Origin: Mesodorylaimus sp. YZB2_4
Lineage: Eukaryota; Nematoda; Enoplea; Dorylaimida; Dorylaimidae
Length of the DNA: 64,000 nucleotides
Direction: 5' to 3'
Assembly: GCA_030248295.1 (NCBI GenBank)
Contig: JASANH010001194.1
Coordinates: 1-64,000 of the forward strand
Numbering within the stretch: the first letter of the stretch is position 1; each line of letters begins with the position of its first letter. The notes under the pieces were generated by a model, which did not search any database, was not told where the DNA came from, and was given only the letters and a program-made list of their open reading frames with translations. This document shows positions 1-64,000 of the stretch, one piece after another. A program made the translations under genes and the position numbers.

Positions 1-1216
1 CCAAAGCAAAGCCTGCACGGATATATACAGGTGTACGGTATGCACAAAAGCCAGCATTAGGTCTATTTTTTAATCTAGTGTGACTAACTAAACTCATATC
101 ATAAGACCACACCCATAGCCAAACCTGGCAGGCGAAGGAGGGGGACAATTGATCGAATCGAAGTAGGCAAGTTCACACTTCAATAGACCTTTTCGACGTG
201 TGGAGCCGAAATCGCTAATTTGAACTTCCCGCGCCGACTGCCTATGACAAGAATGAATGGACTGTGCGCGGGGTATGCTGGAAAAGGGGTATCTTTCAGC
301 ATTGGCGCGAGGCAAACTTGGGCTGTGTCCGTGAAAAACTTCATGTACATTGCGAAAATAAAGAACTGTCTGAATAATAAAACTGTCTTAACTTCTCCGA
401 TTGGTAGTTATTCGACAAGGCAACAATTTACATTATTTCTTGCATAATTAATCAGATCATTACGCGGGAATTCCTTCATCGCGGAAACGCAAATGGAACG
501 ATTGTGCGCCTGCGTGTGCAGCTTTGGAAGTTAAATTCGAAGTCGGCTTTGGACAAAAATGGCCTCGAAAATTTTAGCGAAATCGAATTTTGTTTGCTAG
601 CAATTCTAAATCCGTCGCCGAATTTGTGACGCGCTCACGGACGCCATATGTTTCAAGTTGGTATACCGGATGACTCAGGTCCTTTTGCGAAACATTTGAG
701 AATGAGGAAATAGAGGGAAGTGATTTGCTTATCGTCGTTTTTAATGTTTCGATGCCAAAATGCTCTGAAAGAGGCCGTGTACTGGGTATGTTCGTATGCG
801 AATGATATTGCATGTATTTATATTTCTGTGACCTTTTCATTTGACCCTGAACATGGTTTTAAATCTATATCTTTGGGCCAATACGATTATCATGCTTGCC
901 ACGTGATAAGGATATTTCATGTGGTCTTACAAAACATCGTTTTGAGAAAGTTAGCTTATCTGAACCTGAACCAAACTACTGCAAAAACTGGCGATAAAAG
1001 AGTTGCCTTGATTTATTATCTATGTTATTAGCATTTGCATTTGCATCCAGCATTTGTGCATTTCGAGGAAATCTGATATTTCATTCAAGCAAACAGAAAG
1101 TAATCATCCCCTTTTCAAAGAATTCCAAAGGAAAAAACGAAAAAAAACTAAAAAAAACAAAAATAACGAGGTCGCCCCGCCACCCCCCCCAAACAAAAAC
1201 ACTCAAAAAAACCCAC
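1..1216. other. Intergenic, no gene seen
   Basis: No convincing coding sequence. Two repeat-like pieces are visible. About 94-175 resembles one end of the TIR element described at 34.4 kb (minus orientation, with CCTGGCAGGC near the outer end). About 175-315 matches 9405-9560 on the opposite strand, sharing words such as CAATAGACCTTTTCGA and GGGGTATCTTT. The last 100 bp are A-rich and C-rich low-complexity sequence. Confidence 0.5.
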
Positions 1217-1675
1217 AAAATACGGTGGCCCAAGGAGGCCTTTTTCAAAATATCTCTGCTTTTTGATTTTTGATTTATATCTCGTCAAAATGGGCTAACC
1301 AGCTTTATAAAAAAAATCAAAATGCACGCGTACAGCAAATATTAAAAAAGTTGATTTAATCAAAAAGATTTTTTGATTTTTTCAAAGAAGTTTGATTTAA
1401 TCAAAACGATTTTTTGATTTTTTTAAAAAGTTTCATTCAATCGAAAAATCAAAAACTTTTGATTTTTGAAAAGTATCCGCGTAAAAGCAACATTTTATCT
1501 CTCGTTTTTCGATTTTCCCCTTTACCTCGTCAAAAAAATCCTGGCTCGCAAAAAATAAATCAAAGTGCGCACAAATGTTGGAATGGACAACGCAGAAACT
1601 TTGATTTAATCTAAAAGTTTGATTTAATCAAACGGGTCTTTTGATTTAATCATTGCCTCTTGTCATAAGCAGTCT
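1217..1675 (+). repeat. AT-rich TTTGATT/AATCAAA element, copy 1
   Basis: A sequence dominated by TTTGATTTAATCAAA-type palindromic words. It is the reverse complement of 8165-8720: both start or end with the same unique words (GGCCCAAGGAGGCC outside; GTCATAAGCAGTCTG at the other end) and share internal unique stretches such as GCACGCGTAC and GCGCACAAATGTTG. Unique ends plus a satellite-like core suggest a small mobile or formerly mobile element rather than simple drift. No coding capacity. Confidence 0.75.
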
Positions 1676-2117
1676 GAAAACTAAAACTCACTTTTACCCT
1701 GTGCAAAAATCCTACCCATGGTTTCATTTTCATTTATTTATTTCACTCGCTTCATTTCCAATCATTGATCATCTGAGTCAATCAAGTATCGTATGAAATC
1801 TGTTCAGCATCAAAATCTGATCGACAGCTTCTGAGTTATAAAATTAAACAATGAACGAAAAGGAATTTTGGCAGCTTCTGGAATCGCTCGTCCGTCAAAG
1901 GAAAGGCGAACAAAATTATTTTGGCTTATCTTAAAGATAAACACAACATGCAAATGCAGGAAGAGGGGAAGACGTTTACACGCTTTTTCAGAAGGTACCG
2001 GCTTTCTCTGTTGCCGTCAATGTACTGAGCGTGTGTACTGAAACTTTAGAAAAATCGGCTTTTTGGACGTCAGGTGCTAAGAGTTTCAGGTCCCTTCAGA
2101 TTATCATACGGGTTTAA
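1676..2117. other. Intergenic, nothing recognised
   Basis: Precedes the decayed RING/CCHC gene. No upstream exon supplying the missing first cysteine pair of the RING was found. Confidence 0.3.
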
Positions 2118-2118
2118 T

Positions 2119-3716
2119 TGAAGAGAACGACTTGGAACGGGTCACGGAATGCAGATCGGGCCGCGGACCCGAAAGCCGTTATGTCTACGATGCGGCCACT
2201 CGATCTGTCACGATTGCTTCGAAAAATTAAAAACGGAAAATATGGCTCGTCGCGCTTTCCCTGTTTGGTCTCCGTTCTGCAACCATCGAATCGATTACGA
2301 ATTTACGAATGTGAATCGCGCATTAACGGTAAGTGCATTTCTAAGTCCCAGCTTCAAGCGAACTAGTACCATACCAGGAACGCAACCCGGTTGCGTCCCG
2401 CTGGATACGATAGGCCCAGACCAGATCTCGGAGTCGGGATTCAGGCGTAGGGTTGGATCGGTCGATGCCCGGCTTCCCTTGTATTATTTCGCGCTGACTG
2501 ATTGTGCTAAACTAACGTTAGGAAAACTTAACTAGAAATGGCTTCTATTGCAGCATCGACCAATCCGCCGATCTAGCACTTGGATCAGCCCCAATCCGAT
2601 CCAAGTGCTTTATCGGCCGGATTGGCTCTTCAAATTTGCCGCGCGTCGTCACATGCCTGGAAAACACGCGTATATTACACCTCCTGCGATATAATCTGAA
2701 AGCAGGGCTCCCAGCACCCCTTAATTCCCATTTGAATCGAATACCCTGTCGTAAATCTTCTAATCTTTCTCTTATTGTGGCGTCCTCCTCTGAAATTTGG
2801 GTTTTCTCCCAAATCTTGGTCTCTGCGACATCGTATGAGTGAATTTTGGAATGGGTACGGTACCAGAGGTCAGAGAGAAATCATTTGCAATAGGAAATAT
2901 ATGAGATGGATAAAAAGCTTAACGATAAATCGGTATCTTTTTCGGGGTCGTCGGGATCATGGCAATTAGATTGTAGATTGGGATCAGGATGGAAATCTAG
3001 ATTTTTTTCGCCTATGACCCTTTTTTAGTGACTGAAGCACACTTTTTTGTCATACAGCTTTTTTTAAAACTTCTTTTTCCAATTATAAATAATCATATAA
3101 AACTTAGTCGGATAGTCAGGTTCGGGTTTTTTGGAAGAAAAGCTTTTTTTTTTGGAAGAAAAGCTCCGCCTATTTTTCCTCTGACAGTCTCAAATTTCTT
3201 TCAGGATTTGTTTGGCTTTTCGATTCAGCAAGGAGCGCGGTTGCAACAGCAGCAACAGTAGTAGCAGCAGCAGCAGAAGCAGCAGTTGCGCGCATTCGAA
3301 GTCGCTGGCTTGCGCTCTGATATCCAGGTAAGTAAGCAGAAGTCAAACATCTGAATCCTACCTCAGGAGTAAATTCGATTTTTCAGGCTCTCCAATCCGA
3401 GCTGGAAAACGCGAAAGGTTACGCTAAAAGATTGCGAGCAGATTCGAAAGACACGTTGGAGCGCGAGAAGGCGGTGGCGAGGGAGTAATTCGAAAAAGAA
3501 AAAGAGAAGCCGCCAGGCGTGCGTTGGATCGGGAATGTAATGCCTGTCATATCTGTAATATATTTGGACACTGGGGAAATGGATGTAATCAGGAACACTT
3601 GGGTAAGAGATGTGTGAACTGTGGCATGTTTGGGCGCGTGCGAGCCCAGTGCACTTATCTTGTGAGGTGCAAAAGATGTGGTCACGTGGGTCATGTGGCG
3701 CGTGAGTATGGCTACT
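2119..3716 (+). pseudogene. Decayed RING finger / coiled-coil / CCHC zinc-knuckle gene
   Basis: Pieces of one gene can be followed with intact splice signals. Exon-like 2149-2328 encodes the second half of a RING finger (CLRCGHSICHDCFEKL, then a degenerate C-terminal cysteine pair) and ends at a perfect GTAAGT donor in phase 0. Exon-like 3205-3327 begins after TTTCAG, is glutamine-rich and also ends at GTAAGT. A third exon starts at 3387 with coiled-coil-like charged sequence and runs into zinc knuckles to 3716. Lesions: no first RING cysteine pair in frame; two TAG codons inside the CAG/CAA run (3259-3264); TAA at 3486; a frameshift before the knuckles. Knuckle 1 is intact (CHICNIFGHWGNGC), knuckle 2 has His changed to Arg, and knuckle 3 has the last Cys changed to Tyr. 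A nucleic-acid-binding E3-like ancestor is inferred. Confidence 0.7.
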
Positions 3717-3719
3717 AAT

Positions 3720-4180
3720 TTTATGTGATCGGTCGAACCAGCCCTGCGTGCTGTATTTTCGAGCTTCTTGTTTGCTCATTGGACGTTAGAATCGTCATTG
3801 CTTTTTTATGCGTTTTCATCGACTTCTATATTTAGCACAGTGTTAAAAAAGTAAATGAGATGTACAGCATGTCACAAGGCAGACAAGGCCTCGTCACTGT
3901 TGCTAATCACAGCGCTTGTTGGGAGGTGGAGATACTTGCTTACAGTGAACAAGCGGTGAGTAAGATGTCAGCAATGGCAGTCACTCTCCAGTTCATGCCT
4001 CATGAATTGCTCCTACTCTGACGGGGTACATGCCCGCCAGGCTCATGATGGTCCGTTTGTAGGCTCATGATGGCCAGGCTCAATCATAATTCAAGACTGC
4101 CCCTCCCATTTTTCTGCTTAGCCTGCTAGCAGTCAAACCTTGTGATCAAGGCTGTCGACCTTGAAATGCTGGCATCGACA
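3720..4180. other. Intergenic, nothing recognised
   Basis: No coding or structured element recognised. Short internal duplication of GGCTCATGATGG around 4040-4080. Confidence 0.3.
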
Positions 4181-5610
4181 TTGATTCGTCCGCCCTGCTG
4201 CTGCCCCTCTTCGCCAAGTACATCCCCTGCACCACCTTCTACTGTATGTGAATGCCCTCCCGCACTTGCCCGTCTACCTGGTCATGCGCAAGACCCTCAG
4301 CCAGGACTTCCCTAAACCTGACCCGCGCACCAATAGACCAGAGGGCACAGTGCATGCGTAGTCCGTGCCTATTACACTTGATAAAAGGGGGAACTCGTTC
4401 TTGTGTCCTTTCTCCTTCTTCCAGACACCCTCGCGGGACGTGCTGAGCACTTTCTGAAAGACATCATTTACAATGCAGTGACCAGGCACCCCACCACCGA
4501 CCACCGACTTCAGGCTGGGCTTACGGCTTGCCGACATGAGAGTGCTTCTCTGTGTCCACAAGCCCTCTAAGTCGTTCCCTTTTGGCTCATACTGACTCCT
4601 GGACTCTGCTTTGGTTTTCTACGGGTAAGACCTTGGCCTGTTCGCCAGCAAAGGCGTCTCAGGACCTGGTATATCATTGCACAGAGCAGTTGCAGGCATC
4701 CTTGTTCGCGCTTGGTGCTTCATGCTGGTGATTAGGGCATTCCTACTGACTGCACTCATGCTGCCTAAGCAGCTTATGTGCTCACTGCCGCGTGCTTTTG
4801 CTCGCATCAAATCCACAGGTTCATGAACACTTCCTACGCTCGTCCTCTCTTGTCATAGAACCAGAAGAGCGAGCCTGGATCTAATCTAGACTAGTTGTAG
4901 GACTGGTCGCCTAGGTGCCCTTCTGGCCATTATGGCCTCACAGACTGCGTCTACGTACTTCGTCATGAGCGGCTGGGCATCTCCTGACCGCCTCTCCCTT
5001 TTTCAGTGACCGTCACTTGGCTAGGCCTATACTTGTGGAGGTGCTGCCCGTCGGCCCAGTAAAGAGCTCTCGTTATTGGTGCCCGTTTCGGACTGCGCAG
5101 GGGTGATTCGAACCACGTATGTACGTGTGTAGGAACTCGTGTAGGCGACTCTTGCTGAGCAAATATGTTCAAACCTTTAGGGACGGACCCTCATCACGAA
5201 CCCTGCAACCCCCATCTCTTGATGAGGGTTCCTTTCCCATTCGGTGCAGACCGCCCAGCGACACGTGTGTCTCGTGCACAGGGTGTTCTTCCATAGGCCT
5301 CTTTGATGAGAGCAGAGCGAGCCCAGATATAACCAGTCAGATCTGGTTATGTTCCGCGCTCGGATAGGTCCCCTTACCGGCCCGCCTGGACTGCTCCTCA
5401 GTCATCATCTACTCGTCGATCGGTGCGGTTGGGTCTGTATCCCTAGCTGCCCTTCTCCCTATAAGTGCTCTTCACTTAGTTGGTTGTACCAGCGTAGAGG
5501 TGTCCGCCTGTCGGCCTAATAAAGTGTTGTCTATATTAGCGTCCGTTTCAGTAGGGACCCGCGCAGGGTAGATTCGAACCTTAGTACGCGTGTAGGTGGC
5601 CCGACCCACA
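4180..5610 (+). repeat. GC-rich repeat block with a duplicated LTR-tail-like unit
   Basis: This block is more GC-rich than its surroundings. A unit of about 100 bp occurs twice in direct orientation, near 5049-5140 and 5495-5605: a CGGCC(C/T)A(A/G)TAAAG polyadenylation-like word, then GCCCGTTTC/GTCCGTTTC, GCGCAGGG and GATTCGAACC, then a GTGTAGG tail. GATTCGAACC is the complement of a Pol III B box, so tRNA-derived or primer-binding-site-like sequence is possible. Short reading-frame fragments (for example 4252-4446) were not identifiable. It may be remnants of a retroelement, without proof. Confidence 0.4.
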
Positions 5611-5915
5611 ACAAAAAAAAAACAGGGACAGCCTCTCCCGCTAGGTGGCGCAAAGAGACAAAAACAAAAAAAAAAATCACAAACTCAGGGGCCGTCCCTT
5701 GAGGCGTGAGTCCCCGTCGAACCGCTGAGTGCGCCCATGTTCGTCGGAGTTCTGGCGTTTTGTGCCAACACACAGTCTAACCGGCTAGCCACTGGCGTTG
5801 CGGGCACCGTAACACTGCGGAAGCAGTGTATGGTGCGGCCTCCCTGCGTTGGAGGGAAGGCTGCCTCCCTACCGAAGGAGCGACGGGGTCGTCGCTTCTT
5901 CTGGCAATGGGGGGA
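5611..5915. other. A-rich tracts and GC-rich debris
   Basis: Two A-runs (about 5610-5620 and 5660-5675) are embedded in GC-rich sequence. No gene. Confidence 0.3.
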
Positions 5916-6098
5916 ATGTAACCCCTACCGGGCAGGCCATGGCGAGTGGTAGAGAGTAATCGATACTCTCCCCTGACCTAGAAACGTCAACCCCTCGGGT
6001 TGATGTTTCTAGGCCAGGTATATCGCGAGACTTGCCTACCTCCAGCTGGAGTTTTTGTCCCGCACTCTCTCCTACGCCTGTCCGCACGGGTTGCAACC
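5916..6098 (+). mobile_element. Short TIR element (MITE-like), copy 1
   Basis: Member of a family of about 190 bp with degenerate terminal inverted repeats (GTGTRACC ... GCCTGGYAGGC). Core landmarks are GGCCATGGCGAGTGG, the near-palindrome GAGAGTAATCGATACTCTC, and a long hairpin. In this copy the hairpin arms are CCTGACCTAGAAACGTCAAC and GTTGATGTTTCTAGGCCAGG around a very short loop. No coding capacity. Confidence 0.65.
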
Positions 6099-6399
6099 AA
6101 TCAATACAATCATTATGAGGGGCTGGCAGAGTTAAGCCCCAGGCTGAGTGACAGCACAGATAGCGCTGCCAGTGCAGCATGGCCTGAGGACCAAATACTG
6201 TACACACCATTGTCTGGCGCAGATGTACTGATATATTAGTCAAAGTATTGGAGCTGAACATATCATTGAATGGTTAGATTGCTGAACAATTTTGTGCCTG
6301 GGCCTCACACGTTTAATATTGACTTGAGTGACATCCACTCCTGGTCGGGTGGGTGTATCCTTTACTGTATACGGGGACCTGACGGTGACAAATTTTTCC

Positions 6400-6745
6400 G
6401 GCACCTCGAGTATCGTCAACCGCACACGAGGGTTCTTTAGGCTCACAATTCAGAGGAAAGCCGCTCGTGTTGACCTTGACGGAGGTTCTGATGGTCCTAA
6501 GCCCGCATTGCACAGAGAACTCGATATCAGTTGCCGCCCAATTCCTGCAAAGCAAACCAGTCACGGCCTCGATCTCGATCAGCCTCGTGTCTGGCCCTGA
6601 CCTAGGATAGGCAGGCCAGTTACGAATGAGCGCACTGATAGCTGGAGATAACGTATCCACCCCTATTACACCGTCTTTAAGCAGCGCGGCGCGCAGCACT
6701 AATTGTCAGGCCAGAGCCTACTTGCGCAACCATACTATCGGACCA
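6400..6745 (+). repeat. Dispersed repeat, also at 18.5-18.97 kb
   Basis: Shares collinear blocks with 18440-18965: GGCTCACAATTC, a stretch with GCACTGATAGCTGGAGATAACGTATCCACCCCT versus a close variant at 18.86 kb, and a GGCC(C)AGA(G/T)CCTAC block. Part also resembles the MSP-flanking repeat. Diverged; non-coding. Confidence 0.5.
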
Positions 6746-6884
6746 GCCATACAAGAATACACGAGCAGCGCATGCATGGATGTTTGTCACATAGATAGGC
6801 TCGCTTGAGTGATGCCTAGTGCAGGCGACAACGACAAGTGCATTTCCTCGCTGGGTGGCCATGTGGATTGCTCTAGACCGTTCC

Positions 6885-7275
6885 TGTGGCTTCAGCTATC
6901 CTCTGGCTGGGTCTTGGAACCCGACAGGAGGATCAAAAATTTCACTGCGGGAATCTCAGATGGTAAACCTTCTAGGGCATAGTAGTGTGTGTGCTGTACC
7001 GCCTGCGTCCCATATGGCGAGTGAAGAGATGGAAGCCAGACGAGGAGACAGTCTTGGCTGGCGAACACTGGCAGGTTCACAGCCCACCAGCTATTGTCCG
7101 AGGAAGGTGGTGTCCAGTCTGAATGGCCACGCAGAGGTGGCTGGATGGCCGTGCAGGGGATGCACCCCTTATAGAGGGGGTTGTAAGCGGAGACGCACAT
7201 GGGCGAGTGTGGGCCCAACATAAGCTTGCTTATAAGGGGCAATTGCTAGCTGGCTATAGGCAAAAATTCGCGTAA
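6885..7275 (+). mobile_element. tRNA-headed SINE, diverged copy
   Basis: Collinear with 59930-60320 and with the reverse complement of 36885-37265. Shared words include GAGATGGAAGCCA(A/G)ACGAG, CAGCCCACCAGCTATTGTCCGAGGA versus CCGCCATCGTCCGAGGA, and the end block GCTGGCTATAGGCAAAAATT. The tRNA-like head is poorly preserved. Confidence 0.6.
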
Positions 7276-8164
7276 GGCATTCCTGTGCTGACGATGAGAT
7301 AAGGGCATGCCTACTGACAGCAATCATATCCTGCCAGAAGCTTCATCAGCATCGTCAGCGAAAGAACCCCTTTCTGATCACCGAGGCATATAGTAACTGC
7401 TGCTGCTGCCTACCAGCCACTGATAACTGCCGGCCCGAAGGATAGTAGGTCACAGACGGACTTGAACTTTATCAGGAAAGATGCGTCCGCCGCTGCCGCC
7501 AGTGGTAGCGTTAACACAAAAGCCCACAAAAATAACACAAGACATTTTTGGACTTTAGAAACGACACTATAGATGATAACGCAACAAATATAAAACACGC
7601 CATCCTGATTAAAAAGGTGATACTTTAAAACTGAACATCGGAACAACCTGTCCATCGAAAAAGGAACGATCTTCACGGCATGTATTAGTCGTTCGCATGT
7701 CAGAGAGCCTGCAAAGGACAGGATCTTTTTCATTCGCTGGTTGACATGCCCACAAGAAGAGGTCAATCTTATCGAAAAAAGGGAGGAGGAAGCAGGGTTG
7801 TGTGTGACCACCCGGAAATACGATCATTTCCACTGACAGGAAGTTATCTTACTTGAATCAGAATACCATATCAAAAAGGCAACAAATATGTCTAATGACT
7901 AGTTGCCGATTGTTCTTCCGCTGGTTCAGTGGAGATATCGTAAATCCTCGCTCACATTTCTCAAATCAGACACCATTGAAAACCAGTCGAACATCAGAAA
8001 TGGCGTGGGCGCGTAGTTTTTACCCCTTACCTGAAAAAGAGAAAGCCTGAGCTTTTGTTTCAAATACCTACTGTTTCTCACTAGCTACCGCTTCGAAAAA
8101 TACGTAATTGTTTCACCAAAAAGCCAGAGTCTCCCGCAAATCGTTTTTCGCGCCATGATTACTG
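7276..8164. other. Intergenic, no supported gene
   Basis: A minus-strand frame (7410-7811) has a hydrophobic stretch, but it opens with a non-ATG codon and has no recognised domain or splice context, so I do not call it. Nothing else seen. Confidence 0.3.
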
Positions 8165-8720
8165 TACATGTTTTAGACTGCTTATGACAAGAGGCAATGA
8201 TTAAATCAAAAAATCCGTTTGATTTAAATCAAACTTTTAGATTAAATCAAAGTTTCTGCGTTGTTCATTTCAACATTTGTGCGCACTTTGATTTATTTTT
8301 TTGCGAGCCAGGATTTTTTTGACGAGGTACAAGAGGAAAATCAAATAACCAGAGATATAATGTTGCTTTTACGCAGATACTTTTCAAAAATCAAAAGTTT
8401 TTTGATTTTTTTGATTAAATCAAACTTTTTGAAAAAATCAAAAAATCGTTTTGATTAAATCAAACTTTTTTGAAAAAATCAAAAAATCTTTTTGATTAAA
8501 TCAAACTTTTTTGAAAAAATCAAAAAATCTTTTTGATTAAATCAAACTTTTTTGAAAAAATCAAAAAATCTTTTTGATTAAATCAAACTTTTTTGATTAA
8601 TTTGCTGTACGCGTGCATTTTGATTTTTTTATAAAGCTGGTTAGCCCATTTTGACGAGATATAAATCAAAAATCAAAAAGCAGAGATAGTTTGAAAAAGG
8701 CCTCCTTGGGCCACCGTACA
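8165..8720 (-). repeat. AT-rich TTTGATT/AATCAAA element, copy 2, with a 41-bp tandem array
   Basis: Inverted copy of 1217-1675. It is longer because of an internal tandem array at about 8413-8600: the word GATTAAATCAAAC recurs at 8413, 8453, 8494, 8535 and 8576, a period of 40-41 bp. Unit content is a run of short palindromes (AAAAATC ... GATTTTT), so single strands could fold extensively. Confidence 0.8.
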
Positions 8721-8769
8721 AAAGGTATATCCAAAAAGGGGCACTTTTGCTGTTTGGTCCCCAACCAAC

Positions 8770-8940
8770 ATAGGTTAGCATAGGCTGATATTAGACTTAG
8801 GCTTAGGCTAGCAGATGGCTTAGGCTTAGGCTGATACTAGGCTTAGGCTCTGGCTTAGTCTGGTATACGACTTAAGCTTAGGCTGATATTAGGCTTCAGC
8901 CAGCCTTATACCAGCCTTTGCCTGGGAACCAAACGGCAAA
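8770..8940 (+). repeat. Degenerate GGCTTA (TTAGGC-type) array
   Basis: Many imperfect repeats of GGCTTA/TTAGGC with intervening CTGATATTA. The hexamer matches the nematode telomere unit in sequence, but the array is short, interrupted and internal to the chromosome. Most likely a minisatellite or part of a repeat. Confidence 0.6.
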
Positions 8941-9404
8941 AGCGCCCAAAAAGGGAGACAATGATCAGAATACCATTTGACAAAGGTCGTAAAAACTTCA
9001 AACTCATGACAATATTTCTGGTCAATAATAACCTGGCCGCTTTAAAAAAGCTGGGATCACTGTTTCATTTCCGTTTTCTTTCATTTCAGTGACATCTCGT
9101 CCAACTTGTTTTTTTTTCGAAATCAACAAATTTTATCGTCGCTTTCTCGTTTCCCTTGAGGGACTTTTTGAACGCCACTTATGTCAAATCTAATCATGAA
9201 CAGTGACATGATGTCGGTTCTCACCATCGAATACATCGAAAATTATATCTGACGGTACTTCGCGGCGAAAACAAAATTTATTCGGCTACTCAACACAGTT
9301 CAACGTTTTTTAGACGGAATTCTGAATAGATAGAATGAGTAAAACTTGAATTTTTGATGGCCGAACATATAAGCTTTTGAAATGATCGAAATGAGATCCG
9401 CTGG
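8941..9404. other. Intergenic, nothing recognised
   Basis: AT-rich, no coding signal. Confidence 0.3.
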
Positions 9405-9690
9405 CCTGACGCCCCTATGCTAAAAGATACCCCTATTGTTCGGGTACCCTGCGCACAGCTCGTTCTCGTTTGTCATAAGCAGTTGAGACCTGCGACTACA
9501 GTAGGCGCGCGATTTTAAATTTGCGCACACCTCGAAAAGGTCTATTGAAAGAGGCAAGTCTTGCGCCTATACCTACGGCTGAAACATCAACCCGAGGGGT
9601 TAACGCCTCCCAGCCAGGGAGGAGTATCGATTACTCTCTCCCACTCACCATGGCCTACCAGGCGGGGGGGGGGGGTACACACCGTGTTGC
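9405..9690 (-). mobile_element. TIR element copy 2 with adjoining repeat
   Basis: 9560-9690 reads in the minus direction as the TIR element (GCCTGGTAGGCCATGG, then the GAGAGTAATCGATA palindrome and hairpin arms ending GGGTTGATGTTTCAGCC). 9405-9560 is the repeat also present at 175-315 on the other strand. A G-run of about 12 bases at 9664-9675 lies just inside the element end. Confidence 0.55.
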
Positions 9691-9978
9691 GATAACCAGC
9701 GATAGATAGCCCTCTTGGAGCTGCACGGCTTATTCCGTTCCTTGACGTCAAAAAGGTTCAAAAAGCCTTTTTATCATTATCTTTATTAAAAATGTTTGGA
9801 AGCTTTATGGAATCCAAAAAATCGTTTCTAAGAGCAAAATCTCTAAATCTTGTCTAAGCTGTATTATATTAGATAAGTTCTTGATATATTAGTACCCAGC
9901 AAAGGAGAGTTCTCTGATCATTTACGTCCTCATTCTGCGCGCTAGCTTCTGAGAAAAAGTTTTTCTTTGACGGCAGCC

Positions 9979-10980
9979 ATGTTCACAGGGGACATTATCA
10001 GGCAAGTTCTGTACATGCTTTTCGGCTCAAGTGGCATGATCAGCAACAGTTTCGTGGTGTACGTGATTGCGAAATGCAAGCCCCTACATTTCAACGCTTA
10101 CTATTTAGCTGCTGCTTTAGCTGCCACAGATGTTGTAGGTGGGTCCGCGTTTGTGGTAGCTGGAGCATTCAGACTAAATCTGGTCCTCACTAATCAAACG
10201 GCACTGTTGATAGCACCCTGGGAGTGCATTTACGTCCCATCGGCCACCTTATTCGCAATCGCCTACCACGCCGGGCCCATGATGATCATCCTAATATCTC
10301 TGGATCGTTTGTTGGCCGTAGCTGCGTCAAAGTTTTACTTCAACCTAGGCAAACGGTACACCATCGCCCTCGTCGTCCTGTGTGTGGCATACGCCCTTTG
10401 CGTGTTCGGCTATTGGACCTACGACATGATGTACGTGGTGCCTCAAGCTCCCAGAGTTACCAAGTTCTGCTGGGGTATCTACTCGGAGCCCGTTCACTTG
10501 TACGACTACTACGCCCCGCCTGTCCTGGTCAGCGCCAGCGTCCTGATAATGACATCGGCTCTGTTGATTATGCGCCTGCGGACCAAGCAAGCGGCTGGTG
10601 GGAACAACAATGCTCAGGCCATCGCTGCTGCGAGAAATGCCAAAGCTGCTCGTCTCCTGGCCTTTATTTCATTCAATACATTCCTTATGTGGGTCGTACC
10701 AGAAATGTTCGTGGCCATCATCGACGCCTATGGATACAGTCAGGGCGGATGGTTTGCAGAATTTGCTCCCCTATTGTGGATGCTGCAGCCGCTGCATGGA
10801 CTCACAAATTTGGTCATATATTTTAGAAAAGGCAGCCAATTTCGTAAAGGATATCTCGATATGAAAAACCGAGTATCTGTAGTCACTGCACAGGCAGCGA
10901 ACGATGCCGGACCTCGCGCCAGCCGCGGGGTTAGCCAAGCCAGTGCGGTGCATCAAGCACCAGTGTCACGCCAAAACTGA
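9979..10980 (+). CDS. Class A-like 7TM chemoreceptor (Srsx-like)
   Basis: Intronless, 333 residues from the first ATG in frame; the frame is open slightly upstream but without ATG. Seven hydrophobic segments are visible. TM1 (about 8-30) contains a GMISNS Asn. A Cys before TM3 (WEC, near 82) and one in the second loop (FCW, near 165) could form the usual disulphide. TM3 ends in SLDRLLAV, a DRL version of DRY. TM7 ends NLVIYF, an NPxxY-like site lacking the Pro, followed by a basic helix-8-like stretch. The tail is Ala/Ser/Gln-rich. This architecture fits rhodopsin-like chemoreceptors of the nematode Srsx type; the ligand is unknown. Expected in the plasma membrane, coupling to G proteins. AATAAA lies 115 bp after the stop. 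Confidence 0.85.
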   Translation: MFTGDIIRQVLYMLFGSSGMISNSFVVYVIAKCKPLHFNAYYLAAALAATDVVGGSAFVVAGAFRLNLVLTNQTALLIAPWECIYVPSATLFAIAYHAGPMMIILISLDRLLAVAASKFYFNLGKRYTIALVVLCVAYALCVFGYWTYDMMYVVPQAPRVTKFCWGIYSEPVHLYDYYAPPVLVSASVLIMTSALLIMRLRTKQAAGGNNNAQAIAAARNAKAARLLAFISFNTFLMWVVPEMFVAIIDAYGYSQGGWFAEFAPLLWMLQPLHGLTNLVIYFRKGSQFRKGYLDMKNRVSVVTAQAANDAGPRASRGVSQASAVHQAPVSRQN

Positions 10981-11094
10981 GAATGGCTTGCATGAATATT
11001 CTCATTAATGTTCTGTTTAATTTAGGTTTAGTGCGAGTCTAAAAATGCCCTTCTCGAGATAATATGTCATCGATTTTATCGTTAACTGTGTACA

Positions 11095-11100
11095 AATAAA
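11095..11100 (+). terminator. Polyadenylation signal AATAAA
   Basis: Canonical hexamer about 115 bp downstream of the 7TM gene stop at 10980, followed by a T-rich stretch. Confidence 0.6.
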
Positions 11101-13650
11101 CCTTTTAGTTCTCATGCTCTGACGGGTTGGCTTGAGTCGGATTTGGCTTTGTCAATAGAAGTAGCATCACATGTAACAAAAAACGTTCGCTCTCCTGCCT
11201 AATACTCAAGGAATTTGTTTCGGCAAATTTGAAAGGTTTTGACACCGAGTATTCTAAGGGTGACATTGATTTTGGAAGAGGTCTGACGTGCGTAGGCCGT
11301 CTTTGGTCATGCTACACCCCAAGCCAAAGTCAAAATCATGTGCTGTCGAGCTGGCGTGGGAGCATCTCTATTAATGGAGTGACTGAGCTTAAAGAGGCTG
11401 CGTCAAAAGGATTGAATGTACTAGTTTAGTTCTAAATGTCCTTGCCTCTCCTGCTTCACTTCGAGACATCATTTTTTCCATAAAGACGTCGAAGCGTGCT
11501 ATCTCTTCGTAGCGTGCGTACAAGCGCATTTTCTCTGGAAAGGTTTTTACCAAAGGCTGCATGTCACAATTCTACGTCTTAATTAAAATCAGCGTCATTT
11601 TATGCCAATTTTTATATCGCTTTCTTGGCGAGCACCTAGCATGAGCTTCCCGAGGATCTGGTTGCGAATGCGGAAAGGTCAAGTTGCCTTCACGGCACTG
11701 AGGCTCTTACTCCTACATCTAAGCGGACCATACCAACTCCAAATAACAGTGAAGAGGGTGTTGGCAAGAATCCCTTTCTTCGAAATTCATTGGAGTCTTT
11801 TGACTGCGCCTATCGCAACGCGCAAATATACTGTAGAATATCAATTTGAGCACAAAGTATGTCCAGTTCGATTCGATGCCAACAATTCCGGCATTTTTTT
11901 CGTCAATTAATGGACATCGCACGCTTATTTGACGAGTCACATCTTTCGGCTCACAAAGTCAGTAAGCGCTTTGCGATGAACTAAACAACTCCATATTTTC
12001 CATGGCCTTTTTTTCGCGCTCCAAACAAAAGTGGTTATTACAGGAAGCCTATTCGAGAACATTCATCCCAATAAAAACCATAATTGAGAAACTGAACAAG
12101 TTTTTTTGAATCACAAGATTTACTTCTTTCAAGAATGCAAGGTTGACTTATGGCAACCCGAAATTTTGGCGTGAGCATACAAGGGCATTATTTTAAACAG
12201 GGAAACGTGTCAGTCAGACCAACAGCGGATTTTGACTACCCTCGATCACATGCTTGGAGCGAGACCATGCTGATTGCGATGATTTTCGGATCTCTGATCG
12301 GGGGAGGTCAGACAGACTCCTAAAGATCAAGGAAGCCGCGTACATGGTGACCAGACGTGAAGCTTTAAACCAGCAGAAGAACTTCGAAACACTCACGCTT
12401 TGAAAATCCTCCATGAAAACTTTGTAAAGAAAGCTACAGGAAGAGCAACTGAAGTCAAATTTTTTAGGTCAGCAGTCTATACACTAGGACGATTCGTTTG
12501 GGCACCCTAATTTTTTCAACCTATGCCCTCTCCCTGCGTCCATAAGCATAACCGTTTACGTTGGTCGTGCTGTTACATTGGACGACCATCGTAGATTGAC
12601 AGACCATGCAACTTTTTTGGCCACCTATACTCTTTCCCGATCAGGAAAGTTTGTTTTTCATCAGTCTTACTGGACAGCCTGTTGGTGGTTTTTGTCTCAA
12701 AACAATGAGGACTGTTCTCAGCTTCTCATTGTCAGTATCTTCGCTGATAAGGTGCGCCTGTTGCATAACAATTGTGACTGGTATTTAGTGGATCTGTGCT
12801 ACCTGCACGTATGGCAGGAAACTTCCCAGGACTATATGTGTAGCAGGATTTCTATCAGGTTAGGCATCTTAGATAACGGAGAGACAACATTAGCATAATA
12901 GTTATGGAGATCTAGCCTTGTTAAAGATTACTAAAATGAGGCCCTATGTGGTGGGCTAGGTTTCTTGACTCAATTAGTCCCATCGACCTAGGTAAAATGG
13001 GTATATTTGGGTGCGAATAAAGCACCAAAAAAACCCAGCATACAGACATCCCTCCTTGTGGTTTGCTGTTCTCACGCACTCCAAAACACCCACCTTGAGC
13101 GAAAGGCTCTCGTGCAGCCTCGTCTGTTCGAAAAGTTACAAATTACGGACAGTTCATGCTCATGTTTTATCACGTCAACAAACGCGGGTTACGCACTCGT
13201 GGGCAGAAGAGCACATTACACACGGAATCATAGTTTCAAATCAACGTCAATGTCAACGGGCGCATAAAATATACGAAAAAATGTATTTGTATACACGACG
13301 CTTCAGTTACGTCAATGTGCAGAATACTGCGAAACACTTCAGATACAAGAATCACTGTGGTTCAGTCACAGAGACGCAGTCACACTTCAAAGAAAGCACT
13401 CAGCTCCAAGTTTAGGAGAGCAAGCATACGGCACGGCACAGCGAAAATTCACTAATATACGTCCAACTCTGAACAATATTTGTAAGTTATTGTAGTAGAA
13501 CTCAGGTTGCAGATCGATACCCTGTTCATGACGAAGTGAGCCTTATGTGGTGCAATTAATCCAAAATCCAAAATCCAAGTAGCTTCTATGGCCAGGCCGT
13601 ATCTTCTTCATCCGCAGTACTTAATGGAATTTCGGGAACCCTCACGCAGG
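11101..13650. other. Intergenic, no supported gene
   Basis: About 2.5 kb with several short frames on the plus strand (for example 11602-11910 and 13011-13415). None has a domain, a splice-linked partner or a paralogue in the window. Confidence 0.35.
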
Positions 13651-14535
13651 CTAACGATTGATTCCTGCACTAATATTTGGAGCTGGCAACACTTGATTCC
13701 ATTTAAAAAGTTGAGCGATTCTTTTTCTGACCTTTCGGTTAAAACAGATATAAAGGAGGGCGCAATCGACATGGTTGAGGAACAAAAGCAGTTCGATAAG
13801 CACAGTTATCCACTCAGCGAAATAAAGAGCATGCAGAGCGCTGTACAAAACCATCATAAGGGTGGTGAATATAAAACAGTCAATGGCGCACTGTATATAG
13901 AGCTTGGTTTCCTTCTTATTCTGCTTTCGAATATCTGGCGACAACACCTGCTTACGCATAATCATTATTGCGGAAAATGCCATCAAGTTGAACAAAATTT
14001 GTAAGAAACACGTAAAAAGATTAAAAGTTTCTTCAAATATCTTGTAGCCTTGGCTCAGACTATTGTTTAGATAAGTATATGCCCCGCTGTCCCCAATCGG
14101 AAACACGACATCTTGGCGGAACAAGTAAGGTGCGTATATCAAGTGTATTCCAGTCACACAGCAAGTGCACAGCAAATTTCGAATTTTGCTATCAAAAAAC
14201 TGGTTGATTCTGTGCAAGCGTGCGAGAGTGCCCCAACGACTGATGGCGATAAAGATCATCCAAACAGCGGATGTATGAAAACCAGCCCCAGCGCAGTAAG
14301 TGGATAAACGCACCAGAAAGCTGTCAGAACTTCGAATACCCTCCATTATCAACATCCCTGGTAACGCAGTCATCCCGAAAACAGATTCTGTGTCAGCTAC
14401 AGCCAGATATACCATGAACTTGTAAGTGGAATTTTGTAACGCCAAGTCACGACTGATCGCAATGGCCACTGCCACATTTAGCAACATGCCAAGAAATCCA
14501 AAAACAGTATAACACGCTCCAGCTGCAGCGGTCAT
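13651..14535 (-). CDS. Orphan 7TM receptor, SRW-motif type, paralogue 1
   Basis: Intronless, 294 residues from an ATG. Seven hydrophobic segments; TM1 has GMLLN, TM3 has a TYC Cys and ends AISRWGTLAR, so SRW replaces DRY. TM7 is FLNHVDCALLYICFN, then the basic RKVRKR, so NPxxY is replaced. It is clearly paralogous to 19169-20071 (shared pattern GFHxSAxWM, SRW, LLWxG/TGIHL, LNHVDC, LY, NKK/NRK). It resembles nematode Srx/Srsx-type chemoreceptors in size and layout. Predicted plasma-membrane receptor with unknown ligand. The N-terminus before TM1 is very short (about 5 residues), with no signal peptide. Confidence 0.8.
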   Translation of the reverse strand: MTAAAGACYTVFGFLGMLLNVAVAIAISRDLALQNSTYKFMVYLAVADTESVFGMTALPGMLIMEGIRSSDSFLVRLSTYCAGAGFHTSAVWMIFIAISRWGTLARLHRINQFFDSKIRNLLCTCCVTGIHLIYAPYLFRQDVVFPIGDSGAYTYLNNSLSQGYKIFEETFNLFTCFLQILFNLMAFSAIMIMRKQVLSPDIRKQNKKETKLYIQCAIDCFIFTTLMMVLYSALHALYFAEWITVLIELLLFLNHVDCALLYICFNRKVRKRIAQLFKWNQVLPAPNISAGINR

Positions 14536-15689
14536 GGTTAGAGGTTGGAGGAGCGAAACTTCTTGATACCCTTTGCTAAGGTGATTCTCGAGGGACAGGG
14601 CCCGGGCTGAAGGAAGTCGAAGAAGATTATGTCTAGGGGCAGAGACCTCTTTAGAAACAATAATTTACATCGCTTCCTCAAAACATACTGTGAAGTTAGG
14701 CACCCCCGAGGCCTCATAGGAGCTCGTTTTTCCGAACGATAAATGCTCGTTGTTGGACACCACGTGACGTCAGATACATCCGACATTAGCATTCGAGATA
14801 AACATCTACCTTAATTACATTATGCAAAATTTAATAAGCTAGCTAAGCTTACCAGATTTATTAGATGCTTATAAGTCTATTAGAACGGACGACGACTCAT
14901 TAGGGACCTACGTCTCTCGGCTGTCTTCACTCGACCGTACCACACATTGACAAGGACAAGTTAGACAGCCAAGGAAGCGACGGCAAATTTAAAGCAACTA
15001 ACATTACAAGGAACAACCATGAAAAAGAACAGGGCTACCACAAATAGCCTGTTGCCAAAAAGGCCTGGAGGACAAAGGTAATATTTTAAAATCATTGTGA
15101 TAATACTCACAACTTGTCAGCTACATACATCCTGTGCACATCCCCTTACCGTTTCGCCGAGTTTCACAACTTCATCAGAGAAACAGCGTTTGATTTATTA
15201 GATCGCTTTTAGGAGGGCTTCTTTAACATTTTATCAAATGCGGCAGCAAGGCCTCTGCAAAATCAGGAAAATGTAAAGAAACATCAATTTGAAGAACGTG
15301 AATTGAATGTGGAACCGGCTAAATAAATGTTGATGTTGCATGTTCCACAGTCCACATTGTGTCTATGGATATTGCCTCAGTCAAGAGATTTTGTCGAAGC
15401 GCTAGTTTCTGCACGGAACAATTCTGGTTCTGGCCCCCCTCTCTTGAGCCAGGCCCAGAGCGAGATCGAGACTGTGTGACTGGTTTGGTTTGCGGGCACC
15501 AGGCTGCACTGATCGTGAGTTCCCGCCCTAAATTAAATTCTAGGGAATCGGGAATAGGGCCGTCAGGTCCTCCTTTGCGATCGACATTTGCGGCTGCCCC
15601 TTGAGTAGAGTGGGTCTAAACGATCCTTGCGTGTGGCGAGTGAATGAACTGTACATTCGAGCTGCGATGATGCAGCGTGATTTGTTCAA
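14536..15689. other. Intergenic, repeats only
   Basis: No gene recognised. Around 15410-15570 there is sequence resembling, in inverted orientation, part of the dispersed repeat at 6.4-6.7 kb (GAGATCGAGACTGTGTGACTGG versus its complement near 6.56 kb). Confidence 0.35.
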
Positions 15690-15905
15690 TGGTGGCAAAC
15701 CTATTTACACTCTACGCAGTGGTGGCGTTTGTCTACCGGTACTGCTGGGTGGCGAGAGTCTGGGCTCGTCTCGGGTGCAAGCCAAGCGGACGTCGGCTTG
15801 TGAACCACGAACCTTGTTGTGGGCTGTGGGTGGCTCAGCCAGCTCCGCCGGAGTGCCCAGCATGGACAGAGTTCAAAGGCCACCCTGTCAGGGGGGTAAT
15901 GTTTG
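15690..15905 (+). mobile_element. SINE-like fragment, diverged
   Basis: Resembles the tRNA-headed SINE: a TTTGTCTACCGGTACTGC block like the TTTGCCTCTCCGTATTGC of the 37-kb copy, then a CGGCTTGTGAACCACGAACC block like GGTTTGCGAACCGTAAACC, then GTGGGTGGCTCAGCC. Low confidence because of divergence. Confidence 0.4.
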
Positions 15906-16619
15906 TCTTTTGTGAACTTATTCAAATTTTGCCATTTAGCTTGATCAGTCCATGTTACAATCATAATTATTTATTGTTAACTTAAAAACAGCCCTTAAAA
16001 ACAACCTATAGGTTCTTTTTAAGTTCAGCACATGTCGTGGGACTATGTCCATATGTGGCGACACATACCACTCTGGCGTTAATGTATGTATGTACTACAG
16101 TTTGTGTAACCGCCCTAGACTACACTATGTACACTGTTTCCTCATGGTCAGTGGTCATTATAGCTACAGCGAAGCCTATAAAGCAGCTCCTGAAACAATC
16201 AAAATTAATCATAATTGTTTGCCTGGCGCGCGTATCTGCTGTGGTTATTATACATGTGTTCTGCGCTGTAAATTTTCCTCGAAACTTCTGTCAGACGAAA
16301 GGTCATGCTGTTAAATATTTGGTCTTTTTTTCCTCAGGTATCCAAGCCTGCCAGACGCAGGAGAGAGTGTGGCCAGAGGAACGAACACTCCGACTGGAGC
16401 ATGGCAAATCTTACTAATAGCGACTGCATCATCAACTCGACGGGTTGAACAAAACTGACGTGACGCGACGTGAGACGTGACGTCGAATAACAAACCAGAA
16501 CTGTTACGTGAATATAATCCGGCTGCCAAAGCTAGTACAGCATCAAACCCGTTGGTACATGCAGTGCTATTGCCCACGCAGTCTGGTACAAAGACACAAA
16601 TTTAGTTTCACTTACTGAG
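15906..16619. other. Intergenic, nothing recognised
   Basis: Short frames without features. A small cluster of GACGTGACGCGACGTGAGACGTGACGT-like repeats lies near 16456-16485. Confidence 0.3.
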
Positions 16620-16980
16620 CTTACCGCCAAAAACTACCTTAAAATAGATATGGATCTGAAATTGAGAAGAAATATCTGGTTAGAATAATTAACTAACGGC
16701 CAAAGCTTATCAGCACTGAACTGCGAAAGGCCGAAGCCAACAAGACCGTCCTTCATTCACAGAACTTGGCAAAAACGCATCATCTCGTTTTTGAGAAGAC
16801 GGTAAGATAAGATGCGGTACCTAATGTAAAAAGGAAAATCAACCAGACAAACGACCTGGACAAGTGATCAATACCTGATCGACCCGTTTCCTACCCTATC
16901 TGATGCGTGGTACCTCGTCGTTGCAGCACTCGCCGTCCTCCTCAAGCCCAAGCCCAAGCTCAAGCGGGTCCCCCTCCTCA
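16620..16980 (+). repeat. Third, coding-less relic of the MSP upstream region
   Basis: Collinear with the sequence upstream of both MSP genes. It has the ATAGATATGGATCTGAAATTGA block (compare 16982 and 35168), the AAAGGAAAATCAACCAGAC block (compare 35312) and the CTCGTCGTTGCA...CTCGCCGTCC block (compare 17596 and 35402). It stops before the TATA box and CDS, so it is a truncated duplicate. Confidence 0.65.
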
Positions 16981-17084
16981 AAATAGATATGGATCTAAAG
17001 TTGAGTTCAAACTCAAAATGCTAAATTTAAAAGACATATCTGGTTGGCAGAACTAACAGTAAAAAGCGGCTAAAGCTTATATAC

Positions 17085-17280
17085 ATGTAACCACCCGCCT
17101 GGTAGGCCATGGCGAGTGGGAGAGAGTAATCAATACTCTCCCCTGGCTGGAAGACGTCTCTCGGATTGATGTTTCAGCCGTAGATATGGTCGCGAGACTT
17201 GCCTGCTCCAGTCGGAGATTTTGTCCCGCCGACTTTGCTTGGCTACCTCCCTCCTACGCCTGCCCGGCTGGGTCACACAC
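17085..17280 (+). mobile_element. TIR element copy 3, inserted in MSP locus 1
   Basis: Same family as 5916-6098: outer words GTAACC...CGCCTGGTAGGCC and GCCTGCCCGGCTGGGTCAC, the GAGAGTAATC palindrome, and a hairpin with GGCTGGAAGAC / GTTTCAGCC arms. The second MSP locus reads straight through the corresponding site (about 35258-35275), giving an empty-site comparison. Confidence 0.75.
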
Positions 17281-17364
17281 AGCATCGGCGCCACCTGCAC
17301 AGCATCACCTGACAAACAAGCATCGGCGAGTTATTGAGAAGACGTGGTTGTAAAAACGAAAATC

Positions 17365-17560
17365 GATTCGACAGGAGCAAACCTGCGCAGCCTGACGTTT
17401 CGTTCGCTCACTGACCACACCCACAGCCATTTTGGCTCACAATTCGAATGGCAGCCGCAAGTGCCGGGCATGAGGTTCCGACGGGCCAGGGTCAGAGTTA
17501 CATTCCTTCCATCGGCAGAAGAAGCGACAGCCCCGACGCTCTTCTCTTCCAGCCCAACTG
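17365..17560 (+). repeat. MSP-flanking repeat, upstream copy
   Basis: Direct repeat of 18384-18560 and of 36199-36350: ACAGGAGCAAA, GCAGCCTGACGTTTCGTT, GCTCACTGACCA, GCCATTTTGGCTCACAATTCGAA, GGTTCCGACGGG, CATCGGCAGAAGAAGCGAC. It flanks locus 1 on both sides but locus 2 only downstream, the pattern left by unequal exchange in a former tandem array. Confidence 0.75.
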
Positions 17561-17713
17561 CCTGATCAAGCCCTTTTCTATCTAATGCATGGGTCCTCGT
17601 CGTTGCAAAGCTCGCCGCCCCCCTCAAGCGCACGGAACGCAGAAATGCAATGCGCAACTTCTTTAGACACTGTGAAGTCGCCGCGCCACTTTACACTGCC
17701 TTCACGTGGTCTC

Positions 17714-17720
17714 TATAAAA
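17714..17720 (+). promoter_or_regulatory. TATA box of MSP gene 1
   Basis: TATAAAA 109 bp before the ATG. It is conserved in sequence and spacing in the second copy, so it probably sets the start of a 5' leader of roughly 75-80 nt. Confidence 0.75.
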
Positions 17721-17822
17721 GGGCCAACCCCGCACAGACCGAGTTATTCTGCTTTCGAGCGATCATCTGTGCGACCGAGTCCGATCTTCTCTCGTGTCCA
17801 ATCAAGACCTCGTTCAGCGACC

Positions 17823-18194
17823 ATGTCGATCCCCGGCGACATCAAGACCGTGCCGTTCGACCAGTTGTGGTACAACGCGCCGTTCGACGAGTTCCTCAAG
17901 GTGCGCATTCGTCTGACGAACGGTGGCGTGCGACGCATCGGCTTCCATCTGAAGAGCACCGTCGGTCCCGACCGCATCGAAATCGACCCGGCCAACGGCT
18001 GCCTGGACCCGAGCGAGACGACCACGCTGTGGGTCACCGTCAAACCATTCTCCGGCGCCGACACGTCGTCCGATCGCGTCACCATCGAGTGGACCGACTC
18101 CCCGGCCGGTGCCGCCAAGAAGTACAGCCGCGACTGGTTCACCGGCGATTCCATCGTCCGCCGCAAGAACATGGCCCTCAAGTACAACGAGTGA
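17823..18194 (+). CDS. msp: Major sperm protein (MSP), copy 1
   Basis: Intronless, 123 residues. The whole protein is one MSP domain, an immunoglobulin-like seven-strand beta sandwich. Landmarks shared with nematode MSPs include GDI near the N-terminus, YNAPFDEF, RRIGFHLK, IDPANGCLDPSET, DRVTIEWTDSPAGAAKK, DWFTGD and VRRKN...KYN at the C-terminus. Length is close to the nematode 126-127 residues. In nematodes MSP polymerises without ATP to drive amoeboid sperm crawling and also signals to oocytes; related MSP domains bind FFAT peptides. Here a cytosolic structural or signalling role in the male germ line is inferred, not shown. The CDS is GC-rich with mostly C/G-ending codons, unlike neighbouring genes, suggesting selection for high expression. 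Confidence 0.9.
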   Translation: MSIPGDIKTVPFDQLWYNAPFDEFLKVRIRLTNGGVRRIGFHLKSTVGPDRIEIDPANGCLDPSETTTLWVTVKPFSGADTSSDRVTIEWTDSPAGAAKKYSRDWFTGDSIVRRKNMALKYNE

Positions 18195-18383
18195 TCTCGA
18201 TCGTGATGACCTCGTGCTCATACCATGCGTGTGCTGATCTCCATCTCGTGCCTCACTTGACTCCTGTGACGTAAAAGATCAAAAGCGTGCGCTCCTCGAT
18301 GCCAAAAGCATAACGCACGAAAGGGAAAAGCAAGTATTCGACTCAAACAGCTGGCGCCCTGGGGTAAACTAGAACTGGCCAGA

Positions 18384-18560
18384 GGAAAGCCAACAGGAGC
18401 AAAACTGCGCAGCCTGACGTTTCGTTTGCTCACTGACCACACACACGGCCATTTTGGCTCACAATTCGAAGGGCAGCCGCAAGTGCCGGCCATGAGGTTC
18501 CGACGGGCCAGGGTCATTCCTTCCATCGGCAGAAGAAGCGACGACGCTCCTCTCTTCCGG
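18384..18560 (+). repeat. MSP-flanking repeat, downstream copy
   Basis: Direct repeat of 17365-17560, beginning about 190 bp after the MSP stop. Confidence 0.75.
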
Positions 18561-19168
18561 AAAACCTCCTCTGCGTAGATTGACCTATTAATGCTTCCGC
18601 AATGCATACGGTACCAGAACCAGTTGGCTAGACTGGCCATGCTGGTGCTGGTCTCAACGCCCAAGACCGTGATGAACATGGCCGCACCCAGATGTTCGAG
18701 GGAGACCATGGACCTCCATGGGGACCTGGGGCCTCCATGGATGGCCTCAGGTCCGTGACGCCAATGAAATCCTCGGTATATTCCTGAGGGATGCTAGAGC
18801 CTCGTGTCCCGGGTCTCACCCTGGCTAGGAGAGGTTGACCAATTCCCTGGACCAGTGCACTAATAGGTGCAGATAAGGTATCCACGCCTCTTATAAAACC
18901 TGCAAAGTTTTCCGTTAGATTTTCCGATTTTGCTGGCCCAGATCCTACCTATTGCACTGTTATAAAGGGCTAACATTTCGCTTCCTATTTTTGTGCATGA
19001 ACAGCAGTTACACTAACTCAAATGGGAATAGAAGTTCCACTTGGACACATCCGACAGGAAAAGTAAGGGCCAAATTGTTTTACTGAAATGAGGGATAAAG
19101 CACATACAGTGGCTGTGTACTGAAGATACGCACGAGTACATGACACAGCTATCAGTCTCAATGCATTG
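18561..19168. repeat. Dispersed repeat (matches 6.4-6.7 kb) and intergenic sequence
   Basis: 18740-18965 is collinear with 6520-6745 (GCACTAATAGGTGCAGATAAGGTATCCACGCCT versus a close variant). The rest, to 19168, holds nothing recognised. Confidence 0.45.
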
Positions 19169-20071
19169 TCACTGGCAGACATCTGCAGCAGGATGGCCGT
19201 TTGAAATAGGATGAACTGCTGCCTTTGATAGCATTTTGATCTTTTTCATAAACCCGACCACATCTGAACGAATCTTTTTGTTAAGTATCAAGTACAGTAC
19301 AGTGCAATCGACGTGATTTAGAAAAAGCGAAATTTCGATGATCACGATTATCCATGGCTCGTAATACTGGCAGTACATCGCCCCGTAAGCAGTTACAACA
19401 AAAAGTGAAAATATGAGTGAGTCCACTGCGCATAAGACAAACAGTTTCTTTTCTTTCAAACTTTGTTGTCGTAATTCGGCTGACAGAATCTGATTACGAG
19501 TTCGGACAATAATACGGAATGTAAGAACGTTGAATAACATTTGTAAGATAAACGACAAATAGTTGTGACCCTCCTCGAACAAGCGCACAACCTTGCTCAC
19601 TGTAGTGTTGGTATAACTGTAACCACCATTACCCTCAGCTGGCACAAACGTATTTGAAAAAAATGAGAGCGGTGTGTAGAAAAGATGAAGGCCAAGCCAC
19701 AATAGCAAGCACATAATAGACGCGTACTTGTTCAGGAATTCGTCGAGCGTATAACGCCTGGCGAAAATTACCCAGCGACTAAATGCTATGGCCACCATCC
19801 AAAGTGCAGACAAGTGGAATCCAACGCCCCCACAATATGTCACAAGTCTGTTAAATGTTGTGTCCATACTCCTTTGACCAATCGATATCAGAATACCAGG
19901 CCCTACAACCGTGCCGAAGAGAGCTTCCACATCGCTAATAGCAAGCTGTATCATAAACTTCTGCGTGAGACTCTGAAAATTTTTATCGATAATCATGACA
20001 AAAGCCACAAAAAGATTCAGAATTATTCCAGCTCCGCCAAAAACAGCGTAGCTTATGCCGGCTATACTCAT
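19169..20071 (-). CDS. Orphan 7TM receptor, SRW-motif type, paralogue 2
   Basis: Intronless, 300 residues from an ATG. Close paralogue of 13651-14535 with the same layout: a minimal N-terminus, TM1 with GIILNL, a TYC Cys and GFHLSALWM in TM3, SRW in place of DRY, a long extracellular second loop, basic-rich third loop (RNQ...LKEKK) and TM7 FLNHVDCTVLYLILNKKIR. N-glycosylation sequon NTT lies in the second extracellular loop. Plasma-membrane receptor of unknown ligand; nematode-chemoreceptor-like. The two paralogues are on the same strand about 5 kb apart with the MSP locus between them. Confidence 0.8.
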   Translation of the reverse strand: MSIAGISYAVFGGAGIILNLFVAFVMIIDKNFQSLTQKFMIQLAISDVEALFGTVVGPGILISIGQRSMDTTFNRLVTYCGGVGFHLSALWMVAIAFSRWVIFARRYTLDEFLNKYASIMCLLLWLGLHLFYTPLSFFSNTFVPAEGNGGYSYTNTTVSKVVRLFEEGHNYLSFILQMLFNVLTFRIIVRTRNQILSAELRQQSLKEKKLFVLCAVDSLIFSLFVVTAYGAMYCQYYEPWIIVIIEISLFLNHVDCTVLYLILNKKIRSDVVGFMKKIKMLSKAAVHPISNGHPAADVCQ

Positions 20072-21617
20072 TTCAAAGCCCCGAAACGAATGACACCCGC
20101 TTGTACTCGCTGTGCATGCAACACCTGCTCACAGTCAGTTCTAAGAATCTTGACGAGGCGTTATGTAAACCTGGTTCTTTTAATTAGGCCTTCGGAGAGC
20201 CATGTGCTCCCCTATACAAAGGATGCCTATTTAGAGCCAATGTCCTTCTCACTTACCTGCCAGCATTTGTCTAATTGACGTAGCAACTGTGACGGCCTAA
20301 AACTAAGTTAAGTTGGGTCCTAAGTGCAATCGTTAAATGCTCCTTTTCGATTGTTCCCCCTCATAAGAAGGTCTGCTCAGAGATTGTAGGGACATAAAGT
20401 CTTATCAGAAGTGTCTTTGACTAATAAGCCGCCATCAAGACTAAGGAAAGAAAAGAGGCTCCTGGAGGAGTTTCGAGCCCCGGCTCCAACCTTGGCGGGC
20501 TTCAAAATAGACCCTAGTGTCGTCAGTACTGCTGTGTTTTACGTGCATGACCAACGATGATCTCACTTTTCAAAATCGTTTTTGCTCATTCGTGATCTTT
20601 AAGCAAAAAATATCGCACGCTCTTCATTCGCCTGATGTGATAAGAAGCACCTGATGAGCTAAAGGCGGCTCACACTCTGCCTACGCTAACTTCGCGTGAC
20701 TGATTGTGAGACCTTCATGTGCAGACGCATTGAAGTACACCTGAAGCTCTCTAAGGTTATGTGCTTCCCATGGTGAGAATATTTTGAACATGTGAAAACC
20801 CCGGTCATGACTACTTCTGAAAGGGGGCCTTCGATGGTTCATTGAACACCAATGGCCAGTAGGGGCATTCCATTCTGATCTCTCTTGAAGAGAGCACGTG
20901 TGCAGCCAACCTCACATCCTCTTATACCTATTGGCGGACAAGGCTATTCTGCAATAAATTGGCGCTTTGTCGAATGAGCAATTTATTTCTAGCAATGGGG
21001 TCGCACCTATTTCAGGAAACATTGATCGCAGTCTACCTCCGCTCGGCATAAGCCTTTTGATTCCGCCGTTTTCGTGGTCTCTGGAACTCGAGCGGAAACT
21101 GTATCTTCACGCGTATGAGAGCGAGGTGACGCCGAGGTGTAACTTCAGTCTATACATAGTCGAGAAAGGTGTAGAAGAAGAGGCGGAAAAACTTCTAGCA
21201 AGCGTGCTCATAATCGAGCGGGGTTTGCGGGCGCATGGGAGAAAACCATGGACACAATCGAATCCATGGCGACCATTTTCTGTTGAGGCTCGGCCCTTGG
21301 ACGTAGATTCGGTATTGATTCTAAGACTTAGGCCAAGGGCGGCTGCCTGACCACGCATACAGGTGAGCTTGTGCTCGTGGAGATAGCTGACAAGTTGCTC
21401 AGCAAAAGGTAGGGCCAATGGCCGGCGCTGTCAAGGCGACCGTCGGAACGATAATCCCTCCGCTTCACTCTGATGACTGAGCCTTTCTAAAACAAAAAAC
21501 TTTTTTGAGCCGTCGATTCAGACTGCTTTTTCAGCATCTCCTCAAAACGACTGCTTCGACTTTATTCTGTACCAGAATCTTCTTCGCTGACCTTCAGCAC
21601 AGTCGAGACAACCGAAG
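20072..21617. other. Intergenic, no supported gene
   Basis: A plus-strand open frame at 20967-21350 begins with TTG and has no domain; rejected. The KIF17 promoter probably lies near 21450-21600, but no TATA box is evident. Confidence 0.35.
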
Positions 21618-24600
21618 ATGGGTGAATGCGTGAAAGTATTGGTCCGCTGTCGGCCCATGAATTCGCGGGAGACGGCCCTTGGCTGTAAGTGCATTATCAG
21701 TATGGACTCAGCGCGAGGACAATGCTCGATCACGAATCCGGAAGATCCAGAAGCTCCTCCCAAGACGTTCACTTTCGACGGGGCCTACTCGATGGATTCG
21801 ACCACTGAACAGATTTACAACGAAATGGTGTATCCACTGGTCGAGGTATGTTCCGAATAAAGCCCTAGTTGAGACAGTGCAGTAAATTGCGTTGTGTTCC
21901 TAGAATGTTATGGAAGGCTTCAACGGGACAGTGTTCGCTTACGGTCAAACGGGTGCAGGCAAATCGTTTTCGATGCAAGGTCCGGATGGCGTGCCTGCTC
22001 AAAAGGGCATTATCCCCAGAGTGTTCGAACACATTTTCGAAACTACGGCTACTACATCCGAATTCAAGTTTCTGGTCTGCGCATCGTATCTAGAGGTGAG
22101 AGAAAAAAGCTTTTTCCTTCCTTGTCTACGATCGGAATATAGGGAGATGATGACTGATAGTTCAAAACGGGGGCGTAGACCGGCAGCTCTTTTTCAAATT
22201 GATGTTTGTGTTTATTCGAATTGAACGAGTCATAGACAATAGGCGTTTCGTGTTCTATCGTACCAGTCGCTTAGATTATTGGCTCGTTCCCACGTTTACG
22301 GTCTGTCTACCCTTATATCAGTCCAAATCTGGCTATTTTGATAGACGAGCTGTATGATTAAAAACGCTTTCATTATGCCTTATATTCGACTGATTGCCAA
22401 TTTAGATATACAACGAAGAGGTCAGGGACTTGCTGGGCAAGGATATCAAACAGAAGCTGGACATCAAGGAGCACCCAGAGAAGGGTGTTTATGTTGCTGG
22501 TAGGAATCTTAGTTTATGCTGATCGTGATTTGACAGCATCGATATGCTGTCGATGCTTGCAATTAGGGTTGTCATTGCACACTGTGCACGACGTGAAAGA
22601 ATGCGATGGCATGATGCAACGGGGACTACGTAACCGAGCAACTGGGGCGACCCTAATGAATGCGGACTCATCTCGTTCCCACAGTATATTCACTGTCTAT
22701 GTGGAAATGATGGAAATGCGCGCTGATGGCGAGCATATCCGAACTGGCAAGCTGCACTTGGTCGATCTGGCTGGTAGCGAGCGTCAAGCCAAGACGGGTA
22801 TGGCTCACGTGCATTTGGCTCTTTTGTTGAATTACGCATAACTCCCTCGTTTCTCATGAATAATATAGGTGCAACTGGAGAAAGATTGAAGGAGGCGACA
22901 AAAATCAATTTGTCTTTGTCAGCGCTGGGAAACGTAATCTCAGCTTTGGTCGATGGAAAGGCCAAGCACATACCATATCGTGATTCGAGATTGACGAGAC
23001 TTCTGCAGGTACCATATAAAAGTGACCGCGCTACAGTAATCCACTTAGTGAGATATTGTTTTGCGCAGGATTCGCTGGGTGGTAACACCAAGACAATTAT
23101 GGTCGCGTGCTTGTCACCTGCTGACAATAACTACGACGAAACGCTGAGCACGCTTCGATACGCTAATCGAGCTAAAAACATAAAAAATAAGCCTAGAATC
23201 AATGAAGATCCGAAAGACGCGTTGCTGCGAGAATATCAGGAAGAGATTAAACGTCTTAAATTACTGCTAGAAAGTGGCGGCGGCGGCGGCGGTGGCGGAA
23301 ATGGTACGGCGACGTGTGACGTCAAAGTCTGACAGCGAAACTATTCGTGCCTTTTTTTCAGGACAAGCCGCTCCTGTTGTGGACCAGGAGGGCATTGAAG
23401 AAGAAAAACAGAAACTTCGAGACGAATATCAAGCTCAAATGGAGGCCTTAAAACAACAATATCAGGCGGAGCAAAGCAGCAAAGCACAGTTACAAGCTGA
23501 AATGAAAAAGCTGAAAGAACAATACGATGACTCAGTGGCCAAAGTGCAGCAACAAGCACAAGGTAAGCAAAGCGTGTGTTTGTGACAGCTCTCTTCTTGC
23601 ACCCAATTGTGCTAGTGGGGGGAGGCATCTGGCTGGCTTACTGGGCCACTCCAGGCTCCATCCTTCGACTCGAAGACTGCGAAGATTGCCTCAAGTTTTT
23701 GCTCTGGCCGTGTACTCCACCAAAGTGCACCTGTTGCTCAATGATCACGTAAAAACCATACTTTAAAAGTATAGTCGATACGATATCCCTTCTGGAGTTC
23801 GTGTTACGTGCAGTATGAGCCCTTGTAACCACGGATACAAATCAACTCCTTCTGCGAGGACGGTCTTATTGCTTGCGTCTAGGCAATTATGACCTCCCAA
23901 TGGCTCCCTTTCAGGCCATTCTCCGAAGAAGGGTCCCGCTGCGCCATCGAGCTCGCCCACAGCTGGCATACCATCCAAAGTCGACCCGCAAGAGGCACTG
24001 AAAAGATTGCAAATGCTGCAAGACAAAATGATAGGGGGAGAGCAGGCGGACAATGTGGCGCTCAAAGAAAAACGCAACCGGAAACGGAGTGAAGCTGAAA
24101 AGAAAAGACAAAAATTAGCAGGTACCGAAGCTAAGGCGTCAATTTAGCGAAAGAGAATTAGACAATCAGAGATTCTTTCAGAGGCTTTGTCGAAAATCGA
24201 CTCAGACGATCCGATGATGCAAGTGTACCAAAATGCTCAAGAGAAGTTAGAAGCTTTGAGTAAGCAATACGAGAAGGAACGTCGACGCGTCAGGGCCTTG
24301 GAAAGCGAGATACACGATTTGCAAAGTGAATTCGAATTGGATAGGATTGATTATTTGGACACCATACGCAGACAGGATCAGCAGCTCAAACTCGTGCAGC
24401 AAATCCTGGATAAAGTGCAGCCGTGCTTGCGCCGTGATAGCAATTACAGTAACCTGGAAAAGATAAAAAAGGAGGCAGTGTGGGACGAGGATCTGCAAAA
24501 ATGGCATCTTCCCGAAGTTAGCGTTGTCAAGACACAACTGCCCAATGCGGGAGGTAAGCAGCCATATCGTGGTGTGTACAGTGATATATACACCTTCTGG

Positions 24601-25348
24601 TTGCCTGTACAGGAACAATCATGCCTGGTGGACGTATATCGAATGGCAACGGGCAGCCATTCAGTCCGCGCCAAATGAATGGTTACGGTAACATATTTGA
24701 GGAAGACGAACATGAGCGACTGAAACAGGTGCTTGCTATTCTCTCCCCCTTGTAAACTTGACCAACAGAGCGTGCATTTTAGAAACTGGAACAAAGTAGC
24801 GCTGAGAATATTGCCGCCAACTACTTCAAGTCAAATCGAGCTGCCAACATTATGGCCAAAACTGAGCAGGATAAGCACCGAAATTTGGGTAAGGAAATCT
24901 GCTTCCGCTTGTCAGCTTGTTTATTTGGCGAGTGATCAGTTCTGCTAGGCACCGCGAGATTAGACATGCATAAAGCTGTCTTTCAGATAGTAACGGTTCA
25001 TATTTTCCATCGCACCGGTCCACCTGGGAAAGTCTACTCAACGGTGTCATCTACACTGACGATATTTACGAACGCGAATCACCGGCCTCCAGAGAGGGTA
25101 GCAACGGCATTAGCGTGATTAAGTACTCGTCCGCACCCTCGTCCATGACCACCAGCAATTCTAGCTCGTCATTGGTTACTATGAACGGAAAGAAGCCCCA
25201 ACGGCTGGAGGCATTATGTATCATACCTAATTCAGGCTCGGCTCCAACGCACCAGACTCAACAGCAGTCGAACCGAGCGTTGCCAAGTGCCAAAAAGGCG
25301 AGAAATCATAAAAAGCTGGACGACATTGTTATAATGGCACCACAGTAG
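21618..25348 (+). CDS. KIF17: Kinesin-2 motor KIF17/OSM-3
   Basis: Twelve exons, all GT/AG and frame-consistent: 21618-21845, 21904-22095, 22406-22499, 22567-22797, 22869-23008, 23069-23303, 23362-23562, 23915-24121, 24182-24553, 24613-24728, 24783-24888, 24987-25348; 827 residues. The motor domain has GQTGAGKS (P-loop), SSRSHS (switch I), DLAGSE (switch II) and [11 protein letters not shown]. The neck, [19 protein letters not shown], is diagnostic of kinesin-2. A Gly run precedes coiled coil (exons 7-9), and exon 9 carries [11 protein letters not shown] and NYSNLEKI, as in KIF17. KIF17/OSM-3 is the homodimeric motor for anterograde transport in cilia and of receptors in dendrites. It is shorter than mammalian KIF17 (about 1030). 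The tail is Ser/Gln-rich and ends VIMAPQ. Confidence 0.93.
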
Positions 25349-25862
25349 GAAGCACGTTTTTTGTGTTTTTTGTTTCGTCAAACCCCGTGAAGAATACGCT
25401 GTGATTGAACTCAAGCAACTGGGATGGACTTATCACTTGTGCATCGTGCAGTCTGAAACTTGATTTCATTACGGTCAGGAAGGACGGGTCCGAGATTGGA
25501 ATCGGAAACGCGGTAAACTTCGCTTGTTCTGAATTCGCTATATCTGGTACGTGTATGCTGCCCTCGTCCAGGCTATTGTGTCTGGTGATTATTGTTGTGT
25601 GTAGCTAGCTAATCGTATGGTGTTCTTAGATTTAGTTTGTCGTTCGCTCCGGTGAAATATACATTTTGTGCAATGAACTGTGGCTGCCTAATTAGTCAGC
25701 CATATGCTACACTTTCATCCACGACAGTCATAGGTCGTCCTAAGAAAGGGACGAATGGTGACAGCCGCTTAGTATGCATGCGGTTCCTAAAGACAAAAAC
25801 CTCGACAGTAATCTTCGCTCTAGTTTTTTTAACCGCTCACTTAGGGTGCACGTTTACTGACA
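25349..25862. other. Intergenic after KIF17
   Basis: Short Cys-containing frames (25405-25608, 25637-25930) lack splice partners I can join with confidence. No gene called. Confidence 0.3.
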
Positions 25863-26045
25863 GTGACTCCTTATGTATGTGGTCGTTCACCCTCGAGTGC
25901 GCATACTGCCTGCATTTGGTGCTGTGGTAACGGGAACAGTGCCATGGAGAAGAAGTCGGAGAATTCTGCTTCTTTTTTAGCCTTCTGGCTCTTATTCATG
26001 CACATTTTTTTGATAATCTTCATACTCATGGGAGCTTATTCATAA
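25863..26045 (+). CDS. Possible terminal exon of a small tail-anchored protein
   Basis: After a plausible acceptor (TTTACTGACAG) the frame encodes a Cys-rich stretch (YVCGR ... CIWCCGNGN), then MEKKSENSAS and a strongly hydrophobic C-terminal segment of about 22 residues, with the stop immediately overlapping AATAAA at 26044-26049. This would be the last exon of a small membrane protein. No upstream exon could be assigned and no family is recognised, so this may be chance. Confidence 0.25.
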   Translation: MTPYVCGRSPSSAHTACIWCCGNGNSAMEKKSENSASFLAFWLLFMHIFLIIFILMGAYS

Positions 26046-26845
26046 TAAAACTACAGTAGAAAATTTAAATAGTCTTAGCGCATTATTAAGGCATTATCGA
26101 CACAGACCCGAAACTAAAAGTACAACCGTTTCCTGATTTGTTTCCTTAGCTAGAAACAGAGATGAACATACACATAGCAGAAATGAACATACACATACAA
26201 AGCAGAGATGCTGTACATACAGGATGAACAGACGTGCAGACAAATTTTCGTTTCTACTACTGTATATCACTTACACATGGACATGCTTCATTTGCTTTCC
26301 CCAAGCGTGCAATTCTCATCCATGGTCATCACGGGAGTTCAATATGACCGTATCGCGCGAGCAGGCCCATTTTGACAGAAGCCCTGGTCCGCAGCTGCGC
26401 TCTACCAGCAGTTCATTACCTGTTTAAGTGTGACAAGCATCGAGCAGTTTGTGCTTGACACACTACTGTACAGGTAGAGTAGAGGCCGGGACTCTAGGCT
26501 ACAGCGCATGTCTTCATAGCTTGTACCATCCTTCGTATGCAAGGTCAAAGAGCACAAATGAACCAAATTTACATTGGCGGCTGTGCCAACAAGAGCCAGG
26601 CTCTGACGACGATCGAAGACTGTATTTCCAAGGAGAAACCAGCAGCATCGTGAAGCGAAAATTGTTCTGGTAGGCACGCCGTGTTTGGGATGCATCGAGA
26701 CGTGTACTCAGGTTTTAGTACGGCGTCACCGGCAGGCTTTAACGAATAAAGCTGTTGTAATAATATGCGAATAAATGAATCCACAAAAGGACAAACGGCC
26801 AGAAGCGTAGAACCGTTGAAGAAAGCCTAGCCGATTCGGGACACT
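26046..26845. other. Intergenic with a short tandem duplication
   Basis: 26161-26215 carries two to three copies of a word (GAACATACACATA with a GCAGA(A/G)ATG tail). Nothing else recognised up to the PAQR start. Confidence 0.4.
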
Positions 26846-27865
26846 ATGGATGAAGCCAAAGGCATGATCTTCGACAGTTATCCCCGAATCCTGGAATTTC
26901 TCAATTCAAGTTTGCGAAAATTATGCGTTAAAACCCATTCATTCGTACTCGAGTCAATCCCTGAAGATGAGTCCGCGTCAAAAAACAAGCAATGGACAAC
27001 GATTAAATTCGACGACCTGCCCCAATGGCTCAAGTGGAACGAGTGCCTGAGGCGAGGCCATCGTCCCCCGCTCCCATCCGTGTCAGCTTGCATCAAGTCC
27101 TGGTTTCGGCTTCACACCGAAACCATGAATATTTGGAGCCACCTTCTTGCCTGCGTCGTTTTCATTCTAATACTGGCATACAACCTTTTCTTGTCCGACT
27201 ATGATTTACGAGAAAAGCTGGCCTACAGTCCTTACATCGTCGGCTTCATCGTCTGCTTTGGTTTCTCAACAGCCTACCACACACTTTGCTGCCATTCGGA
27301 ACCCGTTTCAAAAGTGGCCTGTACGTGCGACTATCTCGGCATTCTAACTTGCCTTTTGGGATCCTTCTACTCGGCCATGTTCTACCTCTGGTGGTGTAGG
27401 TGGCATCTGACCATAGCCTATTGCACGGTGTATTCATTAAAAGCGATGTTCTTCGCTCGACTAATCCTTCGATATCCATTGTTTCTACGCCAAAATGGGA
27501 AAGCTATGCGAGCGTTTTACGCAACCGTGGTTGGCTGCTCTGGCTTGTTGGGCCTGTTCCACGACATGGCGTTAAGCGGGTTCTGGTACGTCCTCTATCA
27601 CTATCCTATGGGACGCGTGGGTACCATTTTCGCCATATGTCTGATCGCTGCCTTACTGTATTCAACAAGAACACCAGAACGTTTCTGGCCTGGAAAATTT
27701 GACATTTGGTTTCATAGTCATCAGGTTTTTCACGTTTTGGTAGCCACGGCTGCTTTACTGGGTTACCACGCCCTTATCTCGATGGCTGAATTTCGCATCA
27801 CAACACCGAACTCTACAAACTGTGATGAAAAATCGGTGGTCGGTTTTCTGAAGCTGCTGCTTTGA
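26846..27865 (+). CDS. ADIPOR: PAQR family receptor, adiponectin-receptor-like
   Basis: Intronless, 339 residues from an ATG. It carries a cytosolic N-terminus with the family lead-in (DDLPQWLKWNECL, GHRPPLPS), then HTETMNIWSH at the first TM, FSTAYHTLCCHSEPVSK, CDYLGI, PERFWPGKFDIWF and HSHQVFHVL. The His of AYHTL, the Asp of CDYLGI and two His of HSHQVFH match the zinc site of AdipoR, which has ceramidase-like activity in an inverted seven-helix fold. Likely a plasma-membrane or ER lipid-metabolism receptor. PAQR3 is an alternative because of KWNECL and NIWSH, but the C-terminal block is AdipoR-like. It differs from vertebrate AdipoR in lacking introns, which suggests a retrocopy or intron loss. 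Confidence 0.88.
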   Translation: MDEAKGMIFDSYPRILEFLNSSLRKLCVKTHSFVLESIPEDESASKNKQWTTIKFDDLPQWLKWNECLRRGHRPPLPSVSACIKSWFRLHTETMNIWSHLLACVVFILILAYNLFLSDYDLREKLAYSPYIVGFIVCFGFSTAYHTLCCHSEPVSKVACTCDYLGILTCLLGSFYSAMFYLWWCRWHLTIAYCTVYSLKAMFFARLILRYPLFLRQNGKAMRAFYATVVGCSGLLGLFHDMALSGFWYVLYHYPMGRVGTIFAICLIAALLYSTRTPERFWPGKFDIWFHSHQVFHVLVATAALLGYHALISMAEFRITTPNSTNCDEKSVVGFLKLLL

Positions 27866-28495
27866 GTGTGTTATGGGAATCATGACAAATTGAATGTCCT
27901 CCTTTATTTTCCTTTTCTTCAAGGGGGAATGAGCCGAGTCTTTGAAGAGATGTGATCATCCTAGCATTTTCCCATATCAAAGCAAGTTGTCCCGATCTAG
28001 GGTTGCCAAAAGAAAAAAGTATTTGGTATTTGATGCCAAGCCCCCTGACCTGTTCGTTTTGGTGGATTCTAAGTTCAATTTGTTAAGGATTCTCAAAGAG
28101 AGAGTTTTTGAATATGCGTCAATATTCTCTGAGCGCCTTGCGTACCTAATGCTGCGCTTACAGATCCGCTCACGTTTAAGCGCATTGAGGAACATCTAGG
28201 CAGGTACAGTGTCTGATGCCTCAGGGACACAATGACATGACCAGAGGATTACCGGTAGATAAAAAATGTTCTAATTTTTCAAAGTTGATGGGCTAAATTT
28301 TTTGGCAAGTACAGTTGGTACAGTTACAGTTTACGGTAAAAAATGTCAGCGCGGACGACCCTGAAGTGTGACTGCCCTTTTTGACAAAGGTGACAGCGGG
28401 TTCGGAGGCGAAAATATATGTAAGGAGCCATGCACACACTGTAAGCGTGCGGAAAAAATTAGACATTTCGCAAAAAATAGACTTGACACAGAAAA
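27866..28495. other. Intergenic, nothing recognised
   Basis: Short overlapping frames on both strands at 27942-28199 look like chance. No signals. Confidence 0.3.
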
Positions 28496-29740
28496 TCAGG
28501 AATGTGCTTCTAATCTTTTGTCACTTTTCCCCTTTGTTTCCATCCAACCGTCCTTGACGATCGGGGGTGTTTTCAATGACGTTTCTCTTACTACGGACAC
28601 GCTTCTAGAGAATTTGACAACGGCTACTTTATCCCAATGATCTTCGATTGCAGACTTGTACGCAGTCGAAGCAGACTGACCTTTCCTCGTTGTCTGAGAA
28701 CTGGCGTTATTGACTTCTTGTTCTTTCCTTATCAGCGTGCGACAGCAAGTCGGAAACACTCGACGGCGCAGCTGAGGCCGGTTCCAAATGACCACAAATG
28801 GATAACTGATACCAAAAATTAGCGTTGCCACGTCTACAACGCCGATGAGTGCTGCAATTTGGACACCAGGGGATGAAACATCATGGAGCCCTTGCAGCCT
28901 TAATTTGTCGTACTTGACCAATCGATTAATGCCAAAAGCGAGACATATACTGACGACCCAAGTTGCTATATGGCAAACGAGCACACGGACTATGATGGAT
29001 GTCAGGCGAATGGTCGCTTTGATATAAGCTCTGGTTTCCAAGCTTTGCTGCGCGCGGCGAATTGCGAAGTCAAGTTCCAACTTACGGAGCGTACGGCGGG
29101 CTGAGTAGACTGAACAGCCTACGCTGAATTCTATTGCCAGGCCGAGAGCCAACGCCATAATAGCCTTAACCTCGCTCATAGATTTGTCATAAACTTCAGC
29201 TTGAGGATTTAATTTTTGCCAAACAAACCCAACAGCAGTCGTCCAGATGCAAGCGATCACGAAGCCGATAATCACAAATTTCCTTTTTTGATCATTTGTT
29301 TCACTCTGGCCGTCTTTGAGCCTCCGATCGCATTGCCATAAGGCAAGCAGATTTTGGAGAGCGAGTACTGCCATGCCGAGAGACACCACGGCCTGGGCGA
29401 TATCAGCCACGGGCTCCACACTCGTGTCAGCATCGCCTAAGTATCCGTCACTGGACCCGATGTACTGTTGGATGTATTGGCATCCTAATATTCCGTGGAT
29501 CAAGGACGAAATGGCTGCCGCGGCGGTAATGTTCAAAAATAAGGTGCGTTGGTAAAATGGCCACTCCACGGATTTTGCCTGGCCGTGGAACAAGCAGCAA
29601 TTGAGTAAGAAGGCGAGAAAAGCGAGCAGGGCCTGCGCTGATAAGATAGAGACGTAGAAGACATAGCGTTCGTTATTCGTACTGTTTTTGATCGCTGTAA
29701 TTGAATCCTCAAACTCTGATAGAATTACTGAAGCGTTCAT
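28496..29740 (-). CDS. Orphan 7TM family (WPFYQR/LNPQA), member 1
   Basis: Intronless, 414 residues. Seven hydrophobic segments: TM1 about 28-50, TM2 60-85, TM3 115-140, TM4 150-172, TM5 190-215, TM6 245-272, TM7 295-320. Family marks: EWPFYQR in the first loop, IHGILGC at the end of TM2, LWQCDRRL after TM3 in place of DRY, LNPQAEVY in the second extracellular loop, RRAQQSLETR in the third loop, YPFVV and PQLRRR at the end of TM7, and IEDHWDKVAVVKF in the tail. The N-terminus has NAS and NNS/NST sites and no signal peptide. No class A signature is complete. A plasma-membrane receptor role is inferred; ligand and coupling are unknown. Confidence 0.82.
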   Translation of the reverse strand: MNASVILSEFEDSITAIKNSTNNERYVFYVSILSAQALLAFLAFLLNCCLFHGQAKSVEWPFYQRTLFLNITAAAAISSLIHGILGCQYIQQYIGSSDGYLGDADTSVEPVADIAQAVVSLGMAVLALQNLLALWQCDRRLKDGQSETNDQKRKFVIIGFVIACIWTTAVGFVWQKLNPQAEVYDKSMSEVKAIMALALGLAIEFSVGCSVYSARRTLRKLELDFAIRRAQQSLETRAYIKATIRLTSIIVRVLVCHIATWVVSICLAFGINRLVKYDKLRLQGLHDVSSPGVQIAALIGVVDVATLIFGISYPFVVIWNRPQLRRRVFPTCCRTLIRKEQEVNNASSQTTRKGQSASTAYKSAIEDHWDKVAVVKFSRSVSVVRETSLKTPPIVKDGWMETKGKSDKRLEAHS

Positions 29741-32700
29741 GCTGCGAGAATACGTTCAGCAAGCGACTAGCTGAACATGGGACACAGAACCGCCATAAGA
29801 AGGTCGGTTATCAGCTTCAATTCTTTTAGCAGTGATTAGTCCTGACAGAACAAAGAAAGGTCGGGTTTCTGCTCTGCCCATCCTTTGACGATGTTGTGCC
29901 AACGGAAGTTTAATTGTATACTCGCAAAGGTTCGTGATAAATTTAGTTCCAATCCCTCTCTCGCCCATACTGAGAACGTTAGGACTGTTCGTCTGGGACA
30001 ACACGAAGGTTCGGAATATATAAGAAGCAAAGCTTTGTTTTCTGGCCTTAGGTGACATTTGTTCGCCCTCAAAAGCACCTGCACCTTTTCTTCTGTGCCT
30101 ACAGTACCCAGTCATCCCAAAGTGTATTAGTAACGTACATTTCATGAGGCCATGGTCGGGAGGTGGTTTTGTTCACATAAACGGCTAGAATGGCTAGAAT
30201 CTCCTCAGGCGCACTTGAGCCGTCTGACGATAGGCACCCTGGTACAGAGTTTCACCCACACCGCCGGATTAATATCTGATACACCCAAACTTGGATGGCG
30301 TAAAAACTTCAAAGACTGAAGATACTTTGGTGTCAAAATTTTAGTTCGATCCTTCCTTATTGCGTACGAGTGAAGAAGTGGATGAGCAGGCCGAGTAGGA
30401 CAGGATTCAAACAAGCCCGCGGACCGTTTTTGGGTAAAGGAGGAGGGAGCTTCTGTTGCATTCGTGTACAGTGCAGTTGTGCACCTGCAACATCAGTGGT
30501 TGCAGAATATGCAGCAGCAATGTTGCCTCCATTACTAATATACAGTAGTAACTGGAGGAGCAAAGATGATTATAACATAACTCTATCTGCGTGACCACAG
30601 TACTCACGGTGCGGAAACCGTCTTCAGTCGACTGGGAAGTTACCGGAATGATGCATTTTGAATCATTGTGAATCAGTGCATAGGCATAAGTCTGCACTGA
30701 ACCTAGTACGATTGAGTGAGCACGAGTAAGCACTCAGTGATATTTGACTGCAAAAGGGTTTTCCTTGTCAGCGCCTGGAGCGGTTTCACAATCGTTCGAG
30801 AGTCCCTAAATCTTAGGACATCCTATTCTACATCATTCTATATCCGATATGGCGGTCCAAAACTCAGGACATGATCTTGATGATTGTAATAGTGCTCCCT
30901 GATTGCTATATGACAGTGTCTAGCGTATGCATGCGACAAAATTTGAAAAAGGAAGTTTCATCAGAGGACACACGCTCTGACGACTGCACAAAACAGTCCT
31001 CCTTGGTGAGTATTGGTCGCCCTTGTGAACAAGTTCCGAAAAAAATGCACTTGAAACCCTTGGCTCATCCTAGAGTCATTCAGGACCAGCGAGAGGAGGG
31101 CTCAGGCCAACAGGAGCGACCACAAGCAGTCCACGCCTGGTGTTGAGTTTATTGCCAACCCATCACAGAGACCGTTGTGCTCTTTTAGATTTCCCTGTCT
31201 TTGTGTGATTTTGGAGAGTGTGTCCGTGTCGGGATTGTGGTTTGGACAGAGTTGTTAAAGTGTGGAAGATGAGAGCTACGTGATGTTGTAAGGGGTGTAG
31301 TGTTTACCCTTCCATCCAGTTCAAGCAAGTAAGTGCCGGTTACCGGTTATCAAGGCACGATGCCAGTCAACATGCTAGGTCGCCCGATCAAAGTACAACC
31401 AAAGGCTAAGAAGACCAGGTCTTGTGATAGACTAGGTGATCTGTCGATATATGCAAAGTTATCTACTGGGGAGGTATACAAGGGGGATGTTCTTACCGTT
31501 AGTGAGAGTGTGCCGTGTCTCCGTCGGGTGCGGAGGTTCAGTAAACTAACGATAAGTGGTTACAATGTGGCTGGCGATAAAAGCATTTATGTTGCCGCTT
31601 GACCATTCGAGCAGTCTTGCTACAATGTTAGCGAGTTTTGTTTCTTTTCTCTAACCTTGCATTATAAAAATCCTCTTTCCATCCTCGATTTCTTATGTCG
31701 AAACTGGAACAGTCTAGGGCACACCGGACATACTTATCGTGAGTATAATTATTCTCTCTCATTGGCATCACTTGATCAAACTCATCTCACCTTCGTCTTA
31801 CCCCGCGTATACTCTCGGTCTGATTTCGGAAGTGATGTGTCTGGATTTTATGGCATTGGATCGAATGCTATCGATAACATAGTCTGCAACATAATATGAA
31901 AGCTAGAAAAGCTGCAGTTATCGCTCGCACGCTGTATGTATCTAATGCTGTACGTTTGGATCTGTTTTGCCGGAGAGAGTGACTGGCCAAGTTTGCACCC
32001 GCCAGAAACCCAGAACAGCCAACCAAGTCTTCCGACCTATGTAGTCCATGGCTGACGGGTGACGCTCCCAGTTGCCGGCTCCGTGCAGAGGATCACTTGC
32101 CAGACGAGCCTCTATTAATTTATGTATATTATTACAATCCTTGTAGAAATTAGATACCCGTTTTTGTACACAACGACTGCTGGCGTATACTATCTACTAT
32201 GCGCGTGACCTATGCGAAATATAAGTCCCTACGTGTACGCTCATTTAAGCACGATGCTCGCATATGCATCCTTAGGTCGTAACCCTTTTGAAATATGACT
32301 GGTGCCACCTGTAAAGATTGCGGTACAGGTGCATCACTCCAGATTTAGAGCGGCGGACTGCGGGCTGCGGGAACGATTAATAATATTCTGCCTACGTTTG
32401 ATCCACCTTTGCATATCTCATGTCTCGCACACTGTAGCGTCGATGGGCCTGAAATCGTTGAGTATCTGTCAACTCAACAAACGGGGGCATAAAGTTTCGA
32501 CCCCGGCTTTGTAATTATTTTGTTTTTGCCTTGCTATTCTGGATTTATTCTTTTCTGAGATTCTGAGCTAAACAGAACTATGACAAAAATTTTAAAAATA
32601 TGCAGCAGGGTTTCTGGCATCTCAGACGGCAGTTGGGTTAGTGTCTACTGCGAATAAAATTACTTCCGTGATTGTCTTTCTGTTCCAATGCAGCTGGGAA

Positions 32701-33136
32701 AATTCTGCTGGGAGCATAAGTGAAGTCTGAATCAGCTTCCTTGGACTGTCGACAACAGGTTTGTTAGAGGTTTATGGATTACAGACTTGGCACAGGTCTA
32801 ATCGTCTTATTTTTAATGATTTGGTTGATTGGTCTAATACTTTTCGTGGCACCAATTACAGAACAGAGTGACCAATATATAATCCGTTAGGCAGTACTGA
32901 GCAACCAATCGAACAAAGCGAACGTGAAACTTTAAACCTAGATGGTAAATATGCACGTTTGTTTCCAAGTAGTGCTATAACTACAGTACCTACCGACAAC
33001 TTACAATGGTCCAAGTTACTTCCTGCATTAGCGAGCCAGGAGCATACTTTTTGTAGTGATATTTATACGAGAAGAGGACACAGCACTAGACCAGTGAAGT
33101 ACCGATAAGAAGTTCAGCGTGTTTGAAACAGCTGAC
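29741..33136. other. Intergenic, 3.4 kb, no supported gene
   Basis: Upstream of member 1, TATATA lies near 30015. Frames at 30871-31146, 31333-31602 and 31657-31899 show no domain, signal or splice-linked partner. Possibly decayed sequence. Confidence 0.35.
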
Positions 33137-34409
33137 ATGGCAATATCTAGATCAGTTTCTGTAACAAAGCCAACCTCTACTAATCTGGTCGACAGTGTGA
33201 ATAAACAGCTTCAGATTTTACATAATCTCAGCGAAATTTCCGGATGTCGTCTAATGTGCGGAGGAAACGCCAGCCGCCTTTCGTGCGGTCGTCTTATCGC
33301 TTGGGTGATCGTTTTCGTTTCAATAATTTTCATTTATTTGACCTGTATAGCTGTGATGATCCTGACCATGAAACCCCTTCCTACAGAAGCCAATCAAGAT
33401 TTTAGAATCGACGACGTGCCCACCATCTTTGCTGTGATGAATGTGTGCTTTGTAGTCGACCAGCTGGCCTGTTTCGTCGCGTTGAACTACGCCAACCGTG
33501 TGCTGCGACAAAAGGATGGATTCTTTGAGCAATTGCAATGGTTTCTGGTTCGTTTTAACATGACCCACAAGGACATGTGCCAATGGATGCGTTGCACTAT
33601 TGGAGTCTTGTGGTTCGTGTTTTGCTATGGAATTTTCAGTTTGCTTCTCATGTCTCTGTTCATATTCAAGGTTCTCACGACAGGTTTCCCTGTAAACTAC
33701 GACCGAGCTGCTCAGTGGCTACGCATGCCCGATATAGGAATAAGCTGTATGATTGAGCTTGCTGTCATTGTCGGCACAGTTCACGCTGGATACCATGTCG
33801 CCTTTTTCTACAGCATGTGTGAGATGACCAGATCACTTTTAAAGTTTTATTGTAAACAGCTGAATGATGAAACGGCCAGTTTATTCACGGCAGATCGCTT
33901 GACCAAATATCAAAGCGAGTATTCGAGATTGGCACTGTTGGCTGAACGCTTGGATGATGCATTTAAACATTTGTGCTTTTGTCAACTATTTTTGTTTATC
34001 TTTTTAGTCTGTATAAATATATTTTACCTGGTGAAAAGCTCTCTTGGGACGATGACTACCTTATCTGCTGTAAACTGGCTCTTGGTAAATTCGGTCATGT
34101 TTGCACTCGCTGCCAAACCGGCCATACTACTCCGATCAGAAGTAAGCTGACGTCTACCATCGGGGTTGGGTCTGATTTTCTCGTCTACTTCGAATAATAC
34201 ACTAAAAGAGGCGAGTGCTATCGCTGTAGACCGATAGTAAAATCACCAACACCAGATTTTTTTTGTTGCTTTGTGAAATGTAAATTTTTCAGAGCCAAAA
34301 GCCCCAGAAGTTGCTGCATCTCTGGTTTATGAAGCACGAACAAGCATGCGAAGAGTCTGGCGTGGGTGTGAATGATGTAAGCAGAAAAGTTCCTTATTGT
34401 AGCCAATGA
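33137..34409 (+). CDS. Gustatory-receptor-like (GRL) 7TM protein
   Basis: Two exons, 33137-34144 and 34293-34409. The first frame would stop at 34150, but a donor (GAA|GTAAGC) and a strong acceptor (TTTTTCAG) join it in phase 0 to 38 further codons. The start is the first ATG; the frame is open upstream only with GTG. Layout: long N-terminus, TM1 with IVFVSIIFIYLTCIAVMIL, six further TMs, and a cytosolic loop rich in charged residues (DRLTKYQSEYSRLALLAERL) before TM6-7, typical of the arthropod gustatory receptor/GRL superfamily, whose members are inverted (N-in) ligand-gated channels. The new tail (KPQKLLHLWF, EQACEES) is cytosolic or extracellular depending on topology. Family call moderate; ligand unknown. 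A TIR element begins 10 bp after the stop. Confidence 0.7.
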
Positions 34410-34418
34410 GACAAGCGT

Positions 34419-34607
34419 GTGTGACCAAGCCTGGCAGGCAGAGGGTTAGTGGCCGGCCGAAGTCGGTGGGACAAGAAGGATCAGGCAAGTCTTGCGACTA
34501 TACCTACGGCTGTAACATCAACCCGAGGGTGTGACGTCTCCCAGTTAGGGGAGAATATCGATTACTCTCTCTCACTCGCCATGGCCTACCAGGCACGAGG
34601 GTTACAC
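34419..34607 (-). mobile_element. TIR element copy 4 (best-preserved ends)
   Basis: Left end GTGTGACCAAGCCTGGCAGGC and right end complementary to GTGTAACCCTCGTGCCTGGTAGGC form terminal inverted repeats of about 20 bp. Internal landmarks are as in the other copies. At 189 bp and non-coding it fits a MITE whose autonomous partner is not in this window. Confidence 0.75.
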
Positions 34608-35162
34608 GGGTGTCATTAATTTGTGGAATCTCGGCATGCCCTGGCTTTGCTAATGCAATGGATTGCATCGAGGGACGTTGGTCTGACAGTGTCATCATTG
34701 GCCAAGTTTGATGCGCCCTTGTTGTTGAACGTATATCTACGTGCACTTCATTGCTATAGCGAATAACAGTAAGACATCTTTTCAGGTAGCGTCGGTTGTG
34801 ATCACGTATTTGCTGGTCATATTTCAGTTCTCGACCGGCCCACCAGTAGCCTCAGATAAGATTTTATGCACGATTTCAGTGAATGCGACTGCCTTCTGTC
34901 AACGGTTTCTCTCATTAGTGAGAGTGTAGTTGATTGCTTGTTTTGAAAGGGTATCCTATGATGCCATATGATTAAATAAATTCCTTCACTGATTAACTGA
35001 AATGGAGAACACAAGATTTTGATTAAACGAACGTGGATGAAATCTTGCCTTTCTGGATGAGTTCACCTGCCGGGCATGGGTTCATGCAAAAACTGGCAGT
35101 CGGGGCACAAAGAAACAATTTGGGTTTCTTTCCATAATTGCCGCCAGAACTACTGTATCTTG
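34608..35162. other. Intergenic, nothing recognised
   Basis: No gene or structured repeat recognised between the TIR element and MSP locus 2. Confidence 0.3.
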
Positions 35163-35628
35163 AAAAATGGATCTAAAATTGATTTCAAACTCAAGGTGCT
35201 AAATTTATAAGACATATCTGGTTGGCAGAACTAACAGTAAAGAGTGACTAAAGCTTATACACGGAACCACACAAACAAGCATCGGCGAGTTTTTGAGAAG
35301 ACGAGGTAATTTTAAAAGGAAAATCAACTAGTCGAACGACCTATCCAAGTGAGCGATGCCCAACTGCCTGATCAAGTATTTTTCTATCTAATGCATGGGT
35401 CCTCGTCGTTGCAACGCTCGCCGTCCCCCTCAAGCGCAAGGAGCGCAGAACTGCAATGCGCAACTTCTTTAGACACTGTGAAGTCGCCGCGCAACTTTAC
35501 ACTGCCTTCACGTGGTCTCTATAAAAGGGCCACCCCCGCACAGACCGAGTCATTCTGCTTTCGAGCGATCATCTGTGCGACCGAGTCCGATCTTCTCTCG
35601 TGTTCGATCAAGACCTCGTTCAGCGACA
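35163..35628 (+). promoter_or_regulatory. MSP locus 2 upstream region with TATA box
   Basis: Duplicate of the 5' region of MSP gene 1 without the TIR insertion and without the upstream flanking repeat. TATAAAA at 35520-35526 is again 109 bp before the ATG. Conserved blocks on either side (ACACTGTGAAGTCGCCGCGC, CACTGCCTTCACGTGGTCTC) are candidate promoter elements because they survive where nearby bases have changed. Confidence 0.65.
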
Positions 35629-36000
35629 ATGTCGATCCCCGGCGACATCAAGACCGTGCCGTTCGACCAGTTGTGGTACAACGCGCCGTTCGACGAGTTC
35701 CTCAAGGTGCGCATTCGTCTGACGAACGGTGGCGTGCGACGCATCGGCTTCCATCTGAAGAGCACCGTCGGTCCCGACCGCATCGAAATCGACCCGGCCA
35801 ACGGCTGCCTGGACCCGAGCGAGACGACCACGCTGTGGGTCACCGTCAAACCATTCTCCGGCGCCGACACGTCGTCTGATCGCGTCACCATCGAGTGGAC
35901 CGACTCCCCGGCCGGTGCCGCCAAGAAGTACAGCCGCGACTGGTTCACCGGCGATTCCATCGTCCGCCGCAAGAACATGGCCCTCAAGTACAACGAGTGA
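35629..36000 (+). CDS. msp: Major sperm protein (MSP), copy 2
   Basis: Intronless, 123 residues, identical in protein sequence to the copy at 17823-18194. I see a single base difference in the 372-bp CDS (a synonymous T for C in the TCGTC(T/C)GATCG stretch), while the 5' and 3' flanks differ at roughly 4-5% of positions. Recent gene conversion or strong constraint on the coding sequence are both possible. Function and domain as for copy 1. The codon pattern (C/G third positions) is the same, suggesting both copies are expressed. Confidence 0.9.
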   Translation: MSIPGDIKTVPFDQLWYNAPFDEFLKVRIRLTNGGVRRIGFHLKSTVGPDRIEIDPANGCLDPSETTTLWVTVKPFSGADTSSDRVTIEWTDSPAGAAKKYSRDWFTGDSIVRRKNMALKYNE

Positions 36001-36198
36001 TCTCGATCGTGATGACCTCGTGCTCATACCATGCGTGTGTTGATCTCCATCTCGTGCCTCACTTGACTCCTGTGACGTAAAAGATCGAAAGAGTGCGCTC
36101 CTCGATGCCAAAAGCATAACGCACGAAAGGGAAAAGCAAGTATTCGATTGAAACAGTAGGCGCCCTGGGGTAAACTAGAACTGGCCAGAGGAAGGTCA

Positions 36199-36350
36199 AC
36201 AGGAGCAAACCCGCGCAGTCTGACGTTTCGTTTGCTCACTGACCAAACCCGGCCATTTTAGCTCGCCGTTCGAAGTGTGCAGGCAAGTGTGCAAGTGCCG
36301 GCCATAAATTGAGGTTCCGACGGGTCTGGGGCCGAAATGCTGAGACCAGC
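36199..36350 (+). repeat. MSP-flanking repeat, locus 2
   Basis: ACAGGAGCAAACCCGCGCAG, TGACGTTTCGTTTGCTCACTG and GTTCCGACGGG match 18384-18560, with more divergence and small insertions. Confidence 0.65.
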
Positions 36351-36884
36351 AAACTCGGCTTCCATCGGTTTTTTCTGGCTCCTAATTAGACTTTTTGTTG
36401 TTTATCGTTCAGTTTTCTCTTTGCCTGATTGATTCTTCATTTGGAATGTAGAGTTCAAGTGTTCAAGGTTTTAAGTTTTCCTGCTTGTTAGTTCTATGGC
36501 TCAATAAAATTCCCTGACGATTAGAAATCAGGGGGAAAAAACAACACATCAAAAACTAAACAAGGAATTAGAGCGAAATCGGTGTAATAAACAAGGCAAA
36601 GTCGAGTCTAGCAAAGAAAGCTGTTTTTTAAAAACCTCCTTGGCAACGAATTATTCGGCTAAAGATTAATGGTTGGTTTATTCTCACCAAGCGGCCTCAC
36701 TCTTATCAATCAACAACGTGGCAATGCAGTCAAATGAGATCGATCGACCACATACAGTACAACTGTGAAGCAAAATGCGACTTCAGCGAGAGTTTTATCA
36801 CTTATTTGCATTCAAGCATACAACAGGACCAATCGTTTGTTCTCTTTGCAGTACATGAATAGTGCAAGAATCAACGGTTTTCGT
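36351..36884. other. Intergenic, nothing recognised
   Basis: AT-rich. AATAAA at about 36503 could serve the MSP transcript but is about 500 bp downstream. Confidence 0.3.
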
Positions 36885-37265
36885 GAATTGTTTTGCCTTT
36901 GTATAGTCGGTCAACAGCCAAACCTTGTAAGTACGTAGCTGCGCGGGGACCAGCACACACAGCAGCGTCCTTCTGCGTATATCCACTAGGAGAACCTCCC
37001 CGCGAGGGCATCTGGACTGGACACGTCCTCGGACGATGGCGGGCGGGCTGCGAGTCCTGTCGGTGTCGACAGGACTGTTTACTCGTTTGGCTTCCATCTC
37101 TCCACTCGGAGCACCTCTAGGGTACCGGATGAGTCACCCACGGCCTGGCATGCAAAATCAGCGAAGGTTTACGGTTCGCAAACCAGCCTCCTGTCAAAGG
37201 GGATTGAACCTGGGACGGCCCCAGCCACTTGCTGCGGAGCAATACGGAGAGGCAAATGCCGCAGC
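36885..37265 (-). mobile_element. tRNA-headed SINE, minus copy
   Basis: Reverse complement is collinear with 59930-60320 over nearly its length. On the minus strand the head carries GGTTCAATCCC, a perfect Pol III B box, near 37201-37211. The 3' part has CGCCATCGTCCGAGGACG, GGATATACGCAGAAGGACGC and ends in an A-rich CAAAGGCAAAACAATT. Confidence 0.7.
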
Positions 37266-37627
37266 AAAACCGCGGCTGCAGACAAATATAATCGCTGGAA
37301 ATGACTGCGATTTTAGTTAACTGCATCAAGACTGTAACTGTATTTCAATGCGGTGCGCAAATTTTTTGCTTTTGCAAGAGTAAACTAGCAAAAATAATGG
37401 GAACGTGTGGGGAAATATTGGTCATTTGCGGCTCTGGGATGGGCCTGCTGTAATACTGAACACCTTATTCTTTTCTGCTTACGATTAGCCCAAGTGATTT
37501 AGGTGCTGTCGTGCTTGCATGCATACCTCAGGTCGACAAAACATTCTGAAACAAGGTACAAATATTTGATAAGAAAAAATACAGAATCTTGAAATGATAC
37601 TCCACTACACCATATACATACTGTTGA
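37266..37627. other. Intergenic, nothing recognised
   Basis: 3' flank of 7TM member 2. No canonical polyadenylation hexamer seen on the minus strand. Confidence 0.3.
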
Positions 37628-38869
37628 TCACCCGCTGTTGTGCGGATGGCCTTTATCATATTTTACTTTTGATATCATTTGCCAATGGTTGTCGATGGCA
37701 TTGTGGTGCAATCGCCCTCCAGTGGGCACCTCAGCCGTGCCGTACAGACTCGAAGCTTCCACTCTGGCTTTACTGATTACAGCCACCAGTGAGACCGATT
37801 TTGTGGGCGTTGCTTGTCCATCGCAGCAGAAGCAAAGTAGTTTCTTGATCCCACGTTTTATCTGAGGTTGCTTCCCAGCCAGCACGAATGGATAGGCTGC
37901 TTCGAAAAACAAAGCGAGAAAATCAACGATGCCGATGTAAGCTGCCATTTGATTGCTCTTCACAATCTCGTCTTCCTCATCCCCCATTTCGTCATGGCAG
38001 GCACTCCACAACTCGTCTGGCATGGCTATGCGATTCACGATCAGGGCGACCGTGAATGACGCGACCCAGGTGCCGATGTGTAAAATAAGGACCCTGGTTA
38101 TAGCTGCGGTCAAATCGACAGTCTCTTTGACATGCGTTCGCGTACGCAACGTGTGCTGGGCTCCACGAGCGGAAAAGTCGGTTTGTAAACGACGAGCTAT
38201 ATGACGAGTCAATACGATAGCTGTGGTCACAGCCACCTGGATAGTCAGGTGAACACAGTAGCTGATGATTGCCATGGTTGTCTCACCATCTTCTCCAGCC
38301 TCAGCGTGCGGATTGAGTCCAGCAGCGATAGAACCGATGGATAATGACCAAACCAAGATTATCATCAGGCAGCCAATAATGGCTCGTCGTCTTCGGTCGC
38401 ACTCGTCCTCTAATCTTGGGATTTTAGTGAGCTGCTTGCCACAATGAAACAAAGCGTATAAATTTTGAAAAGCCAGGGTCATCAAACCAAATGCGACGGC
38501 CACAAAGGCGCTGTCTCCGCCGACATCCGACCACTGGCTGTCTCCCAAATCTCCCTCACCGGTCATACGAAACTTGGCCAACTGCACACATCCCTGGACA
38601 CAGTGAATTGCCGACGTTATCATTGCCGCCACTGTGATATTGAAAAATAGAAGACGTTGATAAAACGGCCAATTTGCTGTCTTTGCTTGACCATAACAAA
38701 GAAGAGTGTTTCCAATCCAGCCAATCGCCCCGACCATAACTTGAGCAGACAAAAAGACATAGAACACGGTTTTGCTGTTGTGGATTCTCTCTTGTTCAAT
38801 AGCCAGGCAATTTTTATCATCAGCTGACGTCTCTTCGGTCACATTGAAGTTGGACGTACCGTTTTCCAT
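37628..38869 (-). CDS. Orphan 7TM family (WPFYQR/LNPQA), member 2
   Basis: Intronless, 413 residues from the ATG at 38869; the frame is open further upstream only with a non-ATG codon, and this start gives a length matching member 1. The extracellular N-terminus has NGT and NVT sites. Family marks: NWPFYQR, IHCVQGC, LFHCGKQL after TM3, LNPHAEAG (His for Gln), RGAQHTLRTR, YPFVLAGKQPQIKRG, and a tail motif HHNAIDNHWQMISKVKY. The loop before TM7 is unusually acidic (GDEEDE). Tail Cys residues (CFCC) after TM7 are possible palmitoylation sites. Same inferred receptor role; ligand unknown. Confidence 0.82.
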   Translation of the reverse strand: MENGTSNFNVTEETSADDKNCLAIEQERIHNSKTVFYVFLSAQVMVGAIGWIGNTLLCYGQAKTANWPFYQRLLFFNITVAAMITSAIHCVQGCVQLAKFRMTGEGDLGDSQWSDVGGDSAFVAVAFGLMTLAFQNLYALFHCGKQLTKIPRLEDECDRRRRAIIGCLMIILVWSLSIGSIAAGLNPHAEAGEDGETTMAIISYCVHLTIQVAVTTAIVLTRHIARRLQTDFSARGAQHTLRTRTHVKETVDLTAAITRVLILHIGTWVASFTVALIVNRIAMPDELWSACHDEMGDEEDEIVKSNQMAAYIGIVDFLALFFEAAYPFVLAGKQPQIKRGIKKLLCFCCDGQATPTKSVSLVAVISKARVEASSLYGTAEVPTGGRLHHNAIDNHWQMISKVKYDKGHPHNSG

Positions 38870-41800
38870 GGTCCTGGCTTCTAACTTGAAGCTAAAAGTG
38901 GACGGGTTGAAAATTCTGATCGTAAGCGGCAGGTGCAATGAAGATAATGTCAGCTCTTCGAGCTCTTATTAGCGATAGTGCATCAAGGCTTCGTGGTTCG
39001 TGCGCACCCTTGACACTAATGACCAGCGTTCCGTTAGAAAAAAGACGACCCATCAGCAATGACAAATAGGGGTCTATCACCTGTATCCAAAATCCTATAG
39101 CGCCACTGAACAATGCTAATCTATTGTACCGGCCTGACGTCTTACGATAAGTAGCTTTTCAAGGTTTCGAGCCGCCCTTTCTGGACATTTCCTCCTAGCA
39201 CTAGCGACTAGATTGCTAATGCCCATATGGTGCATTCGTCGTCTAGTGACTGTTAGTCGTACTGCGCCATGGTTCTTACCTCGTATTATGAAATATCATG
39301 TCAGTGTGTACAGTACAAAGGACAACGTGTAAAAATAGGGGTTTTTAGGTAGCTGCTGCACCTACTATGTATATAAGCGAAATTCACAAAAGCTAGTCCC
39401 GGGAAGTCCGTATGAATAGCTAAGGTGGGCGAAAGTTTGGCGACGAGCTCAGTCACCAGCCAAAGACTGCGCATGGGAAAGCATTTGATAAGGACGCGGA
39501 TTGAATCGGGAAAGCATCATGCTCTTTTTTTGCTCCAGGAAGTGAAGATTGAGGAAGTGTCAAAGTCTGATACGGCTTTTGATGTTGGACAAATTGTATT
39601 GTGTCCTCCGAGCCCTAGCGTCAAATGCGGCATGTGTTCTGTGAACATAAATCCAAGCTCACCGCTACAAACTAGCTTATCGCTGGAAAAATAGTGCAAG
39701 CCATGTTGTCACTGAGGACAGATATAGGTTAATTCGAAGCTTCGACAGAGTCGGAGTCGAATAAACTTTCATATCGCACGCATACACTCGTTCTTCTTCC
39801 ATTTATGTAAAAATCGGAGAAAAATGAGGGGAAACCTAAAGATCCAGAATGGCCTTAATTTGAGCAGTTAATGAGCGTGCTGTTAAAGACGGAGAAAACA
39901 GTCTCGTTAGGCCTTTGATGGTCGTTGAATGTTTTCCAAGTCACACATACGAAAGAATTTTCTACTACACCTCCACAACACTGTCAATCAATCATTGACT
40001 TCAGCATCGTCGTTTCAGCATATGGATCAATCTAAAACAACCAAAACAGTTTTCTAGGATTTTCTAGGGCCGTCTGGGGTCACAATAAGCGAGTCCTAGA
40101 AATTCATAAAGCCCAGTCGAATGACTATAATTAACGCGCGTTGCCCAGTAGATGCCTCGCCAGAGGGAAAAAGAAGGCCTAATTATGGCTATGACCGTTT
40201 GAAGAAAAGGTAAGCAAAGAATAATAACTTCATCAAACGCATTGCTCTCACAATCAGTTCGACGTGAACTACAAGGCATATGCAGCTAGGGTCAATTCGT
40301 GTTTGATTGCCGTCATTTTCTTGAACTTGACTATCGCCTCCCGATGTTTCTCCACAGCTGCTTCACGCACGCGTCCTGTCATCCAGACTAAAACACCTGC
40401 ACTCGCTCAGACATCCGTTAGTGCCTTCGTGATCGCTGTCGATTGTCGCAACTGTTTGACAATGACAGACCGAATAAAGATTGTTTTTTACATATTCGCA
40501 GGGGTTCACAACTTGGAATGAGAGCAAGGCCGTCATGGCCAAGTACACAATTGTCAGGTTGCTCGCAAGCTCACGTTCCTCTTCAGGTTCACAGTGACTG
40601 GTTAGCTGGCTGACTGATTACATGTGCTGGAAAATGAGGCCACCCAGAATAGCTGACGTCCACTAATAAGCATCAAGCTGATGGTCTCTCTGGCTCACAT
40701 TTTTAAAAGTTCTGTCGTGCTCCTGTGGCATGAAATTTCTAGACAGCGGCCACACACAGCGGACAGACTGGTCCCACGCTGTTGGATGACAAGATGCACA
40801 ACTAGTCGAGAGCAGAGACATGATCATGGCTTTTCACTGCTCCGCCAAGAACGATTAGAGCGTATATCCAGACTGTGACTGTGATAGACACTCATCGGTG
40901 ACGCCATGTCCCTGGGCTGTTCATCGATAAAGGAGTTTAGATGAGCCAGTGGCGTTATTCCAAGGCCGGCCCCGTGCGCAATATGTTCACTGGTCTCCAA
41001 TGTCAGTGAGTGTATTCCTTGGCGGCATACATTGGCTGGCAATTAGACCAGTCTTCACAGGTGGGTGGCACTAGAGTAGAATCGCTGATCGTGAGATCAC
41101 CGTAATGCGTTGCTTGGAGTTGGTTGGGAAAAATTGTTATTGACTGAAACAGTCTCACTGTGGTCTAAAACGAATAAGAAAATGACCACAAAAATACACT
41201 TTAGATTGTTACATAAGTCGCAGAAATAAAAAGCACTGCACATGTGAGCACACGCCGCAATGCCATAATATAGCGTACCCAAGTGATCCCTTGCTCGCTC
41301 GCAGGTCCTTTCGTAAATCATCCAAAAAAGTACCCACGAGGCCGGCTAACGACTGTACACTTTCTTCTAGCTTATATGAGCTGAACGATGCGCTACGAGA
41401 ACTCCTTTTATAGAAGTTACTGCACACGCTCAACGCAGTCTCTTTAAAAGTGCAAGGCTAACCTGGAGATACGGGTTTAAGATCAGGATTAGGAAACTAC
41501 CACAGTAAGTCACAGTTATTAAGCGCAAACTACGACAAAGGGTGACTTCCGTGGGAGTTCAACGAGCCATAAGTATGGACAGAAGGAAATGGGGAGAAGA
41601 TAAGTTTTGCGGAGGGGAACCACGCTGGTTTTACAAGATTCTGCCGCAGGAGCATGGGAAGAGGAATGGGAGATCTCACATTTTCGCGTTGAATCAGCCC
41701 ATGGTGCGATAAGTCCTGTGTATAAAAGTATATGTTGTATATGTACATCGGCTAGCCAATAAAACGTGACCTCGCATTCCATGTAAGCTCCCTATTGGCC

Positions 41801-42411
41801 TTTGTGAGCCCCAAGCTTACGAGCCTTCGAAACTCACCAATCTGCACGGGTTACACGGATGAATGCTTTCTTGAAAGCAATTAAAGATGTTTCCCAACAG
41901 TTTTAGATTAATAGGGGGACATTTTGTCTCATCCGCACATGCCTGCAATTTTGGCCTGATTAAGCCAAGGAGGAAGCCACGCTTTACGCCTACCGTCTGG
42001 GTGGAGAAAAAAAGGCTTTTGCTCTTTTTTCTTTTGTTTCGAATAAGGCTTCTATAATTACTGTTTTTGTCGAAAGTCAAAGATCGGAGGCGGGATACAA
42101 AGAAGCGATGGCGAAATCACGTAGACGCCTGCGTGAATTCCTTGTGAAAGTAACTACAGAGATATCTGTGATGGGACATGTTAGTGTAGGGACCGACTAT
42201 TGGCAAAGGTTCACAACCAGGGCCATCGATAACTTATTGAGCTTTCTGTGCACTCATACAGTCTGCTGTGGCATCGGCGCGGATTTTACAAACATTCAAA
42301 ACGAGCGAGATCACGATGAAACGAAGAATCAAACACAGACGCAGAGCCAGTTAGCAAAGCACCAAGATGAGTAATCACGAGTCTTTTTCGAGTGTTCGGC
42401 CCTGGCCGCCC
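38870..42411. other. Intergenic, 3.5 kb, no supported gene
   Basis: Frames at 39425-39694, 40264-40521, 41519-41782 and 42108-42374 lack domains and splice context; 42108-42374 overlaps the probable 3'UTR of the next minus-strand gene. A TATATA lies near 39372 upstream of 7TM member 2. Confidence 0.35.
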
Positions 42412-43053
42412 TCAGGATTTGATGCTTTTTTTGCCCATCTCCACATTCACGGTCGGGTCCTCGTCACCGGGCACGATCGGTGGAGGCACGGTTGCTCCGG
42501 GTGGGGCCAAGGGTATGTGGTGGCTAGTGGGCGTCGGCATTTTCCTCACTTGGAACCTATGACGATGATTAATTGTAGGAAGAAGAGACAGATGGAGAAT
42601 GACTTACGGAATGGTTTCTTGATCAACTGGAGTCTGATCCACTTTTGGCACCTCTTGCTTGCCCTTAGGCTTTCCTCTCATTGACGTCGCCTTAATAAAA
42701 GTCAGAGACGTATCCATACCGTCTTATATTTTAATCAGCGATCAAGGTAAGGCAAGCAGACAGGTACTCAAGTCCTAAGATGACCTAGGTCATGCACTCA
42801 AATCTGCCAAAGACTAACTTACGAGTGCCGCTTCCTTGCTGGGTTCAGTTCGTCCCATTTGCGACTTCCCATCCGGCTCGGGAACTTGCCTGGGTTCATC
42901 GCCCTCGCAGCATGCGCACGAGACAATGACGAATACGATCATGATCACAGCGATCAGACACGAAGCCACCGTGAATAAACTGAACACCAATGCACCATTC
43001 TCCGCCATCGAAGCGTCCAGGCCCAACTGATTGCTGCGGTCAATGATTCCCAT
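42412..43053 (-). CDS. Small single-pass membrane protein, three exons
   Basis: Exons on the minus strand are 43053-42823, 42690-42608 and 42556-42412, with GTAAGT donors and AG acceptors in consistent phase, giving 152 residues. There is a short extracellular N-terminus without signal peptide, then one hydrophobic segment of about 27 residues (ALVFSLFTVASCLIAVIMIV onward) immediately followed by a Cys cluster (CACCEGDE) suited to palmitoylation. A polar, Pro-rich cytosolic tail follows (EPRQVPEPDGK; PLAPPGATVPPPIVPGDEDP). The introns are only 132 and 51 bp. No family recognised; the Pro-rich tail suggests SH3 or WW partners. The splice structure and the clean coding frame argue that it is real. 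Confidence 0.7.
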
Positions 43054-44889
43054 CGTCTTATTCGTTTACCAAAGGCCAACTCTCGAGCACGACACCACCT
43101 GCCGGGACGAATCAATGAAAGATAAAGACCCACCGAAGAGACATATGGTATGCCGATGTCAGTGTAAAGTTCCACCACCGGGGTATGTCGAGGCCGATGG
43201 TAGTGTAAAGCGATTTCCCCAGTTACCACTCCGTAGTATGGATTTTACCTAATCCATAGCCCAGCACAAAGACAGTGCCACTGTTCAGACTAGCTGTAGT
43301 CATGTGTGAATGAAAGCGCAAAATATGGCTGCTTCTAGAGGTAGAGCCAGAGTGCGCTTGGCCAGGTTCCAGAATCGTCAAAGCCTGATGGTCATCAGCA
43401 CTTGTTTCTACTATGTGCTCGCAAACGTCGACTTCGGAGGAGCACATTTAGCTGCCACTCGTGAGCCTTACTTGTTGTTGTAAGAGATCTATAGGAGTGC
43501 TCAAATCGTCTGCATGTGGATAAACAGTGTCCACTAAAAACCCACATTACCGTGAGTTCATGCGGCCTTCATCCCTTAGCAAGCACATTGAGGCAGCCAT
43601 CTGGGCGCTGGGGGGGGGGGGTTGAAGATGGTGTTGTAAACGGGTTGGATACGACTGGAATACGGTAACCGCTGTGTAGCGAGGCGCCAATGATGCTCAT
43701 GCCTGATGCTCAGGTACAGTGATGCTCAGGTGCTAAACCCGAAACCATCCTTTACCATCGGGGTCCATGCTAATGTACTGAGCCTAGGGTTGGGTCGACC
43801 TGAGTGCCATAATGTATGCCTATGGCCTTTGTCCTCGGCTGCCTAAGGTGCGGCCCAGCCACTCCCTGTCTGTCTGGTGTTGTTGTGCCTTCGCGAGTAT
43901 CTCGTCGTGCTCGTTGGTGTGTGGCTGCTTTCAGTAAACGCACTTGTAGATATTGGTCTCTTGTTTTGGGTCGGGCCCTAGCCCTTACAGTGTGGTGTGC
44001 GGCGTAAAGATCTAATTTAATGAATTGAGATTGGATAGATCCACGTTTTGCTCGGAGAGAAGGGAGTTCAATGTCAGCGCAGATTGTTCCCGATACACAC
44101 GCATGTAATTGCTGACATCTTATTCTACTGCGGACCAGCAAATCTCTGGAAGAGCATATATTGCGGCAGATCAGTCAATATGCATTACTTGTTAGCCGGA
44201 GCACGTTATGAGACCATGAGCCAAGTGGGCAGGAGGAAATGTGTCCTGACATATCCCCTGGTCACGACAGGCTGCTGCATGGTATCCGCCCACAATCAGT
44301 GAGTGCTCTCGTGGTCTTCTGTGCATCGTACGTGCCTGTCACTCTTACGCCTGCCCTCCGCGAGAAGTCGCTACTTTCAAGAAATGCACCGGGTCCAAGC
44401 AAAATTGGCAACCTAAATAAGAGGGGTAACACGATACCTGCTCCAAGTAGCATGGGGATGTCTCCCGGTGCTAGCGAAATGACATGGACAAAACTTTTCC
44501 AATCAGTCTATGTAGTCACCCCCCGTAGAGATTCGAATGATCCCGATACCCGCCCGGGACGTCAGCTCGAAGATGGCATGGGACTTTAAGCTAAAATCAA
44601 AAAGAAAAAGTTTTTCATGATGCCAAATTCATTTTCAGAGCATCCGCAGCAGGTAAGCTCAGAACGAAAGGTAATTGCCATTTCGTCAGCAGAGGCCAGA
44701 ACATCCCAGTGATACAAACAGCATCCTACTAGCATTCCATCTGAAACCAATGAGAGTACGGAAAGAATGTTAGGGTATTCGTTTACTCACTCAGCGGCTG
44801 CAGCTTCACTACACGAGTACGATTATAAAGCCCACGACCAGATAACAAATACAGAAATATAAGGGGCAGCAAAAAGGGCCAAACAAAGC
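43054..44889. other. Intergenic, no supported gene
   Basis: A G-run of about 11 at 43611-43621 and GATGCTCA(T/G)G repeats at 43690-43735. Frames at 43770-44141 and 44239-44589 have no recognisable features. Confidence 0.35.
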
Positions 44890-45984
44890 TCAAACTAAAG
44901 CAAATTTGCGAGCCTTGGCCACTTGTCTCCAATGGTCATCGATGGCGGTGTGATGTACTCGAGCTGTGGTCGGCACATCACCCACACGATTCGGGCTTCT
45001 CGTAGCTTTTTGATTAACAGTATTTTCCAAAGTAGTACTTGGGCTATCGAGGCGGCACTGGCACAACAGTCGTTTTGTGACCTGTCGAATGTTTTGGTTC
45101 GTCAAAGAAACTGTAATCGGGTATCCCAAATTAAAGCCCAGTGTCATGCATTCGACGAGGCTAGTCAAAGCTGCCAAAGCATTTTCATCTTGGCATTCCT
45201 GAATCAGAGATCTTAAAATAAAGGCCAAAGTAAATGATAGTAGCCAAGCTGTGATATGCAAAATCAAGACATACGAAATGGTTGTGGTTATGTCGAGTGT
45301 CTCTCGTATACGAATTCTCGTCTTCAAATCTTGCTGCGCTCCCCTGGCAGCAAAGTCAACTTGCAAACGACCCGTAATTCTCCGCGTGTACCACAGAACC
45401 AATGCCACTGCGACTTGCAGAGTTAAGTGCATTGAGAAGCTGACATAAGGCATGAAATAATATGACGGCTCCTCGTCGATATCGGCTTGCGGATTGAGGC
45501 CGCCAAGAATAAAACCAAAGGCTGTCGCCCAAATGCAGAGTATTGAGCACACCCCGAGACCACGCTGAATCGATTTGCCGATTTTAGTAAAATTGCCATT
45601 GGAACATTGGCGGATAACGTAGAGACTTTGAAAGCTGACCAAGGCCATACTAAACACGATGGCCATTTGAGCAGAATCGCCGATAGTGTGCAGCCAATGG
45701 TACTTCTCGCCCAATGCCCCGTCTCCAGACTGGACAAATTCGAAGATCTGATAGCAGGCTTGCCCAAAATGGAGTGAAGATGCAATAATTGCACCCGTAG
45801 TCACGTTTAAACTGAGAAGACGCTGAGAAAATGGCCAATTACGGACTCTAAACTGAGCACAGCAGAGGACGAGATTGGCCAAGATTCCAGCCAGTGCGAT
45901 GAATAGTTGAGTGGGGAGAAATATGCAGAAAATGATGCTGGACAATTTACTCGGTTCTACATCTGTGCACTCGGTCGAATTCAT
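44890..45984 (-). CDS. Orphan 7TM family (WPFYQR/LNPQA), member 3
   Basis: Intronless, 364 residues, the shortest member. Family marks: NWPFSQR, LHFGQACYQ, VIRQC after TM3, LNPQADIDEE, RGAQQDLKTR, a TM6 with VLILHITAWLLSF, and TM7 ending GYPITVSLTNQNIRQ, the most changed version of the YP...PQL block. The tail is short but ends with HHTAIDDHWRQVAKARKF, which lies at the extreme C-terminus here, only about five residues from the end. The N-terminal NST is a glycosylation site. Same inferred receptor role. Confidence 0.82.
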   Translation of the reverse strand: MNSTECTDVEPSKLSSIIFCIFLPTQLFIALAGILANLVLCCAQFRVRNWPFSQRLLSLNVTTGAIIASSLHFGQACYQIFEFVQSGDGALGEKYHWLHTIGDSAQMAIVFSMALVSFQSLYVIRQCSNGNFTKIGKSIQRGLGVCSILCIWATAFGFILGGLNPQADIDEEPSYYFMPYVSFSMHLTLQVAVALVLWYTRRITGRLQVDFAARGAQQDLKTRIRIRETLDITTTISYVLILHITAWLLSFTLAFILRSLIQECQDENALAALTSLVECMTLGFNLGYPITVSLTNQNIRQVTKRLLCQCRLDSPSTTLENTVNQKATRSPNRVGDVPTTARVHHTAIDDHWRQVAKARKFALV

Positions 45985-48900
45985 TATTGCCTGAAAGGAT
46001 TCAAAGATTAACTGATCGGTGACCTGTGCGAGCGGGAGTCATTTTCATTCCACGACCAATCTCGAGGTAAGCTTGCTCGGTTGCTGCGGGTGACCGGATT
46101 GAAACCTTTTCTCAAGGGCAAACTTCTGCGGAGAGCCTCGATAAGTAAATTAAATCTGTCCATATGAAACTCGTTCCGAATAGAATCCGCGAAAAGGCTA
46201 TTATGGAAAGGGTGTACGAGAGGAAAGCGCAAAACCGCTGTAAAGCGAGCTCCTATTGTAAAAGCAACCACGGCCGATATACTGGTTTCACATCAAGTGT
46301 TGGGACACTCTGACATCACCCCATGAATACGGTCTCCTCTCGTGCTTCTGTCTCCCACAATTTGCTCTTATGAAAACCGCGTTTCTTCTGTTACGCAGAA
46401 GCTAACAATGGGGAAAGGAAAACAGAACAGTGGACTAGGTATAAAAGTCTTTTAACCACTCAAGCAAAGTATGCCATTTTCAATAGTGGTGGCACAACAG
46501 TCCCACGCAAGACGAATGGAGGTATCACGAACCATCAGCTAAGAAAAATAGGGTATATACGTAGGGTGATAAAGCGATGTGAAATACAGCCGGTCGATCG
46601 AGCCATAATTATGTATACTGTAGAAATAGGTGTGTTTGTGAGCTAGGCAAATGTTAAAAACACCAGATTGTCTTACTTATGGAAAAACTGAATAACAATC
46701 CCCGTCCCTGAAACACCTGAGCTGGCGTGGACGGGCTGCCTAGGCCATTTGAGAGCAAGTAAAGATAGAAACGAAGCAAAAGGGGGCCAGTGCGAGCCTC
46801 TAAGGCTTATACTAGCATAATAAGGCAAAAGATAACCTTCCGCCCACGTGATACGTGACCCAGATCTATGCTCTCTTTCAGCCTTCCTTTGCATATTTAA
46901 TGAAGGTTTTAGGTTGACCTAAGAACCCCGTAGCAGTCAGGCCGGCTAGCAGAGAACTTATTGCTGCTCGTGTCCTTATGTGCGTAATCCACTTGATTGT
47001 TTTCGCCCTTGTCTTGGATTTAGCTCCAGCGATGCCTTATGTACACCGAAAAAAATATTTAGTGTCGTCAAGCAGTAACTGTCTTGTTTCATGTTGTGTG
47101 AGCTGAATAACACCTTTTCCTCTTAAAATCCAGAATTACTGTAAATCCTCACTTGTATCCCCCGGGGTCAGACCCTCTGAAATCCTATAGCCTCCTCACT
47201 TACAATATATACCTCGAGTAAAAAATTTCTCCAAAATATGGGTAACTACGTCATAAGATATATTTTGAGCACCCATTCTTTGATGTTCTTGATTTTGATC
47301 TCTCTTTCATTTTTATTGTTATCACTGACAAAAAGGACTATTATTAGGGTCCACGTAGGTCACTATGCAAGCTAAAAATAATTTCTTTCAGACATAAATA
47401 TATACATGCTCAAAAGTTTGAAATCCACCGGCGAATTTTATGAAAGATAAACTCGTCTAGTTTTAGTTCTAGTCATATTCGCTAAAACGCATATAATGCG
47501 CACTCGAATAGAAAGTCACACAGTAAGAAATAAAAAACACAGGGGGAAAAACATCTAGAAAACGTCGTTTTAGAAATCGCGTGATAGAAGGATGCATATT
47601 TCGAAAAAGTGACATCTTCGGTCAAAGAATTCCACGAAGTCATAGCAGAAAAAATCTTTGCTTGAAGCAAAAAATGCCAAGGTAATTAAATGATGAGCAT
47701 CCACGTTACTAGCACAGTTGCATCCACAGTTATAGCGTTAGTATATCCATGGTTGCATCTATTTTATGCCTAAAATTATGAAAACGAGTCGATTCTAAAT
47801 TTTTGACATTACGCGGGCAGCTTTTAGGATGGCCGTCACCTTGCACACATGTGTTTTCAAAATATGCAGCGTACCATTTATCGACTTTTTGAATTTGTTA
47901 TAGGCGTCGTGCCGTTCTGATTGGTCAGTTCATGACCAATCAGAACGCGCTGGAATTTTGTGTCGCCCTCAATTGCGCAATTGCATCCACTTCAGCGGAC
48001 CCCCCCCCCCCCCTAGCAAAACATTCGCTGGAAAAGCATTGCTCTCAGCATCGACAGATATGCCGAAACAATAAGTATTGTCGCGAAGGTGTACACGCGA
48101 TTATACTCGTACTAGCGTGCATTTCCTGTCATTCCAATGCTCATCTGCATGGTATGGTTTCCACGGTAGTTTGAGCTTTCTTTCCTATCTAGTTCTCTTT
48201 TGCACCGAGACAGGCAGGTTTGTTCTATGATAGGATGGCCTTTGTGTGTTTTCATCTTCACTGACTACCTTGGGTTTGGTGCAGGACGGTTGCGTCCTTT
48301 GTGCTCCTGGTGTGTGGCGTGTGAAGGAAAACCTGTGCCAATTTGGGACCCACCGCCACATCAAGGACTTGTCCCTATTCACGGCTACAACTCTGCAAAT
48401 GTCGTGAAACTATTCCACTGCGTCCACGACAGGTACAGTATCGGCCTTCAGTCTGATTCGACTGTAGCATCCGCCGAACTGGCAACTAAAATTTTTTGCG
48501 CTGTTTCTGCTTTAAAATAATAATGTCTATCATGCTACATACAATTAAAAAAACAATTTTTCAAGCAACGCGGGTCACTGATTCGGTGGATAACGGAGAT
48601 CTCGCCGAGTTTGCACAAGGTTGGCGCCGTCGGCGGACGACAGCGCCGCAGCTAATCAGAACGAATTGAGCGCAGGCGGTGAATCGCGGGTGCACGATGC
48701 AGCAATGAAAACGGAAGGCACTGGCGTGATCAATGACGGAGATGGGCCTGGATAAGTGGTGGTGGCGCTTACTCCTTATTTGCGCTGTTTTATTTTTGCG
48801 TGCAGTTGGCGGGAGGGCCTTTTCACAATTATAATAAGAAAATTACGCTAATTTTCCGATATATCTCCCGAAAAATTTTGTAAAGTATGCATATGTCCAC

Positions 48901-49180
48901 TTGGTGCCACCCCCCTCCCCCCGGCTAGGGTGTTCGTCCTTTATGGATGGCCCCTCTCCTACTGTACAGTACTGTATCTCAAGATTTGCGGAAGACAAGT
49001 TTTGTCCCAGCCGCAGTCAGAAACTAACACTGTACATTTCTGTCCCTATTCGCCAGCACACGTGCTGCTTGCTAGTCTTGCGCTCACCTCCTCTAGCACC
49101 TGCGGTCAACGCTGAACGCGTTTGAAACGTCTTGCGTCATTTCGTCTCGCAGTTTCTCCAACACTCAAATCGCGTCCAAG
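45985..49180. other. Intergenic, 3.2 kb, no supported gene
   Basis: Holds a perfect 14-bp hairpin (47914-47946) and a C-run of about 14 at 48000-48013. Frames at 47932-48174 and 48200-48520 show no domain. Confidence 0.35.
47914..47946. repeat. Perfect 14-bp inverted repeat
   Basis: Arms GTTCTGATTGGTCA and TGACCAATCAGAAC flank a 5-base spacer GTTCA. It contains the CCAAT/ATTGG word in both arms. It could be a transcription-factor site pair or the remnant of a palindromic element. Confidence 0.7.
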
Positions 49181-50607
49181 ATGGACTTCAATCACATGCC
49201 CGACCACATTTGCTTGAAAATCGTCCAATACCTGCCATTTAAAGAACAAGTACGTGTGGGCCGTGTCAGCCGTCGATTCAAACAAATTTCCGAATGGGCG
49301 ATTTCGAAGGTGACATCCGTCAACTTCGATCAGTCAGCTTACAGGTTTTGCTCGATGGAACTGGAATGAATGAAGAATATGGTCACGCTCTTTTCTCGAA
49401 ATCTGGAAATTTTGGCTTACTCGGAATGGCTTTTCTTCGGTGACTACAAAGTGACCCTGCGAAAGCGCCTGGCGTTGTTGTCGAAATATCGACTTCCTCG
49501 TCTGAACAAGCTGTTACTATTGAAAGCCGATTTCGATTCGGATGTCGTTATTTGCAATCTGCTTGCCAATAGTCCGAATCTGCCACACCTCGAATGGTCC
49601 ATTCCGACACTTAGTACGTTCCCAAACGTGCTTTGCCAATCTCTGCAAATCGTTCGCATTAACTGGTGCTACAGCGAATTTTTTGAGTCGCTGGTGGCAA
49701 AATGCCCGCGATTAACGTGCATCATTCTCTATAATATGCGCAGGTAGGTGAAACCGTTGGACGACGTTTTAAACGAAGCAACCGCTAATCTGCCATTGAT
49801 GGATGAACTGAAGCTAATGCGGTGGATAGAAGGCGGCGACTTTATACTGCTAAACTTTGAAAGGATGCCGAATCTGCGGAGTTGGTCATCGTTGCGATCG
49901 CTGGAGCTCACCGACTTCCCCATTAATGATCGCGAGTTGAAGTTGATATCTACTTGGTTTCCCAGACTGCAGCGGCTGGAATTGTGGTGCGGTCAAGTCA
50001 CTGGTGGCGGTGTCTCTCGATTGTCGCGCCTGGAGCGCCTGTGCTCTCTGACTATCTTCTTGCTGCCTGAGAACGAATTCGATCCTGACCTCGACCAAGG
50101 ATTTAGGCAGTGCAACTGCTGAAACTCGTCCAGTTCGAACATTATGTGATATTGAGTGTGGCGACGGTGACAGAGTTCGTGATGAGATGCAGTCATCTGA
50201 GAGAAATATTCGTGAGACGCTTCGCTGATCTCCAAACCAAAGATGATGTGGTCCAATTTATCGATTCTCTCGCTGGCTTTCCCCAAGATGCCGTCCGCAT
50301 TCACTTGCGGATCACAGACGAAGATTTGTGGGATCGTGCCAAAGTTAAAGAAGCGCTGACTCGAGTGAAAGAGCACGCCAATGGTCGCTTGATTTTAGCC
50401 ATTGGCACCAAGTACTTTTGGCTCGAAAATGGACATGTCGATGACGATGGCACCAGCTCACGTTCGGAGTTCCAGGGCGAAAGCAAGTCCGAATTAGAAT
50501 CCGAATCTGAAGATAGTGGCAAGCATTCGATCAGGAATCGAATCGCTGAGTTCGTGTCCTGTGTGATCGGCTTGTTTCGCAGGCTGTATGAAATGATTTT
50601 CCACTGA
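49181..50607 (+). pseudogene. F-box/LRR protein gene broken by two stops and a frameshift
   Basis: One reading frame runs from ATG 49181 through TGA 49367-49369 and TAG 49745-49747 to TGA at 50120. Coding then continues in another frame from about 50110 to 50607. The N-terminus is an F-box (MPDHICLKIVQYLPF, then RVGRVSRRFKQIS). Leucine-rich repeats follow (for example LRSLELTDFPINDRELKLIS; FPRLQRLELW), then an acidic Ser/Glu tail (SKSELESESEDS) and a basic hydrophobic end. Intact relatives would be SCF ubiquitin ligase substrate adaptors. The stops do not sit in sequence that could be removed as introns, so I read this as a pseudogene about 480 codons long with little other decay, hence young. 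Stop readthrough or sequencing error are alternatives. Confidence 0.65.
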
Positions 50608-52690
50608 ACAACACGTCCAGTCGAAGCGAAAATTAGTTAATTATTTACTAGAATAACAAGACCTGCGCTAACAAGGATGATGAGACTACATGAACAGGCT
50701 TTTTGTGTTGTATGGCGTTACGTCTCGCTGTGTAATAATGACTGCAGTTTTTGCCGAATGATTCGTATGTCTTAAAGTTAAAAATGTCGACTGTGCTGCC
50801 GAAATATCGAATTCTTTGCCTGGTCAAGCTGTCATTGATGACGGGCTATTCCGTTCGAGAACACAGTTCGAGCAGTCTGCTGGCCAACAGCCCAAATTTT
50901 GCGTCATCTTTATTGCGCTGCGCGGGGTCGTTCCTCGCTTGAGCCATCCTCTGGACGGGCCTACAGTAGATACATAGCCATAGGACGAGCCAACGACTTG
51001 CTTTATTGGGACAACTGGCTTTACCTGACAGAAATTGTTTTATATCATGAGATTACCAATTTAAAAAATTCAAAACCTGAAAAACACCCAAAAATATTCT
51101 GCAAACAGGGGGAAAAAGCAGAACTTACGAAGGTCTTTGACGGACTGACGCGTGAGTGTTGCTGCTTTTATGCCGGAATATTATTTTGACGCGCTATCAT
51201 GAGCGAAGCTTGATGATGCAGCGAAGAGACTGTACTCCTATGTCAATCGGGAAAACGAACGCTACAAAATTGAAGATTAGATGGACCTGGCCCTTGTAGT
51301 GTGATACACGGCCCGGTCGAGGAGTGCACAAGGGCGCTAGAACCTATGGAAAGACATACTGCCTGCTCAAATTACGGGTTGCGCGACAGTTATCTACAGG
51401 CACCCTTAGATTCTTCGCCCCAAGACACCAAGATGGACCCACGGTGAGCCTGAAATCCCTCAAAATCCCACACGGGACCATGCTATCCCATATGGTGCAC
51501 ACATGGGAAAGCATCCCAACATGCTCGTGTAACAGGCGTGTACTAGTCTCTCCGCTCATATCAGTGCACTTTGAGGGAGACAGAGAGCGAGATCGAGGTC
51601 GATTATTTTAAAATATCCTCGCCGAAAAGTTTTTATGGAAGACTCAATTACATGGTAGCAGCTTTCCAAGAACTCATGCATTTTTCTAGTGCAATGGCGA
51701 TTAGGTACTTGGCGGGTCTAATTTCCGATGCACGCCCCAGCACCCCAATACTGTATATATGTAGAATAGGGGTGGTAGGATAAGAGAGAATTCTTTTCTG
51801 ACATTTGCCTTAGTTAGACAACATAATCTTTAGGAAATTCACGATCAGGGGTACAGTGTTTCAGGCACAAGTAATAGAGTTAGGCTTATAATTTTATCTC
51901 TTCGCTGTTTTTGTGCCTAACTGGCCCCCCACTAAAGTCATGGTCGTCGTTTGCGCTTGTTGTCATTTGATTAAAATATGTCATGCAGAATGGACATTTC
52001 ATGGGAATCGGATCTAAGGCCGTGGGTTCATCCAGTATCTTCATGGCTTAAAACCAAAATTCAATATACATAATCTGCCATATAAGATACTGTAAGCAAC
52101 GAGACGTGTGATTTGCTGATAAGGCGATACATATACCAAACTATGCCAGGCTTTTCTCTGCGTCTTTATCTTCAGGAATGAATGGGGTCATTATCAGTCA
52201 AGAGTGCCTATGGCTACATGAGTTAGGACTTATAATTTTATCTACTCGATACTGTCATGTCAAAACTCACGATCAATCTTTCACTACGTCATTCATATAT
52301 TTTCCTTGTCCTTAAAGTATGCCGTGCAGAAAGGATTTTTCGTGGGACTATGATCTAATGATAAGTGCATCTCGTAGCGTGGCTAAAGGCAAAATAAACT
52401 ATTACCATCCGCCAAAAACATAAACTACGGCACAAAGCGTGATTCGCTGATAGAACAGTCAATACTATGCCAGGCTTTTATCTTCGTCTTTGTGCCGTAA
52501 TAAAAGGGCAGACTGCTCGTCTCACAATCAGAGGGCGTGGCTCGTAGCCGGGAGGTGCACTCGCACCCATAAGACTTTGATCTCCTTAGGTTCGGTGCAA
52601 TTCCCTTATTTAGCCTCTGTCGCAAGCGTTCTCTCTTGGTGGCCAGCAGGCTATTACTGCTAGTGCCAGCTTTGCTCTGTCGATATAGAA
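50608..52690 (+). pseudogene. Second F-box/LRR fragment (about 50780-50940) in an otherwise empty gap
   Basis: About 50780-50940 repeats part of the upstream gene: LPKYRILCLVKLSL and SSLLANSPNFAS correspond to LSKYRLPRLNKLLL and NLLANSPNLPH at 49.48-49.58 kb. Nothing recognisable precedes or follows it, so it is a decayed tandem copy. The rest of this interval has no gene; related AT-rich words recur near 51890-52140 and 52230-52490 (TAGGCTTATAATTTTATCT, GATTCGCTGATA, CTATGCCAGGCTTTT). Confidence 0.5.
51870..52500 (+). repeat. Direct repeat of about 350 bp, two diverged copies
   Basis: 51880-52165 and 52225-52500 share, in order: (GA/TAGG)CTTATAATTTTATCT, GTCATGGTC/GTCATGTC, TATGTCATGCAGAA(T/A)GGA versus TATGCCGTGCAGAAAGGA, TTCATGGGA/TTCGTGGGA, GATCTAA, ATGGCTTAAA/GTGGCTAAAG, GTGATT(T/C)GCTGAT, and ACTATGCCAGGCTTTT(C/A)TC. 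A tandem duplication directly upstream of 7TM member 4, possibly carrying its promoter. Confidence 0.6.
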
Positions 52691-53917
52691 ATGTCTCCTT
52701 CAAACTCGAGTGCAATGGACGGAAAGTTTAATATGCTTGTCCAGGGACTCTTATCAGTACAGGTGATTTTGGCATCGATCGGATTTGTGATGAATTGCAT
52801 TTTACTCTATGGCCAAATCAGAACTAGGCATTGGCCTTTCTACCAGCGCTGCTTGTTCATTAATGTAACTACAGCCGCCACAGTTTCGACCCTGATCCAC
52901 GCGGCTCAAGGAAGTTTCCAGCTTCACAAACTTTCTACGGGCAGTAACGGCAATTTGGAAGGTAATCAGCAATGGTCTGATCTCGTGGCTGACAGCGCCC
53001 AGACGGCAGTGGCCATTAGTATGGCTACATTGGCATTTCAGAACTTTTATGCTCTTCGTCAATGCGACAAACGAATCAAACGTATCGTGGGTAAGGAAAC
53101 TAACGATAAGAAGTCTGTGAAAGCACCTTTTGTCATCCTATTGGTCATCGCTATTTGGTCAGTGGCTGTCGGGTTTGTGGCGGGGGAACTCAATCCCCAG
53201 GCCCAGGTCTACAGTGGAGATCGGAAGACTAATGCCTCGACCTACATCAGCTTCGCTATCGGCCTGTCCATAGAGTTCAGTGTCAGCTGCGCCATCTACG
53301 CTACACGCCGATTGCTGAAACGGTTACAGGCTGATTTTGTTGTCCGCCAAGCCCAACAAACCTTGGCCGCACGGGTCCATATAAAACAGACCATCAATCT
53401 GACAGCCACCATCGCCAGGGTCCTGTTCCTGCATATCATTATTTGGGTAACATCGATCTCGATGGGATTCGGCATAAATCGGTACTTGAAGTCGTTGGAG
53501 GAGGAAGGAGAAAGCAAAGACGAAATGGAAAACCAAACCGCCGCCTTCACTGGAATGGTCGACGTGGTGGTCATGGCTTTTGATGTAGCTTATTCTATTG
53601 TCGTGCTCTGGAAACAGCCTCAGCTACAAGATCGTATGGGATTCAAAACATTTTGTAGACTTGTTTGTCGAAGAGGAACAGACAAGGAAGACGCTCCGAA
53701 AGATGCTTCTATTATCGCTGTGCAAGTAGTTGTCATCCCCGACCAAGGCAACGCTCATTTTGGTGCCCTCCACACACAGTGGGATCGTGTGGCCTATGCT
53801 ACTTTCACTAAAGCATCAAATGCGTCTTACGCGGCGCCCATCGCAGCTACCAGTGCTTTGAGCAAAGGGGTTGCAAAGAGCGGAAGAGCAAACGCGAAGG
53901 CTTGGACTGACAGTTAG
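52691..53917 (+). CDS. Orphan 7TM family (WPFYQR/LNPQA), member 4
   Basis: Intronless, 408 residues from an ATG; NSS in the short N-terminus. Family marks: HWPFYQR, IHAAQGSF, LRQCDKRI after TM3, LNPQAQVY, RQAQQTLAAR, TM6 with VLFLHIIIWVTSI, TM7 with AYSIVVLWKQPQLQDR (Ser for the Pro of YP), and tail motif HFGALHTQWDRVAYATF. It is closest to member 5 by eye (HLEGDQKWSDLVADS versus NLEGNQQWSDLVADS around the first extracellular loop), consistent with a tandem pair on the plus strand. AATAAA follows the stop at 53941. Inferred plasma-membrane receptor, ligand unknown. Confidence 0.83.
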   Translation: MSPSNSSAMDGKFNMLVQGLLSVQVILASIGFVMNCILLYGQIRTRHWPFYQRCLFINVTTAATVSTLIHAAQGSFQLHKLSTGSNGNLEGNQQWSDLVADSAQTAVAISMATLAFQNFYALRQCDKRIKRIVGKETNDKKSVKAPFVILLVIAIWSVAVGFVAGELNPQAQVYSGDRKTNASTYISFAIGLSIEFSVSCAIYATRRLLKRLQADFVVRQAQQTLAARVHIKQTINLTATIARVLFLHIIIWVTSISMGFGINRYLKSLEEEGESKDEMENQTAAFTGMVDVVVMAFDVAYSIVVLWKQPQLQDRMGFKTFCRLVCRRGTDKEDAPKDASIIAVQVVVIPDQGNAHFGALHTQWDRVAYATFTKASNASYAAPIAATSALSKGVAKSGRANAKAWTDS

Positions 53918-53940
53918 TCGGAAGGGATTGATTCGCAAGA

Positions 53941-53946
53941 AATAAA
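53941..53946 (+). terminator. Polyadenylation signal AATAAA
   Basis: Canonical hexamer 24 bp after the stop of 7TM member 4, implying a very short 3'UTR. Confidence 0.55.
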
Positions 53947-56900
53947 GTTATCCTACGAATGGTCGATCATCAAATTTTTTTCAATTGTGGAAACCAGTCA
54001 GAGCCATTGAATCCATCCAAAGAGCATGGTTCATTAAAATTCAGTATTCCATAAAAAGAGTACCCGACACATCTTGTGGTCTCTTGAAAACCCACTTGGC
54101 GAAGGGTACAACTCAATATAAAAAGATGATTCTAGTTTAATAAGGTGTCTGAAGACCTACGAGACAATCTTGCAGGAGCACCAAACGATGGAAAATTCTA
54201 TTTGAAGCCAAAGTGTCCCTGTTTGCTGCATGCATGTATGTGATTCGCTTGAAGAACTAGATGCTCATCGATTTTTGACAAATTTGACGATGCCATGTTT
54301 GCTTTTTTTGCAGAAAACATCAACATGATGTGTTTGTCACACGAAGTGCTTAGTAGTACGACATATACAGAAGAAAACCACCTTATAAATACAGGCGTGT
54401 AGTTTCCCTCTCTTTCTGAGGTTCGTATTCAGGCCAGGTCAAACAGTTGGTCCAGTCAGCTGGCAGCCAGATGGCAAATTTATCCTGCACAGTGGAGCCG
54501 GATCAAAAGTAGTCAGTAGCATCCAGCTTTACTGGCACGCATCAGTCCAAATTATAAGCATGACAGGCTCGTTTGCCGAGGGGCTCAGATATTTCAAATG
54601 AAACGTACTCCTTCTGATTCGGAGCGTGTTCTGTACGAACAAAACTTATTGTGCGTCCTCTGTGTTCGTTCAGCGTCGTTTGTTCTCTCCAACACTAAAT
54701 GATAAATTGATATATGATGCGGAATGCAAAGAAGAATCTCTCCTCGGGTCAGGTTCCCACTCGCTGCTACATTACCTCGATCATTTATGTCTGCACGAGA
54801 GTGGAACCTGATTAGAAAAGAAACCCCCGTGGATAGGCCTTGAGCCAGGCCTCTGTCAATTATGGCAGCGAGTCTGGTCGCAAATGGGTGAGGTTGAAAA
54901 AGTAAGGACCATAGACGGGGGTCAGGGAAACTGCGTGGCAATAGAAGACAGTCAGAAGTCAGAAGACAGAAGACAGCTCATATTTGTGCACTTGACGTAC
55001 AATAAATTAGTTTCTGAACGCTTGCCCGCACCTCAATTTCGTATTCCTTTAGAATCCTCTGGCCACCTGCTACACTAATGAGAAAAGGAAACACCCACTG
55101 TAAATTTGACCTTTTTAGCTTGCACTCAACGTCTGTGGTAGGCGGTTAGTCTGAAACCCCAAGCGCCGAGTTTGCTAGGGAAGAGTCAGTCTGTATGTAC
55201 AGAATGGGAGCTATACCAGGAGCTAGGGGAGCTAGGAGGAACTAGGAGGAACTAGGAGACTTTCCTTAGGGGCAATACATATGTATGCTGCTCTGCTTCA
55301 CTTCACTCTGCTTGACACTTCTGCTCTGCTTCACTACTGGAAAAATGTTCCGTAAATCCATTTTCCTAGGAGCTATACAGTAGGATTTCCGACCTGGGTG
55401 GGGGATGAAAGTGAGGAGCTTCCAGGATTTCGAACAAGTCAGACGCGTGTTCCAATACCAAAGGGACTGTTAGGTCTCCACATTGGCATGTACCTTAGGT
55501 TCTAATCAGACACCCTTGCAGCGACGATAAAAAAAAGAGAGCAGCTGTAAAACATTGTGAAAAGGACAACAAAATAAGGGTGACTCTGGAGGATACAGCA
55601 TACATCCATAAGTTTGGGCTGCTACTGTCCTGAAATTGCACGTGATATCACCTTCTCTCCCGGAGGACCTTTGTGTTTGCAAATTTCGATCAAGTCTTAT
55701 GATGTCAGTCGGCTTCTCTTTCAGGTTTTGCACATCCAGTCGTCTTCACATAACGTAATCCGAATTTCTGAAAATCGATTGAAGTGAAAGGACGTGACAC
55801 TTACACTAAGCTCTCCTCAAGAAACTTATTCTGTAATTGTCCTGGAACCTCTACAACAAATGTTAGTACCTCACCTGGGCAAGGCCTCGTTCCTATAGAC
55901 CATGTGCGGACACAAAGGGGGTGTCTTCACTAATTAAGACAGCTGGGCTCAAGTTCGCACGTAGCTCGTTAATTAGGATGCACTGATTTGCTTCCTCTTG
56001 TGCGTGATCTTATCGATAATGCACAACGTTAGGCCAAACGATCGTCCATTGGACTGTCGAACTTAGCCCTTCGTATCTTATGGCGTTATTAGATCTTGTT
56101 TGAAGACACTCACTGGATTTTATCTCCAGTACTGTAGATTTGGGACCGACTGATTGAAGAGAAAATGAGGACCCTTCTAGATCCCTTCTTTCTCTTAGTT
56201 TATGTTCAACTTATGGCGCAATCTTCCTGTGCACCCAGCGCGGTAGGATAATGCCTATCCACTAGCGACGACCGAGCCTAAGAGGTTCCCGCTATGGCCT
56301 TTCTGAAATCTCTTTCTCCTTGGTCGTCTATCCGAAGATCATATGACTTTTCCGACAGGATGCTAATAGGGACGTTTCCTGGGTATCATCTGGGGTGACC
56401 TTCAAAGTTATTCCTTTCACAAGACAGTAAACAAGCAGGTATGCACATGACGTGAGCGCTACGTGACCCCACTCATCCCAGGTTTACGTGCGTGATAAAC
56501 AAAGCATCATTTGCATCTCCTGGAGAAAAACAGTCACGTCTGAAGGCGTTTTGCCATGGCACTATGGCACGTTGTGGCAGTGGCAGATCGTAATCACAGG
56601 GAAAGCCATTGGGGACTTCTTTGACACCCGTCAAATTAGATATACTGTATATGGTCATACCTTTCCGGTCTGCACTGTAAACCCGCGACCTTCGTGTCCG
56701 CCCATTTTCATGCGTGCTGTAGCCCGCATCACAATTCTCTCAAAACTTGCATTCAGTTCTGGCTTGATAATCTTCAGGGCCTGTTCAGGATCAGCAGGTC
56801 TTCGGTTCTTCCGCACCCACAATCTGTTGTTGCCACTGACCAGTCACTCAATTTAATAGCTTACACGAATGCTTGAAAGAATGGACCCCTCTTTTTCAAT

Positions 56901-57194
56901 GTCTCTACAGCGGGGAGGGGCAGAAAAGGCATTCATTTTGATCAATAAACTGTTCCTTTCATTTTCTCTTTTTCCTTGTCCTTCTCTTATCATTCCCATT
57001 AGAGCGCATCTCTCCGCACGAATCCTACCTTGACACATTATCCGCACGCCTCGGCAGCAACATAGAGCTGGTAAGATGGGACAGGTGCTTTGAGCCGTAT
57101 GTGCGTGGATAAGGCTAGCTTCGACGAAAAGTCAATGAGCTGATAAGTTAACCAGGTTCTTATTGTAGAGAGCTCAAAACTCACGATCAGCTTG
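53947..57194. other. Intergenic, 3.2 kb, no supported gene
   Basis: Short tandem words GGAGCTAGG/AGGAACTAGG at 55215-55260 and CTGCTCTGCTTCACTTC repeats at 55290-55340. No gene recognised on either strand. Confidence 0.35.
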
Positions 57195-57202
57195 TATATA
57201 AG
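57195..57202 (+). promoter_or_regulatory. TATA box of 7TM member 5
   Basis: TATATAAG 88 bp before the ATG at 57283, the usual distance for a short leader. Confidence 0.55.
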
Positions 57203-57282
57203 TCCGCTCCAACACCCTTCTACGAGTGACTGACCGGAAGTGATCAGTGAAAGCCTAGATCTCCTTGACAAACGGGGCAACT

Positions 57283-58485
57283 ATGGTCAACTCGACCAAC
57301 GCGACAGGAACGATCGACTTGCTTTTTCGAATCTTCTTGCCCATTCAAGTGCTCATATCTTTGGTCGGATTCGTATTCAACTGCATTTTGTTCTATGGTC
57401 AAGTCAGGTCGAGTAATTGGCCTTGCCAACAGCGTCTTTTATTTCTAAACGTGACTTTGGCAGCCGCCCTCTCAACAATTATTCACGCCACTCAAGGCTG
57501 TTGCCAAATAAGGAAACACGCCGAGGTCGGGTTTGGGCATCTGGAAGGTGATCAGAAGTGGTCGGATCTGGTAGCTGATAGTGGCCAAACCGCAGTGGCA
57601 CTAGGCATGGTCATGTTGGCCTTTCACAGCCTTTTCGCCCTTCGTCAGTGCGAAAAAAGGATAAACAGTACAAAAAGATACGAGAGCAAAAAAGGAGAGA
57701 AGATTCTGTCCGTTGGACTTATGATAGCTGTTGTGTGGGCGGTGGCGATCGGGTTCGTGTGGGACGGATTGAATCCGCAAGCCCAAGTCTACAGCGAGGA
57801 GGATATGGCCAATGCAGCATCGTACATCAGCTTCATCATTGGATTACTGATGCAAGCCAGTGTCGGGTGCACCATCTACGTCACGCACCGTACACTTGTC
57901 AAGTTGCAAGCTGACTTTGCGATTCGAAGAGCTCAACAGAATTTGGCTACTCGGGTGCATATCAAGGAGACACTCAGTTTGACAATGACCATATTCCGTG
58001 TCCTCGTCCTACACGTTGGGATCTGGGTCACGTCGCTGACCGTCGGATTCGGTTTGAACCGATTTATTAAATCGGCACCAAAAGAATACGGAAGTCAACT
58101 AGGACTGGCCGCATTCACGGCCCTGGTTGACGTCGTGGCCTTGAGTTTCGACTTATATTATCCTCTGGTGGTGGCTTGGAAACAGCCTCAACTACAGCGT
58201 CGCATGCAGGCGCTACTACTTTTCAAATTCAGCACAGTGGGTCATTCCTCGATGACCACCAAACAGATCGTGATACCGTCCATCGAGGTCGGCACCAGTG
58301 TGCAGCCCACAATGACTCATGTCCACTTCGGAGCTATCGAACAAGTTTGGCAACGTGTGGCCGAAGAAAAGTGCAAGATTCCGCCCACAGTGTGCTCGAA
58401 ACCAACCGAGTCTGGTACTGCTACCTGGGTGAAGTCGATAGACGAGAGAGCCAGTGAGATACTCTCGCATAGCCGTTTGCCATAA
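57283..58485 (+). CDS. Orphan 7TM family (WPFYQR/LNPQA), member 5
   Basis: Intronless, 400 residues. I start at the first ATG (57283); the frame is open six codons earlier only with TTG. The N-terminus MVNSTNATG has two glycosylation sites. TM1 about 17-40, TM2 50-72, TM3 97-120, TM4 140-160, TM5 178-202, TM6 232-258, TM7 270-295. Family marks: NWPCQQR (Cys-Gln for Phe-Tyr), IHATQGC, LRQCEKRI, LNPQAQVY, RRAQQNLATR, YYPLVVAWKQPQLQRR, and tail motif HFGAIEQVWQRVAEEK. The about 100-residue cytosolic tail is Ser/Thr-rich. A G-protein-linked receptor role is inferred from topology only. Confidence 0.83.
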   Translation: MVNSTNATGTIDLLFRIFLPIQVLISLVGFVFNCILFYGQVRSSNWPCQQRLLFLNVTLAAALSTIIHATQGCCQIRKHAEVGFGHLEGDQKWSDLVADSGQTAVALGMVMLAFHSLFALRQCEKRINSTKRYESKKGEKILSVGLMIAVVWAVAIGFVWDGLNPQAQVYSEEDMANAASYISFIIGLLMQASVGCTIYVTHRTLVKLQADFAIRRAQQNLATRVHIKETLSLTMTIFRVLVLHVGIWVTSLTVGFGLNRFIKSAPKEYGSQLGLAAFTALVDVVALSFDLYYPLVVAWKQPQLQRRMQALLLFKFSTVGHSSMTTKQIVIPSIEVGTSVQPTMTHVHFGAIEQVWQRVAEEKCKIPPTVCSKPTESGTATWVKSIDERASEILSHSRLP

Positions 58486-59928
58486 AAGTGCCCCTGGCCC
58501 ACCCGATTACAGTGATTATGATGCTTTTTGCTTTGCTTGACTTTGTTGTTTTTGTTTGAATTCTGTCATTGGTGAGCTTACAAAAAAGTCTTGGAAACAG
58601 AATCTTGTGAGAAGAGCCATGAAAACAGCAGCAGAAGTCTATCGATGCTGTTTCAATTTATTTGACGAAGGAGGGCCTCATTAGCACTCAATCTCACAAG
58701 CAAGACGCAAATTAGGGTCTCACGGCTTACGAACAAGCTATTAGGAAGACAGAAATGCTCTTCACCCCACACCCATCTGATGCATTAAAGGTCATCTCAG
58801 ATTGGCTTTTATATGATTTTACTGCTAATGAGCATTTTTGGGCCCCACTTTGGCAAGTTGTTGACGCAAGGCAGCTGGGGACACTCCCAAAAAGGAACTT
58901 TGACGTCTTCACGACAGCAGTCCCATGCTTCTTACGCTCATGCTGTAAACTGTCGTCAACAGAAATTCAAGGGAGCGAGAAGCTGCGGACCACATTTACT
59001 AGAGTCTCCCACTCACAATTTTATCACTTGGTGAGTCTTGCGAGTAAACACGGTATTTAGATCCGACTGGGCGCAGACATGTAAGGGCAAGCTATCATAG
59101 GGAGAGTGCGTGCATGAATAGGATGTTGCCTCGAAGATAACTTATCAGTAATCGCATAAGTCACGCCTACCGTGCCTGATAAGAGTACAATATGTGCTAA
59201 GGCGAGTGTGAAAAGTCCTCTTCAATCAAGACATGTTTCCTTTCCGAGTGCGGATGTGCCTGGGAACAAGACGTTATAACTCTCGTGTACCCTACCTCAA
59301 ACCAGTCGCCTAGACTAGCGACGTGCAAGGAAGACGCGCCTGCCAGCCAAATCAGATAACATGATGGACTAGGCATGGTAGTAGTGCAAAGTGAGTGCGA
59401 CGAATGTGATTGAAGATTCTTTTCGTTTTCTGTGAGTACGGTTCATTATCAAATGTTTCTTCGAAGTATACCGTATTTAAATCAAATCAACGAGTGATTC
59501 TGCCGCCAATTTCCACTGCGACGGCAGTGTGTGTATGATAAACCATCAGTATGAATTCTGCAGATGGCAGACACCAGCTATCTCCTCCTTATACTCGTTT
59601 TTGGCTCCCTCGAATAAACGCACCGCCCGCTTGATGTTGGTACTCGGTATAGAAAAGTTGTGAGACGTCCTCCCCCCCACTTGGTCGTCTCCCCACTGAT
59701 CGTGAGACGATTCCCCCGCCGTGTCTGGTCAGGTCGTCAGGGAGTCGTCTCAGGATCTATAGAAGCCCCACCTTGTGTACTGAGAAAATAAAAAATATGA
59801 TGTTGCCGCAATGGAACTGGGGTGAGAAGTGAGCACTAGAAGTACAGTACTTTGCGGAGAAATATAAAGCAGAACGAGCCAAACACAAAAGGAATTAACT
59901 CTTGGGTCAGGACTGCTACTACCATAGC
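58486..59928. other. Intergenic, no supported gene
   Basis: Overlapping frames at 58755-59060 have no recognised features. Direct repeats of GTCGTCTC(C/A) near 59685-59750. Confidence 0.3.
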
Positions 59929-60320
59929 TGGCGGCCGCGGTGGTGCAGTGGTTCGGCATTCGTCTCTCCGTATTCCGTGGGAGCGGGTGGCTGGACTCGC
60001 CCTGGGTTTAATAATTGACGGAGGTCGGTTTACGAACCATAAACCCTCGCTGACCTTTCATGCCAAGCCGCGGGTGACTCACACGGTACCATCGAGGTGC
60101 TCCGAGTGCCAAAGCCAAAGGAGTAGACAGTATCGGCTGTCGAACACCAACAGGTTTTACAGTCCACCCGCCATCGTCCGAGGAAGTCGGTGTCCAGTCC
60201 AGGATGCCCTCGTGTGGAGGTGCTCCTAGTGGACACATGCAGAGGGACGCTGCTGTGCGTGCTGGTCACCTCACGGCCCCGCTTACAAAGTTTGACTGCT
60301 GGCCGGCTATGGGCAAAAAA
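59929..60320 (+). mobile_element. tRNA-headed SINE, most complete copy
   Basis: The head GGCGGCCGCGGTGGTGCAGTGGTTCGGC contains an A-box-like TGGTGCAGTGG, and about 50 bp on a B-box-like GGCTGGACTCGCC. The body is shared with 36885-37265 (minus) and 6885-7275: GAACCATAAACCCTCGCTGA, GGTGACTCA, GGTGCTCCGAGTG, CGCCATCGTCCGAGGA and a terminal TATGGGCAAAAAATTTTTCG. Non-autonomous retroposon transcribed by Pol III, needing a LINE partner that is not present here. Confidence 0.7.
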
Positions 60321-61534
60321 TTTTTCGAAATGCTACAATAGCCGTACGGCATACCAGGTAGGAGCATAATACTGTATGTGGGCAGGTAAATGTCAGCAGA
60401 GGAAAGTTGAAGCCCCTTCAAAACAGACCCCTCGTAAGATCAAAATAACATAAGCTCCAGGGCTAATAATCAAGGAATAGGGTATTCTGGCCGATTCGAA
60501 CTTTGCCACCTGTCAACGCGTTCTGCCCACTCTTCTTTCTCACCATCCTCCGCCCGCCTCCCAGTTCCTCTTTTACCACATCTCAAATGCTTATACGCAC
60601 TCGAGGGCCGAAGGGGCAAATTACACAAGAAATGATTAAAGGGGCCGAGAGTCGAACACGCGCACCCAGCGTGAGAGGCAGACGCCTAACCCACCAGGCC
60701 AAAAGCCCGGTATGGTCTCTTTGGTATGAGCCAGCATGCATCGCACATCGGCATCAAACATAATTAGAAAACTTATGCCTCTCCCATGTCTGACATGCCA
60801 TGCGCAACAGGTTTTCCTAGTGCAGAACCCACCCCTACTGTCTTGGGAACATCCACTACTCCTGGTTTACTAAAGCTGGCGGGCCCAAAAACGTGTCCCC
60901 TTTTACCCCCTGTGCACGCTTTGCCCCAGCACCAAACGCAATCTTGAACCTGTAGGGGTGACACCCATTTAATTAACAAATACTCTTCGAGATTCTCTTC
61001 CTCTGATGGCTCTATTGGCGTTTATATTTGTATCTGATGGACGAACCGTGGCTAAGGACTTCTTTTCTTTGCCTCTACGCAGGCTCCACAGTTTTAGTAT
61101 CAAATTACTTCAAACCCCCTTTATCAATGCTAACAGCTTCCTTTAACCGCTAGCTAACCACGCATACACTAGCGATCCTCAGCCTCACACTTAAATGCTA
61201 TCACTTTCCAAACAGCTCAATTCCAATAAACAATATCACTATCCCTAGGCAGATCCATATCCATATCTGGTCACGGCAAACCCACACCAAATCCTATTCT
61301 ACAACACAAACCCGACCAGAATACGTACAATTAGGCAATTACAATACGAAATCTGTAAGCACAGCAAAGACCAATCGGGACACAGATTCAAACCAAACTT
61401 CGACTTGTTCTAACTCTGAGCAGTCTTCTGCGCCAATTCTGAAAAAGCTCTAGCATACCTTCTCCCGAGAACACAGGCAATACATATCACCGTTCCTAGC
61501 TCAGATCTTTGACTCACTGGTTCGTCCTTGCACA
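60321..61534. other. Intergenic between SINE and rabenosyn
   Basis: Apart from the tRNA-like segment at 60641-60710, nothing is recognised. The rabenosyn 3'UTR must lie in the last few hundred bases. Confidence 0.3.
60641..60710 (-). tRNA. tRNA-Glu(CTC)-like sequence, probably a pseudogene
   Basis: On the minus strand: D arm with GCCT/AGGC stem, anticodon loop CTCTCAC giving anticodon CTC, and a TTCGACT T-loop in GTGTTCGACTC (B box). The anticodon stem has one mismatch, the T stem two, and the acceptor stem does not pair well (GGGC against CCCC/GCCC). A tRNA-derived retroposon head or a decayed tRNA gene is more likely than a working tRNA. Confidence 0.4.
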
Positions 61535-64000
61535 CTATTCTGGCACCCGCGGTGTTACAGCCGCGTTTTGATTTTTCAATTCTTCTTCCAATTCGCGCAA
61601 ATTTCTTTCTAAAGTCTTCACCTCGTCTAATCTGCCAGCCACTGCAGCCTGCTTAATGTAACCTTTGATCAGAAGGATCTGCTCTCGTAACGGATCGATC
61701 GGCTGATCATCATCGAATGGATTAAATCGAAATAACATTGGCGCAACAGTCGACGTATCGGGCGTCCATCCAGCTTCCGATTCTGCTCCACCTGCCCCGA
61801 GCAGTTTCCGTTGATAATGAGAAGACGGATCCGGCGACGACTGACGACCAGGTTGTGCACCTGGCTCAATGGCCTGAAAAAACCACCCGTCAATAATCAA
61901 CGGCCGCATATATACCAGCACTTACTCTTTGACTTTGCGCCGCAGCGTAAGCAGCAGCGGCGGCTGCTTTAGCTCGTTCTCTTTCGATTCGCGATTCTAG
62001 TTCACGTTTGTAATCCGCTTGTAACTTTGCGTATTCGGTCGGTGTCGGCAAAGCCGGCGTGTGGTAGGCGATGTCTTGGAGAAAAGCCGCTGCGAATTGA
62101 CGAACGTTACGTTGGAGCATTTGTTGACGAGGTGACACAATTCCGCTTCCAGATTCCGTTTGAGCATCACCGGCAGTCGTCCCATCGCCTTGTTTCATCA
62201 AACCCAGTGTGGCAATGCGTTTACTAAAATCACAAAAGCAATGCTCTGCTAAAACCAGAAACACGAAAATTAAATATTTTACCTAAGAAAATCAATCTGT
62301 TCTTGAATCTTAAGTAAGCGTATCCGCACGTCTTTGGCTGTTTCCAAATCATAAACCGACTCTCCCATGCTGGAAAAGACCATTCATTACTTGAACTGAT
62401 TCATCAAGACAGAGACCAAATGAAACTAGTTTACCCAATGAAATAAAAATGCCACCCAGTGCTTACCTAAGTGATTCTGCCATTTTGCAATAGGAAGGAA
62501 ATAATCGTTCGGCTTCTTCCATTGAAGAACGCAGTCGCTGCAAAATTATTTTCTCGCATGACTGATAGCCAACCATCAAACACTGCTGATCAGCTTACCT
62601 CATACATCTGTGTAATAATCGGCGGCTGAGTTCGATGTTCGACCTGCTGATCACGACTGTCCAATAGTCGCTTGCATTCCTTGCAAATTCGCAACTGGTC
62701 CTCGCCTTCCTACAAGTCAATAACGGAAGTTAAAGCACCTCATGCTGTGCGAATCCCATATTATTTTGAAACGTAAAAAAGGAACGTTAGAGCAGCATTT
62801 TCCGGTCATTAGGAGACTAAATAACAGGAAGATACAACAGGGGGTTAATTACTGTTACCCGCACGACTAACCGGAAACTAATTACCAATCCCACAACCTT
62901 TTCCGGCGCCTGGTCAAGTCTGAGACACTGCAGGTGAGGGAAGCAGGAAAACACATTCTGCACAATTCAAACGAGCAAGCTGGTCAGTAACTAGGGGCCT
63001 CTAAAGCTTCCCTGCAGTTGATTATCGTAAGTCTAGTCTACCCGTGCCTCAGATGTCAGTAACAAGCAAGCCACCAAAGCACACACCTGGTTAAACAAGG
63101 AACTCAGACTGACTTCACTGCCGTCCCGTTTCAACTTGGTTGCCAATGTGGACAAGAGTTTCTCGCCGGCAGTTTTCAGTTGCGTGTTCGGACTGCCCCC
63201 GCTACTACCACTCGGACGTCGAATGCCAACGGTTGTTCCGTGCGCTTTCTGATCGTCTTTTTCACCCTGTTCAGACGCACCTTGATAACCCGCGGCGAAG
63301 GCTGGATTTGTTAATTTTCCTAAAACGCACAACTTAGCATTTATTTCCAGGATTGGAAACCAAAATTCAATCTTACTTGCGTATGCGAAAGTAAGAAATT
63401 GCGAGCACGGAGCACAAACAATTCTTCCGCATAATCGGCAATGATGGCGTCTTTTGGTCAGACTAAATTTTCCCCCACAATCGCGACAATACTGGACGTC
63501 CGAATCGTTGGTCCAAGGAACAGTTTCCCGTTCAAACGCTAAACAGAAACATAAACACCAGAATATCACGAAATTTATGAAAAACCAATCAAATAAAGCC
63601 TAGCAGAGCGGTGCATGCCAACAGAGGTGCAGTTCACTCATGCACATGCAACTGAACTGCAAGAAATGTTAAACAACCATTCAAATCTGGGAGACCGTCC
63701 AATAAAAACCACATCTACCAAGAAATATGCAAGCAAGGATGGATGATTCTCTAATAGGCAGAATGACTAAAGGGTAGACGAAAGCGGCAGGCCAGCGCTT
63801 ACTTTCCTGAAGAATACCTTTGCGTTTGGACGGATCGCTCGGAGCGTCCGTTATCAACTTATCTAACCGAATGATCAGCTTATTTGTTTCGACGGCGCAT
63901 TGATCGACTCGCGCATCACGAATCCGTTTCAGGTAAACCGTATGACTAGTCGCAGGACCCATGGATTGCGGTGACGGAGGAGATTCATCCAAATAACCAC
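61535..64000 (-). CDS. RBSN: Rabenosyn-5 (FYVE, Rab4/Rab5 effector), 3' part
   Basis: Eight exons on the minus strand, cut by the window edge: 64000-63803, 63538-63377, 63319-63087, 62709-62599, 62537-62467, 62369-62283, 62223-61926, 61873-61535; all GT/AG and in phase, about 500 residues present. Order: conserved helix (DQCAVETNKLIIRLDKL), WTNDSDVQYC leading into a FYVE finger with KRRHHCRLCG (PI3P-binding RRHHCR variant), a linker with further CxxC (ICKECKRLL), a helical region, an Ala/Arg-rich coiled coil, one NPF (FNPFDDD) and a C-terminal Rab-binding hairpin (IKGYIKQAAVAGRLDEVKTL). Rabenosyn-5 links Rab5/Rab4 and EHD proteins on early endosomes with VPS45. The N-terminal C2H2 finger expected for the family lies beyond the window. 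Confidence 0.93.

Follow-up and report, generated by a model that had tools for sequence, protein, structure and literature searches.

Five clustered genes in the window, by which we mean the whole stretch of 64,000 nucleotides analysed here, quite probably belong to a divergent and unnamed family of nematode chemosensory GPCRs. Judged by sequence comparison, this LNPQA family would be related to the Sra superfamily (Sra, Srab, Srb and Sre) and, among the families compared, would lie closest to the Srab-type receptors of the same genome. What is new is the family itself, divergent and undescribed, whereas its kind, the nematode chemoreceptors, is known. A literature search of open-licence papers returned no paper describing the LNPQA family, and chemoreceptors that are unplaced among the elegans families are a known phenomenon, as passages of one study report (PMC7302863).

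Five single-frame genes and their genome-wide family

The genes are spread over positions 28496 to 58485: member 1 (28496-29740, minus strand, 414 aa), member 2 (37628-38869, minus strand, 413 aa counted from the first ATG), member 3 (44890-45984, minus strand, 364 aa), member 4 (52691-53917, plus strand, 408 aa) and member 5 (57283-58485, plus strand, 400 aa). Each is a single ORF running from ATG to stop with no internal stop, so that the five appear from their sequence to be intronless, as first proposed, in the sense of one open frame. This state is ordinary in the genome, since 43 of the 45 Srab-model matches likewise fall within open frames 300 aa or longer; one of these 43 matches contains a stop. 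The five proteins are homologous: used as a query, one of them (P0004) matched the other four with E values of 8e-106, 2e-79 (member 1), 3e-71 and 1e-54. Their alignment holds 50 invariant columns out of 451, and the other rows are 29-37% identical to the first in one alignment (A1) and 31-46% in another (A2).

The motifs quoted in the preliminary description are real, but their strict forms are looser than claimed. (N/E/H)WPF(Y/S)QR, QC and LNPQA each occur in four of the five proteins (the C of QC being invariant in the alignment of five), IHxxQG and (R/Q)(R/G)AQQxL in three, and YPxVV..QPQLxRR in one; rewritten as [RQ][RGQ]AQ[QH]xL, the fifth pattern fits all five. NPxxY is absent from TM7 of the five, where Y-P or Y-S is followed by hydrophobic residues (A1). 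By pattern search we found in addition a C-terminal motif that the preliminary description had missed, H-[FHWYL]-x-x-[ILM]-x-x-x-W, present in 4/5 proteins in its strict form and in 5/5 in a loose form. It reads YKSAIEDHW in member 1, with H replaced by Y (28634..28660, minus strand), HHNAIDNHW in member 2 (37682..37708, minus strand), HHTAIDDHW in member 3 (44929..44955, minus strand), HFGALHTQW in member 4 (53756..53782, plus strand) and HFGAIEQVW in member 5 (58324..58350, plus strand). The block of the third intracellular loop is RAQQSLETR in member 1 (29030..29056, minus strand; pattern search and profile alignment) and QAQQTLAAR in member 4 (53348..53374, plus strand; pattern search).

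By searching the 145-Mb assembly (1,067 contigs) three times, we found 22 family loci that fall into three groups. Group 1, labelled LNPQA and made up of the close members, has eight loci: the five of the window and one each on contigs C174, C104 and C300. Groups 2 and 3 are distant sister groups of seven loci each, the former on C20, C184 (four loci), C166 and C219, the latter on C15 (two loci), C89, C288, C106, C12 and C760. The suggestion of a multigene family with local clustering was thus borne out, five of the eight close members found lying within 30 kb. At 18 loci (8, 5 and 5 for groups 1, 2 and 3) the frame runs through the receptor core without interruption. These form the 18-member set, from which C219 (L016), C184:95k (in L012), C12 (L020) and C760 were left out as broken, partial or not fetched. 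Two group 3 frames in this set (C15:949k and C106) show no ATG close to where they begin and are possibly missing a first exon, and at C15:949k, C106 and C288 the genome match extends past a terminal stop. We infer that the family arose by duplication, partly local, and early divergence.

The proposal of a seven-helix receptor agrees with the structure check. Hydropathy averaged over the eight close members gave ten peaks, which became seven segments once overlaps were merged by eye. The structure predicted for member 4 is a seven-helix bundle of the GPCR type, in a model of low confidence (mean pLDDT 54); among the matches listed, its TM-scores, by query length, were 0.34-0.48. More positive charge lies on the proposed inner loops and N-terminal sequons occur in 8/8 close members, which together point to an N-out orientation.

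The neighbourhood of the cluster holds other genes and repeats. One Srsx and two Srt genes, all single-frame and over the Pfam cut-offs, lie at 9967-10980 (plus strand), 13651-14535 (minus strand) and 19169-20071 (minus strand), and since they adjoin the cluster this stretch is a mixed chemoreceptor neighbourhood. Mixed clustering recurs on C104, where an Srx chemoreceptor (L022:7562-8542, plus strand; PF10328, E 4e-23) adjoins a group 1 member. Inside the receptor cluster, an open frame at 33119-34150 (plus strand) has a near-threshold match to 7tm_7 (E 1.1e-5; 25.4 bits against 26.6), and a PAQR/haemolysin-III-like receptor gene occupies a single open frame at 26846-27865 (plus strand; PF03006, E 1.2e-43). 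The segments 17552-18485 and 35358-36289 form a direct duplication over 936 columns that carries a major sperm protein (MSP) gene (ORFs 17706 and 35512), the first copy of which matches Ascaris MSP with an E value of 8e-32; at 95.9% identity, the duplication is probably recent. By this Ascaris match and by the Srsx and Srt genes next to the cluster, the window is of nematode origin. Inverted repeat pieces at 1221-1681 and 8170-8718, roughly 94% identical over 344 and 232 columns, may represent a mobile element or the ends of one. Frames resembling LINE-type reverse transcriptases, judged by eye, lie beside a group 2 member (L012:1-954) and a group 1 member (L022:3-734). Scans of the window for tRNAs and Rfam families gave no matches, and the genome gave none to the Rfam SL1 model, a null that is uninformative.

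Profile-level relationship to the Srab-type receptors

The Pfam scan agreed with the proposal of an unrecognised family in that none of the five proteins passed a cut-off and the best match, to Srab (PF10292), reached 14.3 bits against the 21 required. Among all 18 members the best GPCR E value was 0.019, and Srab was matched by one of the 18 only (14.3 bits). The matches of single proteins to CorA, DUF5698, Srab, Srd, 7tm_7, 7tm_1 and others were rejected as sub-threshold and mutually inconsistent. A profile of the five proteins had no match at E<=10 among PDB sequences, and plasmid records gave no match. In the genome, the Pfam Sra model had eight matches, none at a family locus. The models gave 125 Srt, 150 Srsx and 45 Srab matches, which are matches rather than genes, since intron-bearing Srt genes are matched piecewise and the Srsx list also includes at least two places found by the Srab model (C112:228k and C79:68k).

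We therefore compared sets of proteins from the same genome. The Srab-type set comprises 18 proteins pooled from 12 loci and 14 loci after removal of repeats, with L038 (whose frame ends early) and L045 (256 aa) excluded; L047, which has no N terminus, and L030, which has an odd C terminus, were kept. This reference set is sound: of its 11 first members, 11 match the Srab model, 9 the Sre model and 7 the Sra model. The Srsx set comprises 13 proteins, L063 and L064 having been excluded because no open frame of 240 aa crosses their centre.

By profile comparison, group 1 matched the 18 Srab-type proteins over 316 columns with a probability of 98.7 (E 3.1e-16). In the same comparison Srt reached 3.5 and Srsx 1.5, and the Srab-type profile, when reversed, 0.1. 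The match persisted at 98.0 without the tail and at 96.9 (E 1.8e-10) without both the tail and the third-loop block. Against the Srab link, TM6-7 alone (loop 3 to tail) gave a probability of 6.8 and the tail alone 1.1, neither of them a profile match. The profile of all 18 members was less specific than that of the eight, reaching 99.2 for Srab-type and 79.0 for Srsx, so that the common descent of GPCRs in general may account for part of the link. In HMM searches, the 18-member model found 15/18 Srab-type proteins at E<1e-3 and no Srsx or Srt protein at E<=10, and the group 1 model found 4/18 Srab-type proteins below 1e-3. Conversely, the Srab-type HMM recovered 15/18 family members (best 2.7e-11) and also 9/13 Srsx proteins at E<1e-3 (best 6.6e-8), which makes the Srab-type set a hub; the Srab-type and Srsx profiles match each other with a probability of 97.0.

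Passages of the Caenorhabditis survey define membership of the Sra superfamily by significant pairwise blastp similarity to a member (PMC2576165). Pairwise BLASTP between Srab-type and family proteins was weak: its best E value was 8e-6, for a close member, where Srab-Srsx comparisons reach 1.3e-4 in the same test, and matches at E<=1e-3 numbered 3/34 for group 1, 0/28 for group 2 and 4/58 for group 3. By our own test, which is not a published definition, namely a profile relationship to Srab-type that is specific against other 7TM families, the LNPQA family is linked to the Srab-type receptors.

The alignment of the profiles indicates which elements the two groups have in common. WPFYQR, ahead of TM2, falls on FHxNLR of the Srab-type proteins (in member 1, EWPFYQR at 29546..29566, minus strand, found by pattern search and profile alignment). 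At the end of TM3, Q-N falls on E-R, and Q-C falls on R-Y seven residues further on. The earlier reading of QC as a replacement of DRY was hence out of register, Q-N being what holds the E-R site. RAQQxLxxRxxIKxT aligns with RAQxxLxxRFQIxQN in loop 3 and HxxAIxxxW with HFxxLxxxW in the tail. We drew up patterns for the last two elements after the sequences had been seen. The loop-3 pattern (RAxxxLxxR block) occurs in 18/18 members, 14/18 Srab-type, 0/13 Srsx and 0/5 Srt proteins, and in 2-5% of shuffles. The tail motif occurs in its strict form in 15/18 members (17/18 in its loose form), 17/18 Srab-type, 0/13 Srsx and 0/5 Srt proteins. With the loop-3 block and the C-terminal motif common to the Srab-type chemoreceptors of the genome, and with profiles that join over 316 columns, the idea of a private signature and of a receptor system undescribed in kind found no support. 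Nor is the tail motif a quirk of one genome, since in three of the four Srab-type proteins scanned the end of the Pfam Sre model (365 positions) coincides with the motif's W or with the residue after it.

Other signatures of the superfamily are missing. Passages of the Caenorhabditis survey (PMC2576165) name FHxN for Srb, Sre and some Srab, describe for Sre R/KFQxxEN in the third intracellular loop and the absence of a conserved potential disulfide, and describe for Srab two conserved potential disulfide bonds and conserved H, N, R and D in and near TM2. Here, H-x-N-[LI]-R was found in 0/18 members, the close members keeping only the R at the aligned site, and RFQ in 0/18. At no alignment column do 80% of the 18 members share a cysteine, compared with five such columns in the 18 Srab-type proteins. 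Of the two signatures of rhodopsin-like (family A) GPCRs, NPxxY is absent as described above, and (D/E)R(Y/F) where TM3 ends occurs in 0/8 close members, with one loose match among the ten distant members. The family thus lies near Srab and Sre but, by the definitions of these two, belongs to neither.

In a tree of the 18 members and 18 Srab-type proteins, with six of the 13 Srsx proteins as outgroup, the 18 members grouped in a single clade with 100/99 support and a stem of 1.32, and the Srab-type clade (96/89) sat beside it rather than enclosing it. The root of this tree is insecure because the Srsx outgroup branches are very long, as flagged by the program. Together, these data are best read as placing the family in or beside the Sra superfamily, in a position that appears loose since the Srab-type set resembles Srsx too.

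Alternative readings and proposed function

The same evidence has to be weighed against a separate solo chemoreceptor family, that is, a further superfamily in the Caenorhabditis scheme, whose kinship to Srab would be only that of rhodopsin-like receptors generally. The long stem outside the Srab-type clade with its support of 100/99, the weak pairwise BLASTP, the lack of FHxN, RFQ and common cysteine columns, and the absence of E-R from the eight close members all fit such a family, and the resemblance between Srab and Srsx shows that links across distant 7TM receptors can score too. We nevertheless consider it unlikely, because the family has the third-loop block and the C-terminal motif in common with the Srab-type proteins, whereas the Srsx and Srt proteins tested have neither, and because the eight-member profile separates Srab-type (98.7) from Srsx (1.5) and Srt (3.5). 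Doubtful as well is a nematode chemoreceptor superfamily, hitherto undescribed and standing alongside Str, Sra and Srg, that gave up both the E/D-R switch and its extracellular disulfide and kept the loop-3/tail module common to Sra-type receptors; were it true, transducer coupling or trafficking would run mainly through that module.

Internal, non-chemosensory GPCRs (neuropeptide, hormone or germline receptors) that were merely duplicated are a poorer candidate still. In their favour, the structural neighbours of the model include family A peptide and small-molecule receptors, though any such bundle has them, and sperm genes (MSP) occur at 17706 and 35512. The relationship to Srab-type receptors argues against this reading, as do the local clustering, the low identity between paralogues and the copies with stops or fragments, all of which are usual for chemoreceptors. 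Insect-type gustatory receptors of inverted topology (7tm_7) are highly improbable: one of the five proteins matches 7tm_7 at E 0.032, below the cut-off, and the near-threshold 7tm_7-like gene at 33119 lies inside the cluster, but the charges and the N-terminal sequons in 8/8 close members point to N-out and the structural model matches GPCRs. With a best score of 14 bits against a Pfam cut-off of 26.6, and with an N-in topology that is not supported, this candidate was rejected. Finally, unrelated or decayed reading frames, for which nothing speaks beyond the mechanical listing of ORFs, have next to no chance of being the explanation; eight full-length, homologous and stop-free frames, the 50 invariant columns in five proteins and the low dN/dS of measurable pairs refute an artefact through the conservation of the reading frame.

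We estimated dN/dS in nine pairs. In five of them, with dS below 1.2, it was 0.18, 0.16, 0.26, 0.25 and 0.20; one of these pairs is from group 1 (C104 and C300, outside the window) and the rest are from groups 2 and 3. The four other pairs, including the two closest genes of the window, were saturated. Purifying selection is therefore seen in the pairs close enough to measure, none of which has both genes in the window.

Under the reading we prefer, divergent chemosensory receptors related to the Sra superfamily, the LNPQA proteins probably function as chemosensory GPCRs. Their N terminus would lie outside and be glycosylated, and the receptors would sit in the cilia of chemosensory neurons, where small environmental or conspecific molecules may bind within the bundle. 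Signalling would pass from loops 2 and 3 to a Galpha protein, and trafficking or adaptor binding might be the task of the C-terminal H...(I/L)...W helix. Precedents exist in the superfamily: two studies report that SRB-6, which chemosensory neurons express, is a sensor of dodecanoic acid (PMC5584987) and that SRB receptors regulate Galpha pathways in gustatory neurons (PMC5490939). In the course of divergence, the E-R motif, FHxN and the disulfide cysteines would have been lost and the third-loop and tail elements kept. Since both persist where other signatures vanished, the loop-3 block and HxxxI/LxxxW are candidates for the functional core of Sra-type receptors, and coupling or ciliary trafficking could be tested on them directly. 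More generally, receptors of distant nematodes may be undercounted, because catalogues are built on the Caenorhabditis families and the LNPQA family escapes single Pfam models.

Comparison with known chemoreceptor families

With Srab (PF10292), the LNPQA family has in common the seven helices, an aligned TM1 asparagine, the RAxxxLxxR block of loop 3, the HFxxLxxxW tail and a single open frame. N-terminal sequons are likewise found in both, in 16/18 Srab-type proteins and 8/8 close members. Unlike Srab, the family scores below the Pfam cut-off and forms a separate clade on a long stem. It has WPFYQR in place of FHxNLR and Q-N in place of E-R, is without RFQxxQN, and is missing the five cysteine columns that are kept in 15-18 of the 18 Srab-type proteins. 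It resembles Sre (PF03125) in having no conserved disulfide and in its C-terminal motif, which the Pfam model covers, but contains neither FHxN nor R/KFQxxEN. The same genome also encodes Srsx receptors (PF10320), which are 7TM chemoreceptors too and in many cases single-frame; the loop-3 block and the tail motif are, in contrast, absent from the 13 Srsx proteins, which the family profile reaches with a probability of 1.5 when built from eight members and 79.0 when built from 18.
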